DNA of 53,764 nucleotides, taken from NCBI GenBank assembly GCA_026391295.1, contig JAPLDS010000054.1:1-53764 (forward strand). Reading direction: 5' to 3'. The first letter of the stretch is position 1; each line of letters begins with the position of its first letter. Shown here piece after piece: positions 1 to 53,764 of the stretch. This DNA comes from Bacteroidia bacterium (lineage in GTDB: Bacteria; Bacteroidota; Bacteroidia; Bacteroidales; Prolixibacteraceae). Under the pieces are notes generated by a model. It had not been told where the DNA came from and searched no databases. It worked only from the letters and a program-made list of their open reading frames with translations. The position numbers and the translations under genes were made by a program.

Positions 1-3000
1 AAAAAAAAACGATGGAATTCCATCTGCAACAGCGGGTGGACAAAAATCTTCTTTATGATGAGGATTACTATGTTTTTCGTTTTCGCGGGACTCTTGCAGT
101 TATCGGCAAGTGTCTATTCTCAACAGACCGTCCTTAACCTGAAGGTCGAGAAAGCGAATGTGTCAGAAGTATTAAGGTTAATTGAGGATCAGAGTGATTT
201 TCAGTTCCTTTACCGTTCTGATAATTTAACAACAGTTCCTGAGGTGTCTGTCGACATGCACGACGCCAAATTGGAAGATGTGCTTGACAAAGTCATCACT
301 CCTTACGGGTTTACCTACGAGGTTGATGATCGCACCGTTGTGATTAAACGCGCTGAAGCTTCAGACGCTAACAATCCAGCAGCACAGCAAAAGAATGCGA
401 TTACAGGTAGTGTTGTTGACACCAAAGGGCTTCCAATTCCTGGAGCTACTGTTTCTGTTAAAGGAACGACTACTGGTGTTACAACAGACATGGATGGTAA
501 ATTCAGTCTAACTGTAGCTTCGGATGCAAAAACATTGGTTGTTTCCTTTATTGGTATGAACTCGCAAGAGTTGGCCATTGCAGGTAAAACATCCTTTACT
601 GTTTCACTAAAAGAACAAGCTGTTCAACTAAGTGAGATCGTAACCATGGGTTATGGTGTTACCACGACTCGTGAAAAAATCAGTGGTTCTGTATCGACTA
701 TCTCTCCAAAACTATTGGCAGACCGTGGTGCAGTTACCTCTCCGCTTAACTTAATTACTGGTCTTGCAACTGGTGTACGTGTAACGTCATCAACCTCGCT
801 TACTGGTACGACTCCTAGTGTTCAGATCCGTGAAGTATCTTCTTGGAAATCTGGTGCTGGAGCACTCTATGTTATTGACGGTGTAGTAATGGATGTTAAA
901 GCATTCCAAGCGATGAATCCAAATGACATTGCTTCTATGTCTATCCTTAAAGATGCGGCATCTGCTGCTATCTACGGTATGAAAGCGGGAGAAGGTGTTA
1001 TCTTGGTAACAACTAAAGTTGGAGAGTCTGGCAAAGCAAAAATTAGCTATGGCTTCCAATATGCTTCAAGTAACCCAATTCAGCTAGTTAACAAGCTTAG
1101 TGCCTACGAATATGCGCTTCAACAAAACCGTTGGAGTAAAATGATTGGTAGACCATCATCAGCGGGTGAATGGTACCTTCCATACGAGTTAGATTTTTTC
1201 AAAACTCATAACTACAGTGCTTTCAATGATTTCTGGCAAGATCCAGTTTCTAAGAATCATAACATCTCTGCGAGTGGTGGTTCAGAAAAAACAAAATATT
1301 TTGTTTCTGGTAGCTGGAACACAACCGATCAGCAAAAACTGAGTGTAAACTACGAGAAATACACCGTTCTAACAAAAATTGAGTCTAAACTGACTGATCG
1401 GTTAACATTCAACTTTAGAATGTCTGCATCATGGGACAAGAACGTACGACCAACTTCTGCAGGTGGAGCACCAGGTGCTAGTAGTGACATCACCGGAAGT
1501 ATCAATGGTAACGACCTAAACTATGGTAACCTTTACCTTCGTCCAGCAACACAGCCTTATGCGATGATGATTGATGGGGTTAATTATCCATTAGATCCAA
1601 CCATTGCTTCAGTAATGTATGGTAAGAGTGGTAATAGTCAGTATTTCAACACAGCCTTGAGTACTTCAGGATCTTTGAAATATCGTATACCTGGAATCGA
1701 AGGTTTATCTGCTAGTTCAACTTTAACCTACAACAACAGATGGAATAAAGATAGACAGTGGAGTACTTCACCATATTACTATAACATCATCTACGATCGT
1801 CATATCCCTACAGCCGCATTTAACTTTGCAGGTGCAAACGGATACAGAACTAGAAATGCGCAAGGTAATAACACCTACAACAGTTTAACTCAAAACTACG
1901 GTGCATCAACTGGGTACCAAGGAAACTTGCAATTAAACTACGCACGTAGTTTTGGTCAACACAACATCGCAGCCTTTGCGGGTTATGAGTTCCGTGGATA
2001 TCAAGGTGATGCAATCTCTGCTTACCGTCGTGGTTTTGCGCTAGAATCATACAACCAAATCAATGGTGGTAGCACAGACCCAGCAAACCAATCAACTTCT
2101 GGCGATATCACCACTCAAGAAGGTATGGCTTCGTATATCGGCCGTTTAGATTATGACTTTGCAGGTAAATATATCTTAGGTGCTACGATGCGTCGTGATG
2201 GATCTTACAAATTTGCACCAAGTCAGAAATGGGGTAATTTCCCTGCAGCATCTGCAGCATGGATCGTATCTAAAGAGTCATTCTTCGAGCCAGTGAAAAA
2301 TGTGATCAACTCATTTAAATTAAGAGGATCATATGGTTTAACAGGTACCGATACTACCAACCCGTGGCAGTGGATGGATATGTTCTCAGGAGGATCACAA
2401 GCCACAATTAATACGGACGTATATTCAACCTTATCGGCTTCAGTTGTTCCTAACCCATTTATCACTTGGGAGAAAAACGCAAACACCAACTTAGGTGTTG
2501 AATTTGGAGTATTGAATAATACCTTAACATTTGCTATTGAAGGATGGAACAAAAGAACAACTGATATCTTATCAAACAGACTTTTGTCTACACCTACAAT
2601 CATTGGTGCAAATCTTCCTGATGTGAACTACGGTATTATGAAAGCTTGGGGTACTGAGTTAACAGTGAACTACGCAAATAAAATTGGCGAGGTAAACTTC
2701 TCAGTTGGTGCGAATGCATCTTACAACAAGAACAAAGTTCTTGTAAAAGATTTAGCTGCTGGTACTCGTGCTTACGATATCGAGGTTGGACAACCAACGT
2801 ATCGTCTACGTAACTGGATGATCTTACAAAACAGAACTGGTAATGGTGTTATCCGTACTCAGGCAGAGGCGCTAAGAGTTGCAGCAGAAAATGCAGTAGG
2901 TGCAACTCGTTATACGACTACGAGTGGACAAGTTCAGCCAGGACAGGTTTTCGCGCAGGATTTACGCGGATCAAACAACACGCTATTCTCAAACTCTCCT

Positions 3001-3537
3001 GACGGTAACGTAAATCAGAATACCAATGACGATAAAGTTTGGTTCCCTGGTAAATATGGTTCACCACGTATGGTGTTTGGATTAAATGCAAACATCAGCT
3101 ACAAAGGTTGGAATATCAATATGATTGCAGCCGGAGTAGGCTCATACTGGAGAAGTTGGGATAGAGGATATACAGCAAACTTTTCACTGTACAGCGCATT
3201 CTGGCCAGACGAGTGGACTCAAGCAAACATCAATGGTATGCCTAGCCCAATTTATGCGTCAGGTGGTTCATGGCCAGGTGGTGGAACGGATAAGCCAAGT
3301 ACTTTGAACCTTTACAACATGCAATTCTTACGTATGAAAAACATGTCGGTAAGCTATACCATCCCAGCTGAATTAAGCAAAAAAGTTGGTATTCAAGGGG
3401 TCAAACTATTCATCAACATGGAGAATCCATTCATGATCTATAAACTTTGTCCAAAGGTTATGGAACCTGAAGCAACTGAAGGATCATACTACCCGATCTT
3501 AAGAAGTTATTCATTAGGAGTTAACATAACTCTGTAA
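1..3537 (+). CDS. susC: SusC-like TonB-dependent outer membrane receptor, 5' partial
   Basis: This is the outer membrane beta-barrel that imports oligosaccharides with TonB energy and a SusD lid. Numbering from the Met at 55, I see a signal sequence (1-22), an STN domain (about 25-78), a carboxypeptidase-D regulatory-like domain (about 116-190, GSVVDTKGLPIPGATVSV), a TonB-box-like stretch (EIVTMGY, 194-200), a plug (about 205-325) and the barrel, ending in the typical SLGVNITL. The frame stays open from base 1 to 55 and encodes a basic KKKRW stretch followed by the rest of a signal peptide, so the true start probably lies just before the window and 55 is internal. susD follows after 35 bp. 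STN-bearing receptors are usually tied to ECF sigma/FecR signalling, which suggests such genes upstream; they are not visible here. Confidence 0.95.
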   Translation, partial: KKKRWNSICNSGWTKIFFMMRITMFFVFAGLLQLSASVYSQQTVLNLKVEKANVSEVLRLIEDQSDFQFLYRSDNLTTVPEVSVDMHDAKLEDVLDKVITPYGFTYEVDDRTVVIKRAEASDANNPAAQQKNAITGSVVDTKGLPIPGATVSVKGTTTGVTTDMDGKFSLTVASDAKTLVVSFIGMNSQELAIAGKTSFTVSLKEQAVQLSEIVTMGYGVTTTREKISGSVSTISPKLLADRGAVTSPLNLITGLATGVRVTSSTSLTGTTPSVQIREVSSWKSGAGALYVIDGVVMDVKAFQAMNPNDIASMSILKDAASAAIYGMKAGEGVILVTTKVGESGKAKISYGFQYASSNPIQLVNKLSAYEYALQQNRWSKMIGRPSSAGEWYLPYELDFFKTHNYSAFNDFWQDPVSKNHNISASGGSEKTKYFVSGSWNTTDQQKLSVNYEKYTVLTKIESKLTDRLTFNFRMSASWDKNVRPTSAGGAPGASSDITGSINGNDLNYGNLYLRPATQPYAMMIDGVNYPLDPTIASVMYGKSGNSQYFNTALSTSGSLKYRIPGIEGLSASSTLTYNNRWNKDRQWSTSPYYYNIIYDRHIPTAAFNFAGANGYRTRNAQGNNTYNSLTQNYGASTGYQGNLQLNYARSFGQHNIAAFAGYEFRGYQGDAISAYRRGFALESYNQINGGSTDPANQSTSGDITTQEGMASYIGRLDYDFAGKYILGATMRRDGSYKFAPSQKWGNFPAASAAWIVSKESFFEPVKNVINSFKLRGSYGLTGTDTTNPWQWMDMFSGGSQATINTDVYSTLSASVVPNPFITWEKNANTNLGVEFGVLNNTLTFAIEGWNKRTTDILSNRLLSTPTIIGANLPDVNYGIMKAWGTELTVNYANKIGEVNFSVGANASYNKNKVLVKDLAAGTRAYDIEVGQPTYRLRNWMILQNRTGNGVIRTQAEALRVAAENAVGATRYTTTSGQVQPGQVFAQDLRGSNNTLFSNSPDGNVNQNTNDDKVWFPGKYGSPRMVFGLNANISYKGWNINMIAAGVGSYWRSWDRGYTANFSLYSAFWPDEWTQANINGMPSPIYASGGSWPGGGTDKPSTLNLYNMQFLRMKNMSVSYTIPAELSKKVGIQGVKLFINMENPFMIYKLCPKVMEPEATEGSYYPILRSYSLGVNITL

Positions 3538-3572
3538 TAATCTTTTTATAAAACTTTTAAAATTATACTATT

Positions 3573-5495
3573 ATGAATTTATATATAAAGAGATACGTTG
3601 TCCTTTTGGGATTTACGATGGTGCTTTTATCGTCTTGCAATAGAGTATTCGACGATATCAAGCAGTACAAGAGTCTTGACCCTTCGATGGTTTGGACTGA
3701 CGAAGCATTCACAACCCAATATGTAAATAAATTTTACAGCGGGTTATATGGTGACTTCACGAAGATGGATGCTCCAGCAACGGAAGAGTTTGGCCTTTGG
3801 CAACAAAATGCCTGGACTCAGTTTAACACCGACCAAATTGCAGCTGGTAGTGCATCAGGTATTCAAGCATACACTACATTCTCAAGTGCCTATGCGAATA
3901 TTCGTGATCTAAACAGATTCTTTGAAAATATTGGAGTGGCAACATTTGCAAGCAAAAAAGTCCTTAAAGGACAAGCTTACTTTATGATGGCGCATCAATA
4001 CTTCAAGTTGGTTAAGACTTACGGTGGTGTACCACTTGTAAAATCAGTTATCAACGCAAGTAGTCCAGATCCACAAGCATTGGGTCAAGCAAGAAATACT
4101 ACGCTAGAATGTTTTAACTACATCTCGCAATGTTTAGATAGCGCGATTGCCTATCTTCCTGAGCCAACTGGTCCTGGAATTGCAATCACTGGCTACGATA
4201 AATTTAGAGTTACTAAACCAATTGCGTTGATCTACAAAGCTGATGTATTAATGTGGAAAGCAAGTCCAATTTTTAATACTACTTCAAATCAAGGCTACTG
4301 GACAGATGCTTATAATGCTTGGTCAACAGTAAAAACTTGGTTAGACAGCAAAGGCTTTGGTCTTTACACAACCTTCAGAGGTAAAACAAGACCATATACT
4401 GCGATGTTCTTTGATAAAGCAGGTGCGAAAAAAGAGTGGATCTGGGCACAAGAATTTACCTATCCAACTACGAACTCAGCTGGTCTTTACAAAGGTAGTA
4501 GTCGTCCACCAGATCAAGGCGGTGGTAATGAAGAAGCCGTTCCTACATGGCAATTACTTCAACGTTACCCTATGTTAGACGGTAAAGATACCCTTACCTC
4601 TGCCTATACCTATGACCGTAAACTTTTCTGGAACAACAGAGACCCACGTTTCAAACAAACATTTGCATACAATGGAGCATTATTTGTATTCCCTCCAAAC
4701 CCAACTGCAATTGCTAATCCAAATCGTCGTGAGTGGACCTTTACCGGAACAATCAAAGGTGATCATCCTTTTGATGTAACACGTGGAGGAGGAACTGGAG
4801 TTCGCCAGAGAAAAGGGTGTGACACCACACTTCACAACCAACAGCTAGACCAGATTGCAACCAACTGGCCAATCTACCGTTATGCGGAGGTATTATTAAG
4901 CTTAGCTGAATGTGCCAATGAGTTAGATGGTCACCGTTCTGAGGTTGTAGGCTTATTGACTCCAATTAGAGCAAGAGCAGGTATTAACAACTTGGATGGT
5001 AGCTATGGTTTTGCAGGTGTAACAACTCAAGCTGCTTGGACTAAGTTAATCTTGAACGAGCGTTTAATTGAGTTAGTATACGAAGGCAAACGTGTTTGGG
5101 ATATCAAACGTCGTGTGTTGTTTGGAGAATTCCGCAACTACAAATACTGGTATGGAATACAATCTAAAATTAATGATGCTGGTGTAAATGCTTTGAAAAT
5201 GAAAGCTGCCATCAATGGTAAAACCATTGTGATTGCAACGCTATCATCAAATTCATTATCATCTACGGATGTTATGAAAGCAATGGGCGATACCTTAGCA
5301 AAATCTCCAAATCCAGATGCGCTATACCAGCAAATGTTTACGGATCAAGTAATTGTTTGTGACGCAAGTTCAACTATACTAAATCCATATGACACCAATG
5401 CTCTTGAGCCAATACCTTCTGGTATCCTATTAACGGATCCAAAGGTTGTACAAAGCAAGAATTATGGCGGTACATTCGATCCTAAATTAAACTAG
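3573..5495 (+). CDS. susD: SusD/RagB-family glycan-binding lipoprotein
   Basis: This 640-residue protein is the surface partner that caps the SusC barrel and captures glycan. The N-terminus is a lipoprotein signal with lipobox LLSSC, giving lipidated Cys22. The body has helical TPR-like segments typical of SusD (for example the stretch around KVLKGQAYFMMAHQYFKLVKT) and the usual C-terminal pattern of the family (AEVLLSLAECANEL, then LILNERLIELVYEGKRVWDIKRR). It is at the long end of the family range. It lies 35 bp after susC and 40 bp before the next lipoprotein, so all three are probably co-transcribed up to the terminator at 6412-6451. Ligand specificity cannot be read from sequence alone. 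Confidence 0.95.
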   Translation: MNLYIKRYVVLLGFTMVLLSSCNRVFDDIKQYKSLDPSMVWTDEAFTTQYVNKFYSGLYGDFTKMDAPATEEFGLWQQNAWTQFNTDQIAAGSASGIQAYTTFSSAYANIRDLNRFFENIGVATFASKKVLKGQAYFMMAHQYFKLVKTYGGVPLVKSVINASSPDPQALGQARNTTLECFNYISQCLDSAIAYLPEPTGPGIAITGYDKFRVTKPIALIYKADVLMWKASPIFNTTSNQGYWTDAYNAWSTVKTWLDSKGFGLYTTFRGKTRPYTAMFFDKAGAKKEWIWAQEFTYPTTNSAGLYKGSSRPPDQGGGNEEAVPTWQLLQRYPMLDGKDTLTSAYTYDRKLFWNNRDPRFKQTFAYNGALFVFPPNPTAIANPNRREWTFTGTIKGDHPFDVTRGGGTGVRQRKGCDTTLHNQQLDQIATNWPIYRYAEVLLSLAECANELDGHRSEVVGLLTPIRARAGINNLDGSYGFAGVTTQAAWTKLILNERLIELVYEGKRVWDIKRRVLFGEFRNYKYWYGIQSKINDAGVNALKMKAAINGKTIVIATLSSNSLSSTDVMKAMGDTLAKSPNPDALYQQMFTDQVIVCDASSTILNPYDTNALEPIPSGILLTDPKVVQSKNYGGTFDPKLN

Positions 5496-5535
5496 TTGGG
5501 ATAAGTAGCTATTATAAAAGCATTAACAAGTTAAA

Positions 5536-6390
5536 ATGAAAAAAATTATGAGAAAATACTTATTATACACAATGGTCGCAGGACTTATGAGTGTGCTAGC
5601 CTTTACTTCTTGTAAGAAGTCGGCAGATGTCACGTTCCCACTTCCTGGAACGGTCTGGATTGGAAATCCTATCTATGACTTATTGACGAATCGTTATTAC
5701 AATGGTGATGTAACCCATGTAATGACCCTTACAAGTCAAGGTACGGCAAAGGTTCTTACAGTTGATAATCATACTTTACGTACGACTATTAACGTTACTG
5801 CAAATAAAGCGGCAACGTGGACTGCAGACGGAACTAAATTTGATTTAACCACTTCGGCTCTAGGAATATCTGGACCAAAGTCTTATATCGATGCGCCTTC
5901 GCCTATCGTTCTAAAAGGTTCTTTAAGTTATGAAAATGAAAACATAAACTTTGCTTATGGAGATACAACCTTCCTTGCTTTTGATATGGTAAGAGTTGGC
6001 ACTTCACCACTTGCATCTAAAGTTTTCAGAGGAACCTTTCTAAAAGCTGGAGCAACAGTCCCAGTAGATTGCGTTTGGATCTTCCTATCTGACAAAGGAT
6101 GGCAAATGATCGTGCCTAACTTCCCAGTAACAGTATGGCCATTGTCTAAATGGAACATCGAAACTGGTAACGTATTGCACGTTGATTACTTCGGCGGAAC
6201 TGCAAGTAGTTCAGTACCTATTGATTACAAAAACCATAGCGGAATTTATACTCCTGCGAATGATTCAATTGTGTACAATACAACAGCTGTGCCTGCGGCA
6301 AACGTTTATGGTACTGCTTATACCAGTACTGGTGTCGCTAGTACCAACCAGTATTGGAAAGGTGTATTCCGTTTGAAAGAAGTTAAATAA
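5536..6390 (+). CDS. Putative surface lipoprotein in the SusE/F position
   Basis: I do not recognise the family. The protein has 284 residues and starts with a lipoprotein signal whose lipobox (AFTSC) places the lipidated cysteine at residue 26. After that it is beta-rich, with many aromatic residues (GTVWIGNPIYDL, CVWIFLSDKGWQ, WPLSKWNIE, NQYWKGVFRL), consistent with a beta-sandwich or barrel-like domain. It is the last gene of the susC-susD unit, just before a strong terminator. In known Sus systems this position usually encodes a surface glycan-binding protein, so a glycan-binding role is inferred from context only. A second Met five residues in (5548) is an equally workable start. Confidence 0.8.
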   Translation: MKKIMRKYLLYTMVAGLMSVLAFTSCKKSADVTFPLPGTVWIGNPIYDLLTNRYYNGDVTHVMTLTSQGTAKVLTVDNHTLRTTINVTANKAATWTADGTKFDLTTSALGISGPKSYIDAPSPIVLKGSLSYENENINFAYGDTTFLAFDMVRVGTSPLASKVFRGTFLKAGATVPVDCVWIFLSDKGWQMIVPNFPVTVWPLSKWNIETGNVLHVDYFGGTASSSVPIDYKNHSGIYTPANDSIVYNTTAVPAANVYGTAYTSTGVASTNQYWKGVFRLKEVK

Positions 6391-6411
6391 TTCTGATTTA
6401 ATAGATTCCCT

Positions 6412-6451
6412 AAACTCCCGAATTTCTATTTAGAGATTCGGGAGTTTTTTT
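6412..6451 (+). terminator. Rho-independent terminator after the susC-susD unit
   Basis: A perfect 12-bp inverted repeat (6412-6423 with 6436-6447) extends inward through a U-G pair and three further pairs (to 6427/6432), leaving a 4-nt ATTT loop. The 3' arm runs into seven T residues (6445-6451). This ends the susC-susD-lipoprotein transcript. The A-rich 5' edge could also terminate on the other strand, but there are no minus-strand genes nearby. Confidence 0.9.
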
Positions 6452-6461
6452 CCCATACCGG

Positions 6462-6519
6462 CACTAAGTTTCAATCTTTAAGTTTAGTGTCTACATTACC
6501 TCCTTTTTAGTGTCTATAT
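6462..6519 (+). promoter_or_regulatory. Spaced TTAGTG repeats ahead of the first glycosidase gene
   Basis: Two near-identical 14-mers TTTAGTGTCTAYAT lie at 6483-6496 and 6506-6519, 23 bp apart. An inverted copy of the core (CACTAA, 6462-6467) lies 22 bp before the first. The spacing is close to two helical turns, and the block sits in the only gap between a terminator and a new gene series in this part, so an activator site or promoter region is plausible. I could not find a clear TAnnTTTG promoter element of the Bacteroidota type. Chance is not excluded. Confidence 0.3.
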
Positions 6520-6560
6520 ACTTGATGCCTGTGCGAACTATGTCCAATAAAAAACAAAAG

Positions 6561-8245
6561 ATGAGAATAAAAAGCGTTTATTTATCCTTGGCCCTAATCG
6601 TACTACTTCTATCTACATTTGAATTAAAAGCACAAGTAATACCGCGACCAGAATATCCAAAACCACAGTTTGAGCGTTCAACCTGGGTAAACCTAAATGG
6701 TACCTGGTCTTACGCATTCGATTTCAGCAATACTGGAGCCCAAAGAGGTTACCAAACCGCTACTGGTTTCAATGAAAAAATTACGGTCCCATTTTGCCCC
6801 GAAAGCAAACTATCTGGAGTCGGCTATACCGATTTCATCGAAAACATGTGGTACCACCACACCCTAGAAATTCCTGCCGCCTGGCAAGGGAAAAGAGTCT
6901 TGCTTCACTTTGGAGCTGTCGATTATCAAAGCGAACTGCTCATTGATGGTCAACCTGTCGGAACACATTTTGGAGGAACGGCATCGTTTACCTATGACAT
7001 CACCCGATTTATAAAATTTGGAACGACTCATCAACTAGTCTTACACATCATTGACATCACTCGCTCAGGCAAACAACCCGTCGGGAAGCAGAGTGGAGCA
7101 CTAAAGTCGTACGGTGGCGTATATACTCGCACCACTGGCATTTGGCAAACCGTATGGATGGAGCCAGTATCACCCAATGGATTAAAAGACTGTCGCGTTA
7201 CGGCAGATTTTGATCACAACAAATTCATCTTCGAACCACAGTTTTATGGACTTGAACGTGGCATGAAGCTTAAGATTCGAGTTCTTGACAAAGGAAAGGT
7301 CGTAAACGAGAAAACAATTCTTGCTAGCAACTCAACAAGTGCTGAGCTATTACTTAAAAACCCAAAGTCGTGGTCGCCAGAATCTCCCTTCTTATATGAA
7401 TTCGACTACCAAATAACCGACAAAAACAACAACCTCCTTGACGAGGTAAAAAGCTACGGTGGACTGCGCAAGATCCACATTGAAGGAAACCGACTTTACC
7501 TAAATAACCAACCGCTCTATTTAAGACTTGTGCTAGACCAAGGGTTTTACCCCGATGGAATCTGGACTGCTCCTAATGATGCGGCATTAAAAAATGACAT
7601 TCAGCTATCTTTAGATGCAGGCTTCAATGGCGCTCGTCTGCATCAAAAAGTCTTTGAAGAACGGTTTCATTACTGGGCCGACAAACTAGGGTACCTCACC
7701 TGGGGCGAATCATCGAGCTGGGGATGCAACACCGCCGATGTTGAAGCAGGTCGTAATTTCCTGAGCGAGTGGGAAGATATCGTAGAACGAGATCGCAACC
7801 ACCCTTCCATCATAAAACAGACATTTACACTTCTCATGTTTATGAGCAAGACCCTATCAAGTTCAAGGAGATGATGGCTCCAACAGCGAATTCGGCAGTC
7901 TATGCAAATAATACCGACCAAGTGCCTTACGAAGGTCAGCCCTTTATTCTTGATGAATATGGTGGTGTTCGCATGGTATCAAAATCAAATCCGGAAGAAG
8001 GATATTGGGGTTATGCAGGTGCACCATCGACTGAAAATGAGTTTGTAGCTCATTTAACAAAACTAACAGATGCGATTTTATTCTATCCCTCCATTTCGGG
8101 TTATTGCTATACGCAACTCTTCGATGTTGAGCAAGAACAAAATGGCATTTACCGGTACGACAGGACTCCGAAATTTACTATTTCAAAAATCCGAGAGATC
8201 TTTAACCGAACTCCGGAAGCCTTCCAGCCAAGTAAGAAACAATAA
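6561..8245 (+). pseudogene. GH2 glycosidase, broken by an internal deletion and frameshift
   Basis: Two reading frames together match the full-length GH2 enzyme encoded next door (8286-10085). The first frame runs from the signal peptide through the sugar-binding and Ig-like domains into the TIM barrel up to RNHPSII, then gives an unrelated tail and stops at 7874. The other frame resumes at HHKTDIYTSH (from 7808) and runs to 8245, including the nucleophile motif LDEYGG. Against the paralogue about 136 bp are missing, with the acid/base segment WTPFNETG. The junction lies in CATCAT (7808-7813), which fits a microhomology deletion. I chose the start at 6561 because it gives a 25-residue signal ending in AQ, the same length as in the paralogue; 6540 is an alternative. 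The product should be inactive. Confidence 0.85.
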
Positions 8246-8285
8246 TTAAAAATTAAATTCAGCATACAAAAGTCCAAAATAAATC

Positions 8286-10085
8286 ATGAATAAGAGTCTA
8301 TTAAAAATTGCCCTTTTTATTTCAATCATCGCAGCCACAACACAAGCTATTTACGCCCAGACTATTCCCCGTCCAGAATACCCACGACCTCAGTTTGAGC
8401 GATCGGAATGGAGAAATCTGAATGGTGCTTGGAGCTATAAATTTGATTTTGAGAAAACCGGATTAAAAGACGGAAACAGCCATTCGGAAGGCTTTAAGGG
8501 GACCATAAACGTCCCATTTTGTCCCGAGAGCAAACTTTCAGGCATCGAATACAAAGATTTTATTGAGGAGATGTGGTATCAACGTAAGATTGAGGTACCT
8601 GCAGCGTGGAATGGACAAAAAATTCTAATCCATTTTGGTGGTGTCGACTATCAGAGTGAACTTTATATCGATGGTAAATTAGTAGGTGATCATTGGGGTG
8701 GCACCTCTTCGTTTAACTTTGATATTTCTGATTTCGTGAAACCAGGAGAGACCAATAACATGGTGTTGCGTGTGATCGATAACCGTCGTGGTGGAAAGCA
8801 ACCAGGTGGAAAACAGTCCTTTGATTTAAAGTCTGCAGGGTGCGATTATTCGCGTACCACCGGGATCTGGAAAACGGTATGGCTTGAACCAGTAGCAAAA
8901 AACGGATTGAAAGATTGCCATGTTACGGCAGATCTTGACAATAGTCGATTTATTATCGAGCCTCAGTTCTACACCCTTGAGCGAGGAATGAAGTTGAAAG
9001 TACAGATTCTTGATGGAGAAAAGGTCGTTTCGCAAAAAGAGCTTTTTGCCGGGAACAACAATGCGGTTGAACTTCCAATTAAGAAAGTGAAAACCTGGTC
9101 GCCAGAATCACCATTTCTATATACCATTAAATACCAAGTCTTTGATGGCAAAAAAACCTTAGTTGACGAAGTAAAAAGCTACGCTGGAATGCGTAAGATT
9201 CACATCGAGGGAGATCGTATCTTTTTAAACAATAAGCTACTCTACCTTCGGTTTGTGTTAGATCAAGGATTTTATCCGACCGGTATTTGGACAGCTCCAA
9301 CAGACGAAGCGTTAAAAAATGACATTCAACTATCTCAGAATGCTGGGTTTAATGGTGCTCGTCTGCACCAAAAGATTTTTGATGAACGATTTCATTACTG
9401 GGCCGACAAGTTAGGCTATCTAACCTGGGCTGAATCATCAAGTGGTGGCTTTGGCGCGAATGATCCAGAAGGTGGTCGTAATTTTATGAGCGAATGGTTC
9501 GAGATTGTGGTGCGCGATAGAAATCACCCATCTATCATTGCTTGGACGCCATTTAACGAAACTGGATCCTCAAAGAATATTCAGTTTGGTCGATTAGTTA
9601 ATGACATCGTTAACAACACCAAGAATTTAGACCCAACGCGACCTATCAACGATGCCAGTGGATGGACTCATCACAAAACGGACATATGGACAGCTCATTG
9701 TTATGTACAAAACCCTGAAGAGTTTAAAAACTACCTCGATCCGAAAGAGAAAGGGAAGATATTCACCAATTATGCCGTACAGAAATTTAAAAATGAGCCA
9801 TATGTGCTTGATGAGTATGGGGGTATTGGCTGGGTTTCTAAATCGCTAAGCGAATCATCGTGGGGTTATAGTCAACCTAAATCGTTGGAAGAATTGTACG
9901 ATAGATTGGAGAAACTTACCGATGCTATCCTAACGACAAAATACATCTCAGGCTATTGCTATACGCAGCTTACGGATGTGGAGCAAGAACAAAATGGAAT
10001 CTATAACTACGATAGAAGTCTGAAATTTGATATGACTAAGATCAAGGCCATCTTTAGCAAGGTGCCAGCAGCCTATCAGAAATAG
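8286..10085 (+). CDS. GH2 glycoside hydrolase, beta-galactosidase/glucuronidase-like
   Basis: This 599-residue secreted enzyme has a signal peptide ending at IYAQ (about residue 25). It carries the GH2 layout: a jelly-roll sugar-binding domain (about 40-190), an Ig-like domain (about 195-300) and a TIM barrel (about 305-599). The acid/base is Glu425 in WTPFNETG and the nucleophile is Glu510 in LDEYGG, so both catalytic residues are present. GH2 enzymes retain configuration and remove terminal beta-galactose, beta-glucuronate, beta-mannose or alpha-arabinopyranose; the exact sugar cannot be told here. It is the intact twin of the pseudogene upstream, 40 bp away, and precedes GH92 by 36 bp. It can still supply the activity the broken copy lost. 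Confidence 0.92.
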   Translation: MNKSLLKIALFISIIAATTQAIYAQTIPRPEYPRPQFERSEWRNLNGAWSYKFDFEKTGLKDGNSHSEGFKGTINVPFCPESKLSGIEYKDFIEEMWYQRKIEVPAAWNGQKILIHFGGVDYQSELYIDGKLVGDHWGGTSSFNFDISDFVKPGETNNMVLRVIDNRRGGKQPGGKQSFDLKSAGCDYSRTTGIWKTVWLEPVAKNGLKDCHVTADLDNSRFIIEPQFYTLERGMKLKVQILDGEKVVSQKELFAGNNNAVELPIKKVKTWSPESPFLYTIKYQVFDGKKTLVDEVKSYAGMRKIHIEGDRIFLNNKLLYLRFVLDQGFYPTGIWTAPTDEALKNDIQLSQNAGFNGARLHQKIFDERFHYWADKLGYLTWAESSSGGFGANDPEGGRNFMSEWFEIVVRDRNHPSIIAWTPFNETGSSKNIQFGRLVNDIVNNTKNLDPTRPINDASGWTHHKTDIWTAHCYVQNPEEFKNYLDPKEKGKIFTNYAVQKFKNEPYVLDEYGGIGWVSKSLSESSWGYSQPKSLEELYDRLEKLTDAILTTKYISGYCYTQLTDVEQEQNGIYNYDRSLKFDMTKIKAIFSKVPAAYQK

Positions 10086-10121
10086 AAAAAATATAAAAAC
10101 AACCTTGAATATTAAATACGA

Positions 10122-12416
10122 ATGCGCAACTCTTTAAGCAGTTTACTTTTTCTTAGTTTCATTTTAGTTTCATTTTCGACCATCGCTCAGAAATCTTCTG
10201 TCGCTGACTATGTCAATCCGATGATTGGAGCCTTTAGCCCGTCGGGTTCAAAATTAGCAGGAAAAGATTGTGGAAGAACCTTACCTGGAGCTACGACTCC
10301 TTTTGGAATGGTTCAACTAAGTCCTGACACCAATACAGGTGGCGATAATGGGAATGGTTATTCATGGTTTAACAAAACCATCGAAGGTTTCAGCTTTACG
10401 CACCTAAGTGGAGTTGGATGGGGTGGCGATCTAGGAAATTTCCTCGTTATGCCCACAACGGGGCCGTTGAAGACTTTCAAAGGCAATGAAGCGAATGTTG
10501 ACGAGGGCTATCGATCACGATTCTCTCACGACAATGAGACAGCTAAGGCTGGGTATTATTCGGTTGTCCTTGACAAATACAACGTAAAAGCTGAGTTAAC
10601 GGCCGCACCGCGATCAGGAATGTTACGCTTTACCTTTCCAAAGAATGAACTTTCACGCATACAGATTGATCTCTCACGACGTGTCGGAGGAACATCGGTA
10701 GAGCAGTATGTGAAGGTTGAAGACGATCACACGATCAGTGGGTGGATGAAATGCACACCTGATGGAGGTGGCTGGGGCAATGGAGCAAGAGTTTGGTATA
10801 CGGTCTATTTCTATTGCCAATTCAGCAAGCCTCTCATCCACTATGGTGTTTGGAGTGCTGAGTTTCCTGCTGATTGGAAGAGAAAAAACGGCGAAGTAAA
10901 TACGCCAGAATATCAACAACTCGTAGCGAATGCGAAGGTTAGCTGCAACATTAAAGAGCAGCAAGGTAAACACTTAGGATTCTTTACCGAATTCAAAACC
11001 GAAGAAGGAGAGCAAGTGTCGATGAAGAGCGGAATTTCATTTGTCAGTGTTGAAGGGGCCAAAGGAAACTTAGCCAACGATATCTCCCATTGGAATTTCG
11101 ATCAAGTTGTGCACGAGAGCAAGAGTGCATGGACCAAGGCACTTGGTAAAGTGATGGTAACGGGAACGAATGATGCAGACAAAATAAAGTTCTATACTGC
11201 GATGTATCGCACGATGGTTGATCCTCGGAATTTTACCGATTACAATGGTAATTTCATGGGTAGCGATCAAAAAATTCATCCCGCAGTGGGCTATACTGCT
11301 CGTACCATCTTCAGTGGATGGGATGTCTTCCGCAGTCAGTTTCCATTGCAAACGATCATTAATCCAGAAATCGTAAATGATGCCATAAATACATGGATTG
11401 AAACAGCTTATTTCAGAGGAGATCATAGCACTCCGAAATGGGAAATCATGAATTACAACACAGGAGTTATGCTTGGCAATCCAGGTGTTGTGGTGATGGC
11501 AGATGCCTATATGAAAGGGATTCGAAACTATGATGTCGAAAAGTCCTATCAGAATTGCAAGGCGACTGTAGATGGAAATAGCAGCGGTAGAGAAGGATAC
11601 CTAAAAGGGTCAATATCTGGCACACTAGAAAATGCCTATTCAGAATGGTGCGTTGGCCAAATGGCAAAATCATTAGGCCGTTTAGACGAGGCTAAAATTT
11701 ATGATCAAAAAAGCTACGCGTATAAAAACATCTGGGATAAAGAGGTTCGCTGGTTTCGTGGCCGATTAAGTGATACCGAATGGCTTCCTTGGAAAGGAAA
11801 GACCGTTCATGGTCAAGGGTGTGCCGAATCAAATCCATACCAACAAGGATGGTTTGTTCCTCACGATGTTCCAGGAATGATTAAACTCATGGGGAAACAG
11901 TTTTTCATCGATGAGCTAACTGCATTCTTCGATAAATCGCCTGAAAATTTCAAATGGAACGATTACTACAATCATCCAAATGAACCTGTGCACCATGTGC
12001 CATATCTATTCAATGAAGCGGGCAAACCTTGGCTGACACAAAAATGGACCCGTAAGATTTGTTCGAATGCGTATGGAACTGATGTCTTTGGATTAAGTGG
12101 AAACGACGATGTTGGACAGATGTCGGCTTGGTATGTATTGTCGGCAATGGGTATTCACCCGATCTGTCCAGGAGACAATAAATACCAGATTACAAGTCCA
12201 GTATTCGAGAAAGCCAACATATTCTTGGATCAACGCTATGCCACGGGAAGAACCTTTGCCATCGTTGCAAAAAATAATTCGGATCAAAATATCTACATCC
12301 AGTCGATAAAATTAAATGGACAACCCTTAGACCGATTTTGGATTACCCACCAGGAGATTATCGCTGGTGGCATCCTTGAGATGGAGATGGGACCAACACC
12401 AAACATTAAAGAATAA
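10122..12416 (+). CDS. GH92 family alpha-mannosidase-like enzyme
   Basis: This 764-residue protein has a signal peptide ending at IAQ (about residue 23). It shows the GH92 hallmarks: an N-terminal beta-sandwich starting at DYVNPMIG with GATTPFGMVQLSPD, and an (alpha/alpha)6 catalytic domain. The expected acid Glu621 lies in NEPVHHVPYLFN and the Asp pair 662-663 in GNDDVGQMSAWYVLSAMG. GH92 enzymes are calcium-dependent, inverting exo-alpha-mannosidases, mostly on alpha-1,2, alpha-1,3 or alpha-1,4 linkages. Length and motifs are normal for the family. It is probably co-transcribed with the GH2 gene before it and the GH95-like gene 21 bp after it, and would remove mannose from side chains of the target glycan. 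Confidence 0.93.
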   Translation: MRNSLSSLLFLSFILVSFSTIAQKSSVADYVNPMIGAFSPSGSKLAGKDCGRTLPGATTPFGMVQLSPDTNTGGDNGNGYSWFNKTIEGFSFTHLSGVGWGGDLGNFLVMPTTGPLKTFKGNEANVDEGYRSRFSHDNETAKAGYYSVVLDKYNVKAELTAAPRSGMLRFTFPKNELSRIQIDLSRRVGGTSVEQYVKVEDDHTISGWMKCTPDGGGWGNGARVWYTVYFYCQFSKPLIHYGVWSAEFPADWKRKNGEVNTPEYQQLVANAKVSCNIKEQQGKHLGFFTEFKTEEGEQVSMKSGISFVSVEGAKGNLANDISHWNFDQVVHESKSAWTKALGKVMVTGTNDADKIKFYTAMYRTMVDPRNFTDYNGNFMGSDQKIHPAVGYTARTIFSGWDVFRSQFPLQTIINPEIVNDAINTWIETAYFRGDHSTPKWEIMNYNTGVMLGNPGVVVMADAYMKGIRNYDVEKSYQNCKATVDGNSSGREGYLKGSISGTLENAYSEWCVGQMAKSLGRLDEAKIYDQKSYAYKNIWDKEVRWFRGRLSDTEWLPWKGKTVHGQGCAESNPYQQGWFVPHDVPGMIKLMGKQFFIDELTAFFDKSPENFKWNDYYNHPNEPVHHVPYLFNEAGKPWLTQKWTRKICSNAYGTDVFGLSGNDDVGQMSAWYVLSAMGIHPICPGDNKYQITSPVFEKANIFLDQRYATGRTFAIVAKNNSDQNIYIQSIKLNGQPLDRFWITHQEIIAGGILEMEMGPTPNIKE

Positions 12417-12437
12417 CAACTAGCCAAATAGAAACTA

Positions 12438-14933
12438 ATGAAGATTACGACTAGTCTGAAAATTGTTTTAATTGCATTCATGGGATTTAATGCCTCTATC
12501 GTTTTGGCGCAAAGTGTCAATCAAAAGAGTGTCACTATTCCGAACATTGATTATAAAAGTTTAATCTCAAAAGCAGACTTAAACTACACCCAGCCAGTGC
12601 AACGGACTGAGGCAGGTCAGCCCATTGGGAATGGTCGTATGGGAAGCTTAATTTGGACGAACCAACAAGCGATTAACTTACAAATTAATCGGGTTGATTA
12701 TTTCAATGTTAATGCAAGCTCCACTACTTTTGATGGTACTCCGCGAGATTATTGCGGTGGTGTTGGCTTTGTGGATATCGATTTTCAAAGCAATGAAGCT
12801 CTATTTACACAGCCTAATTTCAATCAGCATCTATCCTGCTACGATGGCACGGTACAAACAGATGGCAAAGGGATTCAAACCAATGCTTTTGTCTGGAACG
12901 ATCACGACGTCATGGTGCTTAAAGTTCATGACACAAGAGCTTTTCAAACGCCATCAGTGGTCAATCTTCGTACCTTAAGAGCCCCTATTGTTCAGCGAGC
13001 AAAGCATAAGTCCATCTCAAAAATATCAATCATTGGAGATAAGCTAATCTTGACACAGGAGTCATCAGAGCGCGACTATTATTGCAAATCGGCCGTTGCC
13101 ATCACAATACCAGATGCTCAAACGAGGGCTTGGATTGCTAAAGACACCGAATTAAAACTCTCGACCTTAGCGGGTCAGAGGAATTATACGATCCTTATCG
13201 CCAGCGCAGCCACGTTTGATCCAAAATTTGATGTGGTAGGCAAAGCGATCAATCAGCTTGAAGCAGCAGCAAAGCAAGGGGCTGAAAAGATGCTAGCCTC
13301 AAATAAAGATTGGTGGCATTCGTTCTGGGAGCAGTCGTATATACAACTGCATAGCCAAGATGGAGAAGCCGACTATGTTGGAAAGAACTATGCCTATTAC
13401 CTCTATTTGATGGCCTCAACATCGCGAGGCGAATATATGACTAAGTTCAACGGCATGTTATGGACTACCGATGGTGACACGCGCGCATGGGGAGGTTCTT
13501 ATTGGGGAGCCAATCAAAGCTGCTTGTACAATGCTTTGCTTGCCGCGAATGAGTTTGAGCTGATCAATCCGATGTTCAAAATGTATTCTCGGATGATTGA
13601 TGCCTGCGCCCTATCGGCCAAGCAGCAATGGGGAAGCAAAGGTATTTACATTGCCGAGACCATTGGTTTTGAAGGTGATCCAGCCTTACCAGATTCCATT
13701 GCAGCTGAGATGAGCGAATTGTATCTACTTAAAAAACCTTGGGATAAAAGGTCTGAATCGTTTAAGAACTTCGCAGCAAATCACAACCGATGGCTTAGTC
13801 GTTGGAACAATGGCATTGGCAATGGCGCCTTTGGACCCGTTACCCATATCTTTTCAAGAGGAGCTAAGATCGCTTATACCTATTGGATGAATTACGAATA
13901 CACCCAAGATAAAAAGTGGTTAGCCGAATCAGCCTATCCGATGGTTAAAGGGATTGCCGAGTTCTATCGCAACTATCCTAATGTAAAAAAAGCCGCAGAT
14001 GGGAAATACCATATCTACCATGTGAACGATAATGAACCAGTTTGGGATGCTCAAAATACTGTTGAAGAGATCTCTTCGATGATGGGGATCTTGCCTGTGG
14101 CTATCAAAGCATCGGAGATTCTTCAGGTAGATGCTGATTTACGTCCGTTATGGAAAGAGTTTTTAGCCAACCTCTCCCCTCTTCCGATGAGCTCAGAATA
14201 TCCAGCGCTTAAAGATAAGCCAGTGACTTTTGTCAAAGGACTTCTTCCTGTTGTGGATGGCGAACCTTGGACATTACCTGATTTAAATACCATGCCAATC
14301 TGGTGTTTTGATTTATTTACATTGGAATCGAAGAATGCGGAGATGTTGAAAATTGCGAATAATACCTTCGATGGCTACTTCCCAAATGGGATTAATGCCA
14401 ATACGCTCGCTGGTTCTCTCACGATGTTACCCATCGTAGGGGCTATGTTGGGTAGATCGGATGCGGTTAAATACCTTATTCCAAATCAGATGAAAGCCTT
14501 AACAAAGCTAACCTTTGAAAATCGAATGGATATCCTCGAAGGTACTCAGGCAGTTACGGCCGAGCGTTTAGGAAGATCATCAGATGCGTTGCAGAATGCA
14601 CTTTGTCAGAGTATCCCATCAAAGCCAGGAGAGCAAACGGTGATCCGTGTTTTCCCTGCTTGGCCTAAAGAGTGGGATGTACAGTTTAACTTATTATGCC
14701 GAGGCAATTTCATGGTCTCGTCATCACACGAACATGGAGAGATTGCGTATGTAAAGATTAAATCCCAAGCGGGAGCTGCTTGCAGTATCCGCAATCCATG
14801 GGGTGTTGAACCGATAGATCTTTATGCTGGCTCGAAGAAAATAAAATCAGCAGCGGGCGAAATCATTACATTTAAAACAAAACTTAACGAAAAGTATATC
14901 CTAGTTAAAAAAGGGGTAGCCATTCAGAACTAA
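12438..14933 (+). CDS. GH95-like (alpha/alpha)6-barrel glycosidase
   Basis: The protein has 831 residues and a signal peptide ending at VLAQ (about residue 25). An N-terminal beta-sandwich with the GH95-type motif GQPIGNGRMGSLIW (about 54-68) is followed by a large helical region with several Trp-rich motifs (TDGDTRAWGGSYWGANQ, DNEPVWDAQNTVEE) and a small C-terminal beta domain (FPAWPKEWDVQFNL). This layout is shared by GH95 alpha-L-fucosidases/alpha-L-galactosidases and relatives. I could not assign the catalytic residues, so the sugar is open. The C-terminal motif recurs in the DUF5703 protein at 22320-24740, which suggests the two are distant relatives. The oxidoreductase gene follows after only 7 bp. 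Confidence 0.7.
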   Translation: MKITTSLKIVLIAFMGFNASIVLAQSVNQKSVTIPNIDYKSLISKADLNYTQPVQRTEAGQPIGNGRMGSLIWTNQQAINLQINRVDYFNVNASSTTFDGTPRDYCGGVGFVDIDFQSNEALFTQPNFNQHLSCYDGTVQTDGKGIQTNAFVWNDHDVMVLKVHDTRAFQTPSVVNLRTLRAPIVQRAKHKSISKISIIGDKLILTQESSERDYYCKSAVAITIPDAQTRAWIAKDTELKLSTLAGQRNYTILIASAATFDPKFDVVGKAINQLEAAAKQGAEKMLASNKDWWHSFWEQSYIQLHSQDGEADYVGKNYAYYLYLMASTSRGEYMTKFNGMLWTTDGDTRAWGGSYWGANQSCLYNALLAANEFELINPMFKMYSRMIDACALSAKQQWGSKGIYIAETIGFEGDPALPDSIAAEMSELYLLKKPWDKRSESFKNFAANHNRWLSRWNNGIGNGAFGPVTHIFSRGAKIAYTYWMNYEYTQDKKWLAESAYPMVKGIAEFYRNYPNVKKAADGKYHIYHVNDNEPVWDAQNTVEEISSMMGILPVAIKASEILQVDADLRPLWKEFLANLSPLPMSSEYPALKDKPVTFVKGLLPVVDGEPWTLPDLNTMPIWCFDLFTLESKNAEMLKIANNTFDGYFPNGINANTLAGSLTMLPIVGAMLGRSDAVKYLIPNQMKALTKLTFENRMDILEGTQAVTAERLGRSSDALQNALCQSIPSKPGEQTVIRVFPAWPKEWDVQFNLLCRGNFMVSSSHEHGEIAYVKIKSQAGAACSIRNPWGVEPIDLYAGSKKIKSAAGEIITFKTKLNEKYILVKKGVAIQN

Positions 14934-14940
14934 CTATAAT

Positions 14941-16293
14941 ATGGAAAATTTATCACGTAGGTCATTTCTTACTGCTGCCTCAGCCGCTGTGGCAGGGACA
15001 GTTTTTCTTCCGAACCTCATTAGCTGTAAGCCAAGCAATAGACTAAACATTGCAGTAATTGGTGTTGGTGGTAGGGGCTCGGCTAGCTGGACACAAGTTC
15101 CAAAAGAGAGTATCGTAGCTATGTGTGATGTGGATGACAGACAATCTGTTCAAGGGTTTAAGGCATGTCCAAAAGCGAAGAGATATAAAGATTTCAGGGT
15201 GATGCTCGATGAGATGCACCGAGATATTGATGCAGTAATCATTGCAACACCTGACCACACCCATTTTGCAGCGGCAATGGCTTGCATGGAACTAGGCAAA
15301 CATGTATTTGTTGAGAAACCATTGTGCCATAACATCTGGCAATCACGAACGCTGAAAAAAGCGGCAAAACATTACGGTGTTGTTTCTCAAATGGGAAATC
15401 AAGGTCACACCACCAACGGCATCAGATTAGTCAAAGAGTGGTATGACATGGGACTACTCGGTCAAGTTAAAGAGGTGCACGCTTGGCAATCACCACTTAA
15501 TAATGTAAAAGCAGGTGCTTTTGTACCATCTACAACTTTTCCTCCGCAAGCAATGCCAGTACCAAAAGAACTGGACTGGGATTTATGGCAAGGACAGGCT
15601 AGCGAACGCCCGTTCAATAAAGTTTATGCACCAGGCGACTGGAGAGGTTTTTATTATTATGGGAATGGAAAATTAGGCGATTGGTGTTGCCATACCCTTG
15701 ACGCCCCTTTCTGGGCATTAGATCTTGGTATTCCATACTATGCGGAGGCCAAACAAATCAATCCAATACCTGATCATACATTTGTTTCTGAACAATCACT
15801 AGTAACCTGGAAGTTTGCAGCCCGGGGCGAAAAAGCTCCAGTGACCATGAAATGGTACGAAGGATTTGGCAAACCTGAGGTGAGACCTGAATGGGGAATC
15901 GACGAATTACCTGTCGAGGGGATGATCATGATTGGTGAGAAAAAAACATTGATCACCGGAATGCGTCCTAATGATGCCCGACTACTAGTTCCTAAAGAGG
16001 AGTGGGAAGAATTTAAGAAGAACCCTCCTGCAAAAACAATTCCTAGAATATTGGAAGAGAAACCGGTACAGGAATGGATTGCAGCGATTAAGTCCCACAC
16101 CTTACCTGGATCAAATTTCGACTATGCGGCAAGTTTAGTTGAGATGGCACAAGTGGGTATACTTGCACAACGTTTTGGTGGCGAGATCAATTACGATGCA
16201 AAAACCATGAAGGCTGTGGGTCGTCCAGAGCTGGATATTTACATCAAAGAACCGGCCCGCAAGGGATGGTCATATGGTGAGAACTTATGGTAG
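14941..16293 (+). CDS. Tat-exported Gfo/Idh/MocA oxidoreductase, lipoprotein type
   Basis: This 450-residue oxidoreductase begins with a twin-arginine motif (SRRSFL) and a hydrophobic stretch that ends in LISC, so a Tat-exported lipoprotein with lipidated Cys29 is likely. The Rossmann motif is AVIGVGGRGS (about 38-47). The EKP motif of the superfamily is intact (Glu125-Lys126 in VEKPLCHN), with TPDHTH before it. Such enzymes use NAD(P) to oxidise or reduce a sugar hydroxyl; exported members usually keep the cofactor bound. It is the most divergent of the seven oxidoreductases here: it lacks the shared IPSTALGMGGK stretch after the signal and has HTLD in place of HHIDIAQWG. It sits between the GH95-like and GH29-like genes. 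Confidence 0.9.
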   Translation: MENLSRRSFLTAASAAVAGTVFLPNLISCKPSNRLNIAVIGVGGRGSASWTQVPKESIVAMCDVDDRQSVQGFKACPKAKRYKDFRVMLDEMHRDIDAVIIATPDHTHFAAAMACMELGKHVFVEKPLCHNIWQSRTLKKAAKHYGVVSQMGNQGHTTNGIRLVKEWYDMGLLGQVKEVHAWQSPLNNVKAGAFVPSTTFPPQAMPVPKELDWDLWQGQASERPFNKVYAPGDWRGFYYYGNGKLGDWCCHTLDAPFWALDLGIPYYAEAKQINPIPDHTFVSEQSLVTWKFAARGEKAPVTMKWYEGFGKPEVRPEWGIDELPVEGMIMIGEKKTLITGMRPNDARLLVPKEEWEEFKKNPPAKTIPRILEEKPVQEWIAAIKSHTLPGSNFDYAASLVEMAQVGILAQRFGGEINYDAKTMKAVGRPELDIYIKEPARKGWSYGENLW

Positions 16294-16338
16294 TTCTTAA
16301 ATTTATTTCATTAAAATAGAAAAACTAAATTATTCAAT

Positions 16339-17652
16339 ATGAAGATCAAGTTCAGTATGCAGGCGAGTCTTATTCTTATGCTTCTTTGTTGGAGTATCGC
16401 AACGCAAGCAGTCACAGTCAAAGAGATTGGCTCTAAACCAGTCATTTCGATGGCGAAAGATTCCTTAACAGCAAATGCCGATTTCCTAAATATGCATTAT
16501 GGGTTCTTTGCCCACTATTCCTTTCCAGGGAAGAAATACCAATGGGGATCGACCGACTGGATCGATGGATCAGCCATTCAGAGTTTGGATGAGTTAGCCG
16601 ATAATTTTGATGCAGAAGATCTAGCACAAAAAGCAGCTGCGATGAGAGCTCAGTATGTTATTTTCACAACCTCACATGCGAATATGAATGTGCTGTTTCC
16701 AAGTAAGGTTATGGATAAATGGATCCCTGGACACACTTCAAAACGGGATGTTTTAACGGATATGATTAAAGCCGTTAAAGCAAAAAATATCCGGGTGATG
16801 TTTTATGTTCATCCTAGTGACGGTCATGATTTCACCAAAGAAGATCAAGAGCGCGTAGGCTACAATGATGGACCTCCCTATGCAAAATACAACGATTTTA
16901 TCAATGCCTATTATGCCGAGCTCGTTGATCGATATGGCAAGGAGGTATCGGGTTATTTTCTAGATGGTGGAGTACCTAAGAGAATTCTCGATTTACCACG
17001 TTTACGTAAGACATTCTTAAGTCGCCAACCTGGTGCCATTCTAATCCAAAATGGAGGTCTGAATAAGAGTGTGAATGATTATGGCGCATTCGAAACCTTA
17101 GACCCTCCATATCCAGCAGCGCGATGGGTAGTCTGCAAGCCAATAACAGGTGAATGGTGGGCGATGAAAAATTCGGTTATCATTTGTCCAGAGCTAGCTT
17201 ACCGCTATACCGTTCTGCAAGCATCTGTCACGAATCGTCAAGGTGGTGGTGTGAACTGGGCTTTTGGTCCTCACCCTGGCGGCAAATGGGAAATTGGAGT
17301 AGCCTCGTTCTGCGAACGCATAGGTGTCTTAATGGATAAGTCTGGCCCCTCTATTTTAAATACGCATCCAAGTAAAGCTTATGTGACATTAGATAAACAA
17401 ATGCTCGTGGGACTCTCCTATGCAGCTACTGAATCTGTTGATGGAAAGAGAACTTATCTACATTTATTCTTGCCTCCGAAAACCAATGTGATCGATTTGC
17501 CTTTACCTGCTGATGGTCGCAAGTTTTCCACAGCTAAACTTCTTTCGAACAATCATCCAGTTGAAGTTCGTCAAACCGCTGAGGGTGTAAGTTTAACAGT
17601 TGCAAAAAGTGACCGGTGGGATGATGTTGACACCATTATAGTTTTAGAATAA
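16339..17652 (+). CDS. Divergent GH29-like (alpha-L-fucosidase-type) TIM-barrel protein
   Basis: The protein has 437 residues and a signal peptide ending near TQA. The start of the barrel (HYGFFAHYSF, about 53-62) resembles the RWGMFIHWG motif of alpha-L-fucosidases, and Asp209 in GYFLDGG sits where GH29 has its nucleophile Asp. The HHDGF motif of GH29, which contacts fucose, is replaced here by SHANMNVLF, so substrate specificity probably differs from classical fucosidases. No acid/base residue could be assigned. It lies 45 bp after an oxidoreductase and 16 bp before a DUF1080 gene. An alternative is a GH29-related family without a number. Confidence 0.6.
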   Translation: MKIKFSMQASLILMLLCWSIATQAVTVKEIGSKPVISMAKDSLTANADFLNMHYGFFAHYSFPGKKYQWGSTDWIDGSAIQSLDELADNFDAEDLAQKAAAMRAQYVIFTTSHANMNVLFPSKVMDKWIPGHTSKRDVLTDMIKAVKAKNIRVMFYVHPSDGHDFTKEDQERVGYNDGPPYAKYNDFINAYYAELVDRYGKEVSGYFLDGGVPKRILDLPRLRKTFLSRQPGAILIQNGGLNKSVNDYGAFETLDPPYPAARWVVCKPITGEWWAMKNSVIICPELAYRYTVLQASVTNRQGGGVNWAFGPHPGGKWEIGVASFCERIGVLMDKSGPSILNTHPSKAYVTLDKQMLVGLSYAATESVDGKRTYLHLFLPPKTNVIDLPLPADGRKFSTAKLLSNNHPVEVRQTAEGVSLTVAKSDRWDDVDTIIVLE

Positions 17653-17668
17653 ATCACACCATATAATC

Positions 17669-18433
17669 ATGAAACAAATAAGATTCCATCAATTGCTTAT
17701 CGCTCTAGTTGTTGCAAACATGACCTATTTAGGATCCTTGTCTGCACAGAAAAAGGAGCCGAATAACGTTGAAGATTGGTCGAAACAGCCAACAAGCATA
17801 AAGCCTGTTGTTGGAGCGACACCGCCTTCAGATGCGATCGTCTTATTTGCGAATGATAATCTCTCTCAATGGGAGAGCCTTCGTCAAAAAGGGGCTCCTG
17901 CTGCATGGAAAGTAGATGGGCCGCAATTTACCGTTGAGCCTGGCACAGGCGATATCATTACCAAGCAATCGTTTGGTGATTGTCAGTTGCATATCGAATG
18001 GAACATACCGGAAAATGAAGTACAGAATAATCTAAACTTTGGCAATTCGGGGATCTATTTTATGGGATTGTATGAAGTGCAGATCTACTCCTCCTATAAT
18101 GATGAACATAAAATATACTACAATGGTCAAGCTGGGAGTATCTACAAACAGCATGCTCCGTTGGTGAATGCCTGTTTGCCTGCTGGCACTTGGCAGACCT
18201 ACGACATTGTATTTACTGCACCGCGATTCAGATGCGATAACTCAGTGGAATCACCTGCCTCATTTACAGTTTTTCAAAATGGCGTGCTTATACAAAATCA
18301 TGTAACATTAATTGGACCTACGTCACATGGCCCACATACCGAATACAAATCGCATGAAGACGCGTTGCCACTTTTATTGCAAGAGCATGGCAGCAAAGTG
18401 AGTTATAAAAATATCTGGATTCGCAACCTGTAA
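17669..18433 (+). CDS. DUF1080 / 3-keto-disaccharide hydrolase family protein
   Basis: This 254-residue protein has a signal peptide ending at LSAQ (about residue 27). It has the DUF1080 pattern: AIVLFANDNLSQWES, then WKVDGPQFTVEPGTGDIITKQ, then NSGIYFMGLYEVQIYSS and a C-terminal YKNIWIRNL strand, which together form a concanavalin-like beta-sandwich of normal length. Members of this family cleave 3-keto-glycosides, either by hydrolysis or by elimination, after a Gfo/Idh/MocA dehydrogenase has oxidised C3 of the sugar. Its position between two such oxidoreductases (12 bp from the next one) fits that route. It is the only DUF1080 protein I recognise in the window, against seven oxidoreductases. 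Confidence 0.88.
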   Translation: MKQIRFHQLLIALVVANMTYLGSLSAQKKEPNNVEDWSKQPTSIKPVVGATPPSDAIVLFANDNLSQWESLRQKGAPAAWKVDGPQFTVEPGTGDIITKQSFGDCQLHIEWNIPENEVQNNLNFGNSGIYFMGLYEVQIYSSYNDEHKIYYNGQAGSIYKQHAPLVNACLPAGTWQTYDIVFTAPRFRCDNSVESPASFTVFQNGVLIQNHVTLIGPTSHGPHTEYKSHEDALPLLLQEHGSKVSYKNIWIRNL

Positions 18434-18445
18434 CTAAACGACACC

Positions 18446-19738
18446 ATGGATAGAAGAAGATTTCTTAGCAGCACTGGAATGATCCTCGCAGGATCATCAC
18501 TCATTACACTCCCAATTGGATGTAAAAGCAAAAAGCCTAACGACTTAATCACCATTGGAATGATTGGCGTAGGTTCTCAAGGGACAGAACGTAACCTACG
18601 GCATTACCTGAAATATCCTGAGCTCTGCCGTGTGGTTGCAGTTTGCGACGTGAGCATGACAAGAGCCACCAGTGCGAAGAACCTCACGGATAAAACGTAT
18701 AAATCGACCGATTGTAAGGTCTACCAAGATTTTAGAGCGATTCTTGATGACCCAACGATAGACGCAGTACAGATTTCGACGCCTGATCATTGGCATGTGC
18801 CAATCACCATTATGGCAGCATTAAAAGGGAAACATGTCTGCTGTGAAAAACCAACACTAACCATAGCTGAAGGTCGACTATTAAGTGAAGTTATCAAAAA
18901 AACTGGCGTCGTTTATCAGGTATCTGTTGAAGACCGGTTCCTTCCAGTCTACCATCAGTTAGCTGAAGTTGTTTTAAACGGACGTCTTGGAGCTGTTAAA
19001 CATATTGAGGTTGGATTACCCGTTTCAGACCTACCTAAAAAAGGATTAGATATCACTGCGCCTCCGGCAGACTTAGATTACGATATGTGGTTAGGACCAA
19101 CGAAGGAGATTCCATTCATCTACTCACGAACATTTTACCATTTCAGGTGGAACGATGCCTTTTCAGGAGGTGTCATTACCGACTGGGGCGCTCATCTTTG
19201 CGATACAGCGCAATTAATTTCTGGCAATGAATATTCTGGTCCCACAGAAGTTACGCCAAGTGGAGAAACTCTTTTCTACAATGATGGAATCTTTAATACA
19301 GCCTATAAATTTGACTTAAGTTACAAATACGCCAACAATGTAAGCTTACATGTTGGAGTAGGCAACGGAAATATTAAAGTGATCGGCGAGGAAGGGTGGA
19401 TTGAATCAAAAGGTTGGAATCAAAAATTAATTGGTAGCGACGAAAATATCTTCGATCTAAAGGACAAAAAAGTATCGCTGCCAACAGCGGACGATGAATT
19501 TATTGACTTTTTACGCAGCATAAAGGAGGGTCGAAAAGCGGTCTATACAGCCGAATCGGGGCATCGCACCAGTTCGATGTTGCACTGTGGGAATATTGCC
19601 TTGAAGCTAAATAGAAAGCTGGAATGGGATCCACTTAAGGAGAGCTTTGTAAATGATGCAGAGGCTGACAAAATGAAAAAAAGAGAGATGAGAGATAAGT
19701 GGAGCTACAGCAAGATTTGTCCTCAGTATACTTATTAG
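18446..19738 (+). CDS. Tat-exported Gfo/Idh/MocA oxidoreductase, lipoprotein type
   Basis: The protein has 430 residues. The N-terminus carries DRRRFL and ends in LPIGC, so Cys26 could be lipidated after Tat export. The Rossmann motif is GMIGVGSQGT (about 38-47). The EKP motif is present as CEKPTLT (Glu134-Lys135), where most of its paralogues have EKPL. TPDHWHVP and WGAHLCD provide the other conserved blocks. It is predicted to act on a sugar C3 hydroxyl with bound NAD(P); substrate unknown. It directly follows DUF1080 by 12 bp, which makes this pair the best candidate for an oxidation-then-cleavage step. The next oxidoreductase begins 26 bp later. Confidence 0.9.
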   Translation: MDRRRFLSSTGMILAGSSLITLPIGCKSKKPNDLITIGMIGVGSQGTERNLRHYLKYPELCRVVAVCDVSMTRATSAKNLTDKTYKSTDCKVYQDFRAILDDPTIDAVQISTPDHWHVPITIMAALKGKHVCCEKPTLTIAEGRLLSEVIKKTGVVYQVSVEDRFLPVYHQLAEVVLNGRLGAVKHIEVGLPVSDLPKKGLDITAPPADLDYDMWLGPTKEIPFIYSRTFYHFRWNDAFSGGVITDWGAHLCDTAQLISGNEYSGPTEVTPSGETLFYNDGIFNTAYKFDLSYKYANNVSLHVGVGNGNIKVIGEEGWIESKGWNQKLIGSDENIFDLKDKKVSLPTADDEFIDFLRSIKEGRKAVYTAESGHRTSSMLHCGNIALKLNRKLEWDPLKESFVNDAEADKMKKREMRDKWSYSKICPQYTY

Positions 19739-19764
19739 CATAAACAATTTAAAAATTAACGATC

Positions 19765-21075
19765 ATGCTTAACAAAACAAACAGAAGAGATTTTCTGAAA
19801 AGATCGGTAGCTGTGTCAGCAGGTGCTTTGATCTTGCCTCAGATTATCCCATCCACAGCACTGGGGATGGGCGGAAAGCTAGCACCAAGCGATCGAATTG
19901 TAATGGGTGCCATTGGAACTGGAGCCCGCGGAAGAGGTAACGTGCGTGAATTTTTAAAACGTGATAAAACCGTGCAAATGGTTTCTATATGCGATCTAGA
20001 CACCACACACCTGGCAAAAACAAAAGAACTTGTTGATGCTGCTTATAAAAATAACGATTGCCGCTTGTATGGCGACTACCGCGAATTTTTAGAAAAAGAG
20101 AAGTTGGATGCCGTAACAATTGCGATACCTGATCATTGGCATGGTATTGTCTATACTGCTGCAGCCAATAAAAAACTCGACATCTACGGAGAGAAGCCAC
20201 TAGCTCGAACTATTTATGATAGTCAAGCAATTGTAAATGCTGTGAAGAGAAACAATATCGTATGGCAAACAGGAAGCTGGCAACGGTCGAAAGTTACATT
20301 TCGTCATGCAGCCGAACTAGTTGTGAATGGCCGAATTGGCAAAGTCTCTCACATTGAAGTTGGATTACCCGATGGTGGTGCAGGTGTTGGAACTCCTCCA
20401 ATCATGCAAGTTCCATCAGAACTTAATTGGGAGATGTGGCTTGGGCCAGCGCCAAAAGTTGATTACCGAGGTGTATGCCATTGGAACTGGCGTTGGATCT
20501 TGGACTATTCAGGTGGACAGCTTACAGACTGGGCTGGACATCATATCGATATCGCGCAGTGGGGTATCGGGATGGAGCGCTCTGGACCAATAGAATTTGA
20601 AGGTGAAGCTATCTACCCAAGAGATGGAATATACAATACCCCTGTGGAGTATGATTTCATGTGTAAATATGCCAACGGCATTCAGATGCGTGTTGCAAAC
20701 TCATCACGTTTAAAACACGGTGGTGGCGCTACCTGGTATGGGGACAAAGGTTGGATCTCTGTTGACCGTGGTAGAATAGATGCATCAGACCCTAAGATCC
20801 TCGATGAGGTGATTGGAGAAAAAGAGATTCAGCTATATAAAAGCGATGAACACTTCGACAACTTCTTAGAGTGTATGCGCACCAGAGGTGAAACAGTAGC
20901 ACCTGCAGAAATTGCACATCGCTCAATCTCTGTTGGCCTATTGGGTGAAATCGCTATGTCAACAGGTCAGAAAATACAATGGGATCCGATCAAGCAGGAG
21001 ATCATTGGAGACCAAAAACTAAATCGTTTATTAACTCGCCCATACCGCAAACCATGGGAATTACCAACACTTTAA
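19765..21075 (+). CDS. Tat-exported Gfo/Idh/MocA oxidoreductase, module 1
   Basis: This is one of four close paralogues here (with 31924, 42433 and 47287). It has 436 residues, a Tat motif NRRDFL, a hydrophobic stretch without a lipobox and the shared block IPSTALGMGGKLAPSDRI. The Rossmann motif is GAIGTGARGRGN. Glu143-Lys144 form the EKP motif, PDHWH precedes it, and SGGQLTDWAGHHIDIAQWG supplies the putative active-site His/Asp. A soluble periplasmic enzyme with bound NAD(P) is expected. The ThuA lipoprotein gene starts 11 bp downstream, and this two-gene arrangement recurs twice more in the window. An equal candidate role is reduction of a 3-keto sugar. Confidence 0.92.
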   Translation: MLNKTNRRDFLKRSVAVSAGALILPQIIPSTALGMGGKLAPSDRIVMGAIGTGARGRGNVREFLKRDKTVQMVSICDLDTTHLAKTKELVDAAYKNNDCRLYGDYREFLEKEKLDAVTIAIPDHWHGIVYTAAANKKLDIYGEKPLARTIYDSQAIVNAVKRNNIVWQTGSWQRSKVTFRHAAELVVNGRIGKVSHIEVGLPDGGAGVGTPPIMQVPSELNWEMWLGPAPKVDYRGVCHWNWRWILDYSGGQLTDWAGHHIDIAQWGIGMERSGPIEFEGEAIYPRDGIYNTPVEYDFMCKYANGIQMRVANSSRLKHGGGATWYGDKGWISVDRGRIDASDPKILDEVIGEKEIQLYKSDEHFDNFLECMRTRGETVAPAEIAHRSISVGLLGEIAMSTGQKIQWDPIKQEIIGDQKLNRLLTRPYRKPWELPTL

Positions 21076-21086
21076 ATCTAATTAAA

Positions 21087-22298
21087 ATGAAAAAACAATA
21101 CTTAATCATACTTGCATTTGCAGGAATTCTAGCCTTAACAAGCAGCTGTCATTTTGGAGCTAAATACAAAGCTTTGATCGTTACTGGTCAGAATAATCAC
21201 AACTGGAAAGCTAGTTCTCCAATCTTAAAGCAGTTGCTTGAAGAGACTGAGCTTTTCTCAACTGACATTGCTACGTCGCCAGAAAACAAAGCCGACATGA
21301 GCAGTTTTGCCCCCAACTTTTCGAAGTATGATGTTGTCGTGCTTGATTACAATGGTGCAGCTTGGCCCGAAGCCACACAAAAAGCTTTTGAGAAATATGT
21401 CAGTAATGGTGGTGGCGTCGTAAGCTTTCATGCCGCTGATAACTCTTTCCCAGAGTGGAAAGAGTACAACAAAATGATCGGCCTAGGAGGCTGGGGAGGT
21501 CGTACCGAAAAAAGTGGACCTTACCTTTATTATGTTGGCGACAAGATGGTTCTAGACACTGCAGCTGGCAGAGGTGGCTCACACGGGAAAAACCAAGAGT
21601 TCGAAATTCGGATGCGCAACATAGAACACCCAATCGTCAATGGTCTACCTAAACGATGGATCCACGGAAGTGATGAACTTTATAACTCATTACGCGGACC
21701 AGCAGAAAACTTAGAGGTTTTAGCCACCGCATTTTCTGCAAAAAACGCAGGCGGAACAGGTCGCAATGAGCCAATACTTATGACTATTAAATATGGCAAG
21801 GGACGAATCTTTCATAGCACACTTGGACATCCATCAGCAACTGGTGGTCCGGCATTAGAATGTGCTGGTTTTATTGTAACATTTCAGCGTGGTGCCGAAT
21901 GGGCTGCTTCCGGAAATGTAACTCAGAAAGTTCCTTATGACTTTCCAAATGCTGGCAGTTCATCGCTAAGAGCAGGTTTTAAACAACTAACTCTAGAAGA
22001 TGATCTAACTAAAATTGCAACCTACGACATCACCAAAAGCACAAAATATTTCGTCGACTTACAAACAAGAATTCGTGCGGAAGGTAAAACACCGGAAGCC
22101 ATGCAAGGATTTGAGAAAAAAATGATCAGTGTACTTCAAAAAGCGGAAGCTACCCCGGAGGGAAAAAGACTCCTAATGCACGAATTAAGCTGGATGGGTT
22201 CTGATCTCTCTATTCCAGTTATTCAAGAATTAGCAAAAAACGCAGCCTTGAAAGACGAAGCAGAATTTGCTCTAGCAAGACTCAAACCGACAAAATAA
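21087..22298 (+). CDS. ThuA-like lipoprotein with C-terminal HEAT-like segment, module 1
   Basis: The 403-residue product starts at 21087, which gives a clean lipoprotein signal (lipobox LTSSC, Cys21) and an 11-bp gap to the oxidoreductase; the same frame is open further upstream, but that part lies inside the oxidoreductase gene. Residues from about 27 form a ThuA domain (glutamine-amidotransferase-like fold) with ALIVTGQNNHNWK and SFHAADNSFPEWKEY. The last about 90 residues are helical and contain ELSWMGSDLSIPVIQELA, which looks like one HEAT repeat. ThuA proteins work with Gfo/Idh-type ThuB in trehalose catabolism through 3-keto-trehalose. The exact reaction is not settled, so I only infer handling of keto-sugars. 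Confidence 0.88.
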   Translation: MKKQYLIILAFAGILALTSSCHFGAKYKALIVTGQNNHNWKASSPILKQLLEETELFSTDIATSPENKADMSSFAPNFSKYDVVVLDYNGAAWPEATQKAFEKYVSNGGGVVSFHAADNSFPEWKEYNKMIGLGGWGGRTEKSGPYLYYVGDKMVLDTAAGRGGSHGKNQEFEIRMRNIEHPIVNGLPKRWIHGSDELYNSLRGPAENLEVLATAFSAKNAGGTGRNEPILMTIKYGKGRIFHSTLGHPSATGGPALECAGFIVTFQRGAEWAASGNVTQKVPYDFPNAGSSSLRAGFKQLTLEDDLTKIATYDITKSTKYFVDLQTRIRAEGKTPEAMQGFEKKMISVLQKAEATPEGKRLLMHELSWMGSDLSIPVIQELAKNAALKDEAEFALARLKPTK

Positions 22299-22319
22299 AT
22301 AGAAGAATCAGTAAAATAA

Positions 22320-24740
22320 ATGAATTTCAGCTGCCTAACGGCATTAATTTTAACCCTTTTCATTAGTCTGAATAACGTTCGAGCAGCTTCACCTAAGGTG
22401 GAAAAATCGAACGTTATTTGGAAAAGCCCGAGCAAAAATTCCTCGGGCTCTATGCCTTTGGGCAATGGTGATATCGGTCTTAATGTGTGGGTAGAACAAA
22501 ATGGAGATCTGCTGTTTTTCATCTCAAAGAGTGATAGCTGGAGCGACTGTGATCGATTGTTGAAACTGGGACAGGTGCGTGTTCGACTAACACCAGCGCT
22601 ACCCACTCAACAATTCAGACAAGAGTTAGAACTGCAAAATGGTCAAATTACCATCCAAGGCAAATCCAATGGTTCGGTCACAAAACTGCGGGTCTGGGTC
22701 GATGCCAACCATCCTATCATTCATGTCGAGGGGACTTCTAAAGAGGTCGTTTCAGCTGAGGTTAGCCTAAATGTTTGGCGCAATTCAGAGGTAGATCAGC
22801 AACATAACAACAGTGCGAATGGAGTCATAAGCGGTGGAATTCCAATTATCGAAACGGCTGATCAGGTGGTTCCACAAAAAGAGAATTCGATCATCTGGTA
22901 TCACCGCAATAGCATCTCGATATTTCCGTTGACCATGAAAGCTCAAGGATTAGAGAGTTTAATGGGGACCACCAAAGATCCTCTTCTGAATCGAACCTTT
23001 GGAGGGCTTATCTATGGCGATGGCTTTGTCAAATCCGATCCATGGCAAGCCACTCAGGCGCTTCAGACTGTAATCCCCACTAAACACTTTGAGGCTAAAA
23101 TTGCTATCCTCACTGAACAAACTGAAACATCAGAGGAGTGGATTACGAAAATAAATAGATTAAAATCAGAAGAGCAAAATAGAGATTCAAATCAGTCATG
23201 GGCCTTGCATGCTTCTTGGTGGAAAGAGTTCTGGCAGCGCAGCTGGATCAGCGTAGTGACCCCTGAAGACAGAATGCCATCGACCCCCGAAATTGAAGCT
23301 GCTCGTCATGACGAACGTGACCAGTTAGCGTTGATGGGGACAAAAAATTGGAATAATCGTGCTGACCGTGATTTGACAATTAGTGGCGCTCCTGCTGGGA
23401 AAGTTGTTAGTGATGGTTATGCTCAGCAACGGTTTATCACGGCAGCTGCTGGTCGTGGTGCATTTCCGATTCGATTTAATGGCTCCCTGTTTACTGTAAA
23501 CACACGAGATCCAAACAACCTTATTGAGGCTGACTATCGATCGCATGGACCACTTTATTGGTGGCAAAACACCCGTCTACCCTATTGGCCTATGTTACGC
23601 AGTGGTGATTTTGATATGATGCAACCCCTCTTTGCCATGTATCGAAATGTTGTTCCGCTAGCGGAGAAACGAACCGAACTTTATTACAAACACGAGGGAG
23701 TATTCTTTCCAGAGACGATGTACCATTGGGGTACCTATTCGAATGATGATTACAGTTCTTCGAGAAATTGGGACCGAGGAAATCGGCCCGTTGCACTTCT
23801 TCAAAGCATGTACATGCGCTATTATTGGTCTGGAGGCCTTGAATTAATGGCGATGGTCTTGGACTATTATGATGAAACGCAAGATCCTGAATTTTTAAAA
23901 AATACCTTACTACCGATGGCTAGTGGCATCGCCAAATTTTACGATGTGCATTGGAAACGCGATAGTCAAGGTAAGATACGATTTGATCCAGCGTGCGCTT
24001 TAGAAGCGAGTCATGAAGTGGTCAATCCATTGCCTGAGATAGCTGGCCTAAAATTTATGCTACCGCGATTAATTGGGTTACCACAAAATTCCACCACCGC
24101 AGAACAACGTGCTAGTTGGGCAAAAACACTTGCAGATCTTCCTGAAGTACCTATTGGCGTTGAGAATGGAAAGAAGATTCTTTTGGAGGCAGAGATCGTT
24201 AAAGATCGACCAGGAGATGAATATCCTGAGTTATATGGGATATTTCCATATCGATTATATACCGTTGGAACTCCAGATTTAAAGATTGGCGAGGCTACAT
24301 TTGAAAAGTTTGTCCCAGTAAAATTGCAACACGTTTATCCATACGATGGATTAATTGGTGCTTGGCGACAGTCGTCTATTCAAGCGGCTTATGTTGGGAA
24401 AACAGACCAAGCCTCTAGAATGGTTGTGACCAATTTTTCTGCACATCATCGCGGCAGTCGCTTCCCTGCCTTCTGGGGACCTGGTCACGACTACATGCCA
24501 GACCAATGTCATGGTGGTGTATCGATGATGACGCTACAGACGATGCTCCTTCAAGTAGATGGGAAGAAGCTATTCCTTTTCCCGGCATGGCCAAAAGATT
24601 GGGATGTGGACTTTAAACTCCATGCGCCTTTTAAGACCACCATTGAAGGAAGACTTAAAGGGGGGAAACTAACCCTGCTTAACGTTCTTCCAGCTTCGCG
24701 GAAGCAAGACATCATAAACTTACTCAATAAAGATATTTAA
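22320..24740 (+). CDS. DUF5703-containing (alpha/alpha)6-type glycosidase
   Basis: The 806-residue protein has a signal peptide ending at VRA (about residue 22). Its N-terminal domain (about 33-300) is recognised as DUF5703 from NVIWKSPSKNSSGSMPLGNGDIGLNVW followed by FFISKSDSWSD. The rest is a helical barrel with WWQNTRLPYWPML and ETMYHWGTYS, then a C-terminal beta part with FPAWPKDWDVDFKL. DUF5703 proteins lie close to GH95-type enzymes and are thought to be glycosidases, but I know of no settled activity. It follows ThuA by 21 bp and precedes the acetylesterase by 22 bp. The PLGNGDIG motif matches the PIGNGRMG of the GH95-like gene at 12438. Confidence 0.8.
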   Translation: MNFSCLTALILTLFISLNNVRAASPKVEKSNVIWKSPSKNSSGSMPLGNGDIGLNVWVEQNGDLLFFISKSDSWSDCDRLLKLGQVRVRLTPALPTQQFRQELELQNGQITIQGKSNGSVTKLRVWVDANHPIIHVEGTSKEVVSAEVSLNVWRNSEVDQQHNNSANGVISGGIPIIETADQVVPQKENSIIWYHRNSISIFPLTMKAQGLESLMGTTKDPLLNRTFGGLIYGDGFVKSDPWQATQALQTVIPTKHFEAKIAILTEQTETSEEWITKINRLKSEEQNRDSNQSWALHASWWKEFWQRSWISVVTPEDRMPSTPEIEAARHDERDQLALMGTKNWNNRADRDLTISGAPAGKVVSDGYAQQRFITAAAGRGAFPIRFNGSLFTVNTRDPNNLIEADYRSHGPLYWWQNTRLPYWPMLRSGDFDMMQPLFAMYRNVVPLAEKRTELYYKHEGVFFPETMYHWGTYSNDDYSSSRNWDRGNRPVALLQSMYMRYYWSGGLELMAMVLDYYDETQDPEFLKNTLLPMASGIAKFYDVHWKRDSQGKIRFDPACALEASHEVVNPLPEIAGLKFMLPRLIGLPQNSTTAEQRASWAKTLADLPEVPIGVENGKKILLEAEIVKDRPGDEYPELYGIFPYRLYTVGTPDLKIGEATFEKFVPVKLQHVYPYDGLIGAWRQSSIQAAYVGKTDQASRMVVTNFSAHHRGSRFPAFWGPGHDYMPDQCHGGVSMMTLQTMLLQVDGKKLFLFPAWPKDWDVDFKLHAPFKTTIEGRLKGGKLTLLNVLPASRKQDIINLLNKDI

Positions 24741-24762
24741 ACCAATAACTAAAAAAACGAAC

Positions 24763-26340
24763 ATGAAAACAGAAAGATCGAATTCCGCATTAACAAGCAG
24801 AGTACTGGGCGCTTTTAGAATCCTCTCTCCTATTACAACCTTTTTTGCGACTTTGATAGCGCTTCTAATCCTATCAGGGCTATCGCTTCAAGCGCTTAAC
24901 TTGCCGCGTATTTTCTCGAACAACATGGTATTGCAACGCAATCTTCCGATTAAAATCTGGGGATGGGCAAATCCGGGAGAAACGGTAGATGTATCTTTTT
25001 TAACTCAAAATAGAAGTGCTGTTGCCGCACAAGATGGAAAATGGATGGTTACGTTTGGTCCTACACCAGCCAATGCGACTCCATCTGAGATAACAATCAC
25101 TGCAGGTGAAAAGCACGTGACACTAAAAAATATCCTTGTTGGAGAGGTATGGATTTGTTCAGGTCAGTCGAATATGGAATTCACCTTAAAAGAGACTGAT
25201 CGTGCGAAGGAAGCTATTGAAACAGCCGATTATCCTCTAATTCGCCAATTTAAAGCGCCTCATGTTACCAATAACATCCCACAAAAAGATGTACCAGGAA
25301 GTTGGGCTATTTGTACCCCAGCTACGGCCCCAGATTTTACTGCAGCAGGCTATCATTTTGCCCTTGAGTTACAGAAAAATTTACACGTTCCTATTGGCCT
25401 TATCAATACTTCATGGGGAGGAACGCGCATTGAGCCTTGGACAGATCCCGAAGGATTCAAAGTCTCAGATAAACTGAATGACATTTCAGAACTCATTGCA
25501 AATTCAGATAATCAGAATATCAAAAATCAGTTTGCATATCTTGACAAACTGGAAAACTGGGCGAAAACAAGTCGCGAGACCTTAAAAGCAGGAACGAAGC
25601 TTGCCAATTATCCAGGCGGAATTCCTGATCATCCACTTAATGGACCAGGCAAACCGACCGGCATTTACAATGCGATGATTGCTCCACTGGTTCCTTACGG
25701 CATCAGAGGTGCTATCTGGTATCAAGGTGAATCAAACAATGGCGAGGGGATGCTTTATTACGAAAAGATGAAAGCTCTAATTAGCTCATGGCGCAGAATC
25801 TGGGGACAAGGTGAGTTTCCATTCTTGTATGTTCAGCTTGCACCATACACGTATGGCAAACCTGAAAACCTACCTGCTATTTGGGAAGCACAGAGTGCGG
25901 CCTTAAACATCTCAAATACAGGGATGGCTGTTACCACTGATATTGGCAATGTATCGGATATACACCCTAAAAATAAAGCCGAAATTGGCCGTAGGCTTGC
26001 ACTTTGGGCATTAGCGAAGACTTATGTTGTAGGCTCAGCCGAATACTCTGGACCGGTCTATACTGCGATGAAAATAAAAGGAAAAAAAATCATCCTAACA
26101 TTTGATCATGGCACAGGATTAAAATCAAATGACAGCAAACCGCTAACCTGGTTTACTATTGCCGGAAAAGATAAAAAGTTCATCACAGCAAAAGCTGAGA
26201 TTGTAGGCAATACAATTGTAGTTAGTAACGATGGTCTAAAAAAACCTGCTGCTGTGCGCTTCGGATGGAGTGAATTAGCAGAACCTAACCTTGTCAATGG
26301 TTCTGGTTTACCTGCTTCACCATTTAGAACGGATAAATAA
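24763..26340 (+). CDS. Sialate-O-acetylesterase-type SGNH esterase
   Basis: This 525-residue carbohydrate esterase has an extended signal region (hydrophobic 25-46, then LQALNLPRIFSNNMVLQR). Ser136 in SGQSNMEF is the nucleophile, NTSWGGTRIEPW and IWYQGESNNGEG form the oxyanion and substrate loops, and Asp399 and His401 in SDIHPKNK complete the triad. The fold is the SGNH hydrolase with an inserted beta domain. In PULs such enzymes remove acetyl groups from pectin, xylan or sialic-acid-bearing glycans. No sialidase is seen here, so plant or algal acetylated sugars are more likely. It lies 43 bp before the GH106 gene. Confidence 0.9.
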   Translation: MKTERSNSALTSRVLGAFRILSPITTFFATLIALLILSGLSLQALNLPRIFSNNMVLQRNLPIKIWGWANPGETVDVSFLTQNRSAVAAQDGKWMVTFGPTPANATPSEITITAGEKHVTLKNILVGEVWICSGQSNMEFTLKETDRAKEAIETADYPLIRQFKAPHVTNNIPQKDVPGSWAICTPATAPDFTAAGYHFALELQKNLHVPIGLINTSWGGTRIEPWTDPEGFKVSDKLNDISELIANSDNQNIKNQFAYLDKLENWAKTSRETLKAGTKLANYPGGIPDHPLNGPGKPTGIYNAMIAPLVPYGIRGAIWYQGESNNGEGMLYYEKMKALISSWRRIWGQGEFPFLYVQLAPYTYGKPENLPAIWEAQSAALNISNTGMAVTTDIGNVSDIHPKNKAEIGRRLALWALAKTYVVGSAEYSGPVYTAMKIKGKKIILTFDHGTGLKSNDSKPLTWFTIAGKDKKFITAKAEIVGNTIVVSNDGLKKPAAVRFGWSELAEPNLVNGSGLPASPFRTDK

Positions 26341-26383
26341 TTCAAGGATTACAATACAATTCCATAGAAGCGAAAACAGGATT

Positions 26384-29300
26384 ATGAGCTATTCCAAGGA
26401 GCAGAAACATAGTTTAAAGCGTGCGAAGGGCGGCCAGAAATTGGTTGCCCTCGCGCTGCTGATGTTCTGCATTGTCTCTTTTAATTGGGCAAAAGCTCAA
26501 CAGCATCATAGCGTTCCAAATTTGGAAGATATTCGAGTAAAACAATCGATCAAAAATCTTGCAAATGGATTCAGTACGCCTCCTGATTCCGCTAAGCCTT
26601 GGGTTAACATGTGGTGGTTTAATGAGGTAACGCCCGCAAATATTACTCAGCATCTAACAGAATTAAAAGCTAAGGGTGCCGGAGGAGCAATGCTTATCGA
26701 CCTTGGCAATATGCCTAACAAGCCCTATATGAGTGATGGCTGGCGAGAGCTATTCCGTCACGCCTTGCGCGAAGCCGATCGAGTAGGACTAAAACTAGGT
26801 GTTAATACGTGTCCGGGATGGCCCTCTGGAGGACCTTGGATTACCCCCGAATATTCAAGTTGGTCGATGGTTCACAGTGAAATGATACTCCATGGAGGGA
26901 CTCTATTCTCCGGGAAGATCACCGATCCTGCGAGCAAAGGAAAGGTCTATAAGCGAGTGGCCATTCAGGCCTTCCCGATTGCAGCGGAATCTATTTCGCA
27001 AAAACCAACAATTACGTTAAGTAGCAATCAACAAGATTTACCCAATATCCTCGATGGAAATTTCAATACTTTTTGGGATACGGAGAAGGATGAAAAACCA
27101 TCTATGCTCTTTGATTTTGGACAACCGCATGGTGTTGATTATACTTGGCTGGACTTATCGAATAAGGTACTTATTGAATCATCAGACGATGGCATTAACT
27201 TTAAAACGGTAACTGAAATTCCAAGTCAAAATGGCAATCCAGTTTACCAATCTATACCAACAACCACGGCTCGTTGGTACAAGATCAGCCTATCAAAAAA
27301 TACGAAGGTGCGCGACATTGCCTTTGGCTCTCAGTTGGAAGTTGAGCGGATTGCTCGACTTGCCGCGAAGCGTGCAACAACAAATCCACTTGGGGTTACC
27401 GGTACGCGTCAAATCGATCAGGTGAACTTGGTCCGCGAAGATCTAGTCAATCTTCCAACTGATCAGCCATTAAAGATCGACAAAATGATTGATCTTACGG
27501 CTAAAGTATCTGAAGATGGGGTGCTCACTTGGCAGGTTCCACCTGGCAAATGGAAGATTGTGCAGATTGGAAGAACCACCACCGATTTAGATGTAGCATT
27601 TGGTAAAGGGTTGCTTGCCGACTATCTCAGTCCTAAAGCAACCGAATTAAATTACGAAAAAGGGATCAAGCCATTAATTGGGGATGCAGGGTCGCTGGCC
27701 GGCAAAACCTTAAAATATTTTATTGAGGATAATGTGGAGATAAACGGCATCTATTCTTGGTCACCTGAGCTACTTCAGGAATTTAAAACTCGAAGAGGTT
27801 ACGACCCTTCACCTTATCTGGCTGCTTTGGCAGGCGAAATAGTTACAAGTGTTGAGATCACTGATCGTTTTCTTGCGGATATGCGTCGCACGATTGCCGA
27901 CTGTGTGGCCGATGGTCATTATGGTCGGTGGGCTGAGCTGTCGCATGCCGATGGTATAAAGGTGCGTGCCGAAGCTGGAGGACAGCATCATCCTAGGTTA
28001 TTATGTAACGACGGGTTAATGAATCAAGGACGAATGGATGTTCCGGTAGCGGAATTTTGGGAACTTGAATTATGGAAAGAAAATCAATTTAAGCCAGCAG
28101 ATCATCATGTTGTCACGACTCCGGGATGGGATGAAGGGGCGCAGAATGTCAATGCCAAGCAAGCGGCTAGTGCAGGTCATTTATATGGCAAAAGAGTAGT
28201 TGCCTCTGAAGCGTTTACCACTGGAGGTGAATTAAATCATTGGAGTCAAGCCCCTGGCCGACTTATTCGTCATGCCAACAATGCCTTTTGTGAGGGGATA
28301 AATATGCTAAGCATACATGGATCGGCAACATCTGGACCCGAAAGTGGTTTACCTGGCAAGGGTGTTTTTGGCGGAGTTCATTTCAATCATAATATTACTT
28401 GGTGGAACCAAGGTGCTGAACAATTTCTCCGCTACCTTACGCGCTGTTCTTATATTTTGCAGCAAGGACTTTTTGTAGCCGATGTTTTATATTACAGCGG
28501 CGATGAAGCGCCTAACTTTATTCCACCCAAAAATATCGATCCGTCTCGTGGCTTTGGCTACGATTATGATGTTTGTAATTCAGAGATCTTATTGACCCGT
28601 TTATCGGTCAAAGATGGCCGACTTGTTTTACCTGACGGAATGAGCTATGCCGTCTTGGTTCTACCTAATCGACCGGTAATGCCATTAAGCGTCGCTAAAA
28701 AGATTGAAGATCTTGTGGCTGCAGGAGCAACTATAATTGGACCCAAACCTCAACGCACACCTGGCCTTACAAACTTCCCTTCAAGTGAGGTTGAGCTAAA
28801 ATCTACAGCTGATAAGGTCTGGGGATTGGAATCTTCACCGTCTAAGAAAGTTCGTTCATTCGGTAAAGGCAAAGTGATCAATGGTCTAACGATACGCGAG
28901 GTTCTCTTAAAAAATCGAATCACCCCTGATTTTTCAGTTCAAACAGCCGATGAAAATACATTGGTCGATTTCATCCATCGTCAGACTGCTGATGCCGAGA
29001 TCTATTTTGTCGTAAATAAACGGTCTAAGGTTTTAAAAGCTTCTTTCACCTTTAGGGTCACTGGCAAGCAGCCTCAACTTTGGAGTCCTGTGACTGGAGA
29101 ACAACGTAACCTTCCAGTGTTCACCGAAAAAAATGGATCAACAATCTTGGACCTCCAATTCGAACCTTACCAGGCTTTATTTGTCGTTTTCAAAAAGGAT
29201 CAAAAAGCTGACCAGACGATCAAAGGGGAAGTCAATTTCCCTGCTTTAACGAAAGCAGAAGAGCTTGCTGGTCCGTGGAAAATTCAATTCGACCCGAAAT

Positions 29301-29776
29301 GGTTCTACCCAACAACAGATCTTGACACCGAACAAGCAAAAGGCATTCTAACTTTTGATCACTTAGAAGATTGGAACAAAAGATCAGAGCCAGCGATAAA
29401 GAATTTCAGTGGTGCTGCCTTGTACACTAAAACTTTCAAGGTCGCTAGTTTAGAAACAGGAAAGCGATATTTTCTAGACCTAGGAGATGTTCGTGAGACA
29501 GCACAAGTAACTCTAAATGGGAAAGACCTAGGTGTACTCTGGAGTGCTCCTTATCGGGTTGACATTACTTCAGTATTACAGAAAGAGAATAATGAATTAA
29601 AAGTCAATGTGATTAACACCTGGACAAATCGGATCGTTGGTGACCGTAAACTTCCAAAAGCACAAAAGCGATCCAGCATCACCTTATTTGTGGGTTGGTT
29701 AAGCAATGCTCAGCTGCCAGGAGGTCTTCTTGGTCCTGTAACGATTCAAACAAATGAGAATAAAACCAAGGAGTAA
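26384..29776 (+). CDS. GH106 alpha-L-rhamnosidase-like enzyme
   Basis: The 1130-residue product is large and secreted (signal to about residue 38, KAQ). The catalytic domain starts with PWVNMWWFNE and carries the GH106-type motif NTCPGWPSGGPWITPE (about 141-156). A discoidin-like (F5/8-type) segment seems inserted at about 205-320 (NILDGNFNTFWDTE, WYKISLSKNT). The C-terminus is a GH2-like beta-sandwich (about 1010-1125; LDLGDVRETAQVTLNGKDLGVLW). GH106 enzymes release alpha-L-rhamnose, for example from pectins and arabinogalactan. I chose 26384 because it gives a signal peptide and follows the previous stop by 43 bp; the frame is open upstream into the esterase gene. The GH43-like gene begins 5 bp downstream. 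Confidence 0.88.
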   Translation: MSYSKEQKHSLKRAKGGQKLVALALLMFCIVSFNWAKAQQHHSVPNLEDIRVKQSIKNLANGFSTPPDSAKPWVNMWWFNEVTPANITQHLTELKAKGAGGAMLIDLGNMPNKPYMSDGWRELFRHALREADRVGLKLGVNTCPGWPSGGPWITPEYSSWSMVHSEMILHGGTLFSGKITDPASKGKVYKRVAIQAFPIAAESISQKPTITLSSNQQDLPNILDGNFNTFWDTEKDEKPSMLFDFGQPHGVDYTWLDLSNKVLIESSDDGINFKTVTEIPSQNGNPVYQSIPTTTARWYKISLSKNTKVRDIAFGSQLEVERIARLAAKRATTNPLGVTGTRQIDQVNLVREDLVNLPTDQPLKIDKMIDLTAKVSEDGVLTWQVPPGKWKIVQIGRTTTDLDVAFGKGLLADYLSPKATELNYEKGIKPLIGDAGSLAGKTLKYFIEDNVEINGIYSWSPELLQEFKTRRGYDPSPYLAALAGEIVTSVEITDRFLADMRRTIADCVADGHYGRWAELSHADGIKVRAEAGGQHHPRLLCNDGLMNQGRMDVPVAEFWELELWKENQFKPADHHVVTTPGWDEGAQNVNAKQAASAGHLYGKRVVASEAFTTGGELNHWSQAPGRLIRHANNAFCEGINMLSIHGSATSGPESGLPGKGVFGGVHFNHNITWWNQGAEQFLRYLTRCSYILQQGLFVADVLYYSGDEAPNFIPPKNIDPSRGFGYDYDVCNSEILLTRLSVKDGRLVLPDGMSYAVLVLPNRPVMPLSVAKKIEDLVAAGATIIGPKPQRTPGLTNFPSSEVELKSTADKVWGLESSPSKKVRSFGKGKVINGLTIREVLLKNRITPDFSVQTADENTLVDFIHRQTADAEIYFVVNKRSKVLKASFTFRVTGKQPQLWSPVTGEQRNLPVFTEKNGSTILDLQFEPYQALFVVFKKDQKADQTIKGEVNFPALTKAEELAGPWKIQFDPKWFYPTTDLDTEQAKGILTFDHLEDWNKRSEPAIKNFSGAALYTKTFKVASLETGKRYFLDLGDVRETAQVTLNGKDLGVLWSAPYRVDITSVLQKENNELKVNVINTWTNRIVGDRKLPKAQKRSSITLFVGWLSNAQLPGGLLGPVTIQTNENKTKE
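29768..29773 (+). promoter_or_regulatory. Shine-Dalgarno site AAGGAG for the GH43-like gene
   Basis: AAGGAG overlaps the last codons of the GH106 gene and stands 8 bases before the ATG at 29782. Such sites are rare in this locus, where most starts are preceded only by A-rich sequence. It supports the start at 29782 over the internal Met at 29866. Confidence 0.6.
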
Positions 29777-29781
29777 TTAAG

Positions 29782-30972
29782 ATGAAAAAATTACGATCAT
29801 ACCATCTGTTTTTTGAGGCAATTTGCTCTAAAAATAATTTACTTAATTTGGGTAACAGATTACCTATGCGACTAATTATTTTACTTTGCCTGATCTTAAC
29901 AAACCTTTATTCCTATGGGATAGAGCATAGTTCTGTGTCGAAACACAAAGTAACAAAAGCAGACCTCGCCGCTCATAATCGCACCGTTCACGTTAAAGAT
30001 GGCTGGCTTAGAGATCCTTACATCGTTAAGTCACCAGATGGAAACTTTTATTTTACGGGAACAACGCAGTTATCGACGCGGAAAGAACTCCCTGAAGACA
30101 AGTATAGCCCAGGTCATGTTGGGTATGAAGTACAGGTTTGGAAAAGCAAGGATTTGATTCATTGGAAATACATTGGCACTCCATTTACGCTTAAAGATGG
30201 GATTTGGATTCAACTTCAGGCAGCCCGATACAAAGAAAGATCTGAAGATCGTTGGCGCATATGGGCACCTGAACTTCATTTTATCAATGGAAAATTAACT
30301 GTCATTCATACCAGTCCATCACCCTTTGAAGGCGCTAACCTATCTGTCGCTGCAGGGATCAAACCAGAGCGTCCTTGGACCAATCCGCTAGGTGCGAAAG
30401 TTGGCATTCGTCATGATCCATCTTTATTTCAAGATGATGATGGCACCACTTGGATGATCTGGTCGGGAACTTCGATTGCGTCATTGAATAAAGACTTAAC
30501 CGATTTCACCTCCGAACCGATCTCTATTGGTCCGACAGGAGCATTTAAGAATGTAGGATACGAAGGGTGTCTGATTAAAAAGATAGCTGGAAAATATGTC
30601 CTTTTTGGGACGGCGTGGTCAACAGGGAAAGGTAGGAAAGGGACCTATAACTTATACTATGCAACGGCCGATAAAATTACGGGGCCATACAGTGAAAGGC
30701 GTTTTGCTGGTCGATTCTTAGGTCATGGCACCCCTTTTCAAGATAACAAAGGACGTTGGTGGTGTACGGCATTTTTCAATGGGAATGTACCACCTCTGTC
30801 AAGAGACGAATATAAACAAAGAGATTTGTCTGATAATGCCTATACACTAAATGAGCAAGGTTTAAATCTTGTCCCATTAGATGTAACGATCAAAAACAAC
30901 GATGTATTCATACATGCTGCTGATCCTGACTATGCAAATCCAGGTCCAGAAGAGGTTCGAAAATTCGACTGA
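29782..30972 (+). CDS. GH43-like five-bladed propeller glycosidase
   Basis: The 396-residue protein has a five-bladed beta-propeller fold of the GH43/GH117 type. Asp78 in WLRDPYIVK fits the general base, Asp212 in IRHDPSLFQDDDG the pKa-modulating Asp and Glu261 in GYEGCLI the acid. HVGYEVQVWKSKDLIHWKY is a typical blade. GH43 enzymes are mostly alpha-L-arabinofuranosidases or beta-xylosidases; I cannot tell which. The hydrophobic signal (LIILLCLILTN) starts only at about residue 31, so Met29 (29866) would give a neater signal peptide, but the AAGGAG site at 29768 favours the upstream start. Its stop codon overlaps the next start (TGATG), which suggests translational coupling. Confidence 0.8.
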   Translation: MKKLRSYHLFFEAICSKNNLLNLGNRLPMRLIILLCLILTNLYSYGIEHSSVSKHKVTKADLAAHNRTVHVKDGWLRDPYIVKSPDGNFYFTGTTQLSTRKELPEDKYSPGHVGYEVQVWKSKDLIHWKYIGTPFTLKDGIWIQLQAARYKERSEDRWRIWAPELHFINGKLTVIHTSPSPFEGANLSVAAGIKPERPWTNPLGAKVGIRHDPSLFQDDDGTTWMIWSGTSIASLNKDLTDFTSEPISIGPTGAFKNVGYEGCLIKKIAGKYVLFGTAWSTGKGRKGTYNLYYATADKITGPYSERRFAGRFLGHGTPFQDNKGRWWCTAFFNGNVPPLSRDEYKQRDLSDNAYTLNEQGLNLVPLDVTIKNNDVFIHAADPDYANPGPEEVRKFD

Positions 30973-31883
30973 TGAAAAATAATAAATTAAGAGTCTCCAA
31001 ATTAAAATTGGCGTATTGCCTGATTTTATTGATCGCTATCTCGCTAAATACTAATGCGATAGATCACTCAAATAGCAGTCAATTGATAGTTGGGAAAGAG
31101 CAAAATGGGCCAGTTATATTTTCAGGTCCGAAGGAGCAATATCAAGGTTTCGACCGGTATACAATTACCATTGGGAATGAAAAAGCGACCGTATTATGTC
31201 CGAACACCCCATTAGCCGGAAGACAATGGGTGATTGCGCCATCAAACTATACCTTAGACAGTTATCCAGTGGCGTACATTGCGCATACCGAGATCGAGTT
31301 AGCAAAAAGGGGGTTTTATGTCGTGTATTCTGAACTAGGAAACACGTATGGAGCACCAGATGCGATTGCAAGATGGGACAACCTCTACCCGATCATGACC
31401 AAACAATATGGGATGGCTAAGAAAGTTTCGTTAATGGGACTTAGTCGCGAAGGTTTAGCCATTGCGCGCTGGGCTGCAGAGCACAAAGGCAAAGTATCGG
31501 CCTTGTATATGGACAAAGCAGTTTGCGACTTTAAAAGCTGGCCAGGAGGCAAATTCAGCATTGGGAAAGGGAGCCCAAGCGACTGGAAAAACTTGATAAA
31601 ACTCTATCATTTCAAATCAGAAGCTGAAGCATTGGCTTATAAGAAAAACCCTGTTGACTTAGCGCGTAAATTAGCGAAGGCCCATGTGGCAATCATCTAT
31701 GTTGCTGGTGAGACAGATCCAGCAGTCCCTTACAACGAAAATGGCGCTTGGATGGAGCAAGAGTACAAAAAATGTGGAGGCACATTTAAACTAATCATGA
31801 AAAAAGGGGAAGGTCATCATCCTCATGGGCTAGCTGACCAAACACCTATCGTAGACTTTTTTCAACAACAACTTGGCAAATAA
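30972..31883 (+). CDS. Secreted alpha/beta hydrolase, putative esterase
   Basis: The protein has 303 residues and a signal peptide (to about residue 29). The catalytic triad is readable: Ser158 in MGLSREGLA, Asp249 in GETDPAVPYNEN and His282 or His283 in GEGHHPHGL. The body has PVAYIAHTEIELAKRGFYVVYSE, which shapes the core of the alpha/beta-hydrolase fold. It starts inside the stop codon of the GH43-like gene (TGATG), so the two are likely translated together and may act on the same substituted sugar. An acyl or acetyl esterase role is plausible. The natural substrate is unknown. A gap of 40 bp separates it from the second oxidoreductase-ThuA module. Confidence 0.8.
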   Translation: MKNNKLRVSKLKLAYCLILLIAISLNTNAIDHSNSSQLIVGKEQNGPVIFSGPKEQYQGFDRYTITIGNEKATVLCPNTPLAGRQWVIAPSNYTLDSYPVAYIAHTEIELAKRGFYVVYSELGNTYGAPDAIARWDNLYPIMTKQYGMAKKVSLMGLSREGLAIARWAAEHKGKVSALYMDKAVCDFKSWPGGKFSIGKGSPSDWKNLIKLYHFKSEAEALAYKKNPVDLARKLAKAHVAIIYVAGETDPAVPYNENGAWMEQEYKKCGGTFKLIMKKGEGHHPHGLADQTPIVDFFQQQLGK

Positions 31884-31923
31884 AATATAACAATAAATAC
31901 TAACACACTTAAAAATCAACAAA

Positions 31924-33237
31924 ATGACGGACAAATCAACGAGAAGAGATTTCTTGAAGAAATCAACGGCTATCTCAGCTGGAGCATTTCTTCTACCACA
32001 AATCATCCCCTCTACAGCATTGGGTATGGGAGGCAAGCTACCTCCAAGCGATCGAATTATTATGGGAGCCATTGGCGTAGGGTCGCAAGGCACTGGCAAC
32101 ATGGGTACATTTCTAGAGCACATCAAAGAGGTTCAGTTTGTTGCCGTTTGTGATGTAGATAGCAACCATTCTAAAAATGCAAAAGGACTCGTTGATGCCG
32201 CCAATAAAAATAGCGACTGCAGAACCTACAGCGATTACCGTGAGTTTTTAGAGAAAGAAAAGTTAGATGCAGTATGTATTGCTCTTCCAGACCACTGGCA
32301 TGGATTGATCTATTCAGCAGCAGCGAACAAAAAATTAGATATTTATGGAGAGAAACCATTAGCAAGAACCATTTATGATGGTCGCGCTATTGTAAGTGCC
32401 GTAAAACGCAACAATATCGTTTGGCAAACAGGTAGCTGGCAGCGGTCGACCCCTAATTTCCACCGTGCCGTTGAATTAGTTTTAAACGGCCGAATTGGTA
32501 AAGTTACCCGCATTGAAGTTGGACTTCCTGATGGCAACAAGGGTGTTGGAACACCTCCTATAAAAGAGGTTCCAGCAAATTTAGATTGGGAGATGTGGCT
32601 TGGGCCTGCTCCAAAAGTACCATTTAGAGGGGTCGTTCATTGGCAATGGCGCTGGATATTAGATTATTCTGGTGGTCAGCTTACCGATTGGGCAGGTCAT
32701 CATATCGATATCGCACAATGGGGTATAGGAATGGAAAGATCAGGTCCTGTTGAATTCTCAGGTGAGGGTGTTTACCCAAGAGAAGGTCTGTTTAACGTAC
32801 CTGTAGAATATAATATCAACTGTAAATATGCGAACGGCATTGAGATGCGCGTTGCAAATTCATCACAACTTCCAACTAAAAATGGTGGAGCGACCTGGTA
32901 TGGCGAAAAAGGGTGGATCAATGTCGACCGTGGCAGACTGATCGCTTCAGATCCAAAAATTTTAGAAGAGGTGATCGGTGAAAATGAGATTCATCCGTAC
33001 AAAAGCATAAACCATGTTGGAAACTTCTTGGAGTGCGTGAAATCAAGAGGCGAAACAGTTGCTCCAGTAGAGATTGCTCACCGCTCAATATCGGTTGGCT
33101 TATTAGGAGAAATAGCTATGACAACGGGTCAGAAGTTCCAATGGGATCCTGTTAAAGAAGAGATCATTGGAAATCCAGTTGCTAGTCGTTTACTAGTTAG
33201 ACCATATCGCGAACCTTGGGAATTACCAAAAATTTAA
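31924..33237 (+). CDS. Tat-exported Gfo/Idh/MocA oxidoreductase, module 2
   Basis: This 437-residue enzyme is a close paralogue of the one at 19765: Tat motif TRRDFL, IPSTALGMGGKLPPSDRI, Rossmann GAIGVGSQGTGN, PDHWHGLIYSAAANKK, EKP residues Glu143-Lys144 and GGQLTDWAGHHIDIAQWG. The absence of a lipobox suggests a soluble periplasmic protein. The ThuA gene follows after 11 bp, the same spacing as in module 1, so the pair probably arose by block duplication. A sugar dehydrogenase role for a 3-keto pathway is inferred from family and context. Which sugar it oxidises may differ from its paralogues. Confidence 0.92.
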   Translation: MTDKSTRRDFLKKSTAISAGAFLLPQIIPSTALGMGGKLPPSDRIIMGAIGVGSQGTGNMGTFLEHIKEVQFVAVCDVDSNHSKNAKGLVDAANKNSDCRTYSDYREFLEKEKLDAVCIALPDHWHGLIYSAAANKKLDIYGEKPLARTIYDGRAIVSAVKRNNIVWQTGSWQRSTPNFHRAVELVLNGRIGKVTRIEVGLPDGNKGVGTPPIKEVPANLDWEMWLGPAPKVPFRGVVHWQWRWILDYSGGQLTDWAGHHIDIAQWGIGMERSGPVEFSGEGVYPREGLFNVPVEYNINCKYANGIEMRVANSSQLPTKNGGATWYGEKGWINVDRGRLIASDPKILEEVIGENEIHPYKSINHVGNFLECVKSRGETVAPVEIAHRSISVGLLGEIAMTTGQKFQWDPVKEEIIGNPVASRLLVRPYREPWELPKI

Positions 33238-33248
33238 ATTAGATACGG

Positions 33249-34454
33249 ATGAAAAAATATTCATTTTTAGCAATAGCCTGCGTTATAATGCTTGCACTTT
33301 TTAGTGCTTGCAAGAGTGGCGCTGACCATAGGGCCTTAATCATCACCGGTCAGAATAATCATAACTGGAAAGTTACTACACCTATATTTAAGGTATTACT
33401 TGAGCAGACCGGCATATTCTCTGTCGACGTGGCTGTATCGCCCGACAAAGGTGGTGACATGAATAAGTTCACCCCTAAATTTTCGAATTATGAAGTTATC
33501 GTTCTTAATTACAGCGGAGATTCTTGGTCTGAAAAAACAAAGTCTGAGTTTATCGAGTTCGTTAAAAATGGCGGTGGCGTTGTGGTCGTTCATGCTGCTG
33601 ACAACTCATTCCCAGACTGGCCAGCTTACAGTGAGATGATCGGTCTAGGCTGGGGTCGCACAGAAAAAGATGGCCCATTTGTCTATTTTAAAGGCGACAA
33701 GATGGTCATTGATACCACTGCGGGTCCTAGCGGAGGTCATGGCGAGCGACAAGAGTTTACAGTAAGAACTAGAAATACTCAACATCCAATTACCAAAGGG
33801 TTACCTCCTCGCTGGATGCATGGTAAAGATGAGCTATATAGCAAATTACGCGGACCAGCTAAAAACATGGAGATCTTGGCTACCGCATTTGCCCCTCCAG
33901 GCAAAGGTGGAACAGGTCGTGATGAGCCAATCCTAATTGTGACCAACTATGGAAAAGGACGTATTTTTCATACCGTTCTTGGACATGGTGATGTCGATGG
34001 AGGTCCAGCCATTCAATGTGCTGGATTTATCGTAACCCTTCAACGTGGTACCGAATGGGCAGCTACCGGACAGGTTACTCAAAAAGTGCCTTACGACTTC
34101 CCAACAGCGGCTGGAACATCCTTACGTGTGAACTACCAAGAGATGACTCTTGAAGACGACTTGATAAAAATCGGAGGTTATGACATCACTAAAAGCACCA
34201 AATATTTCGTCGATTTACAAAGTCGGATCAGAGCTGAAGGAACAACTCCAGAGAAACGCCAACAGTTCGAGCACTTTATGATTGAACTATTAGAGAACAA
34301 AGCCGCTACCGATGAAGGAAAGAAGTTAATCCTTCGCGAATTAAGCTGGATGGGTTCTGATCTTTCGATTCCTGTTATCACGAAATTGCTTCAAAACCCT
34401 GCATTAAAAGACGATGCTAAATTTGCTTTAGCACGTTTACAACCAACAAAATAA
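33249..34454 (+). CDS. ThuA-like lipoprotein with C-terminal HEAT-like segment, module 2
   Basis: The 401-residue product has lipobox LFSAC with Cys21, at the same position as its two paralogues. Its ThuA domain shows ALIITGQNNHNWK, VIVLNYSGDSW and VVHAADNSFPDWPAY. The C-terminal part has DITKSTKYFVDLQSRIRAEG and ELSWMGSDLSIPVITKLL, a HEAT-like helical tail. No glutamine-amidotransferase nucleophile Cys is seen, as expected for ThuA, so it should not act as an amidotransferase. It is the second gene of module 2, 11 bp after the oxidoreductase and 29 bp before another oxidoreductase, and would sit in the periplasm or on a membrane beside it. Confidence 0.88.
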   Translation: MKKYSFLAIACVIMLALFSACKSGADHRALIITGQNNHNWKVTTPIFKVLLEQTGIFSVDVAVSPDKGGDMNKFTPKFSNYEVIVLNYSGDSWSEKTKSEFIEFVKNGGGVVVVHAADNSFPDWPAYSEMIGLGWGRTEKDGPFVYFKGDKMVIDTTAGPSGGHGERQEFTVRTRNTQHPITKGLPPRWMHGKDELYSKLRGPAKNMEILATAFAPPGKGGTGRDEPILIVTNYGKGRIFHTVLGHGDVDGGPAIQCAGFIVTLQRGTEWAATGQVTQKVPYDFPTAAGTSLRVNYQEMTLEDDLIKIGGYDITKSTKYFVDLQSRIRAEGTTPEKRQQFEHFMIELLENKAATDEGKKLILRELSWMGSDLSIPVITKLLQNPALKDDAKFALARLQPTK

Positions 34455-34483
34455 ATTTCTAATATCCCTTAATCTCGAATAGT

Positions 34484-35857
34484 ATGAATGAGTTAAATAG
34501 AAGAAATTTCATCAAACGATCTGCAGCATTTGCTGCTTCTGTAATTGTAGCACCCTCGCTAATTCCTGCCAGTGCCTTAGGCAAAAATGGCAGTGTAGCC
34601 CCTTCCGACCGCATCAACCTAGTTATGATTGGCTCTGGTAACCAAGGCTTAAATGACATGGGTGAGTTCCTGAAAGACAGCCGAGTACAGATAACTGGTA
34701 TTTGCGATGTCAACAAGATGAGTGGAGGCTATTGGAGTGGTAATATGGGCGGTAGAGAAGTCGGAATTAAAAAAGTTAACGACTACTACTCAGAGCTCTA
34801 TCAGAAGAACTACACTGGTTGCAAGGGATATGAAGATTTCAGAGAAGTTATTGCACGCAAAGATGTGGATGCCGTAGAGGTTGTCCTTCCAGACCACTGG
34901 CATTCTATTCCAGTTTTGATGGCAGCAAAAGCAGGCAAGAATATTTACTGTCAGAAACCTTTGGCCTTAACTATTCCAGAAGGAATAGCGATGGCTAATG
35001 CGGTGAAGAAATATGGCGTAACCTTTCAGACCGGAAGTCAGCAACGTTCGGACGAGAATTTCCGTCGCGTATGCGAGCTCGTTCGAAATGGTCGTATTGG
35101 AAAACTCTTAACTGTAGAGTGTGGTCTTCCTGCAGGAACTCCTGACTATGGCAAGACAGGTAATCTTACTAATACCATGCCAGTACCTGCAGGTTTCGAC
35201 TATCAGACATGGCTTGGTCCTGCTCCAGATGCACCTTATTGTCCTGCTCGGACTCATGTAAACTTCCGTTGGGTACTAGATTATTCTGGAGGACAGCTTA
35301 CCGATTGGGGTGGTCATCATCCTGACATTGCTCAATGGGGAATGGACACAGAGCATACTGGACCAGTAAAAATTCAGAATGCAAAAGTGGAGTGGGCCGT
35401 TCATCCAATCTGGAATAGCGCTGCTCATTACTATTTCGAATGTGTCTATGCGAATGGAGTAAAGTTGATTATCTCGGATAAACTTCAGTCGGGCGTAACC
35501 TTCCGCGGTACAGAAGGATGGGCTCGAGGCAACAGAGGTAGTCATACCGTGTTCCCAGAGAGTTTAAGAGAAACAGTCATCAAGCCTTCAGAAATTCACC
35601 TTTATAAGAGTGATAATCATTTCCGCAACTTCATCGATTGTGTGATCTCTAAAAAAGAGACCATTGCACCGGTAGAAATAGCACATCGTTCTATAACCAT
35701 GTCGCACCTTGGTAACATCGCTATGAAATTGCAACAAGATCTAAACTGGGATCCGAAAAAAGAGCAATTCATCCATAACGATCTAGCCAACAGTATGCTA
35801 AAAAGGAAGATGAGAGAACCTTGGGCTTCAATCTACAAACAACTATTAGTTTCATAA
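34484..35857 (+). CDS. Tat-exported Gfo/Idh/MocA oxidoreductase with QKP motif
   Basis: The protein has 457 residues and a Tat motif NRRNFI, followed by IPASALGKNGSVAPSDRI. It is longer than its neighbours because of an insert after CDVN (SGGYWSGNMGGREVGIKK and on to YTGCKGYEDF). The EKP motif reads CQKPLALT, with Gln157-Lys158, so the usual Glu is replaced; the Lys is kept. VLPDHWHSIP and GGQLTDWGGHHPDIAQWGM are present. Related exported oxidoreductases with QKPL are known, so the enzyme is probably active. It is the last gene before the terminator at 35866-35906 and has no ThuA partner of its own. Confidence 0.88.
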   Translation: MNELNRRNFIKRSAAFAASVIVAPSLIPASALGKNGSVAPSDRINLVMIGSGNQGLNDMGEFLKDSRVQITGICDVNKMSGGYWSGNMGGREVGIKKVNDYYSELYQKNYTGCKGYEDFREVIARKDVDAVEVVLPDHWHSIPVLMAAKAGKNIYCQKPLALTIPEGIAMANAVKKYGVTFQTGSQQRSDENFRRVCELVRNGRIGKLLTVECGLPAGTPDYGKTGNLTNTMPVPAGFDYQTWLGPAPDAPYCPARTHVNFRWVLDYSGGQLTDWGGHHPDIAQWGMDTEHTGPVKIQNAKVEWAVHPIWNSAAHYYFECVYANGVKLIISDKLQSGVTFRGTEGWARGNRGSHTVFPESLRETVIKPSEIHLYKSDNHFRNFIDCVISKKETIAPVEIAHRSITMSHLGNIAMKLQQDLNWDPKKEQFIHNDLANSMLKRKMREPWASIYKQLLVS

Positions 35858-35865
35858 ATCATCAG

Positions 35866-35906
35866 ATAGGCTTAGGTATGCTATAAAGCAACCTAAGTCT
35901 ATTTTT
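35866..35906 (+). terminator. Rho-independent terminator ending the second unit
   Basis: A 12-bp stem (35866-35877 with 35891-35902, including one G-U pair) with a further short TGC/GCA pairing in the loop is followed by TTTTT (35902-35906). It lies in the 69-bp gap after the oxidoreductase at 34484-35857, before the DUF4838 gene, and so splits the long glycosidase run into two transcription units. No clear promoter element is visible between it and 35927, so partial read-through is possible. Confidence 0.8.
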
Positions 35907-35926
35907 AATTTATTAAAAAATACAAA

Positions 35927-37837
35927 ATGAAAATTAAAAATCTGTTTTACGGCTTTGCAGTTTCAATGAGCTTAGTCCTTGGCTTTGTTCAAGTTGGCCA
36001 TGCTGCGATAAATACAATCGACATTGCGAACAACCGTTCTGCTTGGATTAATTCACTGAAGCCAACAGCAAAAATCGGCGCCGAACTAACGATAACCGAA
36101 AATAACAAAGCAAATTATTCAATCCTACTCAGTAAAAAGCCAACAACTCAAGATCAAAAAGCTGCTGAAGATCTAAAAACCTGGCTTGAAAAAATGACCG
36201 GAGCAACGATTCAGATTGTTACTGAATCAAAGAATTCTAAAACCAGCGATCAAGTTATCAGCATTGGACAGACGCAACTATTTAAGAAAAGCAAATTAGC
36301 TGCGAGCTCAGAGAATCTTAAAGACGAGGGTTATGGAATCGATCAAAAAGACAAAACTTTATTTATCTGGGGAGGCCGCACTCGTGGAGTGATCAATGGC
36401 GTTTACGCGCTTCTCGAAGAAGACCTTGGTTGCCGATGGTATTCGAATGAATGCACCATGATCCCTTCGATTGGAACCTTGAAATTTGCGCCAGCATTAC
36501 GCACATTTGTTCCTGCCCTAAGCTGCAGAGATCCATTTTGGTATGTTGCTTTTGATGCAACCTGGTCGTTACGTAACCGCACCAATGCCCCTGATGCAAA
36601 GGTTCCTGAAGAGTGGGGTGGCGCAATTGATTATGGCGGCATGTTTGTTCACACCTTTCATGGTCTTTTCCCTGAAAAGGATTATTACGAGGCACATCCT
36701 GAATATTACATGCTAAACGACCAAAACAAGCGTGTCACATCTCAGCTTTGTACCACAAATCCAGAAGTTATTCGTCTGGTTAAAGAGAAAGTGCGCAAGG
36801 TGCTAAAAGCAAATCCATATGCTGAGCTCATCAGTATTTCGAAAAATGATGGTGGTGGAACATGTCTATGTGCAAACTGTAAATCATTGGATGATGCAGA
36901 AGGATCAAAAATGGCTTCATTAATGGTCTTAGTTAATGCAGTTGCAAAAGATATCGAGAAAGACTATCCTCATGTGCTAATCTCAACACTTGCTTATGGA
37001 GAGACAGGTCCAATACCAAAAACGATGAGACCAAATAAAAATGTCTCGATCATGCTATGTAGCGATAAAACAGGTGCTTGGAGAAGACCTTTTGAGCCTA
37101 CTGAGATCTGTGAAATTGGCACGTTAGTAAAAAACTGGTCTAAGGTCTGTAAGAGACTTTTCATCTGGGATTATAACATCAATTTCAGTCATTACCTTGC
37201 CCCAATGCCTAACCTAGATGTTATGGCCGAAAATATCCGCTTTTATGTGGCCAACAACGCCGAGGGTGTGATGCTTCAAGCAAACTACCAAACGGTAGGT
37301 TCAGAGCGCGACTGGATGCGTTCATGGGTAGCGGCAAAATTACTTTGGAATCCATCATTGAATCTTTATGATTTAATTGACGACTTTATCTATGGTTATT
37401 TTGGTAAAGCAGCTCCTGCGGTAGCGCAATACAACAGACTTCTTCAAAAACAAGCGGAGATCTACAAAACTGAACTATCTTGTAAATGGCTTATGGATCA
37501 CAAATACAAACCTATTCGCTATGATATGGATCATCCATTCTTATCGAAAGAGTTTCTTTACTATTCGACACAACTTTACGATCAGGCAGAGAAACTTGCG
37601 GACAATAAACAAGTCCTTGATCGTGTTCAACGTGATAGACTTCCTATTACCTACGTAAAACTGGTTAGAGGACCAGAATTTGTTGGTCCCGATTATTTAA
37701 TGGAGCTTGATCGATTTGAGAAAACTGTCGAGAAGGTTGGAATCACACACTTACGTGAAGGGGGAAGCAAGAAAGATATTGAGAACAAAATTATCCTGTG
37801 GAGAAAAAACTGGAACGAATACACTACAAAAAAATGA
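35927..37837 (+). CDS. DUF4838 protein with GH67-like N-terminal domain
   Basis: The 636-residue protein has a signal peptide (to about residue 26, HAA). The first domain (about 60-170) resembles the alpha-glucuronidase N-terminal beta domain (KKPTTQDQKAAEDLKTWLEKM, then VYALLEEDLGCRWYS). The central part is DUF4838, with a TIM-barrel-like core. A CLCANC motif (Cys313, Cys315, Cys318) is followed by KSLDDAEGS, as is usual in this family, and may bind a metal. Role unproven; a uronic acid-linked exo-activity is a reasonable guess from the N-terminal domain. Its stop codon overlaps the start of the following GH2 (ATGA), so the two are likely coupled in translation. Confidence 0.8.
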   Translation: MKIKNLFYGFAVSMSLVLGFVQVGHAAINTIDIANNRSAWINSLKPTAKIGAELTITENNKANYSILLSKKPTTQDQKAAEDLKTWLEKMTGATIQIVTESKNSKTSDQVISIGQTQLFKKSKLAASSENLKDEGYGIDQKDKTLFIWGGRTRGVINGVYALLEEDLGCRWYSNECTMIPSIGTLKFAPALRTFVPALSCRDPFWYVAFDATWSLRNRTNAPDAKVPEEWGGAIDYGGMFVHTFHGLFPEKDYYEAHPEYYMLNDQNKRVTSQLCTTNPEVIRLVKEKVRKVLKANPYAELISISKNDGGGTCLCANCKSLDDAEGSKMASLMVLVNAVAKDIEKDYPHVLISTLAYGETGPIPKTMRPNKNVSIMLCSDKTGAWRRPFEPTEICEIGTLVKNWSKVCKRLFIWDYNINFSHYLAPMPNLDVMAENIRFYVANNAEGVMLQANYQTVGSERDWMRSWVAAKLLWNPSLNLYDLIDDFIYGYFGKAAPAVAQYNRLLQKQAEIYKTELSCKWLMDHKYKPIRYDMDHPFLSKEFLYYSTQLYDQAEKLADNKQVLDRVQRDRLPITYVKLVRGPEFVGPDYLMELDRFEKTVEKVGITHLREGGSKKDIENKIILWRKNWNEYTTKK

Positions 37838-39735
37838 GAACATATAAAATAAGTCTACTTGCGATTGCTCTAGTTGTTACAACTGCAAGTTATGCATGGA
37901 AACCTGCAGGAACAAAGATTATGACTAAATGGGGTGAGGCGCTTACTCCAGAAAATGTTTTGCCAGAATATCCAAGACCTCAGCTTGCGCGCACTGCATG
38001 GCTAAATCTTAATGGACTATGGGAATATGCGGTTATCCCGAAAAAAGATCCTACTCCAATAACCTACCAAGGTGAGATACTTGTCCCATTTGCGGTTGAA
38101 TCGGCTCTATCTGGAGTTGGAAAGAAGGTTACTGCCGCAGACCGAATCTGGTATAAACGAAAAGTCACTATTCCTAAAGAGTGGGCTGGACAAAAAATTG
38201 TATTGAACTTCGGTGCTGTTGACTATGAAATGGAATTACGGGTCAATCAGGCAGTTGTTGGTTCACACAAAGGGGGATTTGATCATATCACTTTCGACAT
38301 TACGGAATACCTCAAGGACGGGGAGAATGAAATCGTTGTCTCTGTGTTGGATCCAACCAACTGGGAAGATAATCCAGTAGGAAAACAACGTGTTGTCTGG
38401 GGCGGAATCTGGTATATGCCTGTTTCAGGTATCTGGCAGACGGTATGGCTAGAGCCTGTTAGCCCAACCCTTTCGATTGAAGAGCTTCGTATGACGCCCG
38501 ATATCGACAAAGAGGAGTTAGCTCTTCAAGTGTTTACGGATAATGTCTTATATGGTTACGACTATGGTGTTAGGCTGACAGTTTCGGCAAAAGGAAAAGT
38601 TATCTTCTCGACCATCGAAAAAGCCAATAATAATCTAACGCTTAAAATCCCAAACCCACATCTTTGGTCTCCTGAGGATCCATTTCTTTATGATCTAAAA
38701 GCGGAGATTCTTAAGTTAGAATGGCCGGTGAAAGATCCGAAAAGCAAAACCAAAGAACAAGATGAAGCGAAGGTAGAACCAAAAATCATTGGTGAGCCAC
38801 TCGATGTGGTCTCTAGTTATTTTGGCATGCGCAAGATCTCGTTGGGAGCATGGAAAAACAACCAGCCAGTGATGTACCTTAACAATAAACAATATTTCCA
38901 AAATGGAGTTCTTGATCAAGGATGGTGGCCTGATGGGCTTTACACTCCTCCCTCTGAAGAGGCTGTACTTTTCGAGATGAACTTCCTTAAAGAGTCAGGG
39001 TTTAACATGTTGCGTAAACATGTGAAAGTTGAATCAGATCGCTATTACTATATGGCTGATAAGCTAGGATTGTTGATTTGGCAAGACATGCCTTCAGCGG
39101 CTAGCTGCTCTAAAGGAATGCGATGTGGACAGTTTACTGGTCCAGGAGCAAAGACAGATCTAATTAAAAAATCTGCTGCCGCTGGTCAGTTTGAGCATGA
39201 ATATCGCAACATCATTAGCATGCTTTATAGTCATCCAAGTGTAGTTAGCTGGGTTGTTTTTAATGAAGGCTGGGGTCAGTATAACACGGGTCGACTAACC
39301 GATTTTGTGCGTGGTCTTGACAAGAGCCGTTTGATTAATTCGGTTAGCGGATGGACGTTACTTGACTATGGTGATGTATATGACATTCACTCGTACAACG
39401 AAGTACCTGAGGCTCCAAAGGCAATGACAAACCGTGCAATTGTAGTGGGTGAATATGGTGGCATTGGCTATTACACGCAAGACCATACCTGGAACGAGAA
39501 TAAAAATGGCTGGGGATATCAGTCGTACGATGATCCTAAGAAGTTAGAGGACGCCTATAAAGTGAAGTTTAACGAGATCATCAGACAACAGAAAGAGATT
39601 GGTTTAAGTGGAGCCGTTTACACCCAAACATCAGATGTACATGGTGAAGTAAATGGCCTCTTGACCTATGATCGTAAAGTGGTGAAGATTCCAGCGAAGA
39701 GACTAAAGTTAATTCATGAACCACTCGTTAAATAA
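37834..39735 (+). CDS. GH2 glycoside hydrolase, third copy
   Basis: The product from 37834 has 633 residues, signal peptide to about residue 23 (ASYA), and starts in an ATGA overlap with the DUF4838 gene, which fixes the start; the frame is open a little further upstream. The N-terminal sugar-binding domain (VPFAVESALSGVG, WYKRKVTIP), the Ig-like domain and the TIM barrel are complete. Glu478 in VVFNEGWGQ is the acid/base and Glu540 in VVGEYGG the nucleophile. It is more distant from the two GH2 genes at 6561 and 8286 than those are from each other. It has a Lys/Glu-rich insert (PKSKTKEQDEAKVEPK) in the Ig-like domain. Exo-beta-galactosidase or glucuronidase activity is likely. Confidence 0.92.
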   Translation: MRTYKISLLAIALVVTTASYAWKPAGTKIMTKWGEALTPENVLPEYPRPQLARTAWLNLNGLWEYAVIPKKDPTPITYQGEILVPFAVESALSGVGKKVTAADRIWYKRKVTIPKEWAGQKIVLNFGAVDYEMELRVNQAVVGSHKGGFDHITFDITEYLKDGENEIVVSVLDPTNWEDNPVGKQRVVWGGIWYMPVSGIWQTVWLEPVSPTLSIEELRMTPDIDKEELALQVFTDNVLYGYDYGVRLTVSAKGKVIFSTIEKANNNLTLKIPNPHLWSPEDPFLYDLKAEILKLEWPVKDPKSKTKEQDEAKVEPKIIGEPLDVVSSYFGMRKISLGAWKNNQPVMYLNNKQYFQNGVLDQGWWPDGLYTPPSEEAVLFEMNFLKESGFNMLRKHVKVESDRYYYMADKLGLLIWQDMPSAASCSKGMRCGQFTGPGAKTDLIKKSAAAGQFEHEYRNIISMLYSHPSVVSWVVFNEGWGQYNTGRLTDFVRGLDKSRLINSVSGWTLLDYGDVYDIHSYNEVPEAPKAMTNRAIVVGEYGGIGYYTQDHTWNENKNGWGYQSYDDPKKLEDAYKVKFNEIIRQQKEIGLSGAVYTQTSDVHGEVNGLLTYDRKVVKIPAKRLKLIHEPLVK

Positions 39736-39777
39736 ATTTAAACGAGCCATATCTTAACTAAATTCAACTATCTCACA

Positions 39778-42414
39778 GTGAAAAAGGCGTTAACACTTCT
39801 GATATTACTTTTTGCAACCTCTTTGGGTTATGGCCAGGTTGAGTTTGGTGCCTATTACACCAAACTCAATACTGGACAACCCTGGGAGGAGTATTCGCGT
39901 ACGATGGATCGTACCGATATCGTAGTGAACCTGAATAAAGCTGGAGGTCAATTAATTTTCTGGCGGGGAAATAGTTTCCTACCCGTTTGGAAGACAAAAA
40001 ATGGGGAATGGAAATTAACAGAACTCATTCCGCGCAGTGGGGACGGCAACGCAACCATGCCCGACCATACAAATACCTATTCTCATGTTCAGCTAGTGAA
40101 AAATGACCCGCATGAGATCGTTATTGATTGGCGTTATCTTCCAACATTTACTTCTGGAAATCCGCATGGAGAGGTAAACTCCTTGGCATTCGTGAACGAG
40201 GTATTTACAATTACTGACAAGGGGAAAATTACACGTATTCTTAAAGAGGGGACAGTAAATACGGATGATTGGAATGACCCTTTAAACCAAACGACTCAGA
40301 AGCTCCAATTGAGTGCTAATGGGATAAAAGAGGTCAGTAAAACCAACCCACAGCACTCCCCTCCTTCTTCACCTATAAGCGGAAATCCAATTATAGGATC
40401 CTTAAAACAACCGCCCCTAGTGTGGTTCAATTTCAATGATCCAACGCAGGGGAGAAATACAAAGGAAGCTATAAGTAAAATAGATTGTTATATAACTGGA
40501 CCTAAGGCACTTTGGAAAAAAGGGGTGTCAGGTACAGCGATCGAATTTGATGGTTATCATACTTCTCTCGCGCTACCTCAGAAAAGTGTTGCGGCTATAA
40601 ATGGTCAAAGTTTAAGTGTGGAAGGGTGGTTTTGCCTCGGGGCATACCCTTGGAGTTGGGCTCCAATTGTTCAGCAGGGCGATGACACCGGGTTTTTCTT
40701 TGGAATTGACAGTCATGGCTATCCCGGCTTTAACATAAAGGTTAACGATAAATGGGAAGTGCTTACCGTTCCAAATGAGCCTCCCTATACCGATAAAAAT
40801 CACTTGCCGCTATTCCGATGGATTCATTTTGCGGGTACCTATACCAAAAATACTGGGATGATGGTTCTTTATATCAATGGTCAAAAAATAGGAGAAAAAT
40901 TAGTCGGCAAGGGTGGTATACAGAGTGCAAATGCAGAGGTTCGAATTGGCAAAGCGGGTATCGACAGGAGACCAACAGAGGGAAATCAGGAAACAAGCCC
41001 TTCAAACTATGGCATTGACGGCTTAATTGATGAAGTGAAAATTTTTGATACCGCTATTTCACCAGAGGATGTCGCATCGCTGTACAAAAGTTTCAATCCA
41101 GGAGAAGCAATTGTTAAAGCTCCGGACATGCAAAAACGGTCGTTACCTGTTGCGAACACAGGAGGAAAGTTCGAAGCTATGCGAACACGACTAGACTATT
41201 TTGAAACATGGGATAATCTATGGCGATTTGGAAAATATGCTGATTTAGTCGTCGGTTTTGATCAAGTGCCGACTCGATTTATTTTTTGGCATGGAGTCAG
41301 CTATATCCCCATGATGTCAAACGAGCTGAATCAAAATCTAACCAATGAGTTTAATGAAACGATGGTCAGAGGTGATGATGAACCTATGTCAGACAAAGGC
41401 TCTTTCGACTCTCATGTTCGAGTCATTGAAGATACACCTGCACGTAAAGTTGTCAGTTGGCGCTATCGCCTTTGCGATGTATTCCATTACTGGGCAAACT
41501 ATGATCCGGCTACGGGATGGGGCGATCAGAGCGAATGGCTTTGGACCATCTATCCAGATGGCATTGCCACCAAACGTATGCGTTGCTATACAACCGGAAG
41601 ATTAAACCATGAATGGGATGAACAGATTATTATCCTTGGCGAAGGTCAACATCCGGAGAGTGTCATTAACAAAACACCGGTGATGACTTTAGTCGACTAC
41701 GACGGTAAGACAACCGACCTGGATTGGAATCCGAAACCACCTAAAATACCTTTCAAAGGGAATGTAGCACAACTGCTTCATTTTACGGGGGAATACAAAC
41801 CTTTCAGTATTCAGAATTTCAGTAGTGGCACACCGTATGCGGGTGAGATCACTTGGTATTCGGTCTTCCCATCTTGGAACCATTGGCCAACAGCACAAAT
41901 TTACAGCTCAAGCCGAAAGACTACTTTTCCCGACCGTGCGGGTCATAGTTCGATATCGAACAGAAAATGGCCTTTTTACACCCAGTATACTGGTGGGAAA
42001 GCACCCTATTACGAAGAGACATTGATGGAGGGGATGACCAATCAAGCGGCCTCTACCCTGGGTATGTTAGCCAGATCATGGCTTAAACCACCTGTTGTCA
42101 GCGAGGTTAAAGGCGGTCAAACAACCGGATATGAAGAGCCTCAACGGGCTTATCTGTTCACTTTGTCAGACTCGAAATTATCCTTTAAGATTAAGGCAAG
42201 TGAAGCAAATCCAATCCGTAATTTATGCTTTGTGATTAAAAATTGGAATAGTAAAAAATCACGTGCAGGAATTAAAATCAACAATATAACTCAAGCCTCA
42301 GGACCGAACTTCAGACAAGGAGTAACGATCGATCCTGATGGAACTTATACGTTAATCGTCTGGATGAAATTATCAGCGGAAACGCCACAAGAATTTTCAA
42401 TCTCTAAAAACTAG
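39778..42414 (+). CDS. LamG protein with an internally repeated beta domain
   Basis: This 878-residue secreted protein begins with a GTG codon and has a signal peptide ending at YGQ (residue 20). A LamG/concanavalin-like domain (about 212-442; VWFNFNDP, GLIDEVKIFD) is flanked by two copies of another domain: about 23-125 (LIFWRGNSFLPVW, YSHVQLVKNDPHEIVIDWRY) and 465-565 (FIFWHGVSYIPMM, DSHVRVIEDTPARKVVSWRY). A long C-terminal part (WPTAQIYSSSRKTTFPDRAG) follows. I do not recognise a catalytic family. A glycan-binding, glycosidase or lyase role is possible because of its place in the PUL. It follows GH2 by 42 bp and precedes the third oxidoreductase module by 18 bp. Confidence 0.8.
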   Translation: MKKALTLLILLFATSLGYGQVEFGAYYTKLNTGQPWEEYSRTMDRTDIVVNLNKAGGQLIFWRGNSFLPVWKTKNGEWKLTELIPRSGDGNATMPDHTNTYSHVQLVKNDPHEIVIDWRYLPTFTSGNPHGEVNSLAFVNEVFTITDKGKITRILKEGTVNTDDWNDPLNQTTQKLQLSANGIKEVSKTNPQHSPPSSPISGNPIIGSLKQPPLVWFNFNDPTQGRNTKEAISKIDCYITGPKALWKKGVSGTAIEFDGYHTSLALPQKSVAAINGQSLSVEGWFCLGAYPWSWAPIVQQGDDTGFFFGIDSHGYPGFNIKVNDKWEVLTVPNEPPYTDKNHLPLFRWIHFAGTYTKNTGMMVLYINGQKIGEKLVGKGGIQSANAEVRIGKAGIDRRPTEGNQETSPSNYGIDGLIDEVKIFDTAISPEDVASLYKSFNPGEAIVKAPDMQKRSLPVANTGGKFEAMRTRLDYFETWDNLWRFGKYADLVVGFDQVPTRFIFWHGVSYIPMMSNELNQNLTNEFNETMVRGDDEPMSDKGSFDSHVRVIEDTPARKVVSWRYRLCDVFHYWANYDPATGWGDQSEWLWTIYPDGIATKRMRCYTTGRLNHEWDEQIIILGEGQHPESVINKTPVMTLVDYDGKTTDLDWNPKPPKIPFKGNVAQLLHFTGEYKPFSIQNFSSGTPYAGEITWYSVFPSWNHWPTAQIYSSSRKTTFPDRAGHSSISNRKWPFYTQYTGGKAPYYEETLMEGMTNQAASTLGMLARSWLKPPVVSEVKGGQTTGYEEPQRAYLFTLSDSKLSFKIKASEANPIRNLCFVIKNWNSKKSRAGIKINNITQASGPNFRQGVTIDPDGTYTLIVWMKLSAETPQEFSISKN

Positions 42415-42432
42415 TATTTTAATTATATACCA

Positions 42433-43749
42433 ATGAGTGCTAAAACATCGAACAGAAGAGACTTTTTAAAGCAATCGGCCATGGTTGCTTCAGGAACGCT
42501 AATCCTTCCTCAGCTCATCCCCTCAACAGCCTTAGGCATGGGGGGCAAATTGGCGCCAAGCGACCGCATTGTGATGGGAGCAATTGGCGTTGGAGGACAA
42601 GGATCGGGGAACCTAAGAAATTTCCTCTGGTCGAAAGAGATTCAGGTTGTCGCTGTTTGCGATGTTGATACCAACCATAATTTAAATGCAAAAGCGATGG
42701 TGGACAAGATTATGAAGTCCGATGATTGTCGCATGTATGAGGATTATCGGGAGTTTCTTGAGAAAGAAAAATTAGATGCAGTATCTATAGCACTTCCAGA
42801 CCACTGGCATGGACTGATCTATTCAGCTGCCGCGAATAAAAAGATTGATATCTACGGCGAAAAGCCACTTTCTAGAACGATCAGAGAAGGTCAAGCTATT
42901 GTGAATGCCGTAAAACGAAATAATGTAGTTTGGCAGACTGGTAGCTGGCAGCGCTCGGGCAAGATGTACCGACGAGCGGCGGAACTAGCCATTAATGGAC
43001 GAGTAGGAAAAATCACGCGGGTAGAAGTTGGATTACCAGATGGCGATTCACGCATCGGAACACCGCCAGTGATGGATGTTCCTCAAGGATTAAATTGGGA
43101 TCTCTGGCTCGGTCCAGCGCCCAAAGTCCCTTATCGTGGGGTATGCCATGCTGATTGGCGCTGGAACCTCGACTATTCAGGTGGTCGTCTGACCGATTGG
43201 GCTGGTCATCATGTGGATATTGCTGCCTGGGGCACTGGGCTTGATCGTACTGGTCCGGTATCGATTGAAGGACACGGAGTCTATCCGAACGAAGGATATT
43301 ACAATACACCCGTAGAGTTTGATTTTACCTGCAAGTATGCAAATGGCTTAGAGATGCGCGTGGCCAATGGTTCTCGGCTGCGTTTTAACACAGGTGCTGC
43401 CTGGTATGGTGAAAAAGGATGGATTCACGTAGACCGTGATGGAGGACTACTACATGCTTCAGACCCTAAAATTTTGGAAGAGGTGATTGGCGAGAATGAG
43501 ATTCATCTCTATAAAAGTGATAATCACTTCTGGAATTTCCTTGAATGTGTTCGATCACGTAAAGAAACTGTCTGCCCTGTTGAAGTGGCACACCGCTCAA
43601 TATCTATTGGTCTCCTGGGTGAGATAGCGATGACAACAGGTCAGAAAATTCATTGGGATCCAATTAAAGAGGAGATCATCGACAATCCTATGGCTAGCAG
43701 ACTTTTAAGCCGTACGTATCGTGCACCTTGGACTCAACCAATACTTTAA
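42433..43749 (+). CDS. Tat-exported Gfo/Idh/MocA oxidoreductase, module 3
   Basis: The protein has 438 residues, Tat motif NRRDFL and the shared IPSTALGMGGKLAPSDRI. The Rossmann motif is GAIGVGGQGSGN, EKP residues are Glu143-Lys144 (GEKPLSRTI), and the active-site block is GGRLTDWAGHHVDIAAWG, with Arg in place of Gln and Ala in place of Gln compared with modules 1 and 2. These changes near the substrate pocket may alter which sugar is bound. ThuA begins 12 bp downstream. It is predicted to be soluble in the periplasm and to act together with the ThuA lipoprotein. Confidence 0.92.
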   Translation: MSAKTSNRRDFLKQSAMVASGTLILPQLIPSTALGMGGKLAPSDRIVMGAIGVGGQGSGNLRNFLWSKEIQVVAVCDVDTNHNLNAKAMVDKIMKSDDCRMYEDYREFLEKEKLDAVSIALPDHWHGLIYSAAANKKIDIYGEKPLSRTIREGQAIVNAVKRNNVVWQTGSWQRSGKMYRRAAELAINGRVGKITRVEVGLPDGDSRIGTPPVMDVPQGLNWDLWLGPAPKVPYRGVCHADWRWNLDYSGGRLTDWAGHHVDIAAWGTGLDRTGPVSIEGHGVYPNEGYYNTPVEFDFTCKYANGLEMRVANGSRLRFNTGAAWYGEKGWIHVDRDGGLLHASDPKILEEVIGENEIHLYKSDNHFWNFLECVRSRKETVCPVEVAHRSISIGLLGEIAMTTGQKIHWDPIKEEIIDNPMASRLLSRTYRAPWTQPIL

Positions 43750-43761
43750 TATTTGAACAGA

Positions 43762-44991
43762 ATGAAAAAAATCTCGATTCATATCCTAGGCTTAGTAGCA
43801 ACAATAATGCTTTTGACGAGCTGTCATTGGGGCGGTAATTATAAAGCACTTATCGTTACCGGTCAAAATAATCATATGTGGGAAACTAGCTCCCCAATTT
43901 TAAAACAACTGCTCGAACAAACGGGGCTCTTTAAAGCTGACATTGTTAAGTCACCGGCTAAAGGTGGAGACATGAGCACTTTTAATCCTGAATTTTCGAA
44001 ATACGAAGTCGTTGTGTTAGACTACAACGGTGATTCCTGGTCTGAAAAAACGAAGGCGGCATTTGTTAAATATGTCAAAGATGGCGGTGGAGTTGTGGTC
44101 TATCATGCTGCAAATAATGCCTTTCCCGAATGGAAAGAGTACAATGAGATCATTGGTGTAGGAGGCTGGGGAAACCGATCTGAAAAAGATGGGCCTTACT
44201 TCTACTATTCAGTAGCCAACAATAAACGGAATGAAAAACTTGTCCAAGACACGACTAAAGGTCGCGGCGGATCACATGGCAAACAACACGAATTTAAAAT
44301 CAAAAATAGAGTCTTAGATCATCCCATTACCAAAGGGTTGCCTGTGGCCTGGTTTCATGGTAAAGATGAGTTATATAGCGAACTTCGTGGGCCAGGTAAA
44401 AACATGACCATCTTGGCGACGGCCTATGCCGACACGCTGATGAAAGGGACAGGCCGCAACGAGCCAATTTTGATGACGATCACCTACGGGAAAGGACGTA
44501 TTTTCCAAACTGTACTAGGCAATGCAGATGAGAATGGTGGACCATCGATGCAGTGCGTCGGTTTCATTACCACCTTTCAACGTGGCGCCGAATGGGCTGC
44601 TAGCGGAGAAGTGACGCAAGAGATCCCAGCCGACTTTCCAACTGCCGTTACAGTATCATTACGCCCTAACTTTAGCGTGATGACCATCGAAGATGACCTT
44701 GCTAAGATTGCCCAGTATGATCTGACTAAAAGCACAAAATACTTTGTTAATTTGCAACACCATATGCGCAAAGAGGCCAAGACTGCTAGCGGATTTAAGA
44801 AATTTGAAAAGATGATGCTCGTGGTATTGGAAGACAAAGCTGCGACAGTGGAAGGGAAAAAATTACTCTTAGGAGAGCTTAGCTGGATGGGGTCATCTGA
44901 AAGCATTCCAGTGATTCAAAAACTTACAGAGAATTCAGAATTAAAAGCAGCGGCTGAAGCTGCACTTGAACGCATAAATACAGCAAAATAA
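43762..44991 (+). CDS. ThuA-like lipoprotein with C-terminal HEAT-like segment, module 3
   Basis: From the ATG at 43762 the product has 409 residues, a lipoprotein signal with lipobox LLTSC and Cys21, the same position as in the other two ThuA proteins. An upstream TTG at 43753 is in frame but not needed. The ThuA domain has ALIVTGQNNHMWE, VVVLDYNGDSW and YHAANNAFPEWKEY (Asn where the others have Asp). The C-terminal helical tail with ELSWMGSSESIPVIQKL is kept. It ends 5 bp before the CBM9-like gene. Together with 42433 it is the third copy of the oxidoreductase-ThuA pair. Confidence 0.88.
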   Translation: MKKISIHILGLVATIMLLTSCHWGGNYKALIVTGQNNHMWETSSPILKQLLEQTGLFKADIVKSPAKGGDMSTFNPEFSKYEVVVLDYNGDSWSEKTKAAFVKYVKDGGGVVVYHAANNAFPEWKEYNEIIGVGGWGNRSEKDGPYFYYSVANNKRNEKLVQDTTKGRGGSHGKQHEFKIKNRVLDHPITKGLPVAWFHGKDELYSELRGPGKNMTILATAYADTLMKGTGRNEPILMTITYGKGRIFQTVLGNADENGGPSMQCVGFITTFQRGAEWAASGEVTQEIPADFPTAVTVSLRPNFSVMTIEDDLAKIAQYDLTKSTKYFVNLQHHMRKEAKTASGFKKFEKMMLVVLEDKAATVEGKKLLLGELSWMGSSESIPVIQKLTENSELKAAAEAALERINTAK

Positions 44992-44996
44992 ATAAA

Positions 44997-46079
44997 ATGA
45001 GCTTCAAAAAAACTAAAACATCCATTGGATTAATCGTTCTAGCTATTGGCATCTTATCGTCCAATTTAGCAACGGCTCAGGCAAAATGGGATTACCTTCC
45101 TCCGCGTGGCTATGTAGCCCATAAAGTTGAACAACCCATAACCATCGATGGGAAAGCTGAAAAAGCATGGGATAATGCCCCGTGGAGCAACTATTTTAAC
45201 GATATCGAGGGGAGTAAAAAACCCAAGCCACGTTTCAAAACTCGAATGAAGATGCTTTGGGATGCGAAATATCTATATGTCTATGCTGAACTTGAAGAGC
45301 CTCATGTATGGAGTTATCAGACCAAACGCGACTGCAAAATATTTATCGAGAACGACTTCGAGATGTTTATCAAACCTTCAACCATGGCTCCTACCTATGG
45401 CGAATTCGAGATGAATGCCAGAGGCACAGTGTGGGATCTATATTTTCACCGCCCCTATCGTTCAGGAGCAAACTATATGGAAAGCTGGGATATGCGCGAT
45501 GTAGTTGTTGGAGTCGATGTTCAAGGAACGATCAACAATCCTGCAGATACCGATAAAGGATGGAGCGTTGAAGTTGCTTTCCCTTGGAGTGCACTAAGAG
45601 ACTTAGGACGGAAAAGCCCATGTAATGATGGTGATATCTGGCGAGTTAATTTCTCCCGAGTAGAATGGGAACAGGCAGTATCTGCGGATGGGAAATATAT
45701 TCACAAGGTAGGGCCACATCAAGAAAGTTTAAAAGAAGACAATTGGACGTGGTCGCCTCAACGCGTAGTTCAGATGCACGAACCTGAATGCTGGGGATAT
45801 CTGCAATTGTCGAGTGAGTTAAATGGCAACGTTGAATTTAAGCGTCCTTCGGAAGAAACCATACTACAAACGCTTATTTACTTGCTTCGTTCTAAACGAG
45901 AAAACATGGAAGCAAAAACCATCAAAGCACTTATTGGCGACGATAAAATTCAAGTTAAGGGTGTTAACTTTAAAGCAGAAATGCAAGAATCACTCTTTGG
46001 CTTCTATATCATTATCACAAATGTGGATAATGGAGAACGCTATGCCATCGATGAACGAGAAGTGATCAAAAAATTGTAA
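44997..46079 (+). CDS. CBM9-like carbohydrate-binding protein
   Basis: The 360-residue protein has a signal peptide (to about residue 28, TAQ). The central domain (about 35-260) is a CBM9-like beta-sandwich: ITIDGKAEKAWDNAPW, then KMLWDAKYLYVYAELEEPHVW, NDFEMFIKP and WSVEVAFPWSALRDLG. This pattern is common in Bacteroidota PUL proteins of this length. The C-terminal 80 residues are helical and mixed. CBM9 domains bind sugar ends, so the protein may present substrate to the periplasmic enzymes; no catalytic residues are apparent. It starts 5 bp after the ThuA stop codon, so it belongs to the same transcript as module 3. Confidence 0.85.
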   Translation: MSFKKTKTSIGLIVLAIGILSSNLATAQAKWDYLPPRGYVAHKVEQPITIDGKAEKAWDNAPWSNYFNDIEGSKKPKPRFKTRMKMLWDAKYLYVYAELEEPHVWSYQTKRDCKIFIENDFEMFIKPSTMAPTYGEFEMNARGTVWDLYFHRPYRSGANYMESWDMRDVVVGVDVQGTINNPADTDKGWSVEVAFPWSALRDLGRKSPCNDGDIWRVNFSRVEWEQAVSADGKYIHKVGPHQESLKEDNWTWSPQRVVQMHEPECWGYLQLSSELNGNVEFKRPSEETILQTLIYLLRSKRENMEAKTIKALIGDDKIQVKGVNFKAEMQESLFGFYIIITNVDNGERYAIDEREVIKKL

Positions 46080-46119
46080 TCAAAAGACAAATAAAGAAAT
46101 AGCAGAATAAAAATAAATC

Positions 46120-47229
46120 ATGAAAATAGCAGCAATTATTCTTATCACCTTATTTTCCCTTAATCTTACAGGGGCCAATAAACCGAAGGCGCCTAAGCGT
46201 GCGTATTCAAGTCATAAATTTTATTTTGCAGCTTGGGGTGCGGCAGGCAGTGGTTCCGACGAGACACAACTAGCTCGAATGAAAGTTCTGGCAGCTGCTG
46301 GAGTTACAGATCTTCTTCCTGGTGGAGATGCCAAACGGTTAGCTCAACTTATAAAATTAGCAGATCAGTGTGGGATACGGATTCATGCATGGCATTGGAT
46401 GATGAATGTTGGAGGGTCTAAAGAGTGCAGGGAACATCCCGACTGGTATTCGGTTAATCGTTTAGGACAAAGTTGCAGAGATTTTCATCCTTATGTCGAC
46501 TACTACAATTTCTTAAGTCCATTCTCGCCTGGAGCACGTGAATACATCAAAAATGGGGTTCGCGAAATAGCTAAAGTAAAAGGATTAGCTTCAGTACATT
46601 TCGATTATATCCGTTATGTCGATGTGCTTCTGGGAGCAGAACTACAAACACATTACAAACATAATGGAGGTCCACTAGTACAGGATCGTCTGATGGCCGA
46701 ATACGACTTCGACTACCACCCATTAGCACGAAAAGCTTTTAAAGAACAGTTTGGAACTGATCCGATGGAATTGCCTGACAAAGAAGAGAATGCCGCTTGG
46801 AAACAGTTTCGGATGAACGCCATAACCTCACTCGTTGAAGAGTGTGTTCAGATTTGTCATGAAGAAGGTACACGAGCCTCAGCTGCTGTATTTCCATTCC
46901 CACAATTAGCGAGAGAATATGTGAAGCAAGACTGGGCCCACTGGAGCCTCGACACTTTCTTCCCTATGGTCTATAAAAAAGATCACCAAGGAAATCTAAA
47001 CTGGGTGGGCTTTGCCACACAAGAAGGTGTGCGCGAGATGAAAAAGGGGCAAGACCTTTTCACTGGTCTTTCTGTAGATAATTATGGAGATAACATGGAA
47101 GAATTTGAAGAGGCTATTAAGCAAGCCCATGACCATGGTGCAAGAGGTGTTGCATTCTATCATGCCAATGCACTCAAAGAGCAGCACCTTGCTGTAATTA
47201 AAAAGTTGAATGATCTATACAACAAATAG
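46120..47229 (+). CDS. GHL10-type TIM-barrel protein, putative glycosidase
   Basis: The 369-residue protein has a short signal peptide (to about residue 18). The TIM barrel shows the motif VHFDYIRYVD, with Asp162, which is typical of the glycosyl-hydrolase-like GHL10 group, along with IHAWHWMMN and DTFFPMVYKK. Members of this group are regarded as glycosidases but few have a proven substrate. It stands 40 bp after the CBM9-like gene and 57 bp before the last oxidoreductase. Length fits a single barrel without extra modules. I cannot name the linkage cut. Confidence 0.75.
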   Translation: MKIAAIILITLFSLNLTGANKPKAPKRAYSSHKFYFAAWGAAGSGSDETQLARMKVLAAAGVTDLLPGGDAKRLAQLIKLADQCGIRIHAWHWMMNVGGSKECREHPDWYSVNRLGQSCRDFHPYVDYYNFLSPFSPGAREYIKNGVREIAKVKGLASVHFDYIRYVDVLLGAELQTHYKHNGGPLVQDRLMAEYDFDYHPLARKAFKEQFGTDPMELPDKEENAAWKQFRMNAITSLVEECVQICHEEGTRASAAVFPFPQLAREYVKQDWAHWSLDTFFPMVYKKDHQGNLNWVGFATQEGVREMKKGQDLFTGLSVDNYGDNMEEFEEAIKQAHDHGARGVAFYHANALKEQHLAVIKKLNDLYNK

Positions 47230-47286
47230 TTCATTCAACGGAATGTAAATTTTCAACCTAATATTTAGATCGAACAAGACAATAAT

Positions 47287-48603
47287 ATGAATACTAAAAC
47301 AAACAGAAGAGATTTCTTGCGCCAATCGGCTGTATTAACGGCAACAACCGTTATTTTACCCACCCTAATCCCTTCGACGGCGTTAGGAATGGGTGGAAAG
47401 CTAGCTCCAAGTGATCGTATTCTCATGGGAGCCATTGGTACTGGTGGTCAGGGGACCAATAACCTTAGAGATTTTCTAGGTCATAGTAAAGAAATACAGT
47501 TTGTAGCTGTTTGTGATGTCGACAGCACCCATACAGCAAAGGCAAAAGGAATTATTGACCTTGCAAATAACAATACCGATTGTCGCACCTATGCTGACTA
47601 TCGCGAGTTTCTCGAGAAAGAAAAAATTGATGCAGTATCGATTGCCCTACCCGATCATTGGCATGGACTGATCTATACTGCAGCAGCGAATAAAAAATTA
47701 GATATCTATTGCGAAAAACCGCTTGCACGGACTATTCACGATAGTCAAGCCATTGTAAGTGCCGTAAAACGAAACAATATTGTTTGGCAGACGGGAAGCT
47801 GGCAGCGTTCAGTTGAACGTTTCCGTCGTGCAGCCGAGCTAGCGATCAACGGACGAGTTGGAAAAGTAACTCGTGTTGAAGTCGGCCTTCCAGATGGTAT
47901 TAAAGGTATCGGGACACCTCCTGTAATCGATGTTCCTGCTGGACTCGACTGGGAAACCTGGTTAGGACCTGCGCCTAAATCACCTTACAGAGGTGTTTGT
48001 CATGGCGACTGGCGCTGGATGCTTGACTATTCAGGCGGTCAACTTACCGATTGGGCAGGTCATCATATCGATATTGCGCAATGGGGACTTGGCATGGAAC
48101 GATCAGGACCAGTAGAGATTGTTGGAAAAGGTACTTATCCATTAGACGGTCTTTACAACGTTCCATTTGCGTATGATTTCAACTGTAGATATGCCAATGG
48201 CGTTGAGATGCGAGTCGCTAATGCATCTGCACTACCTCATCGGATGGGTGTTGTATGGTATGGTGATAAAGGATGGGTTTATGTTGATCGCAACAGAGAA
48301 CAAATCTTCGCTTCTGATCCAAAAATTCTTGAAGAGGTAATCGGAGAGAATGAGATCCATCTGTATAAAAGTGACAATCACATTGGCAACTTCCTCGAAT
48401 GCATCCGATCACGTGCCGAGACGGTAGCTCCAGCTGAGATTGCTCACCGATCAATATCGGTTGGTCTATTGGGAGAAATTGCCATGACAACGGAGCAAAC
48501 GATCAAATGGGATCCAAAAAATGAAGTAATCATTGACAATCCTGCTGCAAGTCGATTGCTTTCACGACCATATCGCAAACCATGGGTCGAACTAACACGA
48601 TAA
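47287..48603 (+). CDS. Tat-exported Gfo/Idh/MocA oxidoreductase, orphan copy
   Basis: The seventh oxidoreductase has 438 residues, Tat motif NRRDFL and the shared IPSTALGMGGKLAPSDRI. Rossmann motif GAIGTGGQGTNN, EKP residues Glu143-Lys144 (CEKPLARTI) and GGQLTDWAGHHIDIAQWG are all present. Despite being clearly in the same clade as modules 1-3, it has no ThuA gene next to it; the next gene is the transglutaminase-esterase fusion 59 bp away. It may have lost its partner or share one of the three ThuA proteins. Confidence 0.92.
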   Translation: MNTKTNRRDFLRQSAVLTATTVILPTLIPSTALGMGGKLAPSDRILMGAIGTGGQGTNNLRDFLGHSKEIQFVAVCDVDSTHTAKAKGIIDLANNNTDCRTYADYREFLEKEKIDAVSIALPDHWHGLIYTAAANKKLDIYCEKPLARTIHDSQAIVSAVKRNNIVWQTGSWQRSVERFRRAAELAINGRVGKVTRVEVGLPDGIKGIGTPPVIDVPAGLDWETWLGPAPKSPYRGVCHGDWRWMLDYSGGQLTDWAGHHIDIAQWGLGMERSGPVEIVGKGTYPLDGLYNVPFAYDFNCRYANGVEMRVANASALPHRMGVVWYGDKGWVYVDRNREQIFASDPKILEEVIGENEIHLYKSDNHIGNFLECIRSRAETVAPAEIAHRSISVGLLGEIAMTTEQTIKWDPKNEVIIDNPAASRLLSRPYRKPWVELTR

Positions 48604-48662
48604 ATTGAAATTAAAATAAATAATTAAATAAATTACCTAATCAACTTATAAATACTGCAATC

Positions 48663-51125
48663 ATGCACGGAAAAAACCCGATTAAAGGAACATCTAGTCT
48701 TGATCTAAAAAACGCCAACCTAAAGCCTTTGTTGTTTTTAGGAATGCTTTTATTGATCTCCTCGTTGAGTGTACTAGCTCAAAAATCAGCACCAAAATGG
48801 TGGTCTAAAACCACAGAAACAGCACTTCAACAAGCAGGTGCAAATAAAGCTCAGTTGGTTACTGCGTTAGAAAAAGTTCCTAAAGCGCAGCGCGAAGGAC
48901 TTGAATTCTTAATTGACAATATGCCTGATATTGATCTTAAGAAACTGTCTGCAAATTTCTTGCTAGAACATCTAGCGATGGCTTACAAAGTAAAACAAGA
49001 AGCACCTTGGGCTAGTCAGATTTCAAACGAAATTTTTCTAAATGAAATACTTCCTTACGCCAGTGTAAGTGAGCCCCGCGACAACTACACTAAGAAGTTA
49101 TATGCGATTACGATGCCATTAATCAAAGATTCCAAGACCATCAGTGAGGCAGGAAAAGCTATTAATCAGCAAATCTTCAAACTTCTAAAGGTTAAATACT
49201 CACGTAAAAGACGTGCTCCGGATCAAGGTCCATTTGAAACCATGCAAACTGGAGTAGCCACTTGTACTGGATTATCTGTGCTTCTGGTTGACGCTTGTCG
49301 CTCTGTCGGCATCCCTGCCCGTATTGCTGGCACTCCGCTCTGGAATAACAACAGTGGAAATCATACCTGGGTAGAGATCTGGGATGGCAAATGGTATTTC
49401 ACAGGCGCCGCAGAACAAAGTCCAGAAGGATTTAATAGAGGTTGGTTTGTCGGAAATGCCTCACAAGCCATTAAAGATGATCGGAATAAAGCCATCTATG
49501 CTACTAGCTTTAAAAAGACCGGACTTACCTTCCCTCTTTCATGGGCACAAGATGTTGATTATGTGAATGCCATAAATGTTTCAGACCGTTATACCGCAAA
49601 AGCCAAACCAGTGGAGTTACCTGGTCTGAAATTATCCCTCGACGTATTTAATCGTCCTGTTGGAGAGCGTGTTGCCTCAAAAGTTACCATCACCGATGCA
49701 GCTGACAGTTCCATTAAATTTGAAGGTATCAGCAAAGGCGATACTGCAGATACAAACGATCATTTATTTATTCAACTTCCGAAGAAACGCACTTATATTG
49801 TTGAAGTGGTGCAGAAAGATCATAAACAGTGCCAGTATTACACCACGAGTGCAGCAGCTGAAGATAAGCTTTCAATTTTCCTAGGCGGAATACCAGCAAT
49901 ACCAGCTGCAAAGGGACCTTTTTATGTCTCGCCAATTGTTAGTCAGACCTTAAAATCTGTTGATGAAACTAAACTTAAGGAAGCTCTAACGGCATATTTT
50001 AAAGCAAACAAGCAAGAGCAGGAGAATTGGAAATTTGATCGTAAGCTTGAGAAATTACTTAGTAACAATGAGCCAGCAGTGCGTCAAGCAGCTTGGGATG
50101 CCTATAAAACAGCTCCAATACACGATGCTGCAAAGCAAGATTTCGATGCCAATAAAGTTAGTTCTGGAAAGCATGTAAGTCCATATATTGTTAAGACAGT
50201 TGGGAAAAGACCCGCGAATGGATGGGCCCTATTTATCGCTATGCATGGCGGAGGTGGAACCACTCAGGAGTTTAATGACAGCCAATGGCGTCATATGCAA
50301 ATCTATTACCGCGACCATCCCGAAGTTGGTGGATATATCTATATTGCTCTTCGTGCACCAGATAATTCATGGAATGGTTTTTACACCGGTTATGCCTATC
50401 CGCTGATTCAAAATCTACTTCGTCAGTTTATGCTTTTTGGCGATATCGATCCAAATAAAAAGTTTATCATGGGCTACTCACATGGTGGGTATGGAGCCTA
50501 TGCTATCGGCCCTAAGATGCCAGACTATTTTGCCGCTATCCATGCTAGTGCAGCTGCTCTAGCAGACGGTGCAAACCCTATCACCTTAAGAAATACAGCC
50601 TTCTCAACCATGGTTGGAGCCAAGGATGACATGTTTGGAAGAAGTAAACACGTAGTTAACTTGGTGAAAAATGTGGAAAAATTGCGTGGTGACAGAACAG
50701 ATATTTATCCTATTGCCATTCAAATCATTGCAGATCATCCCCACTCTGGCTTACCCGATAGAGATAAAATCTCGCAGATGTATGCCAATGTGCGTAATCC
50801 GGTCCCTAAAGAGCTTACCTGGCGCCTAACAGATCATGTGATTCATGACTTCTTTTGGCTTCATACAGACAATCCAGAATCAGGTAAAGATTTTAATGTC
50901 ACGCTAATTGACAATAAGTTAACAGGTACAACAGATATCTCATCAGGATCGATTTTATTAGATACTCGATTAGTAGATTTCAAAAAAGCGGTTCTCCTTA
51001 ACATCAATGGTAAAAGCAGCAAGCATAAAATCAAGCCAAGCCTGCGCACCCTATGCGAAACCTTAGAGCGCCGGGGCGATCCTGAATTAGCTTTCACAGC
51101 TGAACTTCCTTTAAAACTAAAATAA
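48663..51125 (+). CDS. Transglutaminase-like domain fused to alpha/beta-hydrolase esterase
   Basis: This 820-residue secreted protein (signal to about residue 40, LAQ) joins two enzyme-like halves. The first (about 160-260) is transglutaminase-like: Cys201 in GVATCTGLSVLLVDACRSVGIPAR and His234 in NHTWVEIW; the third residue is unclear, as no Asp stands at the usual distance and only Asp241 is near. The second half (about 500-720) is an esterase: oxyanion motif MHGGGG (527-532), Ser606 in GYSHGGYG, Asp655 in GAKDDMFG and His692 or His694 in DHPHSGLPD. A beta domain lies between them. Function unknown; the esterase may remove acyl or feruloyl-type groups. The GH106-like gene follows after 23 bp. 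Confidence 0.8.
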   Translation: MHGKNPIKGTSSLDLKNANLKPLLFLGMLLLISSLSVLAQKSAPKWWSKTTETALQQAGANKAQLVTALEKVPKAQREGLEFLIDNMPDIDLKKLSANFLLEHLAMAYKVKQEAPWASQISNEIFLNEILPYASVSEPRDNYTKKLYAITMPLIKDSKTISEAGKAINQQIFKLLKVKYSRKRRAPDQGPFETMQTGVATCTGLSVLLVDACRSVGIPARIAGTPLWNNNSGNHTWVEIWDGKWYFTGAAEQSPEGFNRGWFVGNASQAIKDDRNKAIYATSFKKTGLTFPLSWAQDVDYVNAINVSDRYTAKAKPVELPGLKLSLDVFNRPVGERVASKVTITDAADSSIKFEGISKGDTADTNDHLFIQLPKKRTYIVEVVQKDHKQCQYYTTSAAAEDKLSIFLGGIPAIPAAKGPFYVSPIVSQTLKSVDETKLKEALTAYFKANKQEQENWKFDRKLEKLLSNNEPAVRQAAWDAYKTAPIHDAAKQDFDANKVSSGKHVSPYIVKTVGKRPANGWALFIAMHGGGGTTQEFNDSQWRHMQIYYRDHPEVGGYIYIALRAPDNSWNGFYTGYAYPLIQNLLRQFMLFGDIDPNKKFIMGYSHGGYGAYAIGPKMPDYFAAIHASAAALADGANPITLRNTAFSTMVGAKDDMFGRSKHVVNLVKNVEKLRGDRTDIYPIAIQIIADHPHSGLPDRDKISQMYANVRNPVPKELTWRLTDHVIHDFFWLHTDNPESGKDFNVTLIDNKLTGTTDISSGSILLDTRLVDFKKAVLLNINGKSSKHKIKPSLRTLCETLERRGDPELAFTAELPLKLK

Positions 51126-51148
51126 ACCCACGATAACAGAACGATAAG

Positions 51149-53764
51149 ATGAGAAACTTTAGACCCTTTACTCTAGTAGGACTGCTGCTAATAACCTTAA
51201 CGCTAGGAGCACAAACAAAAATGCTTCCAGGACATTCCGACCGCAGTGCATCAATAGATGTTTTGCCAGGCTTTATTAATCCACCAAAAGGTTTCGGAGA
51301 CGTTCCATTCTATTGGTGGCAGGGCGACACCATAACTAAAGAGCGCTTAGCTTGGCAATTAGACCAACTTTCGAATAAAGGGATCTCAAGTCTTCAGATT
51401 AATTATAGTCATCTAGACTATGGTGGTATCTCTTACGGATCATCAAACCCAAGTAAGCCAGCCCTATTTAGCGAGGCTTGGTGGAAACTGTTTAACTGGT
51501 TTGCTGCAGAAGCTCAGAAGAAAGGGATGACAGTTAGTCTTAGCGACTACACCTTGGGTATTGGTCAGGGTTATGCGATGGATGAAGGGATTGCACAGAA
51601 TCCGGAACTAAATGGATCGCAACTAAAAAAACAGATTCAGAAATTAAGTGGAAAAGGAAGTCTTAAACTACCAGATCACTTGCTTAACTTAAGTGCATTT
51701 AAATTAAATGCCGATGATTCATTGATCATAGAATCACGGAGAAATCTGCTTCCTGAAATTTCTAATGGTTCAATCACCTACAATTTCGGGAAAGAAAAAT
51801 GGAAAATTGTAGCGGTGTATTCCGAGCAGCTAATTCCTTCGTATGATCCAATGCATCCGCAAAGTGGAGAACTATACAACCATTTCTTCTTCGATAAATT
51901 TGATGCCGCCTTGAAAAAAAGTGGAACTGGAGGACTTAACTTCTTCTTCTCCGATGAATTAAATTTCAGAGTAGGGGGAAACCTTTGGAATAAATACTTC
52001 GCCGATGAATTTAAGAAACGTAAAGGGTACGATGTTGTTCCTTACCTTGACGCATTGTATGTAAATATTGGATCTATTACGCCAAAAATCAAACTTGACT
52101 ATAACGATGTGATCGTTGGGCTTAGTGAAGATAACTTCTTTAAACCGGTTTACCAATGGCATGAAGATCGCGGTCTAATTTTTGGATGCGATCATGGTGG
52201 ACGAGGTAAAGAGGTGGCTGAATTTGGAGATTATTTCCGCACACAGCGATGGAATCAAGGACCAGGATCAGATCAGCCTGGATTATCTAAAGACATCATT
52301 AAAGCCAAAGTAGCGGCTTCTATTGCTCACTTATACGAACGACCACGGGTTTGGCTAGAAGGCTTCTATGGCAGTGGATGGGGCACAACTTCATCGGATG
52401 TTACCGAGGCTATTTTTGGCAATTTCGTTGCTGGATATAACCTACTATCGTTTCACGGTCTTTACTATTCGACCCAAGGTGGATGGTGGGAATGGGCACC
52501 TCCGTGTAATCACTTCCGTATGCCGTATTGGAAACAGATCGATCCATTGATGAATTGTGTACAACGTTTATCTTATCTATTGTCTCAAGGAATACACAAT
52601 TGCGATGTGGCGATTGTGTACCCTACAGAACCTGTAATTGCAGGAATGGACGGCAAAAAGTCAGTCGACATTGCCTTTGAAGCTGGCGAGAGAATATATG
52701 ATAAAGGAATTGATTTTGACTTTATCGATTTCGAGTCAATTGCCCGTGCAACAGTTAGCTCAAAAGAGCTTCAAGTCGCAGGTGAGAAATACAAAGTATT
52801 GGTTATCCCTTCTATGAAAGCCATTCGTTTTGCCTCATTAAAGAAACTTGATGAGTTTAAAAAAGGTGGTGGACTAATTGTTAACCTTGGAGATGTTCCT
52901 GAAGCCACTGAAAAGAATGGAGCTGCCGATGCAGAGGTAGCAAAACTTGTTGCCAATATCTTCTCAGCTGGACCAAACTACATTCAATGTAACGACCCAA
53001 AATTGGTTTCTGCCGCTATTGAAGGTAAATATGAACCAAACTTTAAAATGCTTACTCCTGCCAAAGACAGTCCCTATGTGATGCGTCGCGTCATTGGCAA
53101 ACGCGAGGTTTATGCAGTATACAACGTGGAGAAAGGGGCTAAATGTTTCTTTAAAGCAAAAGGGAATGCACAGCTTTGGAATCCTTGGAATGGAGAGACC
53201 TCTTCATTGGGTAAACTAGCGGTGCAAACTGCAGAAGGAACAGAGATTACAATGCCTCTGACAAACAAAGAGATACAGCTAGTTATTTTTAATTCAAATA
53301 CAACGACCGCGAAGAATTCCATCTCACCAGAGGAGATATTAAGCTCTACAGATCTAGGAAACACCTGGAATTTCGAGCTTAAACCATCACTCGATAATCA
53401 GTGGGGAGACTTTCAGCTTCCAGCGAAGAAAGAGATGCTAGGAGCTCAAGTACGTCAGTTAAATTTCACAGAGAAAACAAATTACGGTGGTGGAAACATC
53501 GCAATTGACACGCTGTGGGAGCAAAAAACAATTGCATTTGGACAACAGTTCCTCAAGCTACCCGTTTTGGCTCAAGCCCCTACTGAAGCAGAACTGTTAA
53601 AAATTGCAGCTGCTGGTGCGACAGAAAACCCAACCTTAGCGAACCAAATACACAAATGGGAAACCTATGGTTTCTCTTGGAAACAAGGTGTTGAAGGTGA
53701 TCCAGGACACCAAGGATACCATGGATTAAAAGGGAAGATGTACGATAATTTTATCCGCATGGGC
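51149..53764 (+). CDS. GH106-like glycoside hydrolase, 3' partial
   Basis: Translation from the ATG at 51149 stays open for 872 codons to the end of the window, so the 3' end is missing. The product has a signal peptide (to about residue 23, GAQ). It starts with FGDVPFYWWQGDTITKERLAW, then KKGMTVSLSDYTLGIGQGY, and has VWLEGFYGSGWGTTSSDV and VAIVYPTEPVIAG, matching the layout of GH106-related proteins. It differs clearly from the GH106 at 26384, which has GWPSGGPWITPE at the corresponding site; the two are not recent duplicates. A release of rhamnose or a related deoxysugar is likely, with the exact activity unproven. The missing end should hold the C-terminal beta-sandwich. Confidence 0.75.
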   Translation, partial: MRNFRPFTLVGLLLITLTLGAQTKMLPGHSDRSASIDVLPGFINPPKGFGDVPFYWWQGDTITKERLAWQLDQLSNKGISSLQINYSHLDYGGISYGSSNPSKPALFSEAWWKLFNWFAAEAQKKGMTVSLSDYTLGIGQGYAMDEGIAQNPELNGSQLKKQIQKLSGKGSLKLPDHLLNLSAFKLNADDSLIIESRRNLLPEISNGSITYNFGKEKWKIVAVYSEQLIPSYDPMHPQSGELYNHFFFDKFDAALKKSGTGGLNFFFSDELNFRVGGNLWNKYFADEFKKRKGYDVVPYLDALYVNIGSITPKIKLDYNDVIVGLSEDNFFKPVYQWHEDRGLIFGCDHGGRGKEVAEFGDYFRTQRWNQGPGSDQPGLSKDIIKAKVAASIAHLYERPRVWLEGFYGSGWGTTSSDVTEAIFGNFVAGYNLLSFHGLYYSTQGGWWEWAPPCNHFRMPYWKQIDPLMNCVQRLSYLLSQGIHNCDVAIVYPTEPVIAGMDGKKSVDIAFEAGERIYDKGIDFDFIDFESIARATVSSKELQVAGEKYKVLVIPSMKAIRFASLKKLDEFKKGGGLIVNLGDVPEATEKNGAADAEVAKLVANIFSAGPNYIQCNDPKLVSAAIEGKYEPNFKMLTPAKDSPYVMRRVIGKREVYAVYNVEKGAKCFFKAKGNAQLWNPWNGETSSLGKLAVQTAEGTEITMPLTNKEIQLVIFNSNTTTAKNSISPEEILSSTDLGNTWNFELKPSLDNQWGDFQLPAKKEMLGAQVRQLNFTEKTNYGGGNIAIDTLWEQKTIAFGQQFLKLPVLAQAPTEAELLKIAAAGATENPTLANQIHKWETYGFSWKQGVEGDPGHQGYHGLKGKMYDNFIRMG

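Follow-up and report, generated by a model that had tools for sequence, protein, structure and literature searches.

The question raised by this locus is why a single cluster for polysaccharide utilisation should carry so many genes for putatively exported sugar oxidoreductases, and what they would do beside ordinary glycoside hydrolases. The window (the whole 53,764-nt stretch of DNA that was analysed) begins with susC and then susD by Pfam, and with this SusC/SusD pair and its co-directional CAZyme-type genes it is a polysaccharide utilisation locus (Table 1). The glycoside hydrolase families found beside the Gfo/Idh/MocA (Gfo) paralogues are GH106, GH78, GH2, GH29, GH92 and GH43. An earlier note on this DNA had described one such locus with seven twin-arginine Gfo genes, three genes for ThuA lipoproteins and one DUF1080 gene, and the Pfam analysis bears this out, with PF01408 above cut-off in 7/7 of the Gfo genes, PF06283 in 3/3 of the ThuA genes and PF06439 in the DUF1080 gene. 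There are at least seven, for beyond the window the same contig has an eighth Gfo of Tat type (Gfo57057) at position 57057-58367. The genome has 38 PF01408 matches, and to find seven within 33.7 kb has a Poisson probability of about 4e-7, a figure for one stretch that is uncorrected for its choice as the densest.

Table 1. Features of the locus, with positions as numbered in the window
Feature	Position	Strand	Evidence
SusC-like TonB-dependent receptor with STN domain	55..3537	+	PF13715, PF07715, PF07660
SusD-like lipoprotein	3573..5495	+	PF07980, PF14322; lipobox
Gfo14941, Tat-type Gfo with lipobox	14941..16293	+	PF01408 73 bits; NF058561 338 bits; TIGR01409 19.6; PDB 8tdf E 1.6e-64
GH29-like protein, between Gfo14941 and DUF1080	16339..17652	+	PF01120 E 8e-19
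DUF1080 / PF06439 3-keto-disaccharide hydrolase-like protein	17669..18433	+	PF06439 129.9 bits (cut-off 26.8); PDB 4qhz E 4e-57
Gfo18446, divergent Tat-type Gfo	18446..19738	+	PF01408, PF19051; RRRFL; TIGR01409 not reported
Gfo-b copy 1	19765..21075	+	PF01408, PF19051; TIGR01409 18.2
Long ThuA lipoprotein, partner of Gfo-b copy 1	21087..22298	+	PF06283 101.9 bits; lipobox TSSC
GH106 alpha-L-rhamnosidase-like protein	26384..29776 (listed ORF start 26291 TTG)	+	PF17132 518 bits
Gfo-b copy 2 (Gfo31924)	31924..33237	+	Pfam; TIGR01409 19.9; AF2 model, best fold match 8tdh
Long ThuA lipoprotein (ThuA33249), partner of Gfo-b copy 2	33249..34454	+	PF06283 100.7 bits; AF2 pLDDT 90.4, best fold match 4e5v
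Gfo34484 (Gfo-c)	34484..35857	+	Pfam; TIGR01409 17.0; clade 100/97 with L114, L116, L031, L033, L034, L029
DUF4838 / GH67N-like protein	35927..37837	+	PF16126; 74% identical in related L028 cluster
GH2-family protein	37834..39735	+	Pfam; 75% identical in related L028 cluster
Gfo-b copy 3 (Gfo42433)	42433..43749	+	Pfam; TIGR01409 14.8, below cut-off; RRDFL
Long ThuA lipoprotein, partner of Gfo-b copy 3	43762..44991	+	PF06283 89.3 bits; lipobox LTSC
CBM9-like protein	44997..46079	+	PF06452; 69% identical in related L028 cluster
GHL10-like protein	46120..47229	+	PF02638; 78% identical in related L028 cluster
Gfo-b copy 4 (Gfo47287), without adjoining ThuA	47287..48603	+	Pfam; TIGR01409 19.4; dN/dS 0.035 and 0.045 against two sister genomes
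Transglutaminase-core protein	48663..51125	+	PF01841; 71% identical in related L028 cluster
GH106-like protein, extends beyond window to contig position 54730	51149..53764	+	PF17132

The N-termini suggest that the Gfo proteins are exported to the periplasm. A twin-arginine motif (RRx[FLVMI] plus a hydrophobic fifth position, within the first 40 residues) is present in 8/8 Gfo proteins of the contig, as against 0/28 other protein entries (two of them halves of one broken gene), and with a rate of 0.0098 in shuffled N-termini chance motifs are ruled out. The curated Tat model TIGR01409 (cut-off 16.7) is passed by five of the seven window proteins, with Gfo42433 (14.8) and the eighth protein, Gfo57057 (14.7), under it and Gfo18446 not reported; the genome has TatC. 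All three ThuA proteins have their lipobox Cys at residue 21.

The seven Gfo proteins are of several lineages and are not one set of equivalent copies, identity to Gfo47287 being 27% for Gfo14941, 33% for Gfo18446 and 46% for Gfo34484. Four of them, or five with Gfo57057, are old paralogues of one subfamily, which we name Gfo-b, and three of the Gfo-b genes stand directly before a gene for a long ThuA lipoprotein. The NCBIfam glycoside 3-dehydrogenase model BT_2158_fam (NF058561) matches all eight contig Gfo proteins with E 1.6e-35 or better, over residues 5-424 of Gfo14941 and about the first 270-300 residues of the other six in the window; six of the window proteins also match inositol and other dehydrogenase models, more weakly. 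The equivalog cut-off of 750 bits is reached by none of the seven, Gfo14941 having the best score and being the closest to BT2158, and the genome has a protein above it elsewhere (C50:2647-4101, 861 bits). For the AF2 model of Gfo31924 the best fold match is the trehalose-bound glucoside-3-dehydrogenase AL3 (8tdh, TM 0.76/0.73), with the glucuronide-3-dehydrogenase 8tdi in the top 10. K144, P145, D255, H259 and D262 are invariant in 9/9 aligned Gfo proteins, and the EKP-motif Lys and D...H..D residues, which Gfo47287 shares letter for letter with 8tdf, are conserved among them; the EKP Lys and D...H residues belong to the active site. The link to 3-keto-glycosides drawn in the earlier note thus has the model and fold matches in its favour, with the shortfall from the equivalog cut-off against it. 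Of the picture it draws, the export signals, the Gfo fold and the ThuA and DUF1080 families are borne out by the sequence; the single set has to be broken up, as there are several Gfo lineages, the repeated unit is the Gfo-b/ThuA pair, and the DUF1080 gene belongs with the BT2158-like Gfo14941, apart from those pairs.

Gfo-b is in one copy in 50 of the 54 family genomes that have it (140 searched), and long ThuA is single in 24 of 28, so that the copy number here is unusual, as had been claimed. That one or two such oxidoreductases per locus is normal holds for Gfo-b; for Gfo genes more widely, the next densest stretch among the matches listed (17 genomes, PF19051, about half of 304 matches, judged by eye) is G008:C24, with four in 34 kb. 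The four family genomes with more than one Gfo-b all carry parts of this cluster, and Prolixibacteraceae nzgw133 has retained a related one (best hits 66-84% identical). Presence of a cluster part does not always mean amplified Gfo-b: G121, G122 and G128 each have one Gfo-b, although the transglutaminase gene of the cluster is present on short contigs in all three (64-69% identical) and is joined in G121 by the GH106 gene.

The association of long ThuA with Gfo-b is constant. A strong, Gfo-b-type Gfo is directly upstream of the long ThuA in 28/28 assessable loci of the named genomes, whereas a short ThuA has a strong Gfo on either side in just 3/43, and the same order is found by coordinates in 24/24 family genomes with one long ThuA. 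The window ThuA genes are not the only ones in the genome, as there are two further at C25, and 5/5 (in the window 3/3) are beside a PF01408 match. For long ThuA and Gfo-b this constancy speaks for a joint reaction, in which ThuA may be the cleaving enzyme; the solved structures nearest to the window ThuA proteins carry the name "putative ThuA-like" and nothing more specific. However the pair is not obligatory, as Gfo47287 and Gfo57057 have no adjoining ThuA and 16 genomes of genus g18 have Gfo-b without long ThuA.

In the relatives examined the single Gfo-b/ThuA pair is part of a cassette that also encodes a tetrahaem cytochrome of NapC type and a further Gfo; in the own genome the genes at C25 run cytochrome - Gfo-a - Gfo-b - ThuA. 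The cytochrome is present in 11/28 named long-ThuA loci (one partial) and in 8/9 regions taken from relatives (two being the same contigs as named loci), and is absent from the window and the remainder of its contig. It appears to be lineage-limited, since 3 of 198 genomes sampled across the phylum have a match at E 1e-60, full-length in the own genome only.

On balance we favour, by sequence and predicted fold, the reading that the cluster is a multiplied and exported form of the 3-keto-glycoside route within a polysaccharide utilisation locus. Folded Gfo, its NAD(P) already bound, would reach the periplasm through Tat, Gfo-b would oxidise C3 of a sugar unit, the adjoining ThuA lipoprotein would cleave the activated glycosidic bond, and the reduced cofactor would re-reduce the 3-keto sugar thus released. 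Overall this would amount to hydrolysis, with free NAD(P) unnecessary. Gfo14941 and DUF1080 would form a second pair, like BT2158/BT2157. The target may be a rhamnose-containing glycan, with the paralogues probably for its different sugars or linkages. The title of Ampomah 2013, as given in PMC10433430 and PMC4765114, links ThuA/ThuB to 3-keto derivatives of trehalose and maltitol.

The copies could instead be dosage duplicates of one specificity, kept for more enzyme, as the 82% mean column identity among six Gfo-b and their invariant active-site residues might suggest. However the copies are old, as their synonymous sites have reached saturation (pS about 0.7), and of 245 conserved columns they depart from the single-copy Gfo-b consensus in 14-24, including positions 238 and 240 beside the conserved His239, which makes mere dosage unlikely. 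Recent tandem duplication in the own strain alone is ruled out by the same saturation, by the close relatives of several copies in nzgw133 and by p-AU 0.022 when the five contig Gfo-b are constrained to one clade. The two copies tested, Gfo47287 and Gfo57057, are under purifying selection (dN/dS 0.035-0.055), which with the age of the paralogues and the changes beside His239 gives indirect support for copies that are probably tuned to different sugars or linkages. It is also possible that Gfo-b is a complete NAD-dependent GH109-like glycosidase that oxidises, eliminates, adds water and reduces in one site, leaving ThuA an accessory, binding or regulatory role. Glycosidases of family GH109 that work by oxidation-linked elimination are described in PMC10628242, and the Gfo-b copies that dispense with long ThuA, here and in genus g18, fit such an enzyme, but the otherwise constant pairing favours a joint reaction. 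The GH109 chain 6t2b was found at E <=0.001 for only one of the three Gfo proteins searched (one search giving the best 60 of 66), Gfo14941, at E 8.8e-6 over residues 19-168, the Rossmann half only. It is not among the hits of Gfo47287, and no GH109 entry appears in the top 50 fold matches for Gfo31924. GH109 membership is thus unsupported by sequence for Gfo14941 and Gfo47287 or by fold for Gfo31924, and we regard this explanation as rather unlikely.

The cytochrome of the single-copy cassette bears on where the electrons go, as it makes a closed redox cycle fit less well than an open route. The cytochrome-FGE protein of the cassette elsewhere in the genome, a tetrahaem protein of NapC type, might relay electrons from exported Gfo proteins to the membrane chain, sugars then being oxidised for energy and not only cleaved, and the gene order at C25 and the frequency of the cytochrome in related regions are in keeping with this. 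However the window contig has no such cytochrome, the cytochrome is lineage-limited, and hydride transfer from NAD(P)H to haem requires a one-electron step for which none of the genes here is an obvious source; we think this distinctly improbable. A bolder proposal, which we hold only tentatively and think unlikely, is that Gfo-b and long ThuA are a dedicated two-protein oxidative-cleavage machine, with the C-terminal helical part of ThuA (about residues 300-401 in the AF2 model of ThuA33249, outside the coverage of 4e5v) docking Gfo-b. It would have begun as a single respiration-linked cassette with the NapC-type cytochrome and been captured and multiplied in a polysaccharide locus, each copy for another sugar, with oxidation-cleavage and hydrolysis side by side.

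The proposed exported, amplified 3-keto-glycoside set would be a variant of a route already known, with a repeated Gfo-b/ThuA unit where most relatives with the unit have one. In titles and abstracts we found none on amplified Gfo/ThuA in such a locus or on the cytochrome cassette, most subscription journals being outside the scope and the slash-written family name probably missed. If our preferred reading is correct, polysaccharide loci can rely on whole oxidation-cleavage enzyme sets that go uncounted in ordinary annotation of glycosidases, and the specificity of such sets can be built through paralogue expansion. Being small and expressible, the Gfo-b/ThuA pair lends itself to probing the role of ThuA and the cycling of periplasmic NAD(P) enzymes, and the cytochrome cassette renders the electron question testable.

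With regard to known systems, the 3-keto-glycoside genes of Bacteroides thetaiotaomicron form an operon from BT2156 to BT2160, a pathway reportedly treated in a 2024 Nature paper. Gfo14941, with its BT_2158_fam match over residues 5-424 and DUF1080 two genes on, resembles the BT2158/BT2157 pair (glycoside 3-dehydrogenase and 3-keto-glycoside-cleaving enzyme), but is below the equivalog cut-off, and in the window it is accompanied by a further six Gfo and three ThuA genes within a SusC/SusD locus. BT2157 is a 3-ketotrehalose hydrolase according to PMC9007349. As in rhizobial thuAB, where ThuB is the oxidoreductase, oxidoreductase and ThuA genes are adjacent, here in three pairs; in contrast the window Gfo proteins have a Tat signal, the ThuA lipoproteins have a helical C-terminal stretch beyond 4e5v, and SusC/SusD take the place of the ABC transporter thuEFGK, no ABC transporter family being found in the 32 plus-strand window frames scanned with Pfam (two without matches). 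The glucose-fructose oxidoreductase of Zymomonas, which is exported through Tat while holding its NADP tightly, shares the Gfo fold. Its precursor form 1h6d appears in the top 50 fold matches for Gfo31924, but it ranks below the glucoside-3-dehydrogenases and its chemistry is different. A further comparison is with the single-copy cassette of Prolixibacteraceae and relatives (cytochrome/FGE - Gfo-a - Gfo-b - ThuA, often - Gfo-c), in which Gfo-b is 66-80% identical to Gfo31924 (L030-L034, L037-L041) and long ThuA 56-65% identical to ThuA33249 (those loci except L032 and L035). The position of Gfo-c after ThuA33249 in the window matches its position after ThuA in six related loci, but the window is without Gfo-a and the cytochrome, and its four Gfo-b and three ThuA genes are interleaved with glycoside hydrolases.

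The contig that begins with the window runs to 62,854 bases, of which the window is the initial 53,764, and belongs to a draft genome of 2.93 Mb in 81 contigs. All genes named in it are on the plus strand, in the order SusC (with an STN domain), SusD, a small lipoprotein and then CAZyme-like genes together with Gfo/Idh/MocA (Gfo), ThuA and DUF1080 genes. Past the window come the remainder of a GH106 gene, GH92, an eighth Tat-type Gfo gene, GH29 and GH78. The earlier note had counted seven Gfo, three ThuA and one DUF1080 gene in the window, and Pfam gave the same count (Gfo/Idh/MocA in 7/7, ThuA in 3/3, PF06439 once). The whole genome has 38 PF01408, 5 PF06283 and 17 PF06439 matches, and thus DUF1080 and PF01408 genes are widespread in it beyond the window too. 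The two frames of the split GH2 gene correspond to residues 8-421 and 462-598 of the neighbouring (next) GH2 protein, and either decay or an assembly error would account for them. The transglutaminase-core protein has matches at E 1e-80 in 9 of the 140 family genomes searched, and 7 of these 9 belong to the 18 listed genomes of the same genus.

Coordinates of the features discussed (other Gfo and ThuA genes are numbered by their start in the window)
Feature	Location	Strand	Content
Split GH2 gene	window 6510-8245	+	two overlapping frames
Transglutaminase-core protein	window 48663-51125	+	
Eighth Gfo gene (Gfo57057)	contig, start 57057	+	Gfo-b
Fusion in sister genome G015	C7:40634-41998 (L128)		unrelated reading frame fused in frame to ThuA43762 from residue 200
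Own-genome cassette	C25:99109-104591 (L011:1110-6592)		cytochrome, Gfo-a, Gfo-b, long ThuA
Second own-genome cytochrome group	C6:43356 onward (L118)		cytochrome, then two Gfo genes; no ThuA
Long ThuA in large frames	L048, L049, L052, L055, L058, L061, L063		long ThuA embedded in 944-1299-residue frames, directly after Gfo

The Gfo proteins of the window are several lineages and no single set. Aligned with Gfo47287, the other members of what we call Gfo-b (Gfo19765, Gfo31924, Gfo42433, the eighth gene and the C25 copy) are 71-75% identical, and Gfo34484, Gfo18446 and Gfo14941 are 46%, 33% and 27% identical. The twin-arginine motifs reported earlier for all seven were confirmed, the motif being in the first 40 residues of 8/8 Gfo proteins of the contig vs 0/28 of its other protein entries. 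Since a curated Tat model also scores 5/7 window Gfo proteins over its cut-off and the genome encodes TatC, we infer that they are exported. A lipobox cysteine is at residue 21 in all three window ThuA proteins and at residue 29 in Gfo14941.

Gfo-b is associated with a long form of ThuA, which has about 100 extra residues, helical in the model and absent from the closest structure, 4e5v. In named genomes, where at least 567 stretches encode ThuA, the best 80 of these gave 81 ThuA frames, of which 10 truncated at contig ends (4 long, 6 short) were excluded; in this sample a strong Gfo lies directly upstream of 28/28 assessable long ThuA, and on either side of 3/43 short ones. Long ThuA is present in 28/140 family genomes and single in 24, one of these (G104) having it interrupted by an internal stop, and in 24/24 it adjoins Gfo-b with a gap of 14-422 bases (coordinates compared by eye); these genomes overlap with the named-genome loci. 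Own genome and G118 (nzgw133) each have 4 long ThuA, G124 has 2, and G015 one and a fragment. With at most 12 candidates scored per genome, Gfo-b was found in 54/140 family genomes (E 1e-150) and is single in 50; own genome has 6, G118 and G124 5 each and G015 3, and all four carry parts of the window cluster. The pairing is one-sided: 16 genomes of genus g18 have Gfo-b and no long ThuA, and Gfo47287 and Gfo57057 have no long ThuA beside them. The host bins of the large-frame long ThuA are labelled Planctomycetota, Hydrogenedentota, Aminicenantes and Clostridiales.

In relatives the Gfo-b/ThuA pair is part of a cassette in which a NapC/NirT tetrahaem cytochrome with a fused FGE-sulfatase-like domain is followed by Gfo-a (the other Gfo of the cassette), Gfo-b and ThuA, and in six loci then by a further type, Gfo-c. 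Saccharicrinis aurantiacus HQYD1 (locus L050) is one named relative that has the cassette singly. The cytochrome is present in 8/9 regions from family relatives, the ninth ending at a contig end. It is also in 11/28 long-ThuA loci of named genomes, in one of them only in part, and several of the remaining loci end before that point. It is a possible electron partner for the exported Gfo enzymes. Neither it nor Gfo-a is in the window, where Gfo34484, in the Gfo-c clade (support 100/97), is directly behind ThuA33249.

With regard to origin, the related cluster in nzgw133 (L028; Prolixibacteraceae) reads ThuA, DUF4838, GH2, Gfo, ThuA, CBM9, GHL10, Gfo, transglutaminase, GH106, and is 66-84% identical to that of the window by best hits. 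Its Gfo in the position of Gfo42433 clusters instead with Gfo31924 (support 96/92), and constraining it to join Gfo42433 gave p-AU 0.00016; the positional groupings of ThuA gave 0.078 and 0.0145. The pairs flanking DUF4838-GH2 thus appear to have been exchanged in nzgw133; as the groups were chosen after seeing the tree, support for the exchange is good for Gfo and weaker for ThuA. The two sister genomes, G124 and G015, retain Gfo47287 and Gfo57057 at 96-98% identity, with dN/dS of 0.035 and 0.045 for the former and 0.055 and 0.039 for the latter; between Gfo-b paralogues synonymous sites are saturated. In the G015 fusion, DNA similarity to the window ends at the ThuA43762 junction; the unrelated frame looks, on reading it, like an ECF sigma factor, and the fusion would be due to either deletion or misassembly.

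Divergence was scored at the 245 columns where at least 15 of the 16 single-copy Gfo-b agree. Gfo31924 has 14 mismatches, Gfo19765 17, Gfo57057 23, and Gfo42433 and Gfo47287 24 each. Left out in turn (186-207 columns), 13/16 single copies have 0-4 and the other three 7, 12 and 21, so the excess in the contig copies is clear against most single copies and not against all. The altered positions include 238 and 240, flanking His239 ahead of the Asp255-His259 motif, and such changes would fit altered specificity without proving it.

The earlier note proposed periplasmic oxidation and cleavage of 3-keto-glycosides. That chemistry is now a better-supported hypothesis, and we redefine its unit as the Gfo-b/ThuA pair, which is conserved and has been amplified at this locus. 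In this scheme an exported Gfo-b that carries its NAD(P) would oxidise C3, ThuA would cleave the 3-keto-glycoside and the reduced cofactor would then re-reduce the cleavage product. From the GH106 and GH78 neighbours we would guess at a rhamnose-containing target.

As to known systems, the top fold matches of the Gfo31924 model (mean pLDDT 87.4) are 8tdh and 8tdf, the glucoside-3-dehydrogenase AL3 of Alistipes, 8tdh being trehalose-bound (TM 0.76/0.73); glucuronide-3-dehydrogenase 8tdi is in the top 10, and no GH109 entry is among the 50 best. A title (Ampomah 2013, cited in PMC10433430 and PMC4765114) links rhizobial ThuAB to 3-keto derivatives, and oxidation-elimination on glycosides is established chemistry (PMC10628242). 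Against BT_2158_fam (cut-off 750 bits) Gfo14941 scores 338 across residues 5-424 and the remaining Gfo proteins 122-160, mostly over their first 270-300 residues; a protein on C50 of the same genome exceeds the cut-off. Gfo14941 sits two genes ahead of DUF1080, an arrangement that recalls the BT2158/BT2157 pair, in which BT2157 is a 3-ketotrehalose hydrolase (PMC9007349).
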